64,000 nucleotides of DNA from Tribonema minus (taxonomy: Eukaryota > Sar > Xanthophyceae > Tribonematales > Tribonemataceae): NCBI GenBank assembly GCA_017506865.1, contig JAFCMP010000468.1, positions 744,001 to 808,000 of the forward strand. Direction: 5' to 3'. Under the pieces are notes generated by a model. It searched no databases. It was not told the DNA's origin and saw only the letters and a list, made by a program, of their open reading frames with translations. The position numbers were made by a program, and so were the translations under genes. This document shows, piece by piece, positions 1 through 64,000 of this stretch. The first letter of the stretch is position 1. Each line of letters starts with the position of its first letter.

Positions 1-3000
1 TGTACAAGGGCGCTCTCTGGCATGGGAGCGGATGCGAACTGCCTATCAAGGGCGGCGTGGTACACATACATACTGTATGCGGCAGCTACTGTCATTGCGC
101 ATGTACTGACATGCGAGCGGCTCATAGCGCTGACCTTCCCATGATGATGCCCACCAGCGCCGTGGAGTGCTGCTGCGGCGCGCCGTCCTGCAGCAGGCCG
201 TACGGCGCAACGCGCGCGCGTAGTTCCTCCATCGTGTCCGCGCAGAACGTAATGTGCGCCATCTGCGGGGCATCACGAAAAGCGAGTGGCATGCATCACA
301 TCGCTCTTCCATTTCGTGTTGTGAAGATGCGGGACATGCCGGCTTTTTGAGAGGCTATGCCGTGTCCGCGCGGGACGTGAAATGCGCCATCTGCGGCAGC
401 GGCACCAAAGCGATGTGTCACGCGGTGAGCACGTCGCGATGGCGTTGCGCATGGCGCGCCAGTTGTGTGAACAGTGGAACAGAGCGAGTGTCAGGCACGC
501 CGCCTGCTGACACACTAGCTGCGAAAGCAGAACCAGAACCTCCGCCATGTTTGCGCAGAACGAGATGTGCGCCATCTGCGGAGCGGCACGCGCTTCACCC
601 TCATGCATTGCTTTCTCTTCCGACAGAGTGTAAAGTAGCGACGAGCACCGCGCATGCGTCGCGGACTCACCTTGCGGCCCTTGCGCGCCTCCGCCTTGCC
701 GTACCAGTGGAGCGCCGCGCCGGGGATCGCCAGCGCCTTGCTCATGAGCGCCTTGGTCTCCGCCATGTCGCCGTTGCCGAGGACGTTGAGCATCATGCTG
801 CGGGGGCGAACGGCGCGGCGGCAAGCGGCGGCGGCGGCGCGTGCGGAGGTGAAGTTTGTGAGCGGCTGGGCGTTCAGAGAGCACGCATGCAGCTGCGAGG
901 CGCGCAGCTGCGCAGCAGCAGCATATGCAGCGGCGCGGCAGCAGCGAACGCAGCGGTGCGGCAGCGGCGCAGAGCAGCGCGTGCCGCGCGCACGACGCGA
1001 CGCGGCTCATCGTGGCCCCGTGCGACGCGCGCACGATTACGGGAGCAGGCGCTTACGCCTCGGACGCCCGAGCCAACCGCGAGGAGCCAGCGTGCCAGCA
1101 GGCTGAACAGAGCCTGGTTGGCAGCGCCGCCTCCGCCGGAGGAGACTCGAGCATCCGAGGCGCCGTGGATAGCGTCCTGTAGCGTGACGGGGCAAGTGTC
1201 CATTGTTTGCTGCATGCGCGCCACAGCGGCTTCAATGCTAGTTTGGCGCGCACCCCACTCGTCGCTCGCCTTCGCCCCCTCCGCTCGCGCTGCTGCCGCC
1301 TCGGTGAGCGCGCTGCGGCAAATGGCGCTCGAGTTTGCGATGCGACGGTGTCAATAGGAGGCCCTCAGGCGCGGCGGGAGGCGCCCCGAGGCACGGCCAC
1401 CCACGGCCGCAGACTTCAATGCGGCATCCAACAGCCAGCGTAACTTATACTTTCTTGTGGTCAAGACCTTCCATGAGCTCGCTGGCTGCACGAGCATTGC
1501 TACATGCGTGGCGGACCAGAGGGCGGCGGACGTGGCCAACAAGCTCCACAGGCCCGTAGACACCGTCGCAACCTTGAGCGCCAACTGCCACAGCGCCCTC
1601 ATCGAGGCGGCAGCAGCGCGAGCGGAGGGGGCGAAGGCGAGCGACAAGTGGGGTGCGCGCCCAACGAGTAGCGCTGAAACCGCTGTGCCCCCCCTGCAAG
1701 CGCGCGCCGCGATACTATGACGCGCTCTCCGCAGTGGTGCGCGAGCAGGTGGTGTGCGTGTCAGCACCGATCGACGCTCATACCTATGTACCACGCGCCC
1801 GCGCGCAGCCTCGTGCCGCCGAGCGGCAGCCGAGGATCGCGCGCAGCTGCATACACGTCACAGCCCGTCGCGACAGCTCAATACACACCTCTACATACAT
1901 GCATATATACACACATGCGTACCTCGCGCCCACGCGCAGCCGCGTGCCGCCGAGCGGCAGCCCTAGGATCGCGCGCAGGTGGTTCTCAAACTGGTCGCAC
2001 TCGCAGGCCTCGTACGTGTAGTGCCCCGTGTTGTGGGGGCGCGGCGCGACCTCGTTGAGGAGGACGTCCCCCTCGGGCGTGAGGAACATCTCTACGCCGA
2101 AGATGCCCGCACCCCAGAGCGACGCGACGGCCTGCGGGGGGGGGAGGGGGGGGGGGGGACAAGGAGGAAGTGGGGGGGGGGAAGGGGGGGCCGGGGGCAG
2201 AAAAAGAGGGGGTGGGAGGGTGTTAGCGATTTATTCATGCTGGACGGTAAGTGGTGACCAGCTCTGCGGTGTTGTGGCACACGCATGAGCCCCGGGTGGA
2301 AGCGCTAGACGCGCATGCACTGAGGCATAGCCCCCCTCGGGCGTGATGAACATCTCCACGCCAAAGATGCCCGCGCCCCAGAGCGAGGCGACGGCCTATG
2401 GGGGGGAGGGGGGGGGGGGGGGGTATCAGTAAGTGCCCGATGGTCCGCTCCTCTGCGTCGTGGCACAGGCGTGCGCTAGCAGTGCTTGGGGAAGCATATC
2501 GAGGGACAAATGGAACTGTCACCAACCACTTGAGTGCACACATACGCTCAAACTTGAAGCATGAAGATTTACACGGCAGGACAGTTAGGTCACTGGCCCG
2601 GCGCCACACCCCATCTTCGTGAACTATTGAGATGCCAAATTGAGAAGAGATAAGCTTGCAACAAGGGAGATGTAGTGCAACGAGCGTCAGAAAACACTGG
2701 TGATCTTTCCTGAGGCACACTCGGTGAGATCCGCGGACTGCCGACTGCCACTCAGCGACGAGGAAGGAAACCTTACACAGAAGGAGTGTTTTAATACACT
2801 TGTAGACAGGGTAGATGCACTTGTACACAGGGTAGAAAGGCATACATGTGCTCCATGGAGTATACCTGAAGTACACATACATACCTTGGAGGCGAGGGCG
2901 CTGGCCTGCTCTGTGAGCGCGGCGCCCACGTCCGCATACGAGTACACTTTACGAGAGCGGACAATTCATACATACTTGAAGCAGGAAAGAAAATAGATCA

Positions 3001-6000
3001 CCACCTTGGAGGCGAGCGCGCTGGCCTGCTCTGCAAGCGCGGCGCCCACATCTGCGGGCGCGAGCGTCGTGTGGCAGATGCTGTCCAGCTGCACGGCGTC
3101 GACCAGGGGGTACGCCGCCGTCTCGCCGCCGTCGCTGCGCACCACCTGCGGCAAGGGATTGTGACGCAGCGCGGTCATGAAAAGCAGGAAATTTGAATCG
3201 GCGTTCACACGCTGCAGGCGTGTGCGTAGCGCATGCTGCAATGTCGCGGGGGGGCACACGCACGGGGTTACGCCGTAGTCGCTGCGCACCACCTGCGGGG
3301 GGGCGGTCATCAAAGGCGGACAGCTTTGACTGAGCACTGTTGATCGGTCGTCGTCAACATGCTGTCGAGCTGCACAGCGTCGACCAGGGGGTACGCCGCC
3401 GTCTCGCCGCCGTCGCTGCGCACCTCCTGCGGGCGCGGTCATCGCAGGCGCGCAGCTTTGACTGACCGAGATGCTAGCGCCGCGTGCCCCATGCCAGATT
3501 GGACACTTCTGAATGCTGAGCACTGTGACCTGGCACTCTGATCGATCGCCGTCCACATGCTGCGGGCGCGTGCATAGCGGTCGCTGCACAGACCAGGGGG
3601 TACGCCGCCGTCTCGCCGCCGTCGCTGCGCACGACCTGGGGGTGGGCAGTTTTGCGGGGGTTCCAGCGCGTTGCAATCAGCAACTGCGAGCAGTTTCAAT
3701 GTAGCATCTTTGCACATTGCGGGCATATGGGTAACCCTCACCTAACCTACCCCTACATGATTCTGACCTCGTCCCTGCCGTCGCACCATGAAGGCGCCTC
3801 TACAGTGAACGGCAATCGCTTCCCCGCACGCCTGTTTTTGAACCAAACCCTCGTCTCAACTCAAATCCCAACCTGGGTCGGCTTTACCATTAACTTTGTT
3901 GTGGTGTCTCACCATGACGTCAACCCTGTTGGTGAACGTCCTGATCTGAATTTTAAACCTACCCTGACCGTACACCACACCCTCCCTCAGACCTGACCTC
4001 ATGTCATTCTGCACCTCACACCATGATGGGGATCTCCGTGGTGTGAAGGGCGCCCACTTCTCTGCAAACAGGTCCTGACACATACCCCAACCCTAATTTT
4101 GACCCGTACGTTCAACCGTAAAGCAACCCTACATTGGCTCTGTCTCGCCATCTCACCATGATGGCAACCTCCTTGGTGAACATGCTGATACGTACCCCAA
4201 GCCCTAACCTCAAACCCTAGCTTCACCCCCACCCCCGGCCAAACCCCACAAATCTCTTGACCCTGCCCCGCCACCGCACCGTGATGGCAGCCTCCTTGGT
4301 GAAGGGCCCCCACTCCTCAGCGCACAGGTCCCTGCTGCATGCCCCTACCCTGACCACAACCCTAACTTCAATCCCAATCCCGGCCAAACCCTATATACCC
4401 CTGACTTTGTCTCGCCGCCTCACCATGATGGCAACCTCCTTGGTGAAGGGCACCCACTTCTCGGCGTACAGGTCCTTGCCACCGAGCTTCGCGAACGCCT
4501 CGGACACCCCTGCCGCGTCCTTAACGACGGCGTTGCCCTGTGGAGCATCCGCGCAGCAGGGGGAGCGGCCGGGCAGGTGTTTGGGTCAGTGTTGACTGAA
4601 CTCATATTTCCAGTATGCGGCTGCCAAACACCGCACGGCATTTGCGAGTCAGAAAGTGGGGTTAGGGTAGGGGTAAGGTTAGGGCTAGAGTTAGGGCCTC
4701 GGACACCCCTGCCGCGTCCTTCGCGACGGCGCTGCGCTGCGGAGCGCCCGTGCCGCACCGGGGAGGAGCGGCGGGGGGGTTCGTAGCGGGTCATGCCGTG
4801 CCACAGGGCTGAGCGCTGAGCACATCGGCACGTCACCTGTGAAGTTGGAACGATCTACGCTACTGCACCAGCGAACAGCAGCCGAACACCGCATTGCAAT
4901 TGTGAGTCAGACAGCAGAGTTAGCGTCGTTGTGTCAAACGCACGAATCAGCGTTGTTGTGCCCAACGCATCAGTCAACGTTGTTGTTCTTCGCCCCGCAC
5001 ATACTGTACGGATGATGGATGCAAGCAGAGGCGCTCTTCTGTCACGGTGCAGGTTCTGTGTCTGCAGCACCGCCCGATGCCCGCACGCCTCCCTCCGCTC
5101 ATTGCGCACAGTGGACGAATGCCGACTGGCTACTGAAAAGGACAGCACATGCGCACGCCACTCTTCATCATAAGAACATCACATTGGCACCGTCGCCCTA
5201 TATCATACACTTCTCCGTGAAGTGTATCTTGTCACCATGTATCATACTGTGAAGTCAACTTCTCCTTGAAGTGTGACCTTGGAGTGCATATTGAGATGTA
5301 TCGCGTGCGCCTGACCGGTCCATCGTACGCCAGCTTCTTGGCCTTGAGAATGAGCACGAATGCCGATTCGTTGCTGAAAATGACATCTCATGCGCACAGT
5401 CACCCTATATTATGAGGACGTCATAGGCGTTATGTCGCCCTACATGACACTCTCCTCCTTGAAGGGTATCTTGTCACCTTATATCATACTTTGAAGTAAA
5501 CTTCTCCTTGAAGTGTATCTTGAAGTGCATCACGTGCGCCTCACCCGTCCGTCATACGCCAGCTTCTTGGCCTTGAGCATGATGATCGCGTGCATACATC
5601 ACCCTATATCATAAGGACATTACATGCGTATGTCGCCCTAAACCATGTACAATTCTGCGAGGTATACGTCTCACCCTTCCGTCGTACGCCAGCTTCTTGG
5701 CTTTGAGCATTAGCGGGTAGCCCCACCGCTCCCCCGCCTTTGCCACGTCCTGCTCCGTCGGCGTGTCCATGAAGTCGCCGACCGCAATGCCGCTCTGCAA
5801 GCGCACGCGAATTGCGACACCAACAACATTGAGAGTCTCGTTCCACATGGAGTTGACATTTCAACATGTGTTGAAATTCCTGCGCACATGTTGTAATTTC
5901 TGCGTTGGTCCAATCAGACCAATTATATCGTTTTTGGGCGAGCACATTGCGAGGCACGTCTCAGCTGCTGCCTGCAGTACCAGTTCTCACGCGCTTGGTG

Positions 6001-8486
6001 TTTCGTGAATGAAGGCTCCCAAAGGGAGGCCGGGTGTCCGGTGTGTTCCCAACATGCGCATCGTATACAGGAAGACAATCTTGAATCATGCTGCGCGCGC
6101 CACTCCAAATACGAGTTCGATGTGGTGCATTACATGAAGGCGAGTGCAAGCGGCGACTTGAGGTTCAAGTTAAAATTGAAGTTGAAGTTGTAAATACTCG
6201 TGAGCGAAGGGCCAGCTGTCATGCAGAGGTTCTGTGATCTCAGGCATTTGGCAAACACTTCTCAAAGCAGAGGAACAGACACAATTTTTCGAGCATTCTG
6301 CTGCTGCCGAATGTCAATGTTTCATATCGTGCAATCATGTACACTAGACAACACTGGTGAGACATGGATGTGTGCTGTTGGAATATGTACTCCACTCCAC
6401 ATGTAGCAGAACTGGAGTGAAAGTCTGAGGAGGTGGGAGTAGCGTGTCATGTGTTTCTGCATTTGCGTACGCGCCTCGACCATGTGCTGCTTCTGCAGGT
6501 ACTCATCCTTTATGGTGCGCACTGTGTGGCTGCTCTGCTGCACGCACACGCGACGTCCCTCTTTACTGTCAATGTACACCTCGGCCATGTGCTGCTTCTG
6601 CAGGTACTCATCCTGTATGGTGCGCACAGTGTGGCTGCTCTGCTGCACGCACACGCGACGTCCCTCTGTACTGTCAATGTACACTTCACCTCATCGCGGT
6701 GAATTCATTATTTGTGATGATCATACGCGCGCGTGCACGCGCCTCGACCATCTGCTGCTTCTGCACTTACTTGTCCTGTATCGTGCGCACGGTGCGGCTG
6801 CTGGGCTCCACGCTACATACCCTCTGTCGGCAGATCAGCTTGCAAATATACCTGAAGCATCTGCATTATTCGATGTCACCACGATTGCTCGCCTCGACCA
6901 TGTGCTGTTTCTGAAGGTACTTGTCCTGAATCGTGCGCACGGTGCGGCTGCTGGGCTCCACGCGCACGCCACGTCCCTCCAGCTCCTCCAGTATCTCGCA
7001 GTTCACGTGCTCGATCTCCATGGTGAGGATGTCGCACAGCGACGCCAGCTCGCTGAGCGATGGTGCGTGCGCAGCGCAGCAGCGAGCAGCAGAATTAGGC
7101 ACATAGGGGGGGGGTGTAGGCAGGATGGGAGCAAGCATAAAATTCAGCTCCATATAATTATGCTGCAGCACAAGATTGGTTACGCACAACAGGACGTGTC
7201 TGAGGACAACGCACAGTGACGCTAGCTTGCTGAGCGGTGTTGCTTAGCGTGGCAGCAAGCAGCGGCATCAGGCGCGTCTGGGGGTATGTGCGCATCGCAG
7301 AAGGCGCGTGCAGTTGCGCGCCGCGCTGCTGAAGCCCACCTGACACCTCGCGCTCGGCAAGCCTACTTCTACATTGACTTGAGTTGAAGATGCAGTAATG
7401 ATGGATTTGAAGTTACAACAATACCGGTGCACCGCTTCAAGCCCATTCACGGGCTCGTGCTTGACGAAGCCTACATGGATGTTGTCAGAAACAAGTAGTA
7501 GCCAGATGAGAAAAACTACAGCAGATTCGTGCATGGGTGTGCTAAATGTGCAAAACCTACCAGGAAAGGAATTTTCGTCCTCGTAACAATGGACACAGGA
7601 AAACAAAGCCTGCTGTAGACGTGAATAGCACCATATGTATGAGCCTGAAAATGCGAGCTCAACAAGATTGTGACTGAAGTCTGCTAGAGCGGATGTGCAC
7701 TGCTGTAAGCGCTAGCCTCGAGCACTCGGATGTGACAGTACCCACAATGGCTGGCACTGCTCCTCTGACAGTTTCCAACGAGATCTACAGACTCTATCAA
7801 GAAGCTCGCTTTGTGCTGCAGCACATACCATACAGCACCTGCAGGAACCTGAGTCACCGTGTGAGATCAGGGTACCGACATGCCGATGCTGAGTTTTGAA
7901 ATAAATATGACTGCGTATTACTTGTTGACCCCAGCAAGGTGACGAAGCATGACTACGGCAGCAGCATGAGCCTATGAAAGCTGACTTTCCTGTACTGTGT
8001 GCTTTATGTATAGCCTGGTACAAGAGGGTCAGAGCAGAGCTGCAACGAGGCAGACTGAGATGGACGAGACATTACTAAGAGCCACGTGACCTTGAGCAGA
8101 ACTGTGCACCAGCACAACTGTCGAGCAAATTTGATGCACTACTAGTGGATAAGTCACTGCACAGATGTCTTTCATGCCAAGAAGCATCTGTGTGGGTGCC
8201 ACCTGAATCGATAACTCATGCGATGTGTCATACACACTACCGTAGAATAGCAATTATCGAACACCATTGATCATATGCAAATATTACTATTTGTTCCTTG
8301 GACGCACTTGATTTTTTCTGGGTCCCGGAAGCTGCCCTCTACAGCCAGCTCAGCCACCTGCCCCGCTGGCGATGCCTTGCCCTCGGGATCCAGTGGTATT
8401 AGCTTGACGCCGAGCCTGTGGGCGGCTTCCGCCATCATCCGGCCCAGCTGGCCCCCTCCCAGGACGCCCACAACACGCTCGTCCAT
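1..8486 (-). CDS. ADE2: ADE2-type phosphoribosylaminoimidazole carboxylase (PurK-PurE fusion), 3' part beyond left edge
   Basis: AIR carboxylase of de novo purine synthesis. The ATP-grasp PurK half is here and the PurE half begins at the left edge. Exons (minus): 8486-8308, 7052-6891, 5792-5675, 4537-4424, 3145-3005, 2131-1923, 797-671, 262-135. Phases agree at every join. Visible blocks: N-terminal [33 protein letters not shown] joined to [42 protein letters not shown]; the ATP-grasp [10 protein letters not shown] and [14 protein letters not shown]; then MAHITFCAD and VGIIMG. The last donor (intron from 134) cuts inside the PurE start motif MGSDSD, so PurE lies off-window. The start ATG at 8486 is the first in exon 1 and sits in ACCATGG. 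The exon 2 donor reads GA (GAGGC/GAGCAA) if the family spacing is kept, so that junction is the least certain. Several introns carry degraded copies of exon edges. Confidence 0.93.
1219..1692. repeat. imperfect inverted repeat in ADE2 intron
   Basis: Bases 1219-1360 and 1555-1692 are inverted copies of about 140 bases around a spacer of about 195 bases. Shared words include GCGCGCACCCCACT, GTCGCTCGCCTTCGCCCC and TCCGCTCGCGCTGCTGCC, read forward in the left arm and on the minus strand in the right arm. I recognise no coding sequence here. Confidence 0.8.
3268..3642 (-). repeat. copies of ADE2 exon 5 5' edge
   Basis: Upstream (in the sense of the gene) of exon 5 (3145-3005) the acceptor-side segment encoding [21 protein letters not shown] is repeated at about 3642-3585, 3435-3355 and in part at 3300-3268, each preceded by a GCAG-type acceptor. 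A copy of the exon's other end ([17 protein letters not shown]) lies at 2945-2885, and a copy of the exon 6 start at about 2400-2325. Confidence 0.8.
4020..4345 (-). repeat. copies of ADE2 exon 4 3' end
   Basis: Downstream of exon 4 (ends 4424) at least three copies of its terminal codons and donor (family segment [21 protein letters not shown]) occur near 4345-4270, 4190-4140 and 4080-4020, separated by CCCTAACC-like spacer. A copy of the exon 5' edge (KDAAGVSEA with its acceptor) lies upstream at about 4770-4695, next to a TTAGGG-like tract at 4655-4700. Confidence 0.75.
5318..5585 (-). repeat. copies of ADE2 exon 3 3' end
   Basis: Two copies of the exon 3 end (encoding [10 protein letters not shown] followed by a GTGAGG-like donor) lie at about 5318-5350 and 5530-5585, downstream of the real exon end at 5675. 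Around them the tract 5160-5650 repeats AT-richer segments such as CACCCTATATCATA and CTTGAAGTGTATCTTG. Confidence 0.8.
6465..6840 (-). repeat. three degraded tandem copies of ADE2 exon 2 3' end
   Basis: Downstream of exon 2 (7052-6891) the intron holds three more copies of its last 80-100 bases at about 6840-6738, 6680-6578 and 6570-6465. The copies translate as [14 protein letters not shown] then a stop, [20 protein letters not shown] and [20 protein letters not shown]; the true exon has [20 protein letters not shown]. The last two copies stay in one open frame with each other. All keep the QK-Q-MVEA or MAEV exon end, so each carries a candidate donor (GC or GT, where the true exon shows GA). 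Confidence 0.85.
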
Positions 8487-9482
8487 GGTCCTATGCACTG
8501 GGTCAGCCTGGCCCCCGGTGTGCACCAATGTCAACTTCACCTGTGAAGTTTCGATTTTTTGAGATTGAGATCCTCCAGCTCATGATCAGCACACACAGGA
8601 GCCAAGGCCCGAACTCGGCTAGACCATTGCAGCATTGTAGACGCAGACGTAGCGAGCACAGTTCATGAGGTATGAATACCTTGATGCTTCGGTGGCACGA
8701 GCACAGGTGGCACGGTGACATCATCAAGACAGTTGAAGTTGATGTTGATGGGCAGGTGGCTCAGCGCACACGTCGCCGTATGCATACAAACTCATTTGTC
8801 AAATCAAATTCAGGATTGACAGACACGGCAATACAGCACATCCGACACCCATGCGGACAGTTGTTTTGGTGGATACTATGACATCTCGCAATATGCTGTT
8901 AATTATCCGTTTTGACACTTTGTCAAGTGTGCTTAATCGTGCCACCGGAGGCGAGGCACTGCAGTACTGCTGCGCAGTGTGGGCTGCGACCCTACACCTG
9001 GATGCGAACAAAGGACAAAAGGAGTCTGCTGACATTCATTTTAAATAACTCTGATGACCAGGGAGCTGGTCGTAAGTGCAGCATGTGCTGCTGACGCGTG
9101 CGCGCCAATTTGCGAGGCGCCTCACACCAACGCGCCCTCATACTCAATGCGTACACGCCAATCTGGGAGGCGCCTGCGATTCCCACTGGGCGCTGCCAAT
9201 GGCAGCCCATCGCCTGCGATGGCGCAGCGCGTCTCCCTTCACCGCCATTTACGACCAGCGCCCCCCCCGCCTCCCCCCCACCCCTAGTCGGGCCCCATCT
9301 TAAAAATGCGGCGAACCGTATTGCCCCTCGATGTAGCGGCATTGCGCTGCTGCCCACTGATGCGAATTTTGCAGTCGACGTTTCAGATATCGTGCAGCAA
9401 TCATCTTGCGGCGCCGCCGTCACCGCAAAATGCGCAGTGGACGAGTCAGACATTGCGCAGCAATGATCGCACGGCGCCGCCA
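8487..9482. other. intergenic region between gene 1 start and gene 2 stop
   Basis: About 1 kb between the ADE2 ATG (8486) and the stop of the DUF1995 gene (9483). It should hold the ADE2 promoter and 5' UTR and the 3' UTR of the next gene. Composition is closer to 50% GC in 8560-9060. C-rich runs lie at 9259-9285. No convincing TATA box or poly(A) signal was identified, and no protein segment looks family-like in either strand. Confidence 0.5.
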
Positions 9483-12400
9483 TCACCGGAAGAAGGGGTT
9501 GATCTGCTCCGCCTGCGGGTTGTCGTCGAACGTCGCCAGGGGGACGTACTCCTCGCCGCCGCCCATGACCTCGTCGCGGCGGAAGAGGACGTACGGCTCG
9601 TTCGGTCCTGACTTCATGACGGCGCCCTGCGCGGCGCGCACGGCAGACGCATGTTGAAGTGCAGCATGTATTTATGAATAAACTCAATAAATAAATTTTA
9701 GTGCATGGTTCAAGTTCAAGGTGAATGTTAAAGTTGAGTTGCTGCCTCTGCAGCGTCATGAGACGCCTGCGCAGCATCACCAGCCGGGGTGAGGCCTGGC
9801 GAGCGGTGGGGATTTGTCACCATGCAACAGAGTGGACCCATCCGCATGAGGGTGTGCACGGGCACGGCGCAAACAGCGTACTTCACAGTAAACTTCAAAG
9901 CCAGGTACGGTCATGGGGTCACCGTCACTGCCGTCAGTCTGATTACCAGTGGAGGGTACCGTCATGTCGCTATTTAAGCCGGCGGGCACGTAATTGAGAC
10001 GATACTTGGCCCCAGAACTATTTAAGCCTGGGTAATACATTTGCTGGATTCAACTTAAGCCGACCCCCCCTGTTGCTGGTGAGGCATGTAGCTGCTTGCA
10101 CTGCACGCTGAGCTGTAAGTTGCTGTTATTGCACTGCACGAGTGGCAGAGGGCGCCCTCTTGAAGATTATATGTGATGCAGCACTGCCATCCAACTCTGC
10201 GGCCCTTCTGCTTCAGCTTCACCAAGCTCACGCAAAACTTCACGCGAAAGCTCAACAACAACTTGAACTAAAAAGAAAACGCCGCGGGTGCCCCCAGCGA
10301 ATTCGCGAAACAGCAATCGTATGGGGCCTGTTGTGTGGTGTTGAATGGTGTCTGATACAGGCGGGCCTAGTTTAAGCCTGGGGATACAAAGGCTTGTTCA
10401 ATTAGCTTGTCCAAGTTATACAAACGCCTGTTTTAATTAGGTGCCGCGCCGGCTTAAATAGCGACATGACGGTACAGGCTGGTGCCGCCGCGCTGCACGC
10501 CCCCCCCCCTCCCCCCCCCACCCACCCAAGGCTCACCTTGATGGGGAACATGGCAGCGCTCGCGGGGTACACGAGCCTGAAGTGGAAGGCGTCCTGGAAG
10601 GACGCCGCAAATTCGAGCCTGCGCACAAGGGAGGGGGGGGGGGGGGGAGAGCAGCGGTAGTGTCATTGATGTCACTAGTCTACCCGTTCGTACGCATGTA
10701 CGATCGGTGGTGTGGGACTGTGCAGCATGATCAGAGTAAACACTGCATCTCAGGCTGGCCGCAGCAATAGCGTTGTGCCTCTGCCCCTGAACCTGTCCCC
10801 TCTCCTACGCAATTCTTGAACAAGACCTACACCACCTCAGCCGGCGGTCGGCGCCGATCGGATGCGAGCGCCGACGCACCCTGGTCCGGGGACAACGCGC
10901 TGCTGCTGCCAACGGCAGGGTCTGGCGAGCACATTTGCGCTGGCAAGGCGACCAGTTCGTGTGGTCATCCGCGCATGTGCACATGAGCGGCAAGTGGCGC
11001 ACGCTGAAGCGGTGAACCAGCATTGAACTTTACAGACGCGAAGCAACGCTAGCTCCACGATTCAACTGCTGCATACTGCCACAAATTGGGAGAATCGTGC
11101 AATTGAGTGCGAAACGCGCAGGGCGGCCGGCTAGCAGCACGTCGGAGACAACCGGGGGCCAGTCGCATTCCGCCATGAGCTCCGAGATCAGCCGGACGAC
11201 GAGCGCGAGCGCGCGCGCGCACGGCGCGTTCGCACTCCACGGCGCCAACACCGCCGCGTCGACGCGCGCACGCGCGCGCTCACCTGTCGCCCCTCCCGCG
11301 CACGCTCATGATGCCGCCGCTGCTGGGGCGGTCCTTGAGGTTGGGGTTGACGAGGACGATCGGGCGGCCCCCCGCGGCACGCGCCATCTCGCTGAGCGAC
11401 TCGTGGATGCTCGCGCCGACGATGCTCTGCGGCGCGATGATCTGGGGGCGAGCGTGAGCAGCGAGCAGCGGCAATGGCGGCGGCGGCAGAGGAGGAGGCT
11501 AGCGTGAGGCTGACGCGCAGGCAGCAGCGGCGGTGGAGGGCGTGGCGACGGTTTGAGAAGCAGTGCTCAGGTGCCGCAGCGCTCAGCGATGCGTGGATGC
11601 TCGTGCCGGCGATGCTCTGCGGCGCGATGAACTGAGGGCGAGCACGCGTGAGCGGCGAGCGGGCGCCGGCAGAGGCGGCGGCGGAGGAGGAGGAGGGGGC
11701 ACCGGCGGGCGTCAGGCAGCAGCGGCGGCGGAGGGCTTGACAAGGGTTCAAGGCGCGGTGATGGTCGTGCGCCCACGTGCCGCAGTGTTCAGCAATGCGT
11801 GGATGCTCGCGCCGACGATGCTCTGCGGCGCGATGATCTAGGGGCGCGCGCAAGCAGCGAGCGGCGGCAATGACGGCGGCAGGGGGGGGGCCAGCGGCGG
11901 GCGTGAGGGTGACGCGCAGGCAGCAGCAGCGGAGGGCGTGACGAGGCTTCAATGCGCGGTCATGGTCCCGCGCTGAGCGACTCATGATTGCACAGCAGCA
12001 GCGGCAGCGGCGGCGGCAGCTGCGGCGGCAGCAGCGGCGGCGGAGGAGGGGGCAGCGGCGGGCGTGAGCCGATGCACGGGCGGCAACGGTTGCAGGGCAG
12101 GTCGTAGCGCTCAGCTCGCATGCATAGTGCTCAGCAGCGCGGCCATCAGCCGGCGCAGGCGCGCGGCGGCAGCGGCGGCAAAGGAGGGCATAAGGACGGG
12201 CACGAGCTATGGGCGTGCACGCGGACACTGGCTCTGGGGGGATTATGAGAGTTGATGACGCTCTGCAGCTACACGGCGCGTGAGCGTGTGAGGCACGCAC
12301 GGGGAAAGAGAAAACTCCCATGACGAGCTCCAGCTGTGGACCCGTCAGCGGCGCATGCCACGCCGCAGGCCGCCCAGCTGAGCGGCGGTGTCGTCTCTAC

Positions 12401-15400
12401 GGTGAACAAAATCCAACCACATGCCACTCTGTGTTCTTTTGGAAGCGTTTGCACGCGCGCTAAACACTGATCACGTCGTCGCATCGTGCTCACGCGCATC
12501 GGGCTGCTATGCTCAGCAAAGCCGGCAGAGCGCGCGCCGGCCGTGCCACGCTACAGCAGGCAACGGAGCGCGTACACGGCTGGCAGTAATCAGCCGCGCA
12601 ACCTCACCCCACCAACTCTCCAGGTGTGACGTCCTGACTTGCTGCGCGCTGCCGCATGAAGCACCGGGCTTCAATGGTGTTCCGCCGCAAGCCACTTCGC
12701 GTGCTCGCAGCGGTGAGATACGCTCACCTCGATGACGCCGTCCTCCGGGTCGACGAACTCTTGATCACGTCGTCGCATCACGCTCACGCATATGACGTGA
12801 CGCGCGCCGCGCCGCCGCGCGGTGCCGTCTCTACGGTCAACCAATTTCAGCCACATACCGCGCTGTTCTCTTGTGAGAAGCGTTTTCGCGTGCACTCACC
12901 ATGATGACGTCATCCTCAGGGTCAACGAACTCGGCGCCGACCTTGCCAAAGTTGACGGACGCGCCGACGTAGCCCTCGCCCCAGTCCATGCGCTCCATGA
13001 TGGCGCGCGTGCCGCTCAGCGACAGCGGCAGCCCCGTGAAGATGCCGACGCCCATGCTGCCCTGCACGCACACCCTGCGCAGCGGCAAGCGCGCGACAAG
13101 CGACATGGTTGCGGACCAGCGCTGCGTGAGTCAGCGCACCCGCTGGGCGTCGAGGTCCCGCGTGCGGAACCGCCGTGGTCTTGGTTTTCGAAATGTGTAC
13201 ATTTCAGACATCGGCACGCAGCGGGCGCATGCTGCCCTGCAAGCAGACCCTGTGCGCGCACCACGCTGACAGGCGCTGTGCGAGTCAGCGTGCACCGGCC
13301 TGGCATTGTGGTCATGCGGGACCAGTCTTAGTTTGAGATGTGAAGGATCCCATGTCAGCATTCAGTGAGCCAACAACGCGCGTCGCGATGCGGGACCAGT
13401 CTTAGTTTGAGATGTGAAGGATCCCATGTCAGCATTCAGTGAGCCAACAACGCGCGTCGCGGACGCTGAGCAGTCGGCGCACGCGCCCGGCGTCGTCACG
13501 GGCGCGCATGCGAGACTCAACGTCGCCCCTTGTGCTAGGGCTTTGCGGCGCCGACGCTCACTCATACCTACATACCCACTGCGGCGCCGCGCGGCCGGCC
13601 GAGGACATTGTGTACGCAACCACACGTGCCGTGAACTCGCGCCGCCAGGCGACTCGTGACTCTGAACCTTGACTCGACTCATGACTCACTTGACTCTCTT
13701 GCCCTCGTCCGCGAGCCCTGTGGCCAACTCGCGCACCAGCTCCAGCATGGTGCCGACGCGGTAGGTGTCCTGCGCGATAGCGGCAAGGGGTAGGATAGTA
13801 TGCACGTGAGCGCAGACAGACACATCAGGGGTACCGCAGCGCGCTGCTCCATGACGTACGTAAACGTGCCATCGAGCTTCCGCTTTCAGCAACGCACTTC
13901 GCGACTGTCTGTGTTGTTGGGACAGCGCAGTCTTGATGTGCAGCGGGAGGTAGTCACAGGCACTACAAACATTGCTCTCGGAGGTGACTCTACCAGATGC
14001 ACGATAGTTGTGGAGTAACTTCCATCATGCGAAGCCACGCCTAGAGACAGTGCGGCGGAGTTGGCCCCCTCCGCGACCTACAAAACAGAGAACCCAATCA
14101 CGCCACCTGCGAAGGCGACGAGTCAAAAGAGGACAAAACCCGCACGCAACGACATAAAATTCTTCCTCATGAAAACTACTTCTTCCAGCACGGTGCTTGC
14201 AGTGCACGCTCTGGCACTTTTTCGCGAGGACGGCGGCGACGTGTCATGCGCAAGGCGTATGGCAGCGGGCACGGGGGCCTCGAGCGCACACGGCTCTCCC
14301 GCGTCGTGGAAGGCCGCCGTCAGCTGCGGCGTGCACCACCTCTGGGCGTGCTCTGTCGACCGGCGACGGCGGACGAGGCACGGACACCCGATACTTCATT
14401 TGCAGTTGAAGTTTCAATTGGTTAAAGTTATACTTCAATGTTGAAGTTGAAGTTCACTTGACGAAATTAGTGCTCGCGCTGCTGGTGCGCGCTGCAGCGC
14501 CAGCACGTGTGCCCAGCGCACGCAGCGACGTACCCCCCAAGCAACCACAAGATAGCTGGAGCTCTGCGATCTTTTAATTTGTTTCCATAGATACAGTGCC
14601 ATGTACTTCCAGAGTAGTTGAGATGCACAAGGAAGGCCCTCCCTTAATCCTCCGGAGGTAGGGGGCGAGGGACCCATACCCATTGTGTGGAGAAGGCTAG
14701 CAACGGGCAAGCTGCGCTCAAAGCGGGTCAGAGACCATCGCTCCCACCTCAGCAAAGGGTTTTAGAACGTGCGTCAAATGCTGCTTTGCGTTGAACATGT
14801 GAGCGTTCATAAAACTACGTACACCTTGCGAGCATGGATTCTGCCTTCTTGTGAGACCGAACGTCGGCAAAATCCAACAACGCGCAATGACGCGTTAAAA
14901 CGCGCTGCGAACGCACTCGAGTGCGTTAATGCGCATTTCTGCCACAAGCTCGCGTGCACCTTGCCACATGTTTGTGCGTGAAAGAGAGCCATGACGCGTT
15001 CAAACGCGTTATAATTAGTTTTCCGAAAAAAACGCACTACAATGCGTTTTGCCCGTGTTGAGGTTTCAATGCTGCTTGAGGTCAAAAACGCACTTTAACG
15101 CGTTATATTTCTGACAGTGGAGCGTGCCACAAATGCGCTATAATGCGTTTTGCCGTCGTGTGGAGAACGCACTATAGCGCGCTATAACGCACTGAAACGC
15201 GCGTTGTGTGGAGAATGCGCTATAGCGCGATACGCACGTACGCATACCCGCTCGCAAAAACCAGCACGCCCAGATGCATCGGAAGTGTGGAGAATCGCGC
15301 GCGCGCCGAAATACCTAAGAAGGCTCGCGCCCTGAAGGGTCCCTCGCCTATAACGTGCACTTAATGTAGTAGTAGCTCTCAAGTACCACGCGTCATGCAA

Positions 15401-18400
15401 CAGCACTCACAATCTCGAAATTGAGCTCCGGCACGGTGCAGCGCACCGTCATGCGACGCGGGAACGCATCGTCGTCGATGGCCTTGAACAGCGCAGCGCA
15501 CGCGCCGCGGTAGATGAACGTGCCACGTATCTCAAAGTAATCATGATACACGTGATGTAATTGTAGCTTTCAAATACCATGAGTCACGAAGCAGCGCTCA
15601 CCAAATCAAATTTGAGCTCTGGCGCACCGTCATGCGGCGCGAAAAGGAATCATCGTCGATGGCCTTGAACAGCGCCGCGCACGCGCCGCGGTAGATTCAG
15701 CACCACATACTCCAAAGTAATTACGATACACATAGGGTGATTGCCACGAGTCCGCAGCAGCACTCACCATCTCAAAATTGAGCTCCGGCACGGTGCAGCG
15801 GACCGTCATGCGGCGCGAAAAGGAATCGTCGTCGATGGCCTTGAACAGCGCCGCGCACGCGCCGTGGTAGATGAAGGCGCGCGCCAGGCGGCTGTGCGGC
15901 ACGTTGTTGAGGCGCAGGTTCTTGGGCAGCCCGCTGTAGCTGCCGACGGGCATGTTGTAGATGGTGGCGGTGGCGGCGGACAGGCCCTGCGTGGGGGGGG
16001 GGGGGGGGGGGGGGGTAAAGGATACCGGGTATGTACGTAGATGTGGTGTGTACACCTGTAGACATTCATGTAGATATAGGACAGGCCCTGCATTGCGTCG
16101 GGGGGAGGGGGGGGGCGGGGGGCGATAGACTTGTACAGGTATGTATGCAGGGTGTGTGTTGTAGATGGTGGCGGTGGCGGCGGACAGGACCTGCATTGCG
16201 CGCGGGGGGGGGCGGGGGGGGGGGGGGGTAGAGTTGTACATGGAGCGTATGCAGGCTGTATGCCTCAGGCATGGCTGGCAGGGAGGGGGGCATGGTGTCA
16301 AACTCAATTGACGCACAAGGTGTGTATGCCTTGACATGGTGGGCAGGTGTATACATACATGGTAGATAGGTATCCATGTGCGCGTGTGAGTATGCTCAGG
16401 GGGTTGTACGTGCAAATGCATGCGTGCCGCCTGCGGCACACCGCGAGGATGCTCCCGATTCTGCAGAAACATTCTCAACCAGTGAGAGATATGCCTGCTA
16501 CTGTACACGCTTGAGCTGGCCACATGGGCAGGGCGTGGGACGTCTTAGAAGCTCGCAACCCCCCCCCCTTCCCTCCCTGGCCGCCGCCAGCCACGGTTCA
16601 CCGGCAGGAGACGACATGCGCGGAATCACCACGAGACACGCCATTGAGCAGCGGAGCGCGCACAGCCCTGCTGAGCGCTGCTGCCACTGACGCGCCCACC
16701 TGCCGCCGGCTTATCTTTGTGACCCAGCGCTCGATGCCCTCCGCGGTCGTGCTATACGTACCTTCACGTGTAGGAATTATACCTACCTGTACGCACCTGC
16801 CGCTGGCTCATCTCCACGAGGCAGCGCTTGATGCCCTGCACGGTACCTACCCTCATGTGTAAGTGTCAGATCTACGTACCCATCCCCACCTGCCGCCGGC
16901 TCATCTCCATGAGGCAGCGCTCGATGCCCTCCGCGCGGTCGTGCTACGCCCATCCTCACGTATAAGTACTGTACATACCTACCCGTACGCACCTGCCGCC
17001 GGCTCATCTCCATGAGGCAACGCTTAATGCCCTCCGCGGTCGTCACCTCGCGCGCCCACGGCAGCGCCACGCGCACGTCGCGCTCCTCGTGCGTAACGCG
17101 CCCGAAGAACGTGCGCCGCGACACCCGCGCCCTGCGCAGCGGTGGCGGCGGTGGCGGCGGCAGCAGCGGCGGCGGCGAGGAGCGCACGGCGCGCTGTTAC
17201 GCGGGTCGAGAAGTAGTGCTGCGGCCGAGGCCGCTGCGGGCAGAGGCATGCGAGCAATGCCCGGGCGCCATACAGAGGCACTGCGCGCTGTCATGCTGCG
17301 CCCCCCACAGCAGCGCCTCATGCACATGCATGCCAACACAGCGTCGACGCCGTGAAAGCGTGCTCGCCGCTCATGCGCCCGCTGGCTAACGCGCCGCGCC
17401 AAGCATTCCGTGACTGTTAAGGCGCCGCGCGTGGCGATCGGAGCGCGCGTCTCCGCTGCTGGTGGACCGCTGCCACTTGCTTAGGGCTAGGGTAAGGGTT
17501 AGGGTTAAGCCGCCCCGCTTCGTGTCACGCGCGCCCCGCGCTCGGCGCCGCGTTCCCCCCCCAAAACAAAAAACAAAGTGTACTGCCTGTACAACGGTGG
17601 ACCCCAAAGACCCGCTGGCCGACGGGGGCGGCATTACCTGATGGTTGGAGGAGCGTCTCCACTCTGCGCCGGCGCGGACGAGCCCCCCCGGGCCGGTATT
17701 TGCCGCGGCACACACCTGTTTGTCAGTGCATGCGCGGCTGCCCAGCGCCGTGAGTGTCGCGCCGTTGAGCACGAATGCGCCCCCGCTCCAGCCGTCGGCA
17801 CGCGACAGTGCGCAGCACACCTGCCGCCCACCTCGACCAAGCACTGAAGCGCAGCGCGCACCTGATCATCATTGCGCAGCCGTCCAGCGCCGTGAGCGCC
17901 GTGCCGCTGTGTACGAACGCGGCCCGGCTCCAGCCGCTGGCGCGCGACGGCGCGCAGCACCCCCTCCCACACACACACACACCAATAAACCAATGAAGCA
18001 CCGATCGCTGCAGTGCACCTTATCGTCAGCGCGCGGCCGTCCAACGCCGTGAGCGTCGCGTTGGCGCACGAATGCACGAACGCGCCACAGCTCCAGCCGT
18101 TGGCACGCGACAGCGCGCAGCACACACCCCCACCCCATCAACCACTGAAGCACTGATCAACACAGCAGACACCTTGTCGTCTCCGCGCAGCACCAATCAC
18201 CACAGCGGCGCACCTTATCGTCAGCGCACGGCCGTCCAGCGCCGTGAGCGTCGCGCTGTCGAGCACAAACGCGCCCTGGCTCCATCCGTTCGCGCGCGCC
18301 GCCTCCTCGCCGAGCTCCGTGTAAGCTGCGCGTGCGCGGCGCAGCGCGCGGAGCGGCGTCAGCAGGATGCCTATGCTGTGCAGGTCTGACTGCTGCTTGA

Positions 18401-19528
18401 AAAGGTATGCTACTTCAAGTTGATGTACATTATGCTTCGGAGGAGGGAGGGGGGGGGGTGCGCGTCTTGCGCGTGAGAGGCGTCCGAGCCTTGAGATTGC
18501 GCAGCTGCCTCTCCAGCATGCGCTTCATTGGGGAGAATGCCTGTCGCGCGGTAAGCGTGTGTGTGCCTTCCCCCAGTGGTGCAGTGGGGGAGAACGCGTC
18601 GACAGCGTGTGTGTGCAAATTCTAAAGCCGAAGATTGTGCTCCGCACGAGCTCATGCTCGCACGCCTTGTAGATGCGCATGCGTTGCAACTGTGCTGCTG
18701 CGACCGTGAGTACGGCTGCAAGACAGAGCCGCACTCAGGATCCGTGCTCTCGCAGACGCAGGGTGTTGGAAAGGCACGCTAGCCGCAGCAGCCAGCTGCA
18801 ATGCTCCGCGTCTTGTACAATGATAGGAGGGGGAAGTAGATGCGGCTGCTGCGGCGCCACCTCTGTGCTGCCTGCAGGTTCAAATGCTTGCAACTAGCAA
18901 TGGAGCTGTTGACACCTTCATGACTGTCACCAAACATACGAGCCAGAGCCATGCTATTTAAAATCTTGTGCATCAAAGAAGCATTCCAGAATGTGATGGC
19001 AGGCACGTCACGCCACCGGATTTCTAACAGGGCTCGTAGCGTGCAGCCGACAGCTGTGCATGATGAGTGAGGGAAGTTCTGAATTGAGGCTGGCAGATGC
19101 ATCAACATCAGCAGGTACGTTTCAGCATGTGCTGACGTGGCTCCGAGAGAGCTGCTGTTGCATGCTGACACCGTGTGTACATGTTTTACGCAAGCAGTAC
19201 TGCTGTACTCACCGAGCACATACGCACTGATATCTTCTGAGTTGTACTGGTTCATGTAGCTTATGATGGTGTTAATGTCCTCCGTGCTGAGCGTCGACTC
19301 TTCTGTTGCCAGGACTGCGAGGTCAGCAGTTTCAGGAGATGACGCCACTACATCTGCAGCTGTCGAGGCCGTCTCTTGCTGTGCCATCTGGTGTGCCGAG
19401 CTCACGCGTCTCGCATGTTGCTGTAATGCCAGTGGCATTGGCAACATCCAGGCTGACGCTGGGTGAAGGCCTGCAACAGCGATAGCTGCCAGCGCATAGA
19501 GCGCGGCATGTCTGCTGTCAAGGCCCAT
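9483..19528 (-). CDS. DUF1995 family plastid protein (LPA3-like), 489 aa, 9 exons
   Basis: Exons: 19528-19213, 18370-18214, 17131-16993, 15986-15768, 13769-13690, 13074-12900, 11441-11284, 10618-10537, 9626-9483. All junctions are GT-AG, all phases match, and the 1470 nt total gives 489 aa plus TGA. Exon 1 gives a hydrophobic leader (ALYALAAIAVAGLHPASA then WMLPMPLAL), which looks like a bipartite signal plus transit peptide for a complex plastid. DUF1995 landmarks in order: LPKNLRLNNVPHSRLARAF, MTVRCTVPELNFEMDTYRVG, MLELVRELA, VCVQGSMGVGIFTGLPLSLSG, IIAPQSIVG, RPIVLVNPNLKDRPSSGGIM, SFQDAFHFRLVY, and a FDDNPQAEQINPFF tail. Plant LPA3 helps assemble photosystem II; that role here is inferred from family only. 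Its introns are the richest in exon-edge copies. Confidence 0.92.
11575..11845 (-). repeat. copies of DUF1995 exon 7 5' edge
   Basis: The exon 7 start (11441, IIAPQSIVGASIHESLS) is repeated twice on its upstream side, at about 11635-11575 (FIAPQSIAGTSIHASLS) and 11839-11780 (IIAPQSIVGASIHALL). Each copy follows its own CAG or TAG acceptor, with period about 200 bases. The flanks are GGC/GCC-rich. Confidence 0.85.
12265..12790 (-). repeat. copies of DUF1995 exon 6 donor region
   Basis: Downstream of exon 6 (ends 12900) a copy encoding EFVDPEDGVIEV with adjoining intron sequence lies near 12770-12730 (true exon: EFVDPEDDVIMV). A further, more diverged copy of the flanking tract occurs about 450 bases further on, around 12490-12265, sharing the translated word SVMRRRDQ/STMRRRDQ. 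Confidence 0.7.
13314..13461. repeat. perfect 74-bp tandem repeat
   Basis: Two identical 74-base units, 13314-13387 and 13388-13461, beginning ATGCGGGACCAGTCTTAG. They lie in the intron between exons 5 and 6 of the DUF1995 gene. Identity without a single difference implies a recent duplication or active homogenisation. Confidence 0.93.
14870..15240. repeat. cluster of AACGC/GCGTT palindromic words
   Basis: Within the intron between exons 4 and 5 of the DUF1995 gene, words such as AACGCGTT, AACGCACTATAGCGCG, ACGCACTACAATGCGTTTT and GCGCTATAATGCGTTTT recur more than ten times, in both orientations. This forms a dense field of short palindromes. Nothing coding is apparent. Confidence 0.75.
15404..15700 (-). 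repeat. copies of DUF1995 exon 4 3' end
   Basis: Two copies of the last 80-100 bases of exon 4 (ends 15768) lie at about 15700-15596 and 15530-15404. They include the codons for AIDDDSFSRRMTVR and ELNFE-like ends, each followed by GTGAG-type donors. The first of these copies has lost several codons. Copies of the acceptor edge of the same exon (GGCCTGTCC after a C tract) occur at about 16080-16100 and 16155-16200. Confidence 0.85.
16685..16935 (-). repeat. copies of DUF1995 exon 3 3' end
   Basis: Three copies of the sequence encoding IKRCLMEMSRRQ plus its GTGCGTACG-type donor lie at about 16930-16885, 16845-16795 and 16745-16695, after the true exon end at 16993. The codon content decays with distance. 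Confidence 0.8.
17712..18100 (-). repeat. copies of DUF1995 exon 2 3' end
   Basis: Exon 2 (ends 18214) ends with ANGWSQGAFVLDSATLTALD and GRALTIR. Three copies follow: about 18100-18017 (ANGWSCGAFVHSC...LTALDGRALTIR), 17945-17862 (SGWSRAAFVHSGTALTALDG) and 17810-17712 (ADGWSGGAFVLNGATLTALG), each ending in a GTGC/GTGTG-like donor. A degraded copy of the exon start lies at 18540-18490. Confidence 0.85.
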
Positions 19529-20554
19529 CGTGCCTGGCTTTGAGGCACAGAGCACTAAGGATGTCACTAGTTGAAGCTCGAGTTGAAGCTCGAGTTGAAG
19601 CTTCAACTTCATGTAAGTGCCGCATACTGTCGAAACCCTTAGTAATGAAATGCATGCAACTCTCTGTCCACGCAAAGAGTACCATCCGAACACCATTTTA
19701 TTTGTTGATTATTCAGGAGCACTTAAATTTGTCGGCTGAAGAGGCCGCACATCCGCTTCTGCTCTGTCGCATGTTGAAGTTGATATGCTCTGTGCAAGTG
19801 AAGGGGGGCGCCACATGACCATGATCCGACTTTGTGAAGATTCCACATGGCTCTTTCAAGCATGCTCAGCTACTAGTCGTCCGTACTTTATTCATCGTAG
19901 GATGTGGATTCACGAGAGCGGATTCCGCATGTTGGCAAGGTGGTTTAAGCACAGAACAACATTCATCACGGCCTGCATGCTGGCAATAAGCGGTGCGGAC
20001 ACGAAGACGGTTGAATCAGAGCAAGCTGCTGGAGGGAGAAGAAGGTTAAAGAGGTCAAACTTCAAGTTCACTTCCGAGCAGCCAGCTTCTGCTAGCATGC
20101 GGGTCTGCTATGGCCTCAAATACAGCCGCCGGCACACGTGGACTACATAGATGGGGTCTACACGCAGGGGCGCTACAATCAGTGGGCGTGTGATGTTTGC
20201 GTGCAAAGGCATCATGCACGATGCGGGCGGCGCGGGCGTGTGTGCGATGCACACGCCGTCGGGGACGAATATCGGAGTAGGCCGTCACCAGCAGACGGCT
20301 GATGTTTCGTAGCTAGCTGCGCGCTGTAAATGTCTCGTAATTGGGGGTGAGGGGGGGGGGGGGGGGGGAGGGGGCACACGTATGCACCGCCGCGCGCCGC
20401 ACGGCACGCTAAACATGCAAGGAAGCTAGGAAGGAAGGGGAATCAGCAGCTGCTGGCTCCGTAACGCGCTGCCGCCGGCGCTGCACACAGTGTTGCGCCG
20501 CCTCCACCGCGCTCGGTGGCAGAAGGCGCGGGGGGCAGCTACTGACAGCAACAA
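19529..20554. other. intergenic region, DUF1995 5' side / GPCR 3' side
   Basis: About 1 kb. Just upstream of the DUF1995 ATG lies a short (TTGAAGCTCGAG)-type repeat ending in an inverted copy (19572-19613), plausibly in the promoter or 5' UTR. A G homopolymer tract occurs at 20348-20373. Bases 19620-20110 are AT-richer with no recognisable gene. Confidence 0.5.
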
Positions 20555-23500
20555 CTAGTACAACCTGAGCGAAGAGGCGTGCTGCGGCTGCAGCTCCGGC
20601 GGTGGTTGTTGCGACGCCTCATGGTGCGACTCTATGCGCCGCAGCGGCGACATTAGACGTTGTTGCGGCGGCGGCGCCGCTGCCGCCGCCGCCGGCAGCC
20701 ACTGCTGCTGCGACTGCCGCTGCGCCGCCAGCAGCGGCGGTGCCTCCACGTCCGCCACCGTGACGTCTTCGTCATCGTCCAGGGGCAGCACTTTGAGCGA
20801 CCCCTCGTGCCGGGTCTGCGGCTGCTGCTGCTGCCGCTGCTGCTGCTGCTGCTGCTGCCGCTGCTGCTGCCGCTGTTCCACAGAAGCATCTGCGTCTTCG
20901 CTCGCCGTGCTGATGAAGTCAACAGCAATGACGCCCCCGCTGGCGTCCGGCGGCAGCACCTGGCGAGCTGTGTGTACGTCGGCGGCAGACGCGGCACTGG
21001 CGCCGCCGCCGCCGCCAACGCCGCCGCCACTGCCGCTGCTGCAGCCAACAGGTGCAGCTGTGCTGCGCTGCACGTCGTCGGAGTCGCTGCTGCACGATAT
21101 GCGCGCCTGCCCCTGGCGGACACTTCTGAACGTCGCCACAGGGCTCCTGGCAGCTGGGCATCAGGGGGGCGGGACGTGACAAGGTGGAGGAGTCAGAGGC
21201 GCGGACAGCAGTGAGGTTTGCGTTGTGTGACGGCGATGTGATCTCGCGGAAGTCGGATGCGCACGCGAGGACCTCAGCGCATGTCGCCGCCACAGACACG
21301 TGCGAATCAGCAGAGCGGCGGCGACGTGCCCGCACGCGCTGCTGCACTGCTCGAGGCAACCGTGGGCGACGCTGCGCAGCGCGCCGTCGGCGCTGCGCAG
21401 CGCGCCGCCGGCGCTGCGCAGCGCCGCCCCCGCCGGCGCCCGCAAGAGCGTTGCGCGCACGCGTGCGCCCGTACTACTACGCAGTGCGGGCGCGCGGCGG
21501 ACACTCACTGGTCGGCCCGCATGCGCAGCTGCTGCTGTAGCCGCTGCTAAACGCGCTGCTGTGCTCGGCAGACTGCGGCAGGCTCATGCGCTCGGCCCGC
21601 ACGGGGCGCGCCGCCGGCGACCCCAGCAGCGGCGAGTTCTGCGCCGTCAGCGCGCCGCCGCCGCCGCCGCCGCTGCCGGTGACGCTGCGGCGGTCTTGGT
21701 ACCGCGCGGCGCCGCCGCCGGTGGTGGCGGCGAGGGCGTTGACCTTGTACGCCGTCTCGCTGTTGCTGCCGGCGCTGCCGCGCGTCTCGGGGCCGGCAGC
21801 CTTGCGCGTGCGCTTAAGGGGGCCTATCTTCACCTGCGAGGAGGGGGGGGCGAGGGGGGGGGGGGGGGGGGGCGCAATCCGCCGTTAGCACGCATTCTAA
21901 TGCGGGGGCGTCTCCGCCGCGGCTGCATGCGCTGTGTATTCCTGGACTCGCACTGTGGCGCTGTACCCGATGCCGAGGGGTGGCACGTGATGGCTCTGCG
22001 GTGCAGGAGAGGGCCACTGATAGCCAGCTGCGCTGGTGTAAAACAGTGGGCCACTGTCGTATTGCCGTGTAACCGGCAGAGTCGTCATCTGCTGAATCTT
22101 AGTCGAAATGCCACCTGCAGCCATCGGACGCCGCCGCCAAGGGACGACGACTACCTCATTCCACGCGCATTGCAAAAGAGTCTCTCTTAATGCCGGCGCG
22201 GCCCTGCTGTTGCGCTGCTGCTGCGGGCCACCGTGCCATGACATTGTGAGGCATTGAAGTGGTCTTCTTGCCAGCTGGTTGCAGTGCCATGGTCACCGTG
22301 TGCTAGGCGCCCTTTGTACAAGCGCCGCGATGGTGAGGTACGCCTTTCAACGCGACTGCAATAGCGCTAGTGATTCAGTGCATAGGAAATGGATGCACAG
22401 GCAGTGCAAGCAGCAAGGCAGTGCAGGCAGCGCCGCTGCGGCGCGCCCTTTCGTGGACTCGCCGGCATCGTACTTCGAAATGGCACGCGACTGGTGGCAG
22501 TCGCACTGCCGGTGCCCCTGCAGCAGTGCGCGGCACATGCTCGCTGCTGCGAGTAGGGGCTCAGGCGACGCCGAGCCTGCGATTCATCAGCACTCCCCGG
22601 CCTTCAGCCACACCGCACCGGGGCGGCGCAAAGAGCTCGCTGGGGTGCACACTGAGTGCTGCTGGTCACAACACTCATCCCGGGTGGACCTTCTTTCTAA
22701 GTCTCGTCTCTAGCCCTCAGCAGAAAACTTTGAACGATTCCACGCCTCTTCTTGCACCTGTTACGCCAACACGTGATGCTTCGTGTTCGATGTGTCGTAA
22801 ATGTGTACAAACTTGGGAATGTGATTGATGTGGTGCCGGGGGCGGCACGCGCCGCGCCCCCCCCCTCCCCTGAACCTCAAGTTTGAACTTCGTGTTTGAA
22901 CTTGCCTGGTTCCCCTCCGACGCGTCGTCCTCGCCGGCGTCGCGCAGCACCTTGTACGCCTTGGGCGCGAAGAAGAGCGTCGTCGCGATGAGGCAGCCCG
23001 CATTGATGGTGACAGAGTGCACGAGCGCGCCCACCGTGGGGCTGCCGACGAGCGCGTACACCATGCTGTTGATCAGCACCAGCACGCTGATGTTGTAGAA
23101 GCTGGAGGGCTGCGAGGGGAGGGGGGGGGGCAGGCACGACCATCAGCACGTTGAACTCAGATGGCGAGCGCAGGCAGAGGCACCACAGCGTGGATCAGTA
23201 GCAGCACGCTGATGTTGTAGAAGGTTTTGTGGGGGGCGGGCGGGCACACTGCGTTCGCGAACAAACTGTAGGAAAAGCGTCTCGAACTCGGGCAGCGAGG
23301 CTGAACAGAGCTGTTGCACTAGCAAGATGGCTGTCAGTCGGTGACGCGCGGCCGCGGCAGTGAGGAGCGCTGCGGCAGCGCTGACTGAGTTTTGCGCTGC
23401 CAGCTGCCGCCGTGCCTCAGGTAAGTACACTTGCACCGACGAACGCAGCACGGCCGCTCCAAGATGGCGTCTGCCTCGGCGGCAGAGGCCATCACTCTCT

Positions 23501-26320
23501 TGACGTCGCGGACATCTGGTGCCGAGGGTGGGGCGCGCACGTCAACGCAGCGAAGGCAGCTGTCAGGGGCGTGAGGCCGCGACCGACAGCGCAGCGTGCG
23601 CCAGAGCGCAGCGCTTTCGTGTGTCCGCGCGAGACTGACCGCTGCGCATCTGTTGTAGTACATCGGACCGCGCTCGTGCGTGACTGCCCGGAAGCGACAG
23701 CCGCTGCTTGCAATAGGCGACCGTGCGCACGCACGCAGTTACGGCAAGGGCACAAACGCACACGCAAACGCCACCCCGCCGTCTGCGGCGGCGGCGGCGG
23801 CGGCAGCAACGAAGGCAGCGGCAGCGGCAGCGGCGGCAGCGGCGGCGGCGGCGGCAGCAGCGGCAGCGGCGGTGGCGCACCTATCGGTTTCGACTCCGCG
23901 ACCGTGTCCTGCAGGTTCCACGTCTTGGCGGACAGGTAGAGGCCGACGACCATGAGCAGCGCCTTGTACGCCCACAGCGCCGTCGCAAAGGCGGGCGCAC
24001 GCGTGCGGCACGCCGCGTGCGGCACGACGGCAAACTGGTCCAGCGCCGTCGTGTGCGCGACGTACGGCGGGGAGATGCTGTACCAGAGGGTCAGGATAAG
24101 GACGTCGACACTGCAGAGCACTGGGGGAGGAGGGGGATGTCGGGGGGGTGCAGGGGGGCCGGGGGGGGGGGGCGTGAGGAGTGCCGCGTGTGTCGCGGTA
24201 CCACAGGAATCGAGGTGCGAAGAAGAGACTACAAGATGTGCCACGCCGACAGAGAGACCTGCCTGCCGAAGGCGGCACATGATGTGACACCGAGGACCTG
24301 CAGTCGGTTCAGCACATCTCTCATATTGCATATCGATACATGGGTACCCAAACTGCTGCAAATCCGCACGCATTGAAGCCGCCTTCGTATCGTCTACACA
24401 ACATCTGCATAGCGCTACCGTCGCTCGTTCTCGAACACAATACATAGTATTACATATATACACACATGCATACATGTGGGAGTACAGCCATGGGCGCGCT
24501 CGCACTCACGCGCAATGCTCCTGACGAGGTCCCTGTTGGAGATCTTGATGCGCTTCAGGCCGTTCTTGAAGCTGAAGAGGCGCCATGCGCGGTGCAGCTT
24601 CACCAGTATGCAGCTGAGCGTGAAGGTCAGCAGCACGTGCTGCAGCCACGGGCGCGCCATGCACACCGCTGCGCATGTGACGACAAGCACGCCCGGGGGG
24701 GGGGGGGGGGGGGGCGGGGCGGGAGGGGGGTATTGAGTGACAAAAAAGAGGGATGCGAAGGGGTGGGAATGGAGGGTGAGGAGGTGGGGGGTGGGAGGAT
24801 TAAGAGTGACGTGACAAAAAGAGGGCTGCAAAGGCGCCCTGGCCCAGGGGACGTGACAGCACGGCCTGCACAGACTCGTGTGGCCAGTAATGCAACGCCG
24901 GCCGGCAGCTGCAGCCGCGCAGGGTCGAGGTAGAGTTATGGTTAAGGTCAGGGTGAGCTTAGACCAAAAGGTCAGGGTTAGGAGCACTGCGCACGCACGG
25001 GGCGAGGGCTCTATGAGCGTCAGAGCCGCATGGCACGGAGCGCCGCGACAAGCCACGCTGAGCAATGCGATGTGCAGCAGAGAGGCTCGCAAGTGTGAAC
25101 ACATCAAGGCAGCGCACACAGCGGCATGGCCAGCGGGCTACGGCCGCGACGACGCAGCTCGCCCCGATACGCGTATCGCATGCACTGTACCGTACAATAT
25201 GCGCCCCCCCCCCCCCCCCCCCCCCCCCCCCATGCGCGATCATGCAACTTGAAGCCCGACTTCACCGCGCCGCGCGCGGCGCCGCCGCGCACCTGGCGTC
25301 GCGGGCCCCAGGTGCAGCACCGTCGCGCCCCGCGAGCGCCGCGCACCCGCCCAGGAACATACCGCAGAAGAGCGGCTGCGAGTAGCGCACGACCCAGTGG
25401 TCGCGCCCGCCGCACGATGAACGCCGCGAAGCCCCCCGCGTACAGCGCGGTGAAGGCGGCGAGCGCCGTGAGCCCCGCCCCCGCGCGCGACGCGAGCGGG
25501 ATCTCGTCGCACTCCACGCGGGCGCGGCGCGGGCAGCGGCATGCCGCCGCTGCAGGGGCCCGCGCCGCCGCCGCCGCCGCCGCTGCGCCACGAGTACGTG
25601 ACAGGGCGCCGCGCGTCGCCGCCGCACGCGCCGACGGCGGACGCGACGTCGCCCGCGTTGCACTCGCGCAGGCCGACCACATACACCTCGAAGGGGCTAC
25701 CGGATATGTGGCTGTAGGCGTGGTCCGCGGCGGCGGTGGTCGCTGCGGCGGCGGCGGTCGTGGCGGCGCCGCCAGTGGACGGTTTCATGGGCGGAGGTGC
25801 CGCGAGCAAAGTTGAAGTTGACGCAGTGGTGGCGGCGGCGTCAGCGGCGGCGTCCTCGATCAGATAGACGGACAGGTACTGCGTGCCCTTGCCGATGAAC
25901 GTGGCGGTGACGGCGACCGTGCCGTTGCCGTAGTCGGTGATGTTTGCGGCCTGTGGCGACGGCAGCGGCGGCAGCACGCGGAGAGAGCGCGTTACAAAGG
26001 CAACAATGGAGTCTCGGGCACGCACGTGTACACTGCACAGAAAACAACGGCCGGCGGCGCTCTGCGCGTCATCTACATTGCTGCTGTTCGTTGCAACACG
26101 CAGCAGTGATCACTGAGCAAACGACAAGCGGCGCTGCATGCAACGCATGGCACGAGCCTCTCAGTGTCCTCCGACAACAACATGCAGCAGGCCGACGCCG
26201 CAGCACACAATCGCAAGGCAGTCAACTCCGCCGAGGCAAACGACTACTCTGAGGCAAATGACTCCTCTGATGTATCTGGCATCGATTCGCCGCCGCCGCC
26301 GCCACCGCCGCCGCCGCCGC

Positions 26321-26364
<44 letters not shown>

Positions 26365-29300
26365 CGCCGCAGCAGCAGCAGCAGCAGCACCAGCACCAGC
26401 ACCAACAACTACAGCAACAGAAACAGCAGCAGCGCATGCGCCGCGCCCGCACTCACGCTGCTGCCAGCGTCCGCGCCGGAGATGGCGGCGTGGAACGCCG
26501 TGCCGCCCGCGGGCAGCGCGTTCGCGTAGCGGTCGCGCGCGCGCGCAGCAGCAGCGTCGCCGCCGCGCCCGTCGCCACGCTCGACGGCGCCGCGGCGAGG
26601 ACCTCCGTGGAGGGCGCGTGCGCGGCGGACGCGCGCACCGCGAGCGGCAGCTCGCCGAGCGAGACGCCGCTCGTGAGCGCAAGCGCGACGGTGTGGTCCC
26701 CCGCGACGGGTACGAGGACGCTGACCTGCGGCGGCGGCGGCGGCGGCGGCAGAGGGCGGAAGGGGAGGGAGAGCACTCGTGTGTGAGGAGGGAATGCGCA
26801 GATCGCGTGTGCAGCGTACGAGCAGCACTCTGTCGGTCTAGTCGTACGCAGGTTGCTCACCACCGCCCCGTGGCCTGACGCTGTGGAGGCAGCACGCGCA
26901 GCGCGAGCCGCACGTTTGCAGCCGCTCGGCGACCGCTCCTCCTCCGACTTTTGCCTGGTGCGGGGCGATGACTCCCCCCCCCCCCCGGCGCTGTCTCAAA
27001 CACGCACGCACCTGCGTCCGCATGACGGAACCCCCCCCCCCCCCCCCCCCATGGCACACGCGCGCACACGCACCTGCGTCCCCGCGGCCCCCATGGCGTC
27101 TGTTGCGCCCTCAAACGACACGCGTGCGGGCACTCCGAGGTAGCCCAGCGGCGCCTGCGTCGTGGACACGGCAACGGGGAAGCCGCGCCCCGTCGGCGCG
27201 CACGCGCCACCCGTCTCGCGATCGACGTCGACCAGAAATGACGCCGTGGATGGGAGGACGGCAGGCGCGCCGGGCGGCGGGTGGCGCTGCACGACGGTCA
27301 CGCCGCAGAGGTAGAAGTGCCTGCAGGCACGAGAAGGGGGGGGGAGAGAGGGGGGGGGGGGTCGTGACAACAGTCGAGCAGAAGGGGGTGCACGCGCCTG
27401 CGGTCACCTCCCATGGTGGTAGGGAAGTGCCGGGCGGCGGGTGGCGCTGCGCGACGGTCACGCCGAGAGGTAGAAGTGCCTGCGGGGCGCGCGAGCAACG
27501 GCGGTTGCGGAGGGTTGCATTGGGGGGGGGGGGGGGTCGTGACAATGGTCAAGCGGAAGGGGGTACCCGCGCCTGCGGACGCATCGCACGGGTGGAAGGG
27601 AAGCGCCTGCGCGATCGGTGGCTGCTTTCAGGGTACAAGGCCGATGGTCACCGGTGGGTGGAAGTGCCTGCGGCACGCGCGAGCGGCGGTCGCGGTCGGA
27701 TGGCAGGGTGGAGGGGCGGCAGGGCGGGGCGGGGCGAGGGGGGGGGGGGGGCGCGCTTGAGGTGAGAGTCGCGCCTACTGTACGTGACAGTCAAGCGCGG
27801 GGGGCGGGGGGGGGGGGGGGCTGGGGTCAGGCCGCACAGGCAGAGGCGCCATCAATGTACCGTTACAGTGCGGGGCGACTGGGGGGGGCAGGGGGGAAGG
27901 GGCACTCACGTGATCATCGCGAAGTTGTAGAGCTCGTTCATGGCGTACATGGCAGACAGGCGCCCTGCGCCGCCCATGTTGATCGCCATGGCGCCCCACT
28001 GATGACCCATGGTGCCCGGGCTCGCCGTGAACTCGGACATGTCCTCGCTGCCGACGAGGCACAGCAGCGGCTCGTACGTGCGGGCGCTGCGCGCCTCGGG
28101 GCGCGCCTCCATTGCTGCGCTGGGGTACACCCAGCTGCGCGGAGGGGTCAACAGAGGGGGGAGGGGGGGGGGGACTCAGAGGCATGCGAGTCAACGCGGG
28201 TCTGCTCGCGCTGCACCGCTCAGCATGCGTCCTGCTCGGGCACACCCAGCTGTGCACAGGGAGGCACGGTGGGGGAGGGGGACAGTGGCGCTAAGACGAT
28301 GCCATCTGGCAGCGCTCTGGTGATGCTTGGCGCGCGCCTCTCTGGTGCAGTGCGCCAGTACCGCCGGCTGCACTGTGGGCAGCGCGGAAGGAAGCACGGG
28401 GGGGCGGGCAGGCAGGCACGAAGGGGGAGGGGGGCTACAGTAGCACTCAGACGATGCCGTCTGGTAGCGCTCCAGTGACGCTTGTGTCAGCGCTCTGATG
28501 CGGACCTTGCGCGTGTACAGAGAGCACCACCTGGGGCGCACCCCGCTTTGTTCGATAGAACTGGCGACGCCCACCGCCCGTGCCAGCGTACACCTCTGCA
28601 GCTTGGGGGGGCGGGGAAGGGGGGGGGAGGGAGGGGGCTCGGCGGCTCACGCCAGCCTGCCAGCAGCTGCAGAGGCGGAAACTCATGTAGGCTGCTCTGA
28701 GGATGTGGCTGCTTTTTCAGTGGGGCCGTGTGCCAGCTGGTTTGCGCTCCTGTGCGCGCGCGCGACGTGCATTGGCGCCTCGCCAAAATGCATGTCGTGG
28801 GCATCCGACGGCGTGCGCGCATGTCGCCAGCGCTCGGGGTGCAATGCAGCTCGTTGCGCGCGACGGCAAAGGTCGTGACTCTCCTCAATGGCATGATTCC
28901 GCGGGAGGAGCCCCGATGACACTCGTCTTCTTCGGCAAGGCTGCATGAGCTTGGCGCTACAGAGAGAGGGGAGTCACACCGGATTGGGTGCATGTGATTG
29001 GGCGGGCAGTTTCCGTTGGCGCGCGCAGTCGGCAACAGCGCAGCCTCCAGAAGAGAGTCACCGCTCACTCACCACAGGTTGGGGCTGTTGTCCAGAGCGG
29101 GCGCTCCAATCTGCAGGGGGCAGGTAGCAGCGGTTATGGCATAGCAGTGGGGGACACCAAGTGAGCCATGCGCGCGGAAGGTGGACTCACGACACGGGGT
29201 GTATCGACGAGCGTACGAGCTTCCGATCATTAAACTCCGATCATTCAAACAGGAACACCAAGGGAGGTATTGCAGCGGGTGACAGCAGCAGCTGCAGCAG

Positions 29301-32295
29301 CAGCCTGAGCAGCCGCAGCAGCAGCAGCAGCAGCCACTGCACATGGTGTGCAGCTGCAGCACTCTGGGGGTGCGTTTTTCAACCAATAGCCGCACATGCA
29401 TGTGGTAAGCTGGGCCCAGCAGGACAGAGCAACGGCGATTGGTTCCAGATGTACGCAACCGCCGGAGCGCAGTGCGCACTCACTGCTGCTCCGCCTGGCG
29501 CACGCGCAAGCACGGCACTCGCAGCACCGTTTCCAAGAGCGACGTTCCCTCGGCCTCATTCGCCAGCACTGCAGAGACAGTGCTCTCCAAGTCACACACA
29601 CGCGCACCGTGTTTGACCGCGACAGCGAGAAGGGCGCGCGCCAAGCCCGCTGAGCTGCGCTGTACGCGCATGCCTACTGCTCGGTGGGCACCGAGGCCAG
29701 CGGCGCACTCGCGCGTTGACGCACTCGCCTGCGCAATGCGTGTCAGGTCTCCTTCACGCGTGTGCACCTGCCCCAAGGGGCCGTAACGGCGACCTCCGTC
29801 GTGCACCCGTGCGGCATCCCTGTCACATGCTTATCGCGCGGGGGCGCGCTGCTGCTGCTGCTGCGGCGGCTGCCGGCCTCGCATACGCAGGGGCGGCGCG
29901 CCAACAGCTGACAGCGCGCACGACGCGCAAAAGCGCATCCTCGGCAAATGCTGACCTCAGTCCCACAATTCCTCTACCCCTCATAAAATGCGAGGGCGCG
30001 AAACCTAGCCATGTTGTCCAGCGGCGACGGACAGGTCTGCAACGAAGTCGAGTCGGTCGCCCCAACCCTGACCCTAGGTCTACCCCTGACCCCCCCCCCG
30101 CCTCTAAACCTACAAAGATTGCGCGAGGGGTGTTCTCCGGCGTTGCATCCGCAGACAGGTTCGCGACAAAGTTGATCCAGTCGCCCTAACCCTCACCCTC
30201 AGCCGAAGTTGAGCGGGTCGCCCCAACCCTGACCCTGGGTCTACCCCTGACCCCCCTAAGCTGCCCCCCCCCTCCCCCTCCCTAACCCTAAGAAGAGGGC
30301 GCGGGGGGGCTCACCGTGTTCTGCGGCGTCGCGTCAGCGGACAGGTCCGATCCGGTCGCCCTAGCCCTGACCGTATGTTGAGCCGGCCGCCCTAACCCTC
30401 GTCCTAGGTCTACCCCTGGCCCTAAGCTGAGACCCCCCCCCCCCCCTCCCCTCAAACCCTAAAAAGAGGGAGCGGGGGGGCTCACCGTATTCTCCGGCGT
30501 CGCATCCGCAGACAGGTTCGCGACGACGTTGATCCAGTCGCCCGGGTACGCGTCGATGGTCACCACGCTGTAGCGCAGCGTCACCGGCTCCACAATGTTC
30601 TTGTGCTCCACCGTCATGAAGTCGTACGGCGGCTGGTACACCTCCACGGTCACGCAATCGCGCGGCGCGCACGCCGACGCCGCCGCCAGAAAGATGCAGA
30701 CCTGGGCGGGGGAGGGGCGGTTAGGGGGTGCACGAACAGAGGGAGTGTTAGCGCTGCAGGTGAACCTATGCGGCATTGGGGGGGGGGCGAGGGAGGGGCA
30801 TGTTGAGAACTGTCATACATGAAACAAATATTCACAGCTTTCATGGACTGGCAAATTTGAATTTGTCAATGTTGCCCGGGGGTCTTGAGCTCAGTGGTGC
30901 TTCAACCACTTTGGGACTGCAGCACTCATGCGGAGTGCCAGTGTTGAAGCTTGAAGTTTGTGCGACGCCCGCTGTGCTGCGGGCGCGTGATGTCTGGTGG
31001 AGGCAGTGCTCTGCTGGGTTTGGCGCAGCGCGTCACCGCACGAGGCGTTCATCACCACAACAAATAGGCCACTGCCTGTGGCAAAGCTGGTGAGCCATCT
31101 ATCCCTGGCCCTAATCTACGCATTTGACGCCGTGCCGCAAGCTTCTTCTTGCGAGCTTTGCAGTAGGTATCCCATGCAGAGCGCATGCCATTGGCGGCGC
31201 CGCTATGATTCAAACACCCTGCGGTAAGACACCATCACTTTAAAGCAGCTACAGCGGGGCACTGCCGCATCTGGTTACAGCGAGATTTGCACGTGATGCA
31301 CTCCGCCGCACTACACAGCCGTGCTCTAGAGAGGCACCACAGTTTCACGACGAGCACCTGTCTGCAAAAAAAAAAGAAAAAAGCCGCCCATGACGAAACG
31401 CGCGTCCACTGGCGAGTCCCAGAAAGGAGGCCGGCGCTCTTTGGTCGCGCACGCCTCGCACACCGGCGGGCCTCTCGCAGGCAATTTTCCTATACACTTT
31501 GGGTATCGAAACATCCCCCTTTCAGAGCGGCCAAGGCAAGGCATTGGCGCACCTGCCTTCAGTAAGGTCTCGCATGCGATGCACTCTGCAGTGCTGCGCC
31601 ATGCTTCAACAAGAGTACCACATTCGGGGGGATCTGCGGAGCAGCCGCCCAAGACAAAGCGCGCGTACGCTGTCGTGTCTCACGACGCAGCCTGGCGCTA
31701 CTCGCGCGCCTCGCTCGCCGGCGGGCCTCTCGCAGGCGCACATGCGTTGCAGGGTCACTCCAGCACACCGCGTCGCAATAGGCCGCGGCGCGCTCTGCGA
31801 CCCTCTGTTCAGCGTGCGCCTGCACACGCACACGGGTATGCATACGGTATCTACCTCTGGTGCAGCGCAGGAGCGAGCCGCGCTCCACACGTGGGGACCG
31901 CTGCTGTCGCGTCGACTCAGCCGTCTGCTGCGAGCCGCGCGCAGCCAGCGGTCGCTTGTCCGCGACACACTGCGACGCCATATTCAAGGTGGCAGCGCTC
32001 AGCTTTGATGCGGCAGCGCTCAACTGCGCAAGCGTGCACGCGACCGCCGTGCGCGCGCGGGGGCTGCCGCAGAGCGTGGCCGCGGCAGCAGCGGCGGCGG
32101 ATCCGGAGCGCTGCGCGCGCCGTGCACAGTGCAGACCTTGAGCTCGAGATGTGCGCCTCAGTTGCCGCGCGCGGAGCAGCGGCTGCGACATGCACGCACG
32201 GACGCTGCGTGAGCGCGCTGCAAACCGCGCCAGCCGCCGCCCTGGACAGCTCGAAGAGAGGTGCAGCAGTGCTACAGTCTGCGCCCCCACTGCAG

Positions 32296-32331
<36 letters not shown>

Positions 32332-33001
32332 CACCCCCCGCTGGCAGATCATCAAATCCCCAGCACACGGGGCATCTCGCCCTGTCAGGTGGTGGCGCGT
32401 CACCAAACTTGAAGACTGCCCCCGATCTTCAGCGCGCGCGCGCCCGCAACTGAAACAGCCTCCGGACTTCAACACCAACACTGATCTTCAGTGCAGCACG
32501 CGGACGCGCGCACGCACCTGAAACAGTCCGACCTCCGACAGCACCACGCTCAGCGCGCCCGCGGTGCTCGGCGCCGCCGCTGCCGCTGCCGCCGCCGCCG
32601 CGTCCGCGTCCTGCCCCCCGCCCCCCCCTCCCCCCGCCCCCGCCGTATAAAACCACGCCGCGTTGTGCCGCACGTCCGCCGCCGCAAATGCCGTAGCATT
32701 CCAGAACGGCCCCCAGCGGTCGTACGCGTAGGGCTCGGGGGCGCCGCCGCCGTCCGCGCACCAGTCGGCGGCGCCGGCGGACGTGAAGTTGAAGTCTGCT
32801 GCCGCTGCCTCCAACGTGGCGTCGGCGGCGAGCCAGGGGTTCCACGCCGCGAGCCACGCGCGCGTCGCGGCGGCGTTCTCGTAGACGGCGATGCGGTCGA
32901 GCGCGGACGCCTCCGCGGCGGCGACGGACCACGCGACGGTCGCGGGCGCGTGCGCGTGCCACGCGTTCACTGTGAGGCGGCCGCCGGCGCTGACGAAGGT
33001 G
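20555..33001 (-). CDS. class C (GABA-B-like) GPCR with filamin-like ectodomain and Q-rich tail; 5' end not found
   Basis: Exons that fit: 33001-32518, 30701-30486, about 29113-29076, about 28595-28500 (frame unclear), 28134-27910, 27320-27074, 26725-26457, 25950-25293, 24668-24510, 24120-23881, 23109-22906, 21833-21509, 21153-20555. Ectodomain: Ig/filamin-like segments (LSEVGLFQVCIFLAAAS; SVATGAAATLLLRARDRY; NITDYGNGTVAVTATFIG; ISGSPFEVYVV) with N-glycosylation sequons. Seven-TM: GLTALAAFTALYAGGFAAFI, PLFCGMFLGGCAALAG, ARPWLQHVLLTFTLSC, SVDVLILTLWYSI, WAYKALLMVVGLYLSAKTW, FYNISVLVLINSMVYAL, INAGCLIATTLFFAPKAYKV, the last four matching GABA-B TM4-TM7. The tail is Ser/Gly then Gln-rich, with stop TAG at 20555. 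TM1 and TM2 lie in frames different from their flanks, and the 23109 join is out of phase by one base. The donor at 22905 is GC (GCAAGT). The start codon is unresolved; an ORF with ATG at 33144/33174 runs into the first exon. Confidence 0.85.
27415..27690 (-). repeat. copies of the acceptor edge of a GPCR ectodomain exon
   Basis: The exon starting at 27320 (GCACTTCTACCTCTGCGG) is preceded upstream by two copies of its first 25-60 bases: 27485-27420 (very similar, one codon disrupted) and about 27688-27640 (diverged). Each follows a GCAG acceptor and lies between G-tract spacers; period is about 165-200. A copy of the next upstream exon's start (CTGGGTGT) lies near 28252. Confidence 0.8.
30005..30365 (-). 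repeat. copies of GPCR exon 3' end in CCCTAA-like spacer
   Basis: The exon ending at 30486 (GDWINVVANLSADATPENT/GTGAGC) is followed by copies at about 30360-30312 (DLSADATPQNT with an intact GTGAGC), 30184-30128 (GDWINFVANLSADATPENT) and 30062-30008 (diverged), plus stubs near 30215 and 30375. Between them runs CCCTAACCCTGACCCTAGGTC-type sequence, a decayed telomere-like repeat. Confidence 0.85.
31270..31745. repeat. diverged tandem duplication of about 290 bp
   Basis: Segments around 31285-31485 and 31565-31745 share ordered words (GATGCACTC-GC, CCGCCCA-GAC-AA-CGCGCGT, CTCGC-CACCGGCGGGCCTCTCGCAGGC). They lie in the GPCR intron 32517-30702. A short A-rich run (31366-31382) is present only in the left unit. 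Confidence 0.65.
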
Positions 33002-34192
33002 CTGCAGCGGCGGCGGCAGGCGGCGGCGGCGGCGGCGGCGGGTGAGACGCGGCAGGGGCAGCGCGTCGGGGGGGTGTCGGGTGGTGGTGGTGCTGCGAGC
33101 GCAGCAGGGGGCGGCGCTGGCAGCGCGCTGCTGCGGGGAGGCATCGTGCGCAGCGGTGCTCTGGCTGCGTGCATGCCGGACAGCTGACCTCACTGCAGCA
33201 GCGTGTACAGCTCATCAGATTTAATTACAGTCAGACTACGCACAAAATCGAAGGTGTGACGCAGCACGCTGCAGTGCTTTGGCTGCTCGCGCCCCAGGCA
33301 GTTGGCGTCGCTGCCGCAGCGTAGCCCGACTCAACAGATTTCAATCAGATAGTGCACGAACATCAAGATACTGTTGCCAGGAGGCAGTCACCTGCTGGCA
33401 TTTGCCACCACAGGCAAAGCGCTTTGCTCATCAGCTGCTGCATGGCTGGCTGCCAACAGCAGGCAGACCAGGCGTTGCAGCATCCACTTCATGGCATGCT
33501 CCTCTCAGCGTCCCATGTTGCTGCCCGGGACACCGATATGACGGGAGTGTGAGGGCAACGAGACAGGCAACGACATCGCATAGACGTAAGACTCTGCTTA
33601 ACTAGCGCGATCATATGCGTGGCATAGAGATTGATTGAAATGTACCCATTCCACATTTTAGCGACGCTCGTGCACATGCTGCTGGCGCAGATGCCTTGCA
33701 TGCCAGCTACTGGCACTCTAGGCGGTATGCCACACAACAGCTCACGTACGCCTGTTGGCGGCAGCCATCATCCGCCTTGGCAACAATTAGTTGACACACC
33801 GCCGTCCCGTCACTCACCGCCGCCGAGGTGATCGCTAAATTTGAGGACAGACCTGCAGCCCGTCTGGGACTGCAGTGCAAACCAGCACCAGCACCAGCTG
33901 CACGTCAAACACATAACCGTAGCTGGAAGAGTTGCTGCATGGCGGTGCCAGCCCCTGCAATCATCTGCGTCATAGTTGTCCAGCTTTGCTTTCACTTCTT
34001 CTCTCTCGCTTCTCCGGTTTCGGACATGTAACCGCCGTCTGCCTGGGGTATCTCGGTCAATAATGAGTTCCCGTATTGAGTAGGCTCACATCACCACAGT
34101 AAATCCGCTGGATTGTGCTCGTCTGACGTTCCACGAAGCCATTACGAGTTTGGTGGCGCTTCGGCGCCCCCTTCCAACCACCAGAGGTATCA

Positions 34193-34329
34193 GAAAAAAG
34201 TTTTGTGAAACCAGCCAGTAATACGCAACACTGAAAAAAGTTTTGTGAAACCAGCCAGTAATACGCAACACTCAGTGTTGCGTATTACTCAGTGTTGCGT
34301 ATTACTGGCTGGTTTCACAAAACTTTTTC
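34193..34329. repeat. foldback structure: 40-bp unit twice direct, once inverted
   Basis: A 40-base unit beginning GAAAAAAGTTTTGTG and ending ATACGCAACACT occurs at 34193-34232 and 34233-34272. It is then followed by its near-complete inverted copy at 34291-34329. The 18-base spacer between them is itself a partial inverted copy (AGTGTTGCGTATTACT). The region could fold into a hairpin of about 40 bp. It resembles a foldback or MITE-type relic, but no transposase is present. Confidence 0.85.
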
Positions 34330-35302
34330 CGAGTATGGGTTGGCACATTGCGTATATTTGGATTTTGCATACCCGCATATATACGTATTTTTGGCGTACA
34401 ATACGTATATACTGCGTATATTAGCGTATCTGACAAAGCCAAATCTCGCTACGACGACTTGTCGTCTTTAGATTTCTCTGAAACCAGGTGCATTCGAACG
34501 GGCTCAGGGTGCTGATCACAGACATGCAGACACTAGAAATAATTGCCTTCATAAAGTGTCATCAGAGCAACACTTGAAGTGTGGGATTTTCTTGAAGTTG
34601 GCCGAAATGCCAAAAGAAGCTTGGTTACGGCCTGAGTGCGCCGACCGCATGGTGCCGCTGAAAAGCTGCGCCTCGTCAGAGGGCAGCGTGTCTGTCAGCA
34701 TGTGCAGCGACTCCCTTCCCATCGTCCTCTTTCACATCACCGACAGAACAAGCCGTGAAGGCTCATGCAGGCTCTGCTGGCCAGGTGCGAAGCTGCCTGA
34801 GCCACTGAATTGCCAAGTTCAGGCTGTGCAGGCGCCTTCTGTGGCTTGAGACCACCGCTCAGCCCTGCCTTTCCGCTTCTGGCCCCCAGATAGCCCTAGC
34901 CACCTTACCCTTGGCATGCGCTGGGCCACGGGCAGCGCTCGTGAGCACCACAGCGGTGCAAAAGCGTATACGCGAATATACGCCCCGTTTCGGCGTCTAC
35001 GCGTATATATACGCGTATGTACCAATATACCGTATATATACTATCTACGCACGTGCCAACCCTGCCGGGCAACAGTCACTCACACCACATTGCATCATCA
35101 ACACTCCTTCATACGGCTATGGCCGTGGCGGAGCAGCTCGATCAGCTTCGGTAGATGCAGTGCTAGAAGATGGGAGAGCTCGGGCGGCTCCAGCCACTAC
35201 TTTGTGTTGGTGGTGCCTCATATACAGAGCACACCAAGACAGAACAACAAATGACGTCCACACTGTTCATTATTCACAGAGGATTTCAAATTTTTGCACA
35301 CA

Positions 35303-35460
35303 CGGACTGAGAGGCACGATTCTGGCCATAGTGACCACTCGCACGGACAGGAAGCACATACTCAAAGAGAATTGTCCACCACGGACTGAGAGGCACGATT
35401 CTGGCCATAGTGACCACTCTCACGGACAGGAAGCACATACTCAAAGAGAATTGTCCACCA
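35303..35460. repeat. 79-bp tandem repeat, one mismatch
   Basis: Two units starting CGGACTGAGAGGCACGATTC at 35303 and 35382, 79 bases apart, differing only at one position (CTCGCACGG versus CTCTCACGG). No coding assignment. Confidence 0.9.
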
Positions 35461-36258
35461 CAGCAGCACAGTAGCATTACTCCCATGTATTCAATGAGCA
35501 GCCTCAGTGGCAGGCGCACAAGCTCAACATTTGCCACCCCCTCACAGCGATCGTCCTTGCATGCACATGCTAGTTCTTTTCATAAAGGGCTTCTGCTACA
35601 TTTGATACCTCTGCTCTGGTCTCCAAGGAGAGCACTGACACACTGGCCAAAGCTCAGGGCAGAGCAAGCGCCTCTGCCCGGCACCTAGGGCTTGCGGCGT
35701 GTGATTGGACGGTTGTGTGGCACCGCGGCAGCTGCTACAGGTACTGCCATCGGGGCGGAAATGCATTTGGAGCACGTCTCACGTGCACTGATAATAAGGT
35801 CTCAGGTGCTAACGTATGTTGTGTTGCTACTGTGCATGCACAAACTTACGAGCGGCCATGACAGAGGAGACGTCTGTCCGTCGACCACACCACTACAGGC
35901 GCCATAGCGCACCAAACAATTATATGATGGCGCATGGCTGCATATGCAGACTGCGCATCTGTTCACAAACGTGTAATGTCATCCACCACAGAGGGAATAT
36001 AGGGTGGCGCCATCGTGATGGCCAACACACACGATACCTGTGTGCGCGCCTACGGCGCATCGTACAGCGCAAGCCCCAAAGGGCTGCGCACAACCGTGCC
36101 CCGCCGCAACGCGGGCTGCGGGCAACTGTGCCCCGCATCAGCGCAGCACCGCCGCCCAGCCCTGCATGACAGCGTGAGCACCTATAGGATCGTCAGAGTC
36201 GCCGCTGCGCCGGCGCAAGTAGCCGTCGCCACCGCACCGCACGCCACGTGTAGTCGCT

Positions 36259-39200
36259 TTAACCATCGGCATCGTGCACCGGCGCCCTGCAGCCGGGCAC
36301 GCGCTCAGATGCAGCAGCCGCAGCTGCAGCGACCGCAGCCTGGATGGCGGCAGCATCAGGCTCGACAGCCTCGCTGCTGCCGCCGCCGCCGCCGCCGCCG
36401 CCGCTGCCGCGCAGCAGCACGGGCTGCGTGGGCAGGTCGGGCGCGAGCGCGAGCGACGCGCGCAGCGTGAGCGCGACGCGCGCCAGGAAGGCGTGCGTGC
36501 GCCAGCGCTCGTTGGCGTCCTGCCACGACTGCACCTGTTGAAGAGGGAGGCGGAGGGGGGGGAGGGGGGGGGGGGAGCACGAGTGCATAATCAGTGCCTG
36601 CGTCTTCCGCGGTTTTGGAGATGGCAGCACGGCACGCCGGCGCACGCTTAGCGCGTGCGTACGTTCCGCGCTTGCGTTGATGCATTTTTTGTAGCGCCGC
36701 AATGGGGACAGTTGGTGCATGAGGACAGCCCGCATGACATTGCTGCAGACCGGCACTGGCGGACAGACTGTTGGCACAAACACCCAACAGAGTCAGCGCC
36801 CTCGGCGGTCTGCACACGCTCAGCGTCCCCCAATGCAAGACTCAGCAACTGGGCACAGAGCGTTCGTCCATGCGCGCTGCGCACGCCAGCCTCGGCGGCG
36901 CGCTTGTACACCGGCAAACGGCGGCGGCACGCAATCTGCAGCCCGGCTCGGCTCGCAGCAGCGGCGACGCTGACTTCAATGCGAAGTGCCGCGACTCTCA
37001 AGAGAGTACGTGCGATACATCATTCATCAAAGTCGTATTTTATGACATAGAGCAAAGGGCTGGCATGCTCTCCTTAAGTTGAGCATGCAAGGGGCGACCT
37101 TCGCGCCGCGCCGACAGGCATCGGAAGCATTCGAGTACCACCAGACGCGAGACGCGTGCCCCCAGCCTCCGCTGACATGAAGCCCTCGACGGACAATCAC
37201 AGCGAGCGCGAAAGCGCGACAGCGACTGCACCACCGCACACGCGAACGCAGCATCCTCACCTGCGTGTACGACACGCACACCTCGAGGGCCGTGCCGCCG
37301 CCCGCGTCCGCGCGAAACGCGGCGCCGATGGAGTCGGGCACGAGGGCGTGGTCGCGCGGCGCGGCGCGCGCCGCCGCGCGCAGCGCGTCGCGGTACCGCG
37401 CGAGCGCCTCCGCGCTGGCGTCGCGTCTGGAGCGCAGGGGGGTAAGTAGGGGTTGGTTGGCTGGTAGGTAGGCAGGTGAGCATCAGCTTGTGCGGAGGTG
37501 CACATGCGCAGCGGCAGGGGCAGGCGTGATGTGAGACGTGGGGGCGTGGCGCGGCTGCGGCTGCCGCGCCCTTCGCTCATGCGCCCCTCACAGAGGCGCA
37601 GCAGGGGCCAGAGCGCAGGTACTGGGTGCCGCAGTGAGGCAAAGCCGCGAGGTGCCTAGGGTTAAGGAACACTAACCCTCAGCGCTGCCGTGCGGCGCGG
37701 CTTGGTGCTGCTTTGGCGCTGGCGCCGATGCCGGCACGTCGCGCGGCAGACAAACACACGACGCACACATGCGGCGTCTTTCAGAGTCGACGACTGCGCG
37801 TGGCGGAGGCGCATCTCTCAACGGAGGCATGCTGCTTGCGGCAGCAGTTGCGATGTGCATATGTGTGCGCGGGCGGTGGCACGCAGAAGGCCCGTGTTGA
37901 CGCAGGCCCGGAGACGGTGACGGTGAGGGCGTTTGACTGCGGCCCGCTGCGCAGCACGGCACGGTGCAGAAAGCAGGGGTGCTGCATAACTGCAGCTTCG
38001 CAGCGATCAAACTTCAACTGGCTGTTCCGGGGTGCTGCGCGACTGCACTGCCGCGAGCGGCAGTCATCAAGACTCAAATTGAACCTCAAGTTGCTGTTCC
38101 CGGGGCACGCAGTGCACCTGACGTCGACGGCAAGGGTGTTGGACTGCGGGCCGCTGCGGCGCATGTTGCAGCACAAATGCAGCGTCACAGCAATCACATT
38201 TTAACTGGCTGTTCCGTGGTGCCGCGCGACTGCACTGCCACTGCAGGCAGGTGATGAAATCTCAAGTTGCGGTTCCGGAGGCGCTGCAGTGCGTACCTGA
38301 CGAAGACGGTGAGGGTGTTGGACTGCGGACCGCTGCGGCGCATGTTGCGGATCTCGCGCAGAGCCAGGAAGCGGTTCGGCCAGACCACGTACTGGCCATC
38401 CCAGCGCTTGAGGACCGTCGAGAGGAGGTTGATGCGCTGTTTGGGGAGGGGGGGCAGGGGGGGAGGGGTGAGAGCCACTGCTGTCTGATAATGATCACAA
38501 AATTGATGTACTTACAGTTGAATTTCAGCCACATCAAAGCGGCACTTGCTCCGCAAGCACTGAGTGCACAGCCCCTTATCTCCGTATTGCATGCTTGCAT
38601 CCTGCACCGTGAATGCACACGCGCAGATGGAGCAGCTCACTTGCAGCATCCGAGCGTCGTTCCGGGCCGAGTCCGAGCAACGGCGGAAGCGCGACACACT
38701 TCAACGCCGGCGCGCGACTCACGTGCACCACGAAGACGTTGTCCTGGCCCATGTCGTCGCGGAAGTGCTACGCGCTTCGCCGTTAACTACATACGCGAGT
38801 GCATGCGCCACATGCGGCACACGAGCGGCAGGCGACTGACTCACGTGCACCACGAAGACGTTGTCCTGGCCCATGTCGTCGCGGAAGTGGACGCCGTCGC
38901 CGACGTCGAACGGGCGCGTGACGAAGATGAAGACGAAGCTCTCGCACAGGCCCTGCGCGGACGTGCTGAAGACGAAGCTGCCCGCCAGCAGCAGCGAGAC
39001 CCACGAGACGCCCAGGCCCACGACCCCCTGCAGTTGGGGGGTTAGGGTTAGGGGCAGGGTCAGTTCAGGGTGAGGGTTAGGGTAACGGTGGCGGCGCGGG
39101 CGCGTGGAGGAAACGCGGGTGGCACGTCACGTGGTGAGGTATGTGCATCGGGCATGGTGTACTGTGAAGTAGGTGGGGGCGCCCTGTGTGCGGCGCGCAC

Positions 39201-42200
39201 GGCGCGTGCGGGGTAAGACGGAGATGCGCTGTGCTGGTGTTGCTCAATGCGCAGAAGTGTAAGGTGATGTGGGGCTCCAGGGTCGCGTCAAGGAGCCATT
39301 CGGTGCCGTCTTGCCGACGAGCTTGACGGGCAGGCTGTCCTACATGGTCTCGCGGTGTCTACAGAGAGACCCGCGCCAAGGGGGCGTCGCGGCGGCGGAA
39401 TGCAGAACGAGCAGAGTGCGAGTGATGACAGCAGGTCGGCATCATCAGAGGCGCCGACAATTTCCTTCAATCTCCTGCCGTACATGGACAATGGCCATTT
39501 CCATTGCGTCCGCTGTGTAAGCCAGAACTTGTCCAATGAGCCACTCGATGCGGTGCTTGAATGCTTCTTGACCATTCTTGCCAGCGCTTCCACGATAACC
39601 ACATGAAGTTAACTTATCCTAATCTACATAGCAGAGGCCTCTCTGTCAACAAGTTCACTCTCTTAAAGTGAAGTGCAACGCCGATGCATACAGACACCAC
39701 CGCCGCATCAACAGCACTACCTTCGGTAAACATTGCTATCCTGACAGCCCTGATGAATAGTTGAGGTGTGCCGTACACCGCAGCAAGCAAATGCTGAGGT
39801 CTGCATGTTACCACAACTCCAACTTTTAACCTCAACTTCAGCAGCGCAGCGTTCGCGAGCGCGCGCACGCACCTGGCCGAAGATCCACAGACACACGAAC
39901 AGCAGGAAGACGGCGAAGCCGACGCTGAGCATGTACGACAACTTGCGCAGTATGATCTCGTAATCCTGCAGCGACAGGCTCAGCGAGCGGCGCTTCTGGT
40001 AGACGCGCACGATGGCGCTCACGAACTCGTCCTCCGTGATGGTGGCGTCCGCGTTGGCGTCGAGCAGCTGCGTGGGGGGGGGGGGGGGGAGGAAGGGGGG
40101 GGGGAGGGGGGGGAGGGGAGTGACAAGGGAGAAGAAAGCGTGAGTGAAGACTTGCATTAGAATCGAGCAGGTGCGCAGATGGGGGGGGGAGGGGGTGTGG
40201 GGGTGGGGGGGGCGGCGGCAGCGGCACAACGTTAAGCGTGAGTGGATGTCCCCGTTGGCGTTTGAGCAGCTGCATCAAGGCGGTGGGGGGGGGGGGGGCG
40301 ATGGGGTGGGGGGGGGGGGGGGCAGCAACCGCAGAGCGTGAGTAAAATATGTATAGGTGCGGGAGTCGCTGAAACTGTTCGACGCGGCTGCAGCTGTGCA
40401 CTGCGCCGCTGCTTCAAACCACACGCGCACTTACGGCAGACGCGCACGGTGCACCGGAGAACGCATGAGCAGGATGCTCAGCACCAGGAGCGTGGCGGCT
40501 GCGGCGGCGACGCAGCGCACCGGCTCACCCTCGCGGCGCGACCGCACGCGCCGCTCGGCGGCGACACGCAACAGCAGCACCCGCGCGCATGTGTCCACCA
40601 GTCAACGCTGATGACGCGTCGCTACCTGATACAAACCTGCCCTCATGCTTCTACCTACATGCGTACCTCCAGGGTCTTGCGCGCCAGCGGCTTGCACATG
40701 GCGGGCCGCAACGAGCGCAGCGTGAGCACGCCCGCCAGCGCCGCTGCGGCGTCGCCGCTCGGGACGTCGGTCCCCGACGCGCGCCGGCGCGGCTCAGCGG
40801 CAGCAGCCCGGCTGCCGTTGCCGCCGCCGCCGCCGCCGCTGCTGCCGCCGCCGACGGTGCCGCCCGTGCCGCCACCGCCGCTGCCGCTGCCGCCGCCGCT
40901 GCCGACGTCGCCGCTCGTGCGCGCGCTCTTGACGGTGCCGCCGCCGCTGCCGTCCACGCGCAGGAGGCCTCGCACAACCTGCCACTGTGCGAGCGGCGGC
41001 GTCGGTGGCGCACGCTCCGCGGCGGCGATCGACGTAGTGACGCTCGACCACGGGCGCGCAGCGGCGCGCACCGCTCTGGCGGCGCCGCCGCCGCCGCCGC
41101 CGCCGCCCTTGCGCGGCCGCGCGCACTGCGCGATGACGCTCCTGAAGAGCACCGCGGCGAACTCGCGCGCGGTGCGCTTGCTCTGGATCGCCGCCGCGCC
41201 GCTGAGGCGCTGGCTCGGCACGAAGGACATGGCCTGGCTGATGGCGTAGCTGGGGAGGGAAAGGGGGGGGCGGGGGGGAGGGGGAGGGGAGTGCGTCTTT
41301 AACTTGAGGCAAGAGGGGGGGGGGAGGGGGGGGGAGCGGCGTGCGTGCAGCACGTTGCCACATGCGTGCACGGACCATGCGTATGCACTCACAGGCTAGT
41401 GCTGTGCCAGCTGGCCTCGCCGTCAGCGGAGTACAAGATGATGCGCACGCACGCGGGCGCATACCGCACCGCACCGCTGCACGCGCATGCGCCTCATGTA
41501 CTCTTTATTCAATCTTGGTTAGGGCGCAACAAAGCCCAGACGGTAGATATCCAGCTTGTGGCCAGACTCCACACGTGTCCTGTGATAACTTGAAAGGGTC
41601 TCAATGCGCACTGGCGATCACATGCAAACCACATCGCCAAACTGGCGCCACGTGTGCTTCGAGGCAGACATGTACTTTATTCAATTCCGCTTGAGGGGGC
41701 GCAAACCCTATGAAAAGTGCAAGATGTGCACCCCTTGTGCTCGCCTCAAGCGCGTGCTCGTACGCATTCGTGAGCGTGCCGGAACATGTGTGCTCTACTC
41801 ACAGGCTCGTGCCGTGCCGGTCGGCCGCGTTGGGCCGCTGAACGCGCGACGACGCGCAACGCACACACGCGCGCACGCCGCACTACACAGCACTTCGCGC
41901 GCACGCACGACATTACCACGGTTACTGGCGGAAGGCATTCGATTTGACGTAAAAACCACCCCTTGTCACCTACTGCACTTGGAGCTCTACGATATTTTGA
42001 TTCGCTTCCATGTACTTCGAGGCAGGCGTGTGCACTCACAGGCTCATGTTGTGCCAGTTGGCCTCGTTGGCGGCATACTGCAGCGCGACGGCCTGGTCTA
42101 CGGCGCCGCAGCGGCGCCCGTCCATTGCAAACTCGCTGAGCATCATGATGACGTACTGCGCAAAGATGCTCGCCTGCACGCGCGCGAGGTACGGCGCCCA

Positions 42201-43615
42201 CAGCGTGCGGTGCGCGACCTCCTGCACGACGAAGTCCTTGACGAGCCAGCTGCGCGCAGGCGTAAGGAGGGGGGTCGGGGGGGGGGGGGAAGCAGGGTGC
42301 GTGGGGGGGGGGGCTATGTTTGTGGAGGATGCTGATGAGGGGGCGCAGCAGCAGCAGCACAGCCAGTGCTTGGCGGCCAGCGGGGGCAGGCGCAGCCGCC
42401 TAGTGACATGCGATCAGAGACGGTCTGTAACGAGTATCGGTTTACTACATTACCAGGTGCTGCAATGACATACACACATGGTCCTGCATGCGAGGTGTCA
42501 CGTCAGTAGCTTCTGAACCCTGCCGTCAAGAAATGCTTCTATGCATCAAGAGAAAAGGCCCCGTTTGATCAACCATACCACATACTGTACTGCCCTCGAG
42601 CAGCATGGTCCTGACGTGGCACGTCTGTACCTTCTGAACCCTGCCGCCAAAAGATATGCACGAAGAGAATTAGCCCAATCTCACGCACTACATCACATAC
42701 TGCACTGCACTTGAGCAGCAGTGCTCACATGGTCCTGGCACGTCAGTGGCTTCAAAACCCCAACACTTAAAATGATGCTTCTATGCACCAAGAGAAAAGA
42801 CCCAACCTGATCACCCACTTTCACACAACACTCTGTCCTATCCTTGGGCAGCAGCGCTCACATGGTCCTAAAAGCGAGGTGGCACGCGAGGAGCCTCTCG
42901 AACGCGCTGCCGCCGCCGCCGAGCCCGCGCACGCGCGGCGCGACGAGCCGCTGCCACAGCAGGAACAGCAGCAGCGCCCAGAGGAACGCGGCGACGCGGC
43001 GCGCGAGCCGCAGCGCAAAGTAGACGTGCGTGACGTGCACGAGGCGCGTGCGCGCGATGGCCGCGCCCGCGGCGCGCACCGCGAGCTGCAGCGACGGGTA
43101 CGCGGCGACGGCGACAAAGGCGGCGACGGCCCAGAGGCCTGCGCGGCGCGGCGCGGAAGGCGGCGAAGCGCAGCGGCAGGCAGCGAGAATGAGAATGCGC
43201 GCGCATCGGGGGGGGGGGGGGGGGGGTCAGGTGTGGATGCGCGTGGGGGGCTCAGTGAGAGGCGGGCCGTCGCGACAGCCGTGCTTTCGCAGTATGCCGG
43301 CCTGAGCGGCGCGGTGCGGAGAGGGGTGCGTGGCGGCAGCGAGAGCGCGCGCGACGGAGGCGGGGTCAGGGGCGGATGGACGCGGACAGAGAGGGGGGTG
43401 GACGTGGACAGAGAGGGGGGTGGACTGGCGTGAGAGCCTTTTGCGGTGTGCCACGAGGAATGCAAGCGACGGCACAGAGGCTTGTGCAGGCTTGTGCAGC
43501 GCGGCGCAGCGCGGCGCAGCACAGAGAAGGGCGCGCGGCAGCGAAAACGAGAACGCGCGCATTGGAGGGGGGGTCAGGGGCGGATGGGCGTCGACGGAGA
43601 GGGGGTGGAAATGGC

Positions 43616-43646
<31 letters not shown>

Positions 43647-46304
43647 GCAAGCGCGAGGGACGACGTGCGTCGCGGGATAGAACGGTGACGCCCGCAGTGC
43701 GCAGAGTGCGCCGCGAGCTGCAGGATTGGGTAGTTCGCAACGGAGACGGGTGCAGCAGCCGCTCGGAGAGGTGGGGAACGGAGCAAGTGAGGTGGGGTAT
43801 TGAAAGTTGCAGCCGGAGCTCAAACTGGCACAAGTTGATGACTTTTATGTCTGCGCCGCCACAGTCGCCGGTTGCAAGAGGGGCGACACGAGACAGCAGC
43901 AGTGGCCTCACATCGCTGCTGAGCGATGCAGCCGCAGCAGCGTTCGAGGAGGCCTAGCTAGGCCCAGGCGCAGCACGCGTACTGATGGCAACGCCGATAG
44001 TGCAGCACACAGCGGTACGTACGCCGTGCAGTTCCACTGCCGCCCGCCGGTGCGCAGCCTTTGCGCAGGTGCGGCAGCAGCATACGAGAAGGAACGTTCA
44101 AAACGCAGCAAATCCAACCGACGAGGTGCAACTTGCACCCCTCTCACCGATGCACAGCCCCTGTATCGGCACGCAGCCGCGGACGGCGGACGCCACCTGC
44201 CCCGGCAGCAGCAGCGCGAGCGCCGCCGCCCAGTACCACGCCATCGTACGGCACTCCGCGCCCCAGTCCGGCGCAGGCATGCTGGCGAGCCCCTGTGGCG
44301 GCGCAGCGATTCGCACAGAGGTTAGCGCTGATGATACATGGCGCCGCACTGCGTCAAGAGACCGCATTTGTGAGGGTTGGCGCCGGCAATGGACCAGCGC
44401 CGCACTGCACTACCGAGTGAGTGCTCTGCCGTCCAGGATTGAAGATGTGGTGAACATTGCCTGCTGTTGATGGGCTGGTGTGGCGCGGCGCGCAAGGTGC
44501 AGCTGGCGAGCCCCTGCGACGGATACGCGCAGAGGCGAGCGCGTTGTGCAGAGGTGCCGCATTGAGGAAACGCATTTGTTGTGAGGGTTATTGCCGATCG
44601 CGGCGCAGCGGCGCGCCGCCGCGCACGACCGAGTGAGTGTTCTGCCATCATCTGTGGTTGAAGGCACGTGGCCGATGTCGCAGGCTGTCGGTAGGCGGGT
44701 GCAGCACGGCGCGCGCGGCGCAGTTTGCCACACGCTTGGTGCGCCATCTCACCAGACATGTGCTCACAGAGCTTAGCGGGACATAGATCTCAGCAGCGTT
44801 CATCCTCAAGGAGCCTGCCGGTGCTGCGCTGGTGCACCAGAGGAGCCAGCGCGGTCAAAGGTCCGCCGGACACTCGCTACTTCAAGTACTTGCACTACGC
44901 CCCCCCCCCCCCGCACGCACCCATGCACGCACCTCGAATGACTCCGCCAACATGTCATCGTCCACCATGACCTCGTCCTCGCCGTCTCGCTGCCGCGCCG
45001 CGCGCCGCCGCCGCCGCCGTCGCCGCCGCCGCCGCCGCTGCCGTCATCATCGTCGTCGTCGTCATCGTCCCACGACGTGTCGCGCTCCGACACGAGGCGA
45101 CCGAGGCCCAGTGCAAGCTTGCTGGTGGTGCTGCCGGGGCGGCGGCCGCAGCGGCGAGGGCGCCAGGGGCACCACCAGCAGCAGCGCTCCTGCGGCGGCG
45201 GCGGCAGCGGCGCCGCGGAGTCTGCGTCGCGGCGCTCGCTGAGCAGCTGCACCAGGTCCCTATAGCAGGGGGGGGGGGGGGGGGAGGGAGGGGGGGAGCA
45301 CAAGCAAGCATTTGCTTATAGTCAGCGGCGCGGTGCGAGAGCAGATGCAGCAGCAGCAGCCGAGCTGCGCAGCGCGAGAGGCAGTGCTCAGGCGATGCGC
45401 CGACGCTGCAGCAGTCGCTCAGTAGCTGTAGCAGGGGCTGAGGGTGCGGGCGGGGGGGGGGCGAGGGGAGCATCGGATGCGCTGATGTGCTGGCCAATTA
45501 AATGGGGACCGCATCAGACGCAGCATTGTCATCTGCTGCAGATCATCACCAGCAGCGCTCTCACATGTATTGCCTGCCTGCTCGACGCGTGTCTGTCAGC
45601 AGCAGGCTCACGCAGCAGCCGTCTGGTGCCAAAACCGCTCTTTGCCGCCGGAGCGTCACAGGGTGAAGGTCGCACATAGTGTCAAGTGTGAGAGGGCGTT
45701 GCTTTTAGCCACTCAAAGGGAGTGTGGCGACGCACGACGTGAGATGCCGTGCGCTGTGCGAATGACGTGTGCTGCTCTGGTAGTCCGCTTATCCTGTGCC
45801 ACCAGCACTAACAACACCCCCTACCTGTGCCACAATCATCACGCTTCTGGATACTGCAGTAGTGAGCATCGTGCTGAATGCCAAGGCACTGGAGCCTGCT
45901 CCGCACTGAGAGATTCAAAAACACCAGATCTGCTACACGAGGGCAGCACAGTAGCCGAACACCTGGCAGCAGGAGTAAACGAGCTCACTGACTGCCGTTT
46001 GCAGTATGCGCGCCTACCTCATCTGGGTCGCCGTGTGCGATGGCGCTCGCTTTGGTGCTGCTGATGTACGATCGCGGTCGAACGATCCTCTGAAAGAGGG
46101 ATGCGTGCCCGAGCGAGATGATCTAGGCGACGGCAGCCGCGACTTCGAAGTGTCCAGGGGAGGAGGGGATGAAGTGGGAGGGGGGGTGACAATGAACTCG
46201 TGCGATCTGGGATTGTGTTCCATTGAGCTAAGGAGCTTCTCCTGCGACTTGTGCCAGGAGCGCTTTGCATAGCCGCATTCCACATCCCCGCTGCCTCCGT
46301 CCAT
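36259..46304 (-). CDS. MscS-family mechanosensitive channel with EF-hand, about 929 aa, 11 exons
   Basis: Exons: 46304-46018, 45259-44933, 44292-44148, 43138-42862, 42249-42040, 41249-40667, 40067-39873, 39027-38845, 38436-38297, 37426-37261, 36534-36259; all GT-AG. Domain order: Ser/Pro-rich N-terminus; TM helices (TMAWYWAAALALLLPG; GLWAVAAFVAVAAYPSL; AAFLWALLLFLLW); WLVKDFVVQEV...QASIFAQYVIMMLSE; a long Gly/Ser-rich loop in exon 6; an EF-hand with a complete loop DANADATITEDE; a TM (MLSVGFAVFLLFVCLWIFG); and the pore/beta region GLGVSWVSLLLAGSFVFST, CESFVFIFVTRPFDVGDGV, INLLSTVLKRWDGQYVVWPN. EF-hand plus MscS is the arrangement known from fission yeast Msy1/Msy2 (ER channels linked to calcium and osmotic shock). 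The location here is unknown. Exon 2 is one base short of (or two over) the length needed to join exon 3 in phase; all other joins agree. Stop TAA at 36259. Confidence 0.92.
37900..38175 (-). repeat. copies of MscS exon 9 3' end
   Basis: The end of exon 9 (38297; RNMRRSGPQSNTLTVFVR/GTACGC) is repeated at about 38170-38105 (NMRRSGPQSNTLAVDVR followed by GTGCAC) and 37965-37915 (RSGPQSNALTVTV). Period is about 180 bases. Confidence 0.85.
38712..38770 (-). repeat. copy of MscS exon 8 3' end with intact donor
   Basis: The exon 8 end (38845; FRDDMGQDNVFVVH/GTGAGT) is present again, almost unchanged, at about 38770-38715, again followed by GTGAGT. The duplicated donor is as strong as the real one. 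Confidence 0.85.
40140..40275 (-). repeat. copies of MscS EF-hand exon 5' edge
   Basis: The start of exon 7 (40067; CTGCTCGACGCCAACGCGGAC) recurs in degraded form at about 40175-40145 (CTGCTCGATTCTAATGCAAG) and 40270-40235 (CTGCTCAAACGCCAACGGGG). Each lies beside a C-rich (sense) pyrimidine tract. Confidence 0.75.
41370..41830 (-). repeat. copies of MscS exon 5 3' end
   Basis: The end of exon 5 (42040; EANWHNMSL/GTGAGTGCAC) is copied at about 41830-41795 and 41425-41385 (EASWHSTSL/GTGAGTGCAT), keeping the donor. Confidence 0.75.
42470..42850 (-). repeat. three copies of MscS exon 4 donor region, period about 125 bp
   Basis: Downstream of exon 4 (ends 42862) the word CACATGGTCCT and its flank recur at about 42475, 42604 and 42728, each with a GTGGCACGTC-AGTAGCTTCTGAACCCTGCCG-type block and an ATGCTTCTATGCA-CAAGAGAAAA block. 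The unit combines an exon 3' end and an intron segment. Confidence 0.8.
44390..44740 (-). repeat. copies of MscS exon 3 5' edge and flank
   Basis: The acceptor-side sequence of exon 3 (44292; CAG/GGGCTCGCCAGC) is repeated around 44508, with flanking blocks (GAGTGAGTG-TCTGCC, GTGCAGCACGGCGCG) repeated about 225 bases apart between 44283-44500 and 44505-44740. Confidence 0.7.
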
Positions 46305-47365
46305 GACTTGATGTGTGATACCAGTGTGGCCAAACTGTGTGATATTGTTGCCTACACAGGAGCTGCAGCAGCCTGCGTAGAGCGTACAATAAACAATCTA
46401 GAAGCCGCCACGTTCCCATTGTCACCAACCAAGGTCCATCCATCACGTCCAACGACGCGGACCCCGGTCACCATATATTCCGACTTTTGCCGTTGCCGGG
46501 GGTCGCGGGGTCCCCGCGAAGGTCTCGGATGATGCTCAGGCACTTCATTTTCAAAATGACATTTTGTGCTGTCCTCGGCGGCGGGTTCGGTGTGCAGTGG
46601 CCTTGTGCGAAAAGCTGAGCGTTATATGAACACCCCACAAAACAAGCAGGCATTTGCGTTTTGGGAGGAACATTTGGAACTTTGGAGGAATTCGGTGCCT
46701 TTACCATCCTCGCCGGCCACGTGTTCATTGGTCGAATTCAGCACAGTAAGGACAGTGCAAACTGGCGTTGACGCAAGCTTTTCGATTGCGCAGGCAACCC
46801 GGCCTCCCTTGGGCCTTTATAAATACAAGTCCATACGTACAAACTGGCGCGGTTTGTGCAGCGCAGATGGAACTCACATTCAAGTTGTATTAAATTTCAA
46901 TTCGCCTCCGTGGTCGGCCCCCACAGGGGCCCCGCACTTTGAGCGGCTGTACACGCTACCTCACTTGCATCTTATGTGTTACACGTCATCATGTGCATGA
47001 ACGTGTCCGCTGAACGCGATTTCTCGCCATGCCGGCCCTGCGCCATGGTCGTGCCGGCTTGCGCAAAAAGTGCAACCTCAAGGTTGAGGTTGCCCCCGTT
47101 CCCCCCTCGCCCCCGCCCCCAAGCGCGAGCACGCATGCCCCCACATCAATACTGATTGGAACATATCCCCTCCCTCCCTTCCCCACTCCCCCCGCCCCCT
47201 TACCCCTTACCCCTTTTCCAGCCAAGCCTAGTGTACACATTCCGTCGGTGACCGGCATACACCAACAGGCTTCGACAACGGTCGCAAACAATAAGAACGA
47301 CACGGCCCCACGGCCGCGCGCAGCCATCTCCGTTGCGCAGTGCGCGTGGCTCTCCACGCTGAGCA
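46305..47365. other. intergenic region, MscS 5' side / kinase 3' side
   Basis: About 1 kb. Bases 46560-46990 have distinctly lower GC than their surroundings. A short perfect palindrome CGCGGGGTCCCCGCG lies near 46506-46520. A TATA-like word TTTATAAATAC (plus strand, about 46816) lies about 90 bases after ATTGG (an inverted CCAAT). No gene follows that I can support, so its role is unclear. Confidence 0.45.
46816..46826 (+). promoter_or_regulatory. TATA-box-like element
   Basis: TTTATAAATAC in a GC-rich context, preceded about 90 bases upstream by ATTGG. It reads as a classical TATA/CCAAT pair on the plus strand, but the following sequence opens only a very short ORF. It could be a chance AT run or a relic promoter. 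Confidence 0.2.
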
Positions 47366-48201
47366 TCAGCACCCCTCGAACGTGAACGCGCTGGGCTTGG
47401 GCGACGACGGCGCGCCCGCAATGCCCTGCAGCTCGGGGGATATGTAGAGGCTGCCCCTGCGCGGTACGCGGCGGCGGCGCAGCGGCGGCAGAGGCATCGT
47501 TAGCGTCGCGATCGCTCAACGATGGTGTTTTGAAACATGCATGTTTGCGTGCAGCTGTGGGGGGGGGGGCAGCCGGTGTGTCCAGCGACCGCAGTGCGTC
47601 CGGCGAACGTCGGCAGTTTTGAAGCAGACGCACATGCAGCAACACTAATTGTGTACTGCACAACTGCCCAGCAGCGCCCAGGCAACCCGCCTGTGCCCCA
47701 CCTTGCCCCCAACCCGGGCCAGCAGAATATGTGCATGTGAATGCAAAGCGTGAGCACTTTGGTGACGCGTCTAAAGCACCTCAGAACCCGTACGGCAATG
47801 TACAGATGCCCAAGATGCATCCACTGCAGCATCCGCCCCTGGCTGCACCAAGCGCCACGAGACCCTTTCCGCGATGAGCCGCTAGCGTCCTCTGCAGCGT
47901 GTTTTCTTCTTTGCGCGCCAATCAGCCACCCCCAACCGCCTCATCCTGCCCATCGTCTTGCGGCGGTGGACGTAAAGACAGCAACGCTCAGCGCGCCACG
48001 TATACCTACGTACCTCTCGGCCTCGTCGCCGACCTCCGGCAGCGACGCCAGCGACGTCGGCGACAGGTGCCCGGCGCTGTTGCGGTGCGGCGGCGTGCGG
48101 CACATCATGCGCCGCACGGGCGACGACGGGTTGCTGCCGCCGCCGCCGCCGCCGCCGCCGCTGCCGCTGCCGCCGCCGCCGCCGCCGCCGCCGCTGCCGC
48201 T

Positions 48202-48236
<35 letters not shown>

Positions 48237-51200
48237 TGCCGCCGCCCACCGGGAACGCCTCCGGCGCCGCGCCGCCGCCGCCCTGCGACGGCAGCACTCC
48301 GGGGCTCATGCCGCCGCTGTTGTACGCCATCGGCGACGCCGGCGGCGTGAACAGCCCGCCAATGCGCGAGAATGCCTGCTGCAGGCGCACGATGGACGAC
48401 TTGCGCCGCTGCTGGCGCTTGCGCGCGGCCATGGTGTCCGCGGCGGCGGCGGCGGCGGCGGCGCTGCGGCCGCCGCCGCTGCCGCTGCTGTCCGCGCTGG
48501 CGCCGCTGGCAGCGCGGCTGCCCCTCTCGCCGCTGCGGCGCGCGCGCCGCCGGCGCTGCGGCTGTCGTCGTCGGCCTCGGAGGCGGTGCGCGGGCGGCGC
48601 GGCGCGCTGCCGTCGCCGTCCGAGTCAGACTCCGACTCGGACTCGGAGTTGTTGGCGCTGGCGTCGCTGTCGCCGCGCGTGTCGAGCCGCGGCTGCGATA
48701 AAGGGGGGGGGGAAGAAGGGGAAGGGGGGGGGGACGGCTCAATGTTTGCAATGTGGGGGAATCGGGCAATGCAACATGGCGTCAGTGGCGCACATCAAAG
48801 TGTCCAGCGGCACAAGGAGGTGCCACCACGACGTTGCGCCTGCGCAATCGCAAGGGCCACGGCCTTGTTACCGCTAGCGCCTTCGGTTGCTGCGCCCGCC
48901 CGCCCGATCGCTGCACGACTGGCGCCCGCCCGCCCGATCGCTGCACGACTGGCGCATACCTAGTTACGCCATGCCCCCATCCCCAGGCAGCGCCGCAGCA
49001 CTGAGACACACGTGCGCGTCGCCGCCAGGAAGGCGCCAATGGCGTAACTTTAATCTGTGCGCTGGTGTCCAAGCCCTATCCCTACGCCTGACCCTAAGCC
49101 TATTGCTAACCTTGACTCCCACACCGACCTCAACCTCATGTCTAACCCTAAATCTGACCCCAATTTCAATTCTAACCTCAGGTTGCGCAAGATGTGCGCA
49201 CTGACGTGTCACAGCGGCAGGGTCAGGGTCAGGCCCCAGGGTTTCACGATCAAGCTAAATCTATGGTCACGCCGATGCTACCCAGCACACAGCATTTTGC
49301 ATTGGCTTGAATTACAGGCGGTGACACATGAGTCCTCTGCAGTACACTTAGAATACACCCGCTGTACACCTTACAGCGTGCGCACCGCCAACCGCGCGCG
49401 CGACAACGCGCGGGCTGACCCTAAACGCAACCCTCAATCTCCACCCCACCCCACTCACAGGCGACGCCGCGGTGGGGCTGCCGATGACGGTCTTGGGCGT
49501 CGTCGCCGGCGACGCTGCCGCCGCCTCGGGCTTCTTCGCCAGCGCCTCCGCCGCCGCGCCGCCGCCCACGGGCGCGGACTCGCGGCGCGAGAACCAGCTG
49601 CTCCTGCGCGCGGATGCGGCGGCGGCGGCGTGCGCCCTGCGGCGGCGGCGGCGGCGGCGCGGGGGGGCGGCGTGAGCGTCGAGTTAGTGCAGTGCGTGCG
49701 CTTTGTGTCCGCCTCGGCGAGGGGCGTGCTCGTGCATGCGCGGGCGTTTGTTGAGGTCGAAGTATGCAGGCGTGTGCAGAGACGCGTCGTGCGACGGAGG
49801 GAGGGGGTGGGGGGGGGCTTTGCGGCGGCGCGCGCCGGCGCACGGAAAGGATTGAGGCAGATGGTGTCGCGCAATTCGCGAGTCGCATTGCGCGTCCGCG
49901 CGCCGACCGTCCGTCGCCAAAGTGCGGCAGGCGTGCGCATGCAACACGGCAAGAAGCTGACCGCCATGACGACTCGCACGACAAATGCCGTACGGCATGA
50001 TGCGCGCAAGCAAGACCTGCAGCGCTCCGCAGCAGCCGGACCGCTACCTGATAGGTGCATGCTGGGAGCCCACGACCTCCACCGAGTGCTGGGCCTCCAC
50101 GACCGCCTGTGGTTGTGGCGTCATGCTGCGTGCGCTGACAGTGCGCAGTGCTATAGACAGCCAACGGAATCCTAGGGACGGTGCCGAAGCGAGTCGCCCA
50201 GCACGTCGTGTGTTCAGGCAGTGCGCTGAAGTGCGCATGGCCTGCCCGCGGCCGCGCAGCGCCGCAAGCGCACGCACGCACGCACGCACTCGGCAGAACA
50301 GTTGCAACTTACGTGCGCAGCGAAGGCGCCGTTTGCGGGCCGACCGCAAGACTGCACGAGGCGCTTCAAGTTCAAGCAGCAGCGACGCAACGCTGCGCAC
50401 GCACCTCGCGGCGGCCGCCTCCGCGGCGGCGCGGGCCTCCAGCGCCGCCTCCAGCTCGCGCAGTTCGCGCACGACCGCGGAGAAGCTGGGGCGGCGGTCG
50501 ACGTCGGTGAGCCAGCAGCGCGCGACGAGCTCGCCCAGGCGCCGCGGCCAGTGCGCCGCGCGCAGCGGCGGGCGCACGCCGCCCTGGACGACGTCGACGC
50601 TGCGGGGGGGGGCGCAAGGGGGGGGGAGGGGGGGGGAGAGCGGAGGGGGGAGGGGGGGGGGAAGGGGTTGAGTGCTGTCAGGGATGGGTGGCGTGGCGGC
50701 GGAACGACGAGAGCGGGTGCTTTTGCGGAGGGAAGGGAAGGGTGTGGTGGGGTGTGTAGGGGGGTGGGCGGAGGGTGCGGGGGGTTCGCGTGTCTAGCCA
50801 CTGTTTCAATGACGGAGAGACCTGTCACCCATCGTGCGCATGCTCACGGGGACTGATGCCGCGGCTGCGCACTGCGCAGCGGAGTGTTAGCGTGGCACGA
50901 AAGATGCGTTGGGTGGACCGAGAGGCGGGGAGAGCAGCGCAGTCACCGAAGCCCCAGCACAATGTGCCTGCAGCCGCTGGCTCTTTCGCACAGACGAACG
51001 ACCCCTGCCGCATTCACTGCTTGCCAGCCTAACACTCCCTGCCTGGAGCCACGGCACGCGATGGAGCGGCTTGCGCGACGCAGCCAACTGCTGCGGGGCG
51101 ACAAGTGTCGCGAAAAAAGTTTAATAACACAGTTGAAGTTACAGTTGAAGTCATCCTCATGAGGGGCGCAGCGCCTCTCACCGGAATGTCTTGAGGCTCT

Positions 51201-54200
51201 TGGCGTCCTTGAAGGGCACCTCCAGCTCCACCATCTCCCACATGCACATGCCGAAGCTGCAGGGCGGGCGCAAAGGGGGGGGGGGGGGTAGGGGTGTCCT
51301 TCGATGTCAATGGCCGGCAGCTTCTGCGGACCGTCATATGCGCTCTGGTGATGATGGTGATGACTCTAAAAGCAGTATGCAGCGAGCATAACGCAGCGTC
51401 AGCGTACTCCCCAAATTAGGAGACAAGCCGGATGTGACTCTCCGTCGGCCCTTGCCCGACCAGGCCGCACTGCGCACGCCTGACGCCCAAACCTCAACCT
51501 GATCTTACTCTCACGCCAGCCCAGAGCCAGCCTTGGTCCAATCCCAGCCCGCACCTGTACGCGTCAATGTTCTTGATGCACGGCATGTTAAGGTGACACT
51601 CCGGCTCCATGCAATCCCAACTCTACCCCTGAGTCACCCCTAAACCGTAACCCTAACCCTAGCCCTAGCCCTCACCTGTACACGTCCGCTTGCTCGTTGT
51701 ACGGCAAGTTGAGGTGACACTCCGGCACCATGCAGTCTCAACCTTAACCCTGATTCCACCCCTAAAACCCCAACATAACCCTAGCCTAAACCCTCACCTG
51801 TACACGTCCACCTTCTCATTGTACGGCAAGTTGAGGCAACACTTCGGCGCCATGTAGACCCCGTCTCGCCCAAGAGATTCTTGCATCGATTCACGTTATT
51901 GTCCAAAGAACACGCTGGTATCAGGCACTTCATGCTGTCTCTCACGTAGGCCGGTAATCTCAATGGCTGTATTTCACGAAGGCAGACGCGCTTGAAGTTC
52001 ACCTGCACACGTCCACCTTCTCATTGTACGGCAAGTTGAGGTGACACTCCGGCCTGGCCTAACCCTGATTCCACCCCTAAAAGCCTAATACATGCTTACC
52101 CTGATTTTCCACCCCTAAATCCTAGCCTAACCCTAGTGTAACCCTAGCCCTCACCTGTACACGTCCACCTTCTCATTGTACGGCAAGTTGAGGTGACACT
52201 CTGGCGCCATGTAGCGCGGCGATCCCGTCTCGCCCGTCATCTGGTAGCGCGCGAGGGGCTTGCCGTGGCAGTCGGCGCGCGAGCGCTTCACGAGCTTCGC
52301 GAGCCCGAAGTCGATGACCTTGAGCGTGCGCACCTCCGCGCCGGCCTTGTCCTGCCGCAAGGGGGATAAATAGAGTGCATGTGCATTGCTCAGCAAATGC
52401 CCTTTTGAGAGATAGCTCCCTGCCCCCGCCGCATGCGAAAGTTAGGGTGTTGCGGAGAGACTCGGAAAGCACAGCTCGGCACGCAGCTGCAGCACAGAGC
52501 GTTGATGCGACCTCGAGCGTGCGCACCTTGGCGTCGGCCTTGTCCTGCCGCGAGAGCAAGGGAGGCGTTGCAGCATTGCTCAACAAATAAGACCCTGTCA
52601 GCAGGAGAACGCGATAATTCAACTGTTCTGGAGAGACTCGGGACACCCAACAGGGAACATAGCTGCGGCAGAGGCCTACAGCGCCGGCCTTGTCCTGCCG
52701 CGACAGCGTGAGAGGCGGTGCACGCGCGTTGCTCAGCGAACACCCTGTCAGCAGGCAGATCCCTGCCGCAGTGTGCAAGAGTTCGAGTGTTCCGGAGAGC
52801 AGTGCATCAGGCTACGTACTGCGCGTGAGCGCCGCGCCCAACTTGTACACGCTGAAGGCGATGATGTCCGGCTTAGGTGAACAAATATGTCCACGTTAGG
52901 GTTAGGGTTGGGTCAGGAAGTAGGGTCGCGTACTGATTGCGTACTGAGCGGCGCGCTCACCTTGTGCACGCTGAAGGCAATATTGTCCGTTTGAGGTCCA
53001 CAACTGCTGTCAGAGTTAGGGTCAGGGCTGGGTCGTGGCTTAGGGTTACGAACTGCGCATGGGCGCCGCGCTCACCGTGTGCACGCCGAAGGCGATGTTT
53101 GTCCGGCTTTAGATTCAGGTTGGGGATCAGGTTGGGGATCAGGGTTAGGGTTGGGGTCTGGGCTGGTTTGTGAAGTAGGGTTAGGGCTGGGTCATGAAGC
53201 AGGGTTGCGCACTCTGCGTGAACGCCGCGCTCACCTTGTGCACGCTGAACGCGATGTTGTCCGGCTTGAGGTCGCGGTGCATGAGCACGTAGCCGTCGAT
53301 CGCGGTGCAGTGCAGGTGGCGCATGGCGCGCGCCAGCGACAGCGCGTTGCGCACGACCTGCGGCGGCGGTTACGGCAGTTACGCGTGCGCGGGGGGGGGG
53401 GGTTGAGGGGCGCACGCGTGTATACCGCCGCGAGTGCATATGGGCGTCTGAGTGTGAGACCTGATGGTTGTGGCCAATGGCAAGGCACTGGTCCGATTGA
53501 CTGCCCAATGCGGGCAGCAGAACGTCAGCCGCAAGGTGCATCTACACGAGCACAAGCCTATGCCTTTGATGATGTGCCATCAGCTGCAATGGTGCAGGAC
53601 CATTGACTGTCGCCATCAGTGTTTGCAAACAGAGTGCTGCCATGCGGCGCCGTGGGGTGCGATCGCTGCAGCGTGCGCGTCGCAGCCACAAACGCACTAG
53701 CAATGTGATCGTGCACGGCAGTACAGTGCGGGGAGTGGCATGCGCGGCGCGCCGGAAAGAGGCCATCACGCTGCCCCTTCTGGAGGAGGGTGAGACTCTT
53801 TGGGCTAGCGCAAGCCAGCTTTGAGCTCGACAAAATGTGTGGATGCATCGCGGACGCGTGCGTCTTCGAGTCAACACAGCACGCCTCAAAGCCATCGGCA
53901 GCATTCGGGTTCTGCTGCGATGCGCAGTGCGTGCATGCGCCGCAGAGTAGACTGAACGCATGGCGCGGCATATCTGGCAGGACGTATTTGGGGGTATGAG
54001 TTCTTTGCACCGTCGACTGCTGCAACATGCGTGCAATATGCGCACTTGACCGAACCCTTACTAGCACAGTCAGGCAAACCAGGGGGCATGGCTTCAGCGC
54101 CTGCTGCTGCTGCTGCTGCCCGCCGCCGCCGCCGCCGCTGCCTGCCTAATGTGCGCGTATGAGCACTGCTGCCATGCGTATCATTCACAACCTGCGATAT

Positions 54201-57200
54201 GCATTGTTTTTGGCCATGACGCATGGTTGCGCATGATCCTGGGCATCTGCGCGGCGTAGAGCAGTACGCGCCAGCCGCGCCCGCTGCTTAAGCCCCATTA
54301 CCACTTCCCGTCACAACTTCAACTTCAACTCAACGAAGCATCGCGCGATGCGCCAGGAAGCGCAAGCTCTACACGCCTCAAACCGCAACGCTATCACTTG
54401 TCAAGAGTTGCAGTGTCACAACATCAACTCAACGGAGCGTCACAACTTGCGCGGAAGCTCACCTCAATCAGGCGCTCGAGGGTCGGCGGCGGCAGCGGCC
54501 GCGCCTCCTCCGCCGGCTCCCCTGCCGCCGCCGCCGCCGCGTGCTCCGAGGCCTGCTTGCTGTGCTTCGGGCTGCGCGGCGGCGGAGGGCAGCGGCATGC
54601 ACGCGCGCATGCGTTAGCGTCGGGCACGCAGCTGCTGCAGTACTTGGAAGCATATGGTGTCGACTCGGCAGCGCGCGGCAACCTCTGCCCCGCGCGGCGG
54701 CCATGACCCAACCCTAACCCTAACCCTAGCAGCGCACGATGGACTGCGCCACGGTTGGAGAGAGGGGGGGCGTTCCCAGCGCCTGCGAATACTGCACTGC
54801 GCTGGAGCAAGCGGGTCGACCCTGAGGGTCGCCGCAACCGTAGTCGCGTCCATCTACTCTGACCTTCAGCCGCAAACCGCGGCTGATACTCGGCAGCGCT
54901 CAGCAATGCAGCACTGTGCCCTTGAGCATCCCGCTCGTTCCTTTCCTACCTCACCTGAAAGCAGCCCTGACCCTGATTGTGAGGCCGGGGCTGGCAGCTG
55001 TCAGCGCCCGAGCGCCGCGGCACGCCCAGCTTGGGTCGCAGGCTCGATCTAACCCTAGCGCCAACCCAAGCCCTAACCCTACTTTAAAATGCCAACCCTG
55101 AGGCGGTGGCCTGCACCTGTCAGCGCTCGAGCGCCGCGGCACGCCCAGCTTCAATCGCAGGCTCGCAGTGCGTGGGCCGCGCGCCATGGTCGGCCCCCTG
55201 ATCTCCGCCTCCCTGCGGCGGCGGCGGCAGCGGCAGCGGCGGCGGCGGCAGCAGCGCGGAGGTCAGCAATGTACTATGCACGTAGAGGGAGCCATCGGTG
55301 ACGATGCTCGCGTCAAGAGAGGATGAGAGCTGGGCGGGGGAGGCGGAGCTGCAAGGCGGCTGCGACGCGCGCCGGCGCGCCGCGCCAGCGCGTGCACGGT
55401 GGTCGCGCAATGGGCGCGCAGCACGCGCTCGTCGTCCCGGGGGGGGGGACTGCGACAGCGACGCGCCGATGCCATGGGGCTGCGCGCGCGGGGCGCGGAG
55501 CGAGACCGCGCGAGCGAGACGTGCGCACGGCGGGGTGCGCGCTGCGGGCAGGGGCGCCGAGCGGCGACGCCGCGGCGACGCGCGACCGCGCGCAGGCGGG
55601 CGCTGCCGAAGAGTACGTCGAGTGCGAGGCGTTTCCGCACACGTGAAGTGCGCAGCGCGTCGTCCGGGGGGGGGGGACCGCGGCGGCGGCGGCGGCGCTG
55701 ACGCGAGGGCGCGGCGCTGCTGCGAGCGCCGCGCTTGCGCGCCCTCAGCGCGCCTGCTGCAAGGCCGTCCCCCGAGCCCAGTCAGCCGCCGCGCGGGGCA
55801 TGTTCCCCGCCGTGCACAACCACACGGTGTGCGCCGAGCGCCGAGTGCGCCGGCCAGGCACACGCGTCGTGAGACCACATGCAGCAGTGGCGCATGCTTG
55901 TTGAGCGCTTATGGCCTGGCTATGACGGCGCCAAATGCTGATTACGTCACCACTCATGGGCACTCTGTCTACGGTCCGCAACAGCATGCACGGCTCAGCC
56001 GCACCCGGCGTCGCCCAGCCGCCGAGGCGCAGTTGAGGGCTGCTGGCGTGCGGCGGATGCCGCGCGTGCAGCAGCGGGCGCGCACGCCACCGCGACTCTG
56101 CAGCGTCGCGGCAGCCGCCGCCGCGGCAGCTGCCGCAGCAGCAGCCGGACGTCAGCGGCCGCGTTGTCCACGACAGCGCGCGGTCGCGCCGCCGCCCTTC
56201 TGGCCGGCGCCCGCGCAGCACACAGGTACAAATGCGCTGGGGAACGTTCGCCGCGGGCGCGTTGTCAGCACGGTGATGATGGTTATGGAAGTTTGGTTGT
56301 ATTCTCTGAGCGCTGCCACGCGCGCGACTCACTTGCGCTGGAGCTCCAGCCTGTCGCTGAGGGTGCCGCCGTGCAGGCGCTCCAGCAGCAGGAAGCGCCC
56401 CCTGCGGGGGTGTATGCCGGCGCCCAGGAGCCGCACCACGTTGGGGTGCCTCAGCTTGCGCAGCACCTGGGGGGGGGGGGGGGGGGGGGGGGGGCGCGGA
56501 CGGCGCAGCGCACGCGCTGAGCTGATCATCGATGATGTTCGTCATGAGTACTTCAGAGTACGTGAGTGCAGATTTGCAGGCTGTGGACCTTCTGTCTTAG
56601 CGCTAATGCGTGCAGGCCGAGGTGCTCTTCAGCTGCCGCGGTGCGCGACAATGCGCGTGGCGCGCCAATCTCAGCGCTGCGCTCAGCACGCGCGCGGCAC
56701 CACAAGGCACTTGGCAGCGTCTGCAATGGGCACATGCGCGCGACGCACCCGGCGCATGCACCACATGGGCGCTGCGTGGCAGCAAGACATCTCTCGCTGT
56801 TGGGTAAAGCAGCCACCGATAACACCGTTCCGCGTCTTGCGGCCTTGCCCAGCATGAGGTGGCGCTACGGGCAACAGCCAGCTCATACAAGACGGCGGCG
56901 CTGCCACCCCGGTGACGACATGTGTCCAAACGTTGCCGGCTGCGAGGCAATCATCCATGCTTACCTGCAGCTCCAGCTCCAGGTCGCTGGCCGCCACCTC
57001 AGGGTCCGCGCAGTCCGTCCTCACCAGCTTCGCCACCACGTCCGGCGATCCCCTCCACGTACACGTGAAGATGGAGCACATGGAGCCGCTGTTGAGGTGC
57101 GACATGTCTTTCAGCTCCTGCCAGTCGACGTCTAAAACGGGCTCGCCGTGGTGTCGTGATGTGGCCCCCCTCTGACCCAGCCATACGTCCTCCATCTCAT

Positions 57201-57342
57201 CGTCACTGGGGTAGGCCGGGCCGCATTCGCCGATGGCTAGCAGCTCGGGTGGGTCCGCACTGACTTGTGCCGCTGCCCATGCGTCCTTGACGGAGAGCGA
57301 GGCGATGGGCTTGGGGTACGGCGCGCATGACGCGGTACTCAT
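47366..57342 (-). CDS. TKL-like serine/threonine protein kinase, about 720 aa, 10 exons
   Basis: Exons: 57342-56965, 56466-56333, 54571-54463, 53357-53235, 52351-52155, 51256-51182, 50599-50405, 49636-49459, 48692-48014, 47456-47366. Phases match at each join except across exon 9. Kinase landmarks in order: an atypical nucleotide loop (NSGSMCSIFTCTWRG), ATP lysine in VVAKLV, KLRHPNVVRLLGAG, FLLLERLHGGTLSDRL, catalytic MHRDLKPDN, metal-binding IDFGLAK, MTGETGSPRYMAPE, DVYSFGMCMWEMVELEVPF, RCWLTDVDRRPSF. All catalytic residues are present. The C-terminal tail (exons 8-10) is Ala/Ser/Gly-rich with an acidic SESESESDSDGDG stretch and a basic RKRQQRRKSS. Exon 9 is 679 nt where 680 or 677 is needed, so it holds a one- or two-base frame discrepancy near a GCGCGCGC run. 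The substrate cannot be inferred. It shares a 438-bp divergent upstream region with CMS1. Confidence 0.9.
48892..48951. repeat. perfect 30-bp tandem repeat
   Basis: Unit starting GCGCCCGCCCGCCCGATCGC, at 48892-48921 and 48922-48951, in the kinase intron between exons 8 and 9. Confidence 0.9.
51551..52054 (-). repeat. four copies of kinase exon 5 3' end separated by TTAGGG-like spacer
   Basis: The true exon end (52155; NLPYNEKVDVY with donor GTGAGGG) is followed by copies at 52054-51999, 51871-51793, 51738-51672 and 51620-51551. The copies keep GGTGACACTCC-like codons for ECHLNLPYNE and the donor. The sense sequence after several donors runs into TTAGGG-type repeats (for example around 51640-51670 and 52110-52150). 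This is the clearest array in the window. Confidence 0.9.
52510..52705 (-). repeat. copies of kinase exon 5 5' edge
   Basis: The exon 5 start (52351; CGGCAG/GACAAGGCCGGCGC) is repeated at about 52548-52505 (GACAAGGCCGACGCCAAGGTGCGCACGCTC-like, still open) and at about 52702-52680 (short). The 130-200 base units contain TGCTCAGC/TGTTGAGC words. Confidence 0.85.
52836..53115 (-). repeat. three copies of kinase exon 4 3' end with TTAGGG-like spacer
   Basis: Exon 4 ends at 53235 (NIAFSVHK/GTGAGC). Copies of the same 40-45 bases lie at about 53115-53068, 52997-52956 and 52877-52836. They alternate with GGTTAGGG / GGGTCAGG-type sequence (52890-52925, 53015-53050, 53120-53210). The two middle copies retain the GTGAGC donor. 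Confidence 0.88.
54711..54729. repeat. interstitial telomere-like tract
   Basis: CCCTAACCC repeated without error for about three units, in the kinase intron 56332-54572. Similar degenerate tracts occur near 4655, 17485, 30060, 30190, 30390, 39040, 49080, 51640, 52895, 53130 and 55060. Confidence 0.85.
54988..55165. repeat. 113-bp tandem duplication with CCCTAA-like spacer
   Basis: The block GCGCCGCGGCACGCCCAGCTT occurs at about 55012 and 55125, with the flanking CTGTCAGCGC-CGA and TCGCAGGCTCG also shared. Between them lies CTAACCCTAGCGCCAACCCAAGCCCTAACCCT. It lies in the kinase intron between exons 2 and 3. Confidence 0.8.
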
Positions 57343-57780
57343 GTTGCCTTCCGGGGTGTGCACGCGTGCCTGCGAGGCTCTTTAGTTCACGTTCTCTACG
57401 CTAAAGCTTTGGCCAGCCCCAGCTGGTGGCCTATGCGTATTGCTTCTTTATGTGTGATGCATGCTGGCTGACCACCTGTCGTATGCTCTCCGCCTCGCCA
57501 CTGCTACTATGACAGCAAGTTGATGATCGGAATTTGCGAGTGGTTCAGGCGAGGTACGCCAAGAAAGCCAGGCCTAACTTGTTCGCGAGCAGGCGTTACA
57601 AAAATGGCAAGTTCCTTGAAGTTTGGTGTAAAACTTCCACTGCCGTGAAGCTCGTGTGCTCTACATAGTGGAGAAGAGAAGCCGCAGAGTAGTTCATCAG
57701 CTCAACACAAGTGTGCCTGATCTTATCTGCACAACTGGATAGTGCCGAGGTCGGTGGCTGGGGACATTCAGTAGCAGGCA
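57343..57780. promoter_or_regulatory. divergent promoter region, kinase and CMS1
   Basis: 438 bp separate the two ATGs (57342 minus and 57781 plus), which must contain both 5' UTRs and promoters. The composition is balanced (about 50% GC), with no homopolymer runs. I see no clear TATA box. Confidence 0.55.
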
Positions 57781-60400
57781 ATGGGAGACAATCTTGACGA
57801 AGGCGACTGGGTGGAGGAAGTCGCAGAGGCCACAGCAGAGGCGGACCTCGTGGAGGGCGATTCAGACGCTGCAGGAAGCGATGGAGACACCTCATATGCA
57901 TCCGACGCATCCGATGTGCAATTGTCAGACGACGAGAGACCTCAACATACGCAGCCACCCAGCAGTCCTCCGACCAAGGGCAAGAAGCGAAAACTGCCAG
58001 AAGACTCCGGTGTAGATACTCAGAAGGCCGCAAAGAAGGCTGCGAAATTAAAAGAACTGAAGCTGAAAACACAAGCAAAGCGGCAAGAAGCATCAGCGGA
58101 GCAAAGTAGCAATGGCCGCGGCAGCAGCGATGCCTCCGCGTTGACGGCGCAGCAGGCGGCGGATGCGGTGTGGGAGCGGTGCTGTGCGGTACTGGGGCCC
58201 CAACTGGCAGAAATTGAGCTGCTGACGCCGTGGGTGGAGGCGGAGGACATGGCGGTGTTGGAGCAGTTTGGCGCGCACACCATCGCCAAGCTGCCCGGCT
58301 ACATCAAAGGTGAGCATCGCTGGTAGACAAGAACCCGCATGGCTCTTCTCGTAGTGGCAGCTGATGGCGTCTCGATATCGCCTGAATGAGTTGCTCGAAT
58401 GAGATCTTTGCAGTGCTCCCTGTGCACAGTGGTCATCCCCCGAGCAAAGACGCCAGAGCTCGGGCGGTGCCGACACGGCAGGGCGCAGGCAGGGGCCTTG
58501 AGAGCACCGCGAGAAGGACGATCTGGTTGACTGCCGTGCAGTGTTTGAAGTAGTGACTGGTGAATGTCATGCGGGCGCGCAGGCGCCAGTTTGTGCGCTT
58601 AAGCGCTGGCGTCCAGAGCCAACTGACTGTGGTGACTCTCCTGCGACTTTCTCAATACACACAGCCTGCATCAACTGTCGGCGCGGCAATGCGCTGCCGC
58701 ACCGATGGCTGGCAAGGCAAAGGGGAGAGGACGGTGCCGTCGGATGCAGGGCTGTGAACTCACTGTAGCGTCACTTGTAGCGTCACTTCAACGCGCCACA
58801 TCACGCAGGGCTCACCTGTCGCGGAAACGCAACCCTCGTGCTGACGCGTACAGAGTCATGTACTCTGCGACGGCCGAAGGTTGACGCTGGACTGCGAAAG
58901 GCACCTTGCACTGCGACGTCACGCGCTTTTGTGCCAAGTCTAATCTGAGTTGGGTTTGTAGGCCCTGGGATCTCGTCCGTGAGCGTGGCGGGCAGGCTCT
59001 GCGCCTGATAAGGTTCGACTACACTTTTGACTGGCAACAGAACTGCTAGTGCCACAGCAGCATTTGTGGGTGCCGCATTCAGATGAGCTACTCGTGAAGA
59101 TGTACGGCAAGGGGAGGGGTCAGCGATTATGCACCGCATGCCGTCACTCCGCCAGTGTGACACATGGTGACTGATGAAGACGTCAAACTGCTTTTGGGCA
59201 CACCAGTCAACATTCATCGCTGCGCCGTCGGCGTCAGTCACCAGTGGACGGTGACTCAAAATACACGATTCACCACTCTTTCGGCATGCGTCGTTGTCCT
59301 GCGGCGCCCGCGACTGCACGCACGCGTATGCCCATTCTGCGCAGCAGCACGCCGTCGTAGAAGAAATGCACACGCGTCCGCTGTGCTGGTGACGCAGCTG
59401 TCACGCGCCTCAGCAGCTGCGCTCACGCGCCACCTGCTTGCCCCCCCCCGCCCCCCCCCTGCCCCTCGCACCCACCGACAAACCAAACAGCCACGCTCCC
59501 CAACTGGCGCGCGCTGACTGCCGCGGCGCCGGCGAAGGACAGAGGCAGCGGCGGCGCGGTGAAGTGGGGGGCGGGGAAGCCCAGGGGGGGGGGCGCCAAG
59601 CCGCCCGCGCCGGGCGCCGGCAGCCCGCCGATCGTCATCGTCTGCAGCGGCGCGCGGCGCTGCATGGAGGTGATCAAGGCGCTGTCGCCGTTCCGCTGCC
59701 AGGTGCTCAAGCTCTTCGCCAAGCACCTCAAGCCCGCGGAGCAGGCCAAGATGCTGCGCCGCTACTTCCCCATCGCGGTCGGGTGAGTGAGGCAGTGAGT
59801 GAGTGAGTGAGTGAGGCAAGGATGCTGCGCCGCTACTTCCCCATTGCGGCCGGGTGAGTGAGTGAGTGAGTGAGTGAGTGAGTCCGCGCCCAGCGGCGTG
59901 TGCGCTGTGGTCCGCCATGCGCCCTCCACGTCAACGCGGTGAGGGGAGGCCCGCAAGTCCGGCTACGGCGCACGGAGTGGAAGCACTGTGGCCCCCGCTG
60001 CTCCGCGCTGCGCGCCGACGCATGCGGCAACCGTGCGATCTCCACGATGAATGCGGTGTCCGGCAGTCAACGCCAGATGCATGCGCCTGGCCCTCCGCTC
60101 GCCGCCGGCGCCGGCCGCCGTCATGCCGCGCTCCCCCACCGCGCTGACCCCCCCCCCCCCCCCCCTCCCCCGCGCGCACGCAGCACCCCCGGCCGCGTGC
60201 TGAAGCTCGCCGCGGAGGGCGCCGTCGCGCTCGGCGGCACGCAGCTGCTGCTGCTGGACGCGGCGCGCGACGCCAAGGGCCGCAGCGTGCTGGACATGGC
60301 CGGCGCGCGCGAGGACCTGTGCGAGCTGCTGCGCGCGCACGTGCGGCCGCACCTGCGCAGCGCGCCCGGCCCCGGCGCGCTGCAGCTGGGACTGTACTAG
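57781..60400 (+). CDS. CMS1: CMS1/CMSS1-family ribosome biogenesis protein, 345 aa, 3 exons
   Basis: Exons 57781-58309, 59491-59782, 60184-60400 (TAG). GT-AG, phases 1 and 2 agree. The N-terminal 110 residues are acidic, then lysine-rich (GKKRKLPEDS; KKAAKKAAKLKELK), as expected for a nucleolar protein. The C-terminal half carries the DEAD-box-like Cms1 signature: PPIVIVCSGARRCMEVIKAL, QVLKLFAKHLKPAEQ, FPIAVGTPGRVLKLA, LGGTQLLLLDAARDAKG. The length is slightly above yeast Cms1 (about 290). In yeast it associates with the small-subunit processome; that role is inferred for this copy. The first intron acceptor lies after a C-rich tract at 59441-59465, and the second after a C run at 60149-60166. 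Both the exon 2 end and the last exon end are duplicated nearby. Confidence 0.93.
59783..59883 (+). repeat. GAGT microsatellite grown from the 5' splice site, with exon-end copy
   Basis: The CMS1 exon 2 donor GTGAGTGAG begins a (GAGT)n tract. 71 bases on, the exon end (codons for MLRRYFPIAAG) reappears at about 59817-59853, followed by its own donor and a second (GAGT)7-8 tract (to 59883). The reading phase at the copied donor is the same as at the real one. Confidence 0.9.
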
Positions 60401-60550
60401 TCAAAATTTAATGCCGGGGGGGGGAGGGGGGGGGGGGGTCATTGTTGAAGTTGGCGGGCCTTGTGAGCGCGCCCGGCCCCGGCGCGCTGCGGCTGGGCCT
60501 GTACTAGTTGATGCTCACCGGGGGGGGGGGGGGTCATTGTTGAAGTTGGC
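60357..60550 (+). repeat. duplication of the last codons, stop and 3' flank of CMS1
   Basis: The terminal GCGCCCGGCCCCGGCGCGCT through TAG (60357-60400), and the following G run plus TCATTGTTGAAGTTGGCG, are repeated at 60467-60550 with the copied TAG at 60505. Period is 107 bases. Confidence 0.9.
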
Positions 60551-61531
60551 GAGCAGAGGTTGTGCCGTCGAGCGATGTGTGCCACGGTTTCGTGACTCGC
60601 GCAGCGCTTGACGCAGCTCTGTTCAGCGCGTACAGCTGCGGAGACCGGGGGGGGGGTAGGGGACAGGTTTCGTAATGCATTGAGGGCTGCGCCCTGATCC
60701 GTCATGTCATGCCGCCCCTGCGTGTTGCGTCCGCCCTTCCCTGCTGCGTCGTGTCGCGCCTGTGTCTGGCTGTGCGCCATGGCCTGGTAGACCCGAGGTG
60801 ATGCACGATGCGTAGCTGCGGCTTTCAGGTTCGCATCCCCCCCCCAAGGCTGCGGTGCGGGGGTGTCTACTGTCCCTGGAGGCTTGTCTGCTGCATGGAG
60901 CTTGTGTTCTTGCCTGCATGACAGCTTTCACTTTCAGTGGGGCCTTGTATATGCAAAATTTCGTGGCACTGTGCGCACCTGCTGTACGCACCTGTATATA
61001 TACATGTTAATCAACTACATCAATGAATACATGTGGCCATCAACAAGGAAAAACTATAGCTACTCTATAAGAGAGTTTTAGCTGTTGCTCACAACAATAC
61101 ACGTGTCATCAGTGACTCAAAAACAACCTGTGACTTTTCATTCATTCAAGCCAACTTTTTGGGGCAGTAGCGGGGCCGAAGGGCGGCAAGAGGGGTGGAG
61201 AGCGTGATGCAAAGAAGAAGTTGTCGCCAGCGGCGGTGATCCCACACCAGTGATCGCCGCTCGGCTGGCGCCAGCACCTCTGAAGCAGCACGCACACAGA
61301 CACACACGACAATGACTACGCCTTTCACAGTGAGTGCACCCTTTGCCTGTGCGCGCTCTGCACTGCAGCTGCCGGCATTTTTGCTGAGCGGTGGAGTGGC
61401 GCTACACTGATCACGGCGTTCCCAGGCCCCTCCCTCAGCCTAGCCTACTGCGCCTTTGGTGTTTCGCGAGAAGCTGTCCTACAAAAGCGGAGCGTGCAAA
61501 CTGCCAATTCAATTCCCGCTCACACACAAGC
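60401..61531. other. intergenic region, CMS1 3' flank and upstream of Q-rich gene
   Basis: After the duplicated terminal block there are G runs (60520-60535, 60646-60655) and a C run (60838-60846). AT-richer sequence follows from 60940 to 61140. No gene was recognised. The tract presumably holds the 3' UTR of CMS1 and the promoter of the next plus-strand gene. Confidence 0.5.
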
Positions 61532-62082
61532 ATGCCAACATGCCTGCCTGCTGCGCCGCAGCCGCAGCAGCCATCCTTTGGCACAAACAGGCCCCAGCCG
61601 CGGCCGGCGGGCGCAGGCGGCGGCGGTGCTGGCGAGATGGAGTTGGACTTTCAGCTCCTCGCCAACTACTTGATGGAAGATCCTAGCAATCAAGGTCAGT
61701 CATGCGTGCACGCATGCCGAGGCTGCTCAGGACTGCGCTGGAGCCATGCTCAGCGACACCAGGAACGTTTCCGTCTCATGCAGCCGAGCCTGGCTATTCG
61801 TCCGCGCCGCATGTACAAGTTCCGAGTTGTGTCTACTATTTGCAGACGGCGGCTGTATGTGCCGTCGTTCATGACGCTTATCATCATCATCGCTGCCTGC
61901 GCTGCACAGGGGCGGGCATGGTGTATGGAGCGCCGTTCGCAAACGGCCTCCCCCCGCCGCCCCCCACGCTGCCGCGGCCCCATGCCCTGCACCACCTGCA
62001 CGCCTTCCAAGGAGCTGGCGGGGGGCTGCCGCTGCCTCCGCACGCGCAGGCGCAGCTCGCGGCGGCAGCGGCGCGCCAACAT

Positions 62083-62114
<32 letters not shown>

Positions 62115-62716
62115 GCAGCACCGTGACGGGCAGCATCAGCCGGACGGTGCAGGCGGCGGCGGCGGTGGCGCTGGGGGAGGGCCCCCGCCGTCTTTTCTCT
62201 CTCGGATGCCGATGGGCATGCAGCCGTTTATGCGCATGCCGGGCGCGGGGGGCGGCGGCATGCCGCCGCGGCTGCCGGGCATGTCCATGGGCCCTGTGAT
62301 GGGCCTCAGCCCGCCGCCGCTCTCGCCGCAGATGCTGCAGCACATGAGCGCGCTGCCGCCGGCGCTCGCCATGCAGATGGGCATGGGCATGGGCATGGGG
62401 ATGCAGCAGGCGCACGTCGCGGCGGCGGCGGCGGCGCTCGCGCAGCAGCAGCAGCAGCAGGCCGCGGCGGCGGCGGTGGCGGCGGCGGCGGCGGCGGCGG
62501 CGCAGCAGCAACAGCAGCAGCAGATGCAGATGCAGATGCAGAAGTCAGCAGCGGGAGCAGCAGCAACCCCGTCGCCAACACCGGCGGCGGCAGCGCCGGC
62601 AGCGGTGGCAAGAGCAGGGGCGGCGGCAGGGGCAGGGGGTGTGGGAAAAGGTCGTACGCCACAGGCGCTGGGATTGGGCGGTGAGGGACGAGGTGGTGGA
62701 GCAACTGGCGCTACAG
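61532..62716 (+). CDS. Gln/Ala/Met-rich low-complexity protein, 3' end unresolved
   Basis: Exon 1 61532-61694 (ATG; MPTCLPAAPQPQQPSF then MELDFQLLANYLMEDPSNQ) joins in phase to exon 2 from 61910 (GAGMVYGAPFANGLPPPPP). It continues with polyproline, two long Gln runs (about 62082-62121 and 62440-62525), repeated Gly-Met (MGMGMGMG) and Pro/Met-rich stretches. The exon end is unclear: a GTGAGG donor at 62682 or GTGCGA at 62717. Around 62545-62700 the most protein-like reading moves between frames (GSSSNPVANTGGGSAGSGGK, then VRDEVVEQLALQ). The short acidic/hydrophobic N-terminal segment followed by Q/P/M-rich sequence resembles transcriptional coactivators in composition only. I do not recognise the family. 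Confidence 0.6.
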
Positions 62717-63319
62717 GTGCGAGAATCAGCAACTTGCTAGACATATGCTGCGTCGTGTATCTGTACGGTGTAGTGACGAAGACCCCGAATCGACAGGTCC
62801 CTCGGGCAGCAGCAGTGCAGTGTGCGATCTGTGCCGCAGCGCGTGCGCGCGTGGCGACGGCGTTGTGCGCCAGGCGTGTTGTTGGCCTCCGCAGAATGGG
62901 GGGGGGGGGTAGGATGCACAGTGACATGTCATGGGGCGTTCAGCAGCCTCTGCGGAGCGCTGAGTGAAGCCAAATCAGGTACCTTGCTGCTGGTCATGGT
63001 GTGCAAGCGTGTCACGGCGCTCATCACCAGAGGCAGATCAGCAACAGCGATTCAAGAATAAACCCAGAGCAGGGCCGAGCAGTGAAGTAGCCTTACCCCT
63101 GACCCCAAGCTGTGCGGTCCCGTCTGCCATCCCATCAGCGGTTCGCGCCGCCCTGCACATCTGCTGCTCGGTGACCGCTTTCACTGAAGTTCCACACCAG
63201 TACAGCCTCAGCGCGCCCGGCAATCGCTACGCAGTAGTACCCCTGCTCGGCGCCAGCCACCGCAAGCAGTTACACTTGCACCAGCTACACTTGCACCAGC
63301 CGCGGTAGACTGCGCCACA

Positions 63320-63438
63320 GATGTTCACGTGCGGCGCCGCTCACGTGCCGCCAGGCGGCGCTGAGCTGCGCGCCAACGCCGCACGCGCGCCTGCGCAGCG
63401 CGGCGGCGCTCTGACGGTGGCTGCGTGTCTCACACACG
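63320..63438 (+). CDS. possible downstream exon of the Q-rich gene
   Basis: An open segment (MFTCGAAHVPPGGAELRAN...) lies between a CAG acceptor (63319) and a GTAAGC donor. It is open only if entered in phase 0, which the GTGCGA donor allows in one frame of the previous exon. No family recognised. Bases 62717-63319 otherwise show nothing coding. There is a 15-base direct repeat (CTACACTTGCACCAG-like) at 63266-63299. Confidence 0.3.
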
Positions 63439-64000
63439 GTAAGCGCACACCAACACACTGTCGGTCGCAAGCGCTCTTCATGCGTGAAGACCGCGGCTCT
63501 TGTCTCAAGCGGGCTGCAGCGTTATGCTCCAGCAGGCGGCAACCGGCACTGTACGCGTGACGAGCGCAATGCGTTCGCAGCAGCGTGCGCAAATCCGCTG
63601 AAGCACCTCGCCGCTGCAGCGGGCCCGTCTGCAATGAAGTGTCAGTGCATCCATATTGCTGCGCCTGAGGGCCCCCGTGGCGGCACTTCAGCGGCAGTCG
63701 TGGCCCCTGCAAGCGGAGGGAGGGCGGCAGCGCCGACTCGCAGTGTAGACCATCTTGACTGGCACGCCTGTCACCAGAGACAGCTGTGCGACATTCATGA
63801 AACCTCTGCTTCCCACCTAACTTCACCTGATTTACACGCCAATTTTCTCAGTGGGATGTGCGGGCAGCAGACTCTGCTGAACAGCAGATGTCTCTGGGCT
63901 TCAGCCTCGCCAGGTTCGTGTAGGCAGCCATGTGAGCTTCTGGCAGACTGGACATGCTGACATTGCAGCCGTGTGCGGGAGGTTACGCCATGTCCCATTG
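63439..64000. other. right-edge sequence without a supported gene
   Basis: Probably intron or further exons of the plus-strand gene. Both strands are open for long stretches, but no segment carries a family signature. Confidence 0.35.

Follow-up and report, generated by a model that had tools for sequence, protein, structure and literature searches.

The analysed stretch of Tribonema minus DNA, called the window below, covers 64,000 nucleotides (C468:744001-808000) of a genome of 158 Mb in 554 contigs. A PurK/ADE2 gene, identified by homology to PDB sequences (E=1.4e-67), occupies approximately 1-7060 on the minus strand; homology also supports an exon of a DUF1995 gene at 11.3 kb and a protein kinase at 50-57 kb, the paralog of which is located on contig C104. 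The count of five genes given in an earlier, sequence-only reading of the window is plausible, with these three backed by homology, a CMS1-like match at 59.5 kb that is weak and falls below the Pfam cut-off, and the others known as predictions only. In a Pfam search of ten window pieces, six had no match, and tRNA and Rfam scans of the window gave no hits.

Exon edges are those predicted by a small gene finder built and trained for this analysis (score at least 8, length at least 40 nt). The sampled sequence amounts to 254 kb, i.e., the window and 190 kb from other stretches. Out of 160 predicted exons, 10 were demoted before counting, being copies themselves, and 150 were kept; 61 predicted exons lie inside the window.

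Exon edges copied into adjoining introns

Self-comparison of the window gave 81 repeat pairs, nearly all of them direct repeats separated by less than 700 nt. The repeats are of the tandem type, as had been claimed, since in the sampled sequence pairs at most 800 nt apart comprise 252 direct against 9 inverted ones. Local direct repeats make up about 15% of the sampled sequence, and arrays in which the alignment length reaches at least 0.85 of the period were found at 57 loci. All seven intervals for which the sequence-only reading had described junction copies contain two to four copies of the exon edge concerned: four in 51551-52155 (79-96% identical), three each in 52836-53235, 6465-7052 and 17712-18214, and two each in 30005-30486, 37900-38297 and 11441-11845. 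Its figure of at least 15 introns is also borne out, with 44 copies at 26 window edges (16 donor, 10 acceptor; Table 1), for which about 20 introns were estimated, as some edges share an intron. Over the 254 kb, 62 edges (33 donor, 29 acceptor) bear 125 copies, copies being counted only as far as the next predicted exon. Both donors and acceptors are therefore affected, and the copies occupy the adjoining intron, downstream for donors and upstream for acceptors. Within these introns they are mostly 35-85 nt long, and the 44 window copies are 78-98% identical to the exon edge.

A control with mismatched flanks was made for 278 edges, belonging to the 139 of 150 exons with full flanks. Each edge, taken as 50 exon and 15 intron bases, was aligned to the flanks of its own exon and to those of distant exons at a threshold of at least 40 bits. 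The own adjacent flank was matched by 59 of 278 edges, against a mean of 0.37 for mismatched flanks (at most 2 in any of 100 trials), and the own opposite flank by 6 of 278. In exons of at least 180 nt, a match was found for 3 of 67 exon middles and for 23 of 134 edges of the same exons. A whole exon is covered in 1 of 252 local pairs, 10 of the 252 lie wholly within an exon, and 54 of 61 indels in the exon parts break the frame; by pair coverage and frame, mutually exclusive tandem exons were not found. The mismatched-flank control, of the kind asked for in the sequence-only reading, excludes chance resemblance, and the existence of the junction copies is confirmed.

Table 1. Exon edges with junction copies in the window, and two young tandem duplications (positions in the window)
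Feature	Span	Strand	Copies and remarks
Kinase exon 52155-52351, donor edge	51540..52351	-	Four downstream copies: 51999-52053, 51791-51857, 51663-51735, 51540-51611; exon backed by C104 paralog
Kinase acceptor edge at 52351-52354	52155..52701	-	Upstream copies 52509-52554, 52681-52701; second absent from main copy count
Kinase exon 53235-53360 (HRDLKPDN), donor edge	52827..53360	-	53064-53112, 52946-52998, 52827-52878
PurK exon 6921-7052, donor edge	6488..7052	-	6756-6813, 6593-6666, 6488-6561; donor predicted at 6921, placed near 6892 by homology, apparently a GC donor
PurK exon 6921-7052, acceptor edge	6921..7243	-	7201-7243
PurK exon 5675-5794, donor edge	5308..5794	-	5537-5580, 5308-5355
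PurK exon 4458-4537, donor edge	4043..4537	-	4299-4335, 4043-4076
PurK exon 4458-4537, acceptor edge	4458..4745	-	4696-4745
PurK exon 3002-3134, donor edge	2883..3134	-	2883-2935
PurK exon 3002-3134, acceptor edge	3002..3638	-	3359-3430 (96%), 3591-3638 (98%); true exon start probably near 3144
PurK exon 1915-2131, donor edge	1788..2131	-	1788-1849
PurK exon 1915-2131, acceptor edge	1915..2406	-	2332-2406
PurK exon 135-262, acceptor edge	135..590	-	361-396, 539-590
Exon 11284-11441 (DUF1995 domain), acceptor edge	11284..11850	-	11580-11643, 11798-11850
Predicted exon 12900-13074, donor edge	12723..13074	-	12723-12760
Predicted exon 15768-15986, donor edge	15397..15986	-	15587-15661, 15397-15480
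Predicted exon 15768-15986, acceptor edge	15768..16194	-	16157-16194
Predicted exon 18214-18325, donor edge	17713..18325	-	18015-18094, 17852-17931, 17713-17789
Predicted exon 22906-23109, acceptor edge	22906..23223	-	23190-23223
Predicted exon 27074-27320, acceptor edge	27074..27486	-	27429-27486
Predicted exon 30486-30701, donor edge	30130..30701	-	30301-30349, 30130-30186
Predicted exon 38297-38436, donor edge	37913..38436	-	38109-38169, 37913-37951
Predicted exon 38845-39027, donor edge	38716..39027	-	38716-38782 (94%)
Predicted exon 42036-42249, donor edge	41376..42249	-	41788-41833, 41376-41419
Exon 59398-59782 (weak CMS1 match), donor edge	59398..59883	+	71-nt tandem unit, copy 59814-59868
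Predicted exon 60184-60400, donor edge	60184..60508	+	60466-60508
Young perfect tandem duplication, 74 nt, 100%	13314..13461	.	Away from annotated exon edges; no alignment overlap past unit
Young tandem duplication, 79 nt, 98.8%	35301..35461	.	Away from annotated exon edges; alignment 3 nt past unit

Arrays, paralogs and decay of the copies

The kinase intron 51260-52154 begins with the true donor; downstream of it come four copies, each made up of the final 51-81 bases of the exon together with the donor. The G-rich start of the intron is clearly kept in the copies ending at 51798 and 51676 and in part at 51555; the copy at 52003 diverges right after GTGA. Repeated tandem duplication of junctions was also found in the paralogous kinase on C104 and in two light-harvesting (LHC) genes on C1, so the process is not confined to the window. 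Upstream of the C104 kinase exon 169680, eight acceptor copies are spaced by 205-230 nt, all with CAGGT at the junction and with CTAAC (five copies) or CTAAT (two copies) just upstream; further arrays comprise five copies at exon 172587 and three at exon 164908. In one C1 LHC gene, three acceptors follow one another, all with a C-rich tract and with an almost identical 45-nt start of the exon. The sequence-only reading had called the phenomenon genome-style, and this is borne out only in part. Arrays stand on C468, C104 and C1, and the density of local direct pairs is 10.5 per 10 kb on C468 and 12.4 on C104, but in five other single stretches it is only 1-5. In these five stretches none of the 16 testable exons had an edge copy at 40 bits or more, and the pair-based list holds one edge each in C10 and C490.

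The derived state of the copies was found by comparing paralogs only, namely the LHC genes of C1 with those of C79 and the window kinase (gene A) with the C104 kinase (gene B). Local direct repeats occur in 3 of the 10 LHC loci fetched, two of the ten being nearly the same stretch. On C1, loci L025 and L031 carry exon-edge copies, whereas local direct repeats are lacking in their C79 paralogs L024 and L030, whose exons are about 90% identical; in place of the three successive acceptors of the one C1 gene, a motif search of the C79 paralog gave a single acceptor. For the kinases, five exons were compared. At diagnostic sites the copies mostly favour their own exon, e.g., by 15 to 1, 13 to 2 and 12 to 2 for gene B and by 6 to 1 for gene A. 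The kinase acceptor copies 52509-52554 and 52681-52701 agree with their own exon rather than with the paralog at 8 of 9 such sites, and the seven donor-edge copies of gene A, with only two informative sites each, are split 1 to 1. Because copies carry own-exon states and the C79 LHC paralogs have no repeats, the informative copies are younger than the split of the paralogs, or have been homogenised since. From the paralogs and a few near-identical duplications we infer that duplication may be ongoing.

Alignments of exons with their copies show mismatch counts of 152/1977, 153/1976 and 313/1965 at codon positions 1, 2 and 3 (7.7, 7.7 and 15.9%). As these alignments overlap, the counts of mismatches and indels are not independent. 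The mismatch pattern and the frame-breaking indels fit copies that are untranslated and decay freely and an exon that selection holds at positions 1 and 2. Substitution divergence is 0.103 in the exon parts and 0.161 in the intron parts of the same alignments. The sequence-only reading had also stated that decay increases with distance from the true exon, which was not upheld: among multi-copy edges, the nearest copy surpasses the farthest in similarity at 19 and falls below it at 13 (p=0.38), and the rank correlation of similarity with distance is near zero (Spearman rho -0.04, 95 copies).

The comparison of one intronic copy with another gives 43/595, 60/597 and 104/586 mismatches by codon position. 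Such a third-position excess is not predicted by free decay of a single duplication; it may reflect gene conversion, base composition or copies that were made separately while the exon itself was changing. Between copies, the exon-derived part (206/1761) and the intron part (687/5726) differ about equally, but after subtraction of the three rows of the large C104 array the exon-derived part has diverged less (182/1442 against 457/2527). Copies 3359-3430 and 3591-3638 have an almost unchanged exon part beside a changed intron part.

The splice dinucleotide (GT/GC or AG) is kept in 99 of 107 mapped copies (donor 56/61, AG 43/46), so that the claimed supply of many competing splice sites holds at the level of sequence; an earlier count had given 51/57 for donors and 44/50 for AG. 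Arithmetically, free decay at 7.7% per base would retain approximately 85% of dinucleotides. By matrix score, 29 of the 107 copies are higher than the true site, 22 equal and 56 lower.

Origin of the junction copies

The junction copies are quite probably explained by frequent local tandem duplication, combined with tolerance of units that straddle one exon edge. The duplication unit has a median length of 139 nt (5th-95th percentile, 79-322 nt); nucleosome-sized units were considered and set aside. In the proposed course of events, local tandem duplication has been frequent, as the sequence itself shows. Selection would remove most units that lie wholly in an exon or span a complete one, and intron-internal or one-edge-straddling units would be tolerated, with the original exon and splice site staying in place. 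The straddling unit deposits an exon edge and its splice site in the adjoining intron, a step likewise visible in the sequence. The arrays expand by further duplication, and, one discordant result aside, the decay of their copies shows no sign of coding constraint. The intron would thus lengthen, and dead or latent candidate splice sites would pile up as a by-product. The duplications probably stem from replication slippage or from end joining at sites of little microhomology; three of the youngest duplications have microhomology of 0, 3 and 4 nt.

The full-length young duplications 13314-13461 and 35301-35461, which lie away from annotated edges, count for this tandem-duplication account. So do the surplus of direct pairs, the position of the copies in the adjacent flank, the rarity of copied exon middles and whole exons, the frame-breaking indels, the mismatches by codon position, the greater divergence of intron parts, the retention of dinucleotides, the own-exon states at diagnostic sites and the repeat-free C79 paralogs. 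Other observations count against it. Repeats containing an edge exceed what random placement and slower loss of exon-anchored pairs would give; the exon parts of 3359-3430 and 3591-3638 are almost unchanged, and intronic copies show the third-position excess between them; the gene A donor-edge copies are evenly split, and the edges themselves are predictions.

A stronger statement, that introns of Tribonema minus grow preferentially by duplication of their own junctions, so that about a fifth of exon edges possess between one and nine spare splice sites and the introns provide a standing source of new ones, is rather doubtful. It is also unlikely that the junction itself, through a paused polymerase, an R-loop, a nucleosome edge or the G- and C-runs by splice sites, provokes duplication there. 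Raw repeat clusters do include an exon edge in 63 of 100 cases, against 24.8 ± 3.8 expected when clusters are shifted by at most 600 nt under a viability rule (3 of 103 clusters, lying only within or over an exon, were omitted), although unannotated exons somewhat lower the expected count. Among intact arrays the figures are 27 of 57 against 16.2 ± 3.0, and none of 300 shifts exceeded 25. Partly decayed pairs, with an alignment shorter than 0.6 of the period, include an edge in 40 of 75 cases against 15.9 ± 3.3, and this larger excess is unexplained. In simulated duplications, the edge share among detected events was 17-19% or 21-25%; slower loss of exon-anchored pairs thus raises the edge share only modestly, and detection bias so simulated does not account for the whole excess. 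Against this, when exons are masked and only non-coding sequence is compared, an edge is touched or overlapped by 21 of 83 clusters, compared with 15.5 ± 3.2 expected, and for pairs at least 90% identical the count is 1 of 14 against 1.0, a conservative test in that it loses copies holding little intron sequence. Promotion by G- or C-runs was rejected: across the first 60 bases of the intron, neither GGG (p=0.54) nor CCC (p=0.19) is significantly more frequent at edges with copies. The idea of junctions as hot spots is therefore weakened: the raw excess shrinks on masking, and a residual one of roughly 1.3- to 1.7-fold is left. A junction preference of this size is possible though unproven; for much of the pattern, it is concluded, frequent tandem duplication with tolerance of units straddling one edge suffices. 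As a whole, the sequence-only reading is partly supported.

That the copies are in use, as decoy or alternative splice sites or as AG|GT ratchet points for recursive splicing, is highly improbable. Such a role would agree with the dinucleotides retained, with the 29 copies that outscore the true site and with the CAGGT and CTAAC or CTAAT motifs at the C104 exon 169680. However, the frame is not kept, dinucleotide retention is close to free decay, and AG|GT is not significantly enriched at copied edges. Recursive splicing at AG|GT was rejected on these counts, which are 5/32 against 12/114 for acceptors (p=0.53) and 16/29 against 47/113 for donors (p=0.21, Fisher).

Introners or another mobile element, which would also account for introns with repeated units, are scarcely credible, as the repeats are local and derived from the intron's own exon, of the 81 window pairs only 4 are separated by more than 1 kb (each of them inverted and located within or next to simple repeats rich in GCC or CTG), and self-comparison within the 64-kb window found no sequence common to introns of different genes. 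An assembly artefact merits just as little credence: the assembly is somewhat redundant, since two small contigs, C296 and C489, repeat parts of C490 and C70 at 99.94-99.98%, but the window copies do not have the near-identity of misassembly and independent arrays occur on C468, C104 and C1. The same two contigs had been considered as candidate allelic pairs and were set aside as repeats of the larger ones.

Relation to known duplications at introns

Duplication across a junction is a known kind of accident; its density here looks unusually high, and comparable densities of junction copies are not reported among the literature matches listed. In the potato RdRp gene, an intron was created by tandem duplication crossing an intron-exon boundary (PMC4974935). 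Such a crossing is common to both cases, but the one described in potato is a single event making a new intron, whereas here 62 edges with 125 copies are spread over 254 kb, inside apparently existing introns. The Rogers/Hellsten model, as described in the same source, assumes that duplication of an exon segment containing AGGT gives rise to an intron. There too local tandem duplication provides extra GT and AG sites, although the unit lies within the exon and the intron is new, and in Tribonema the units straddle existing junctions. Gao and Lynch (2009), as cited in PMC4974935 and PMC3443670, reported ubiquitous internal gene duplication, some of it with whole introns or latent splice sites, and internal duplication of gene segments is seen here as well. 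Direct repeats at splice borders are shared with the data of Rogers and Bendich (2025; PMC11782384), who described repeats of 4-30 bp at or near both intron borders, unlike the copies in Tribonema, which are longer and lie within introns. Introners, reported in 5% of species searched (PMC9860276), also add repeated sequence to introns, but they are dispersed over many genes, and the copies here are local and exon-derived.

With approximately one fifth of tested exon edges carrying copies, often several, it would be possible to measure intron lengthening, and the copied edges would let the death rate of spare splice sites be measured. Near-identical neighbouring sites would show how the spliceosome picks the right one. 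If junctions are truly favoured, the genome would amount to a natural saturation experiment on how splice sites are chosen, and new introns would have a standing source. Paralog pairs supply states with and without copies. The LHC family, to which some of these pairs belong, has 92 PF00504 matches in the genome, which together with the introns point to a photosynthetic eukaryote. For three LHC queries, the best PDB matches, none of them close, are fucoxanthin chlorophyll a/c proteins or LHCI chains of 9vfj, and chains labelled ACPI and CAC rank after the 9vfj LHCI chains.

Short intronic words and a candidate branch point

Kinase introns at window 51600-53210 and further introns contain many CCCTAACCC/GGGTTAGGG words. 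These words occur 17 times in 84 kb of C468, the contig that carries the window, and 28 times in 120 kb of C104, the contig with the paralogous kinase, against fewer than 1 in single-base shuffles. Judged by its position, CTAAC within this type of sequence could serve as a branch point at some C104 acceptors.

Donor type of the PurK exon

The PurK exon at window 6892 appears to use a GC donor (GAG|GC), and the copies of this donor show GC or GT.

Light-harvesting gene pairs and redundant contigs

Light-harvesting genes form a pair in opposed arrangement on contig C1 (~1.237-1.242 Mb) and likewise on C79 (~1.258-1.261 Mb). Exon identity between the two pairs is ~90%, and within the loci compared their non-coding alignment is slight. 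The small contigs C296 and C489 duplicate portions of C490 and C70 at 99.94-99.98% and are therefore redundant sequence in the assembly.

Other repeats in C468 and C104

The C104 arrays listed below possibly encode a repeat protein.

Repeats on the two contigs
Feature	Location	Unit or period	Identity	Remark
Satellite-like array	C468, window-relative 72030-74000, outside the window	228 nt	92.7%	Reaches the end of the sampled stretch at 74000
Perfect tandem pair (two copies)	Window 34193-34328	40 nt		Overlaps an inverted repeat of 91% identity
Long tandem arrays (four)	C104, 211-227 kb	80-81 nt
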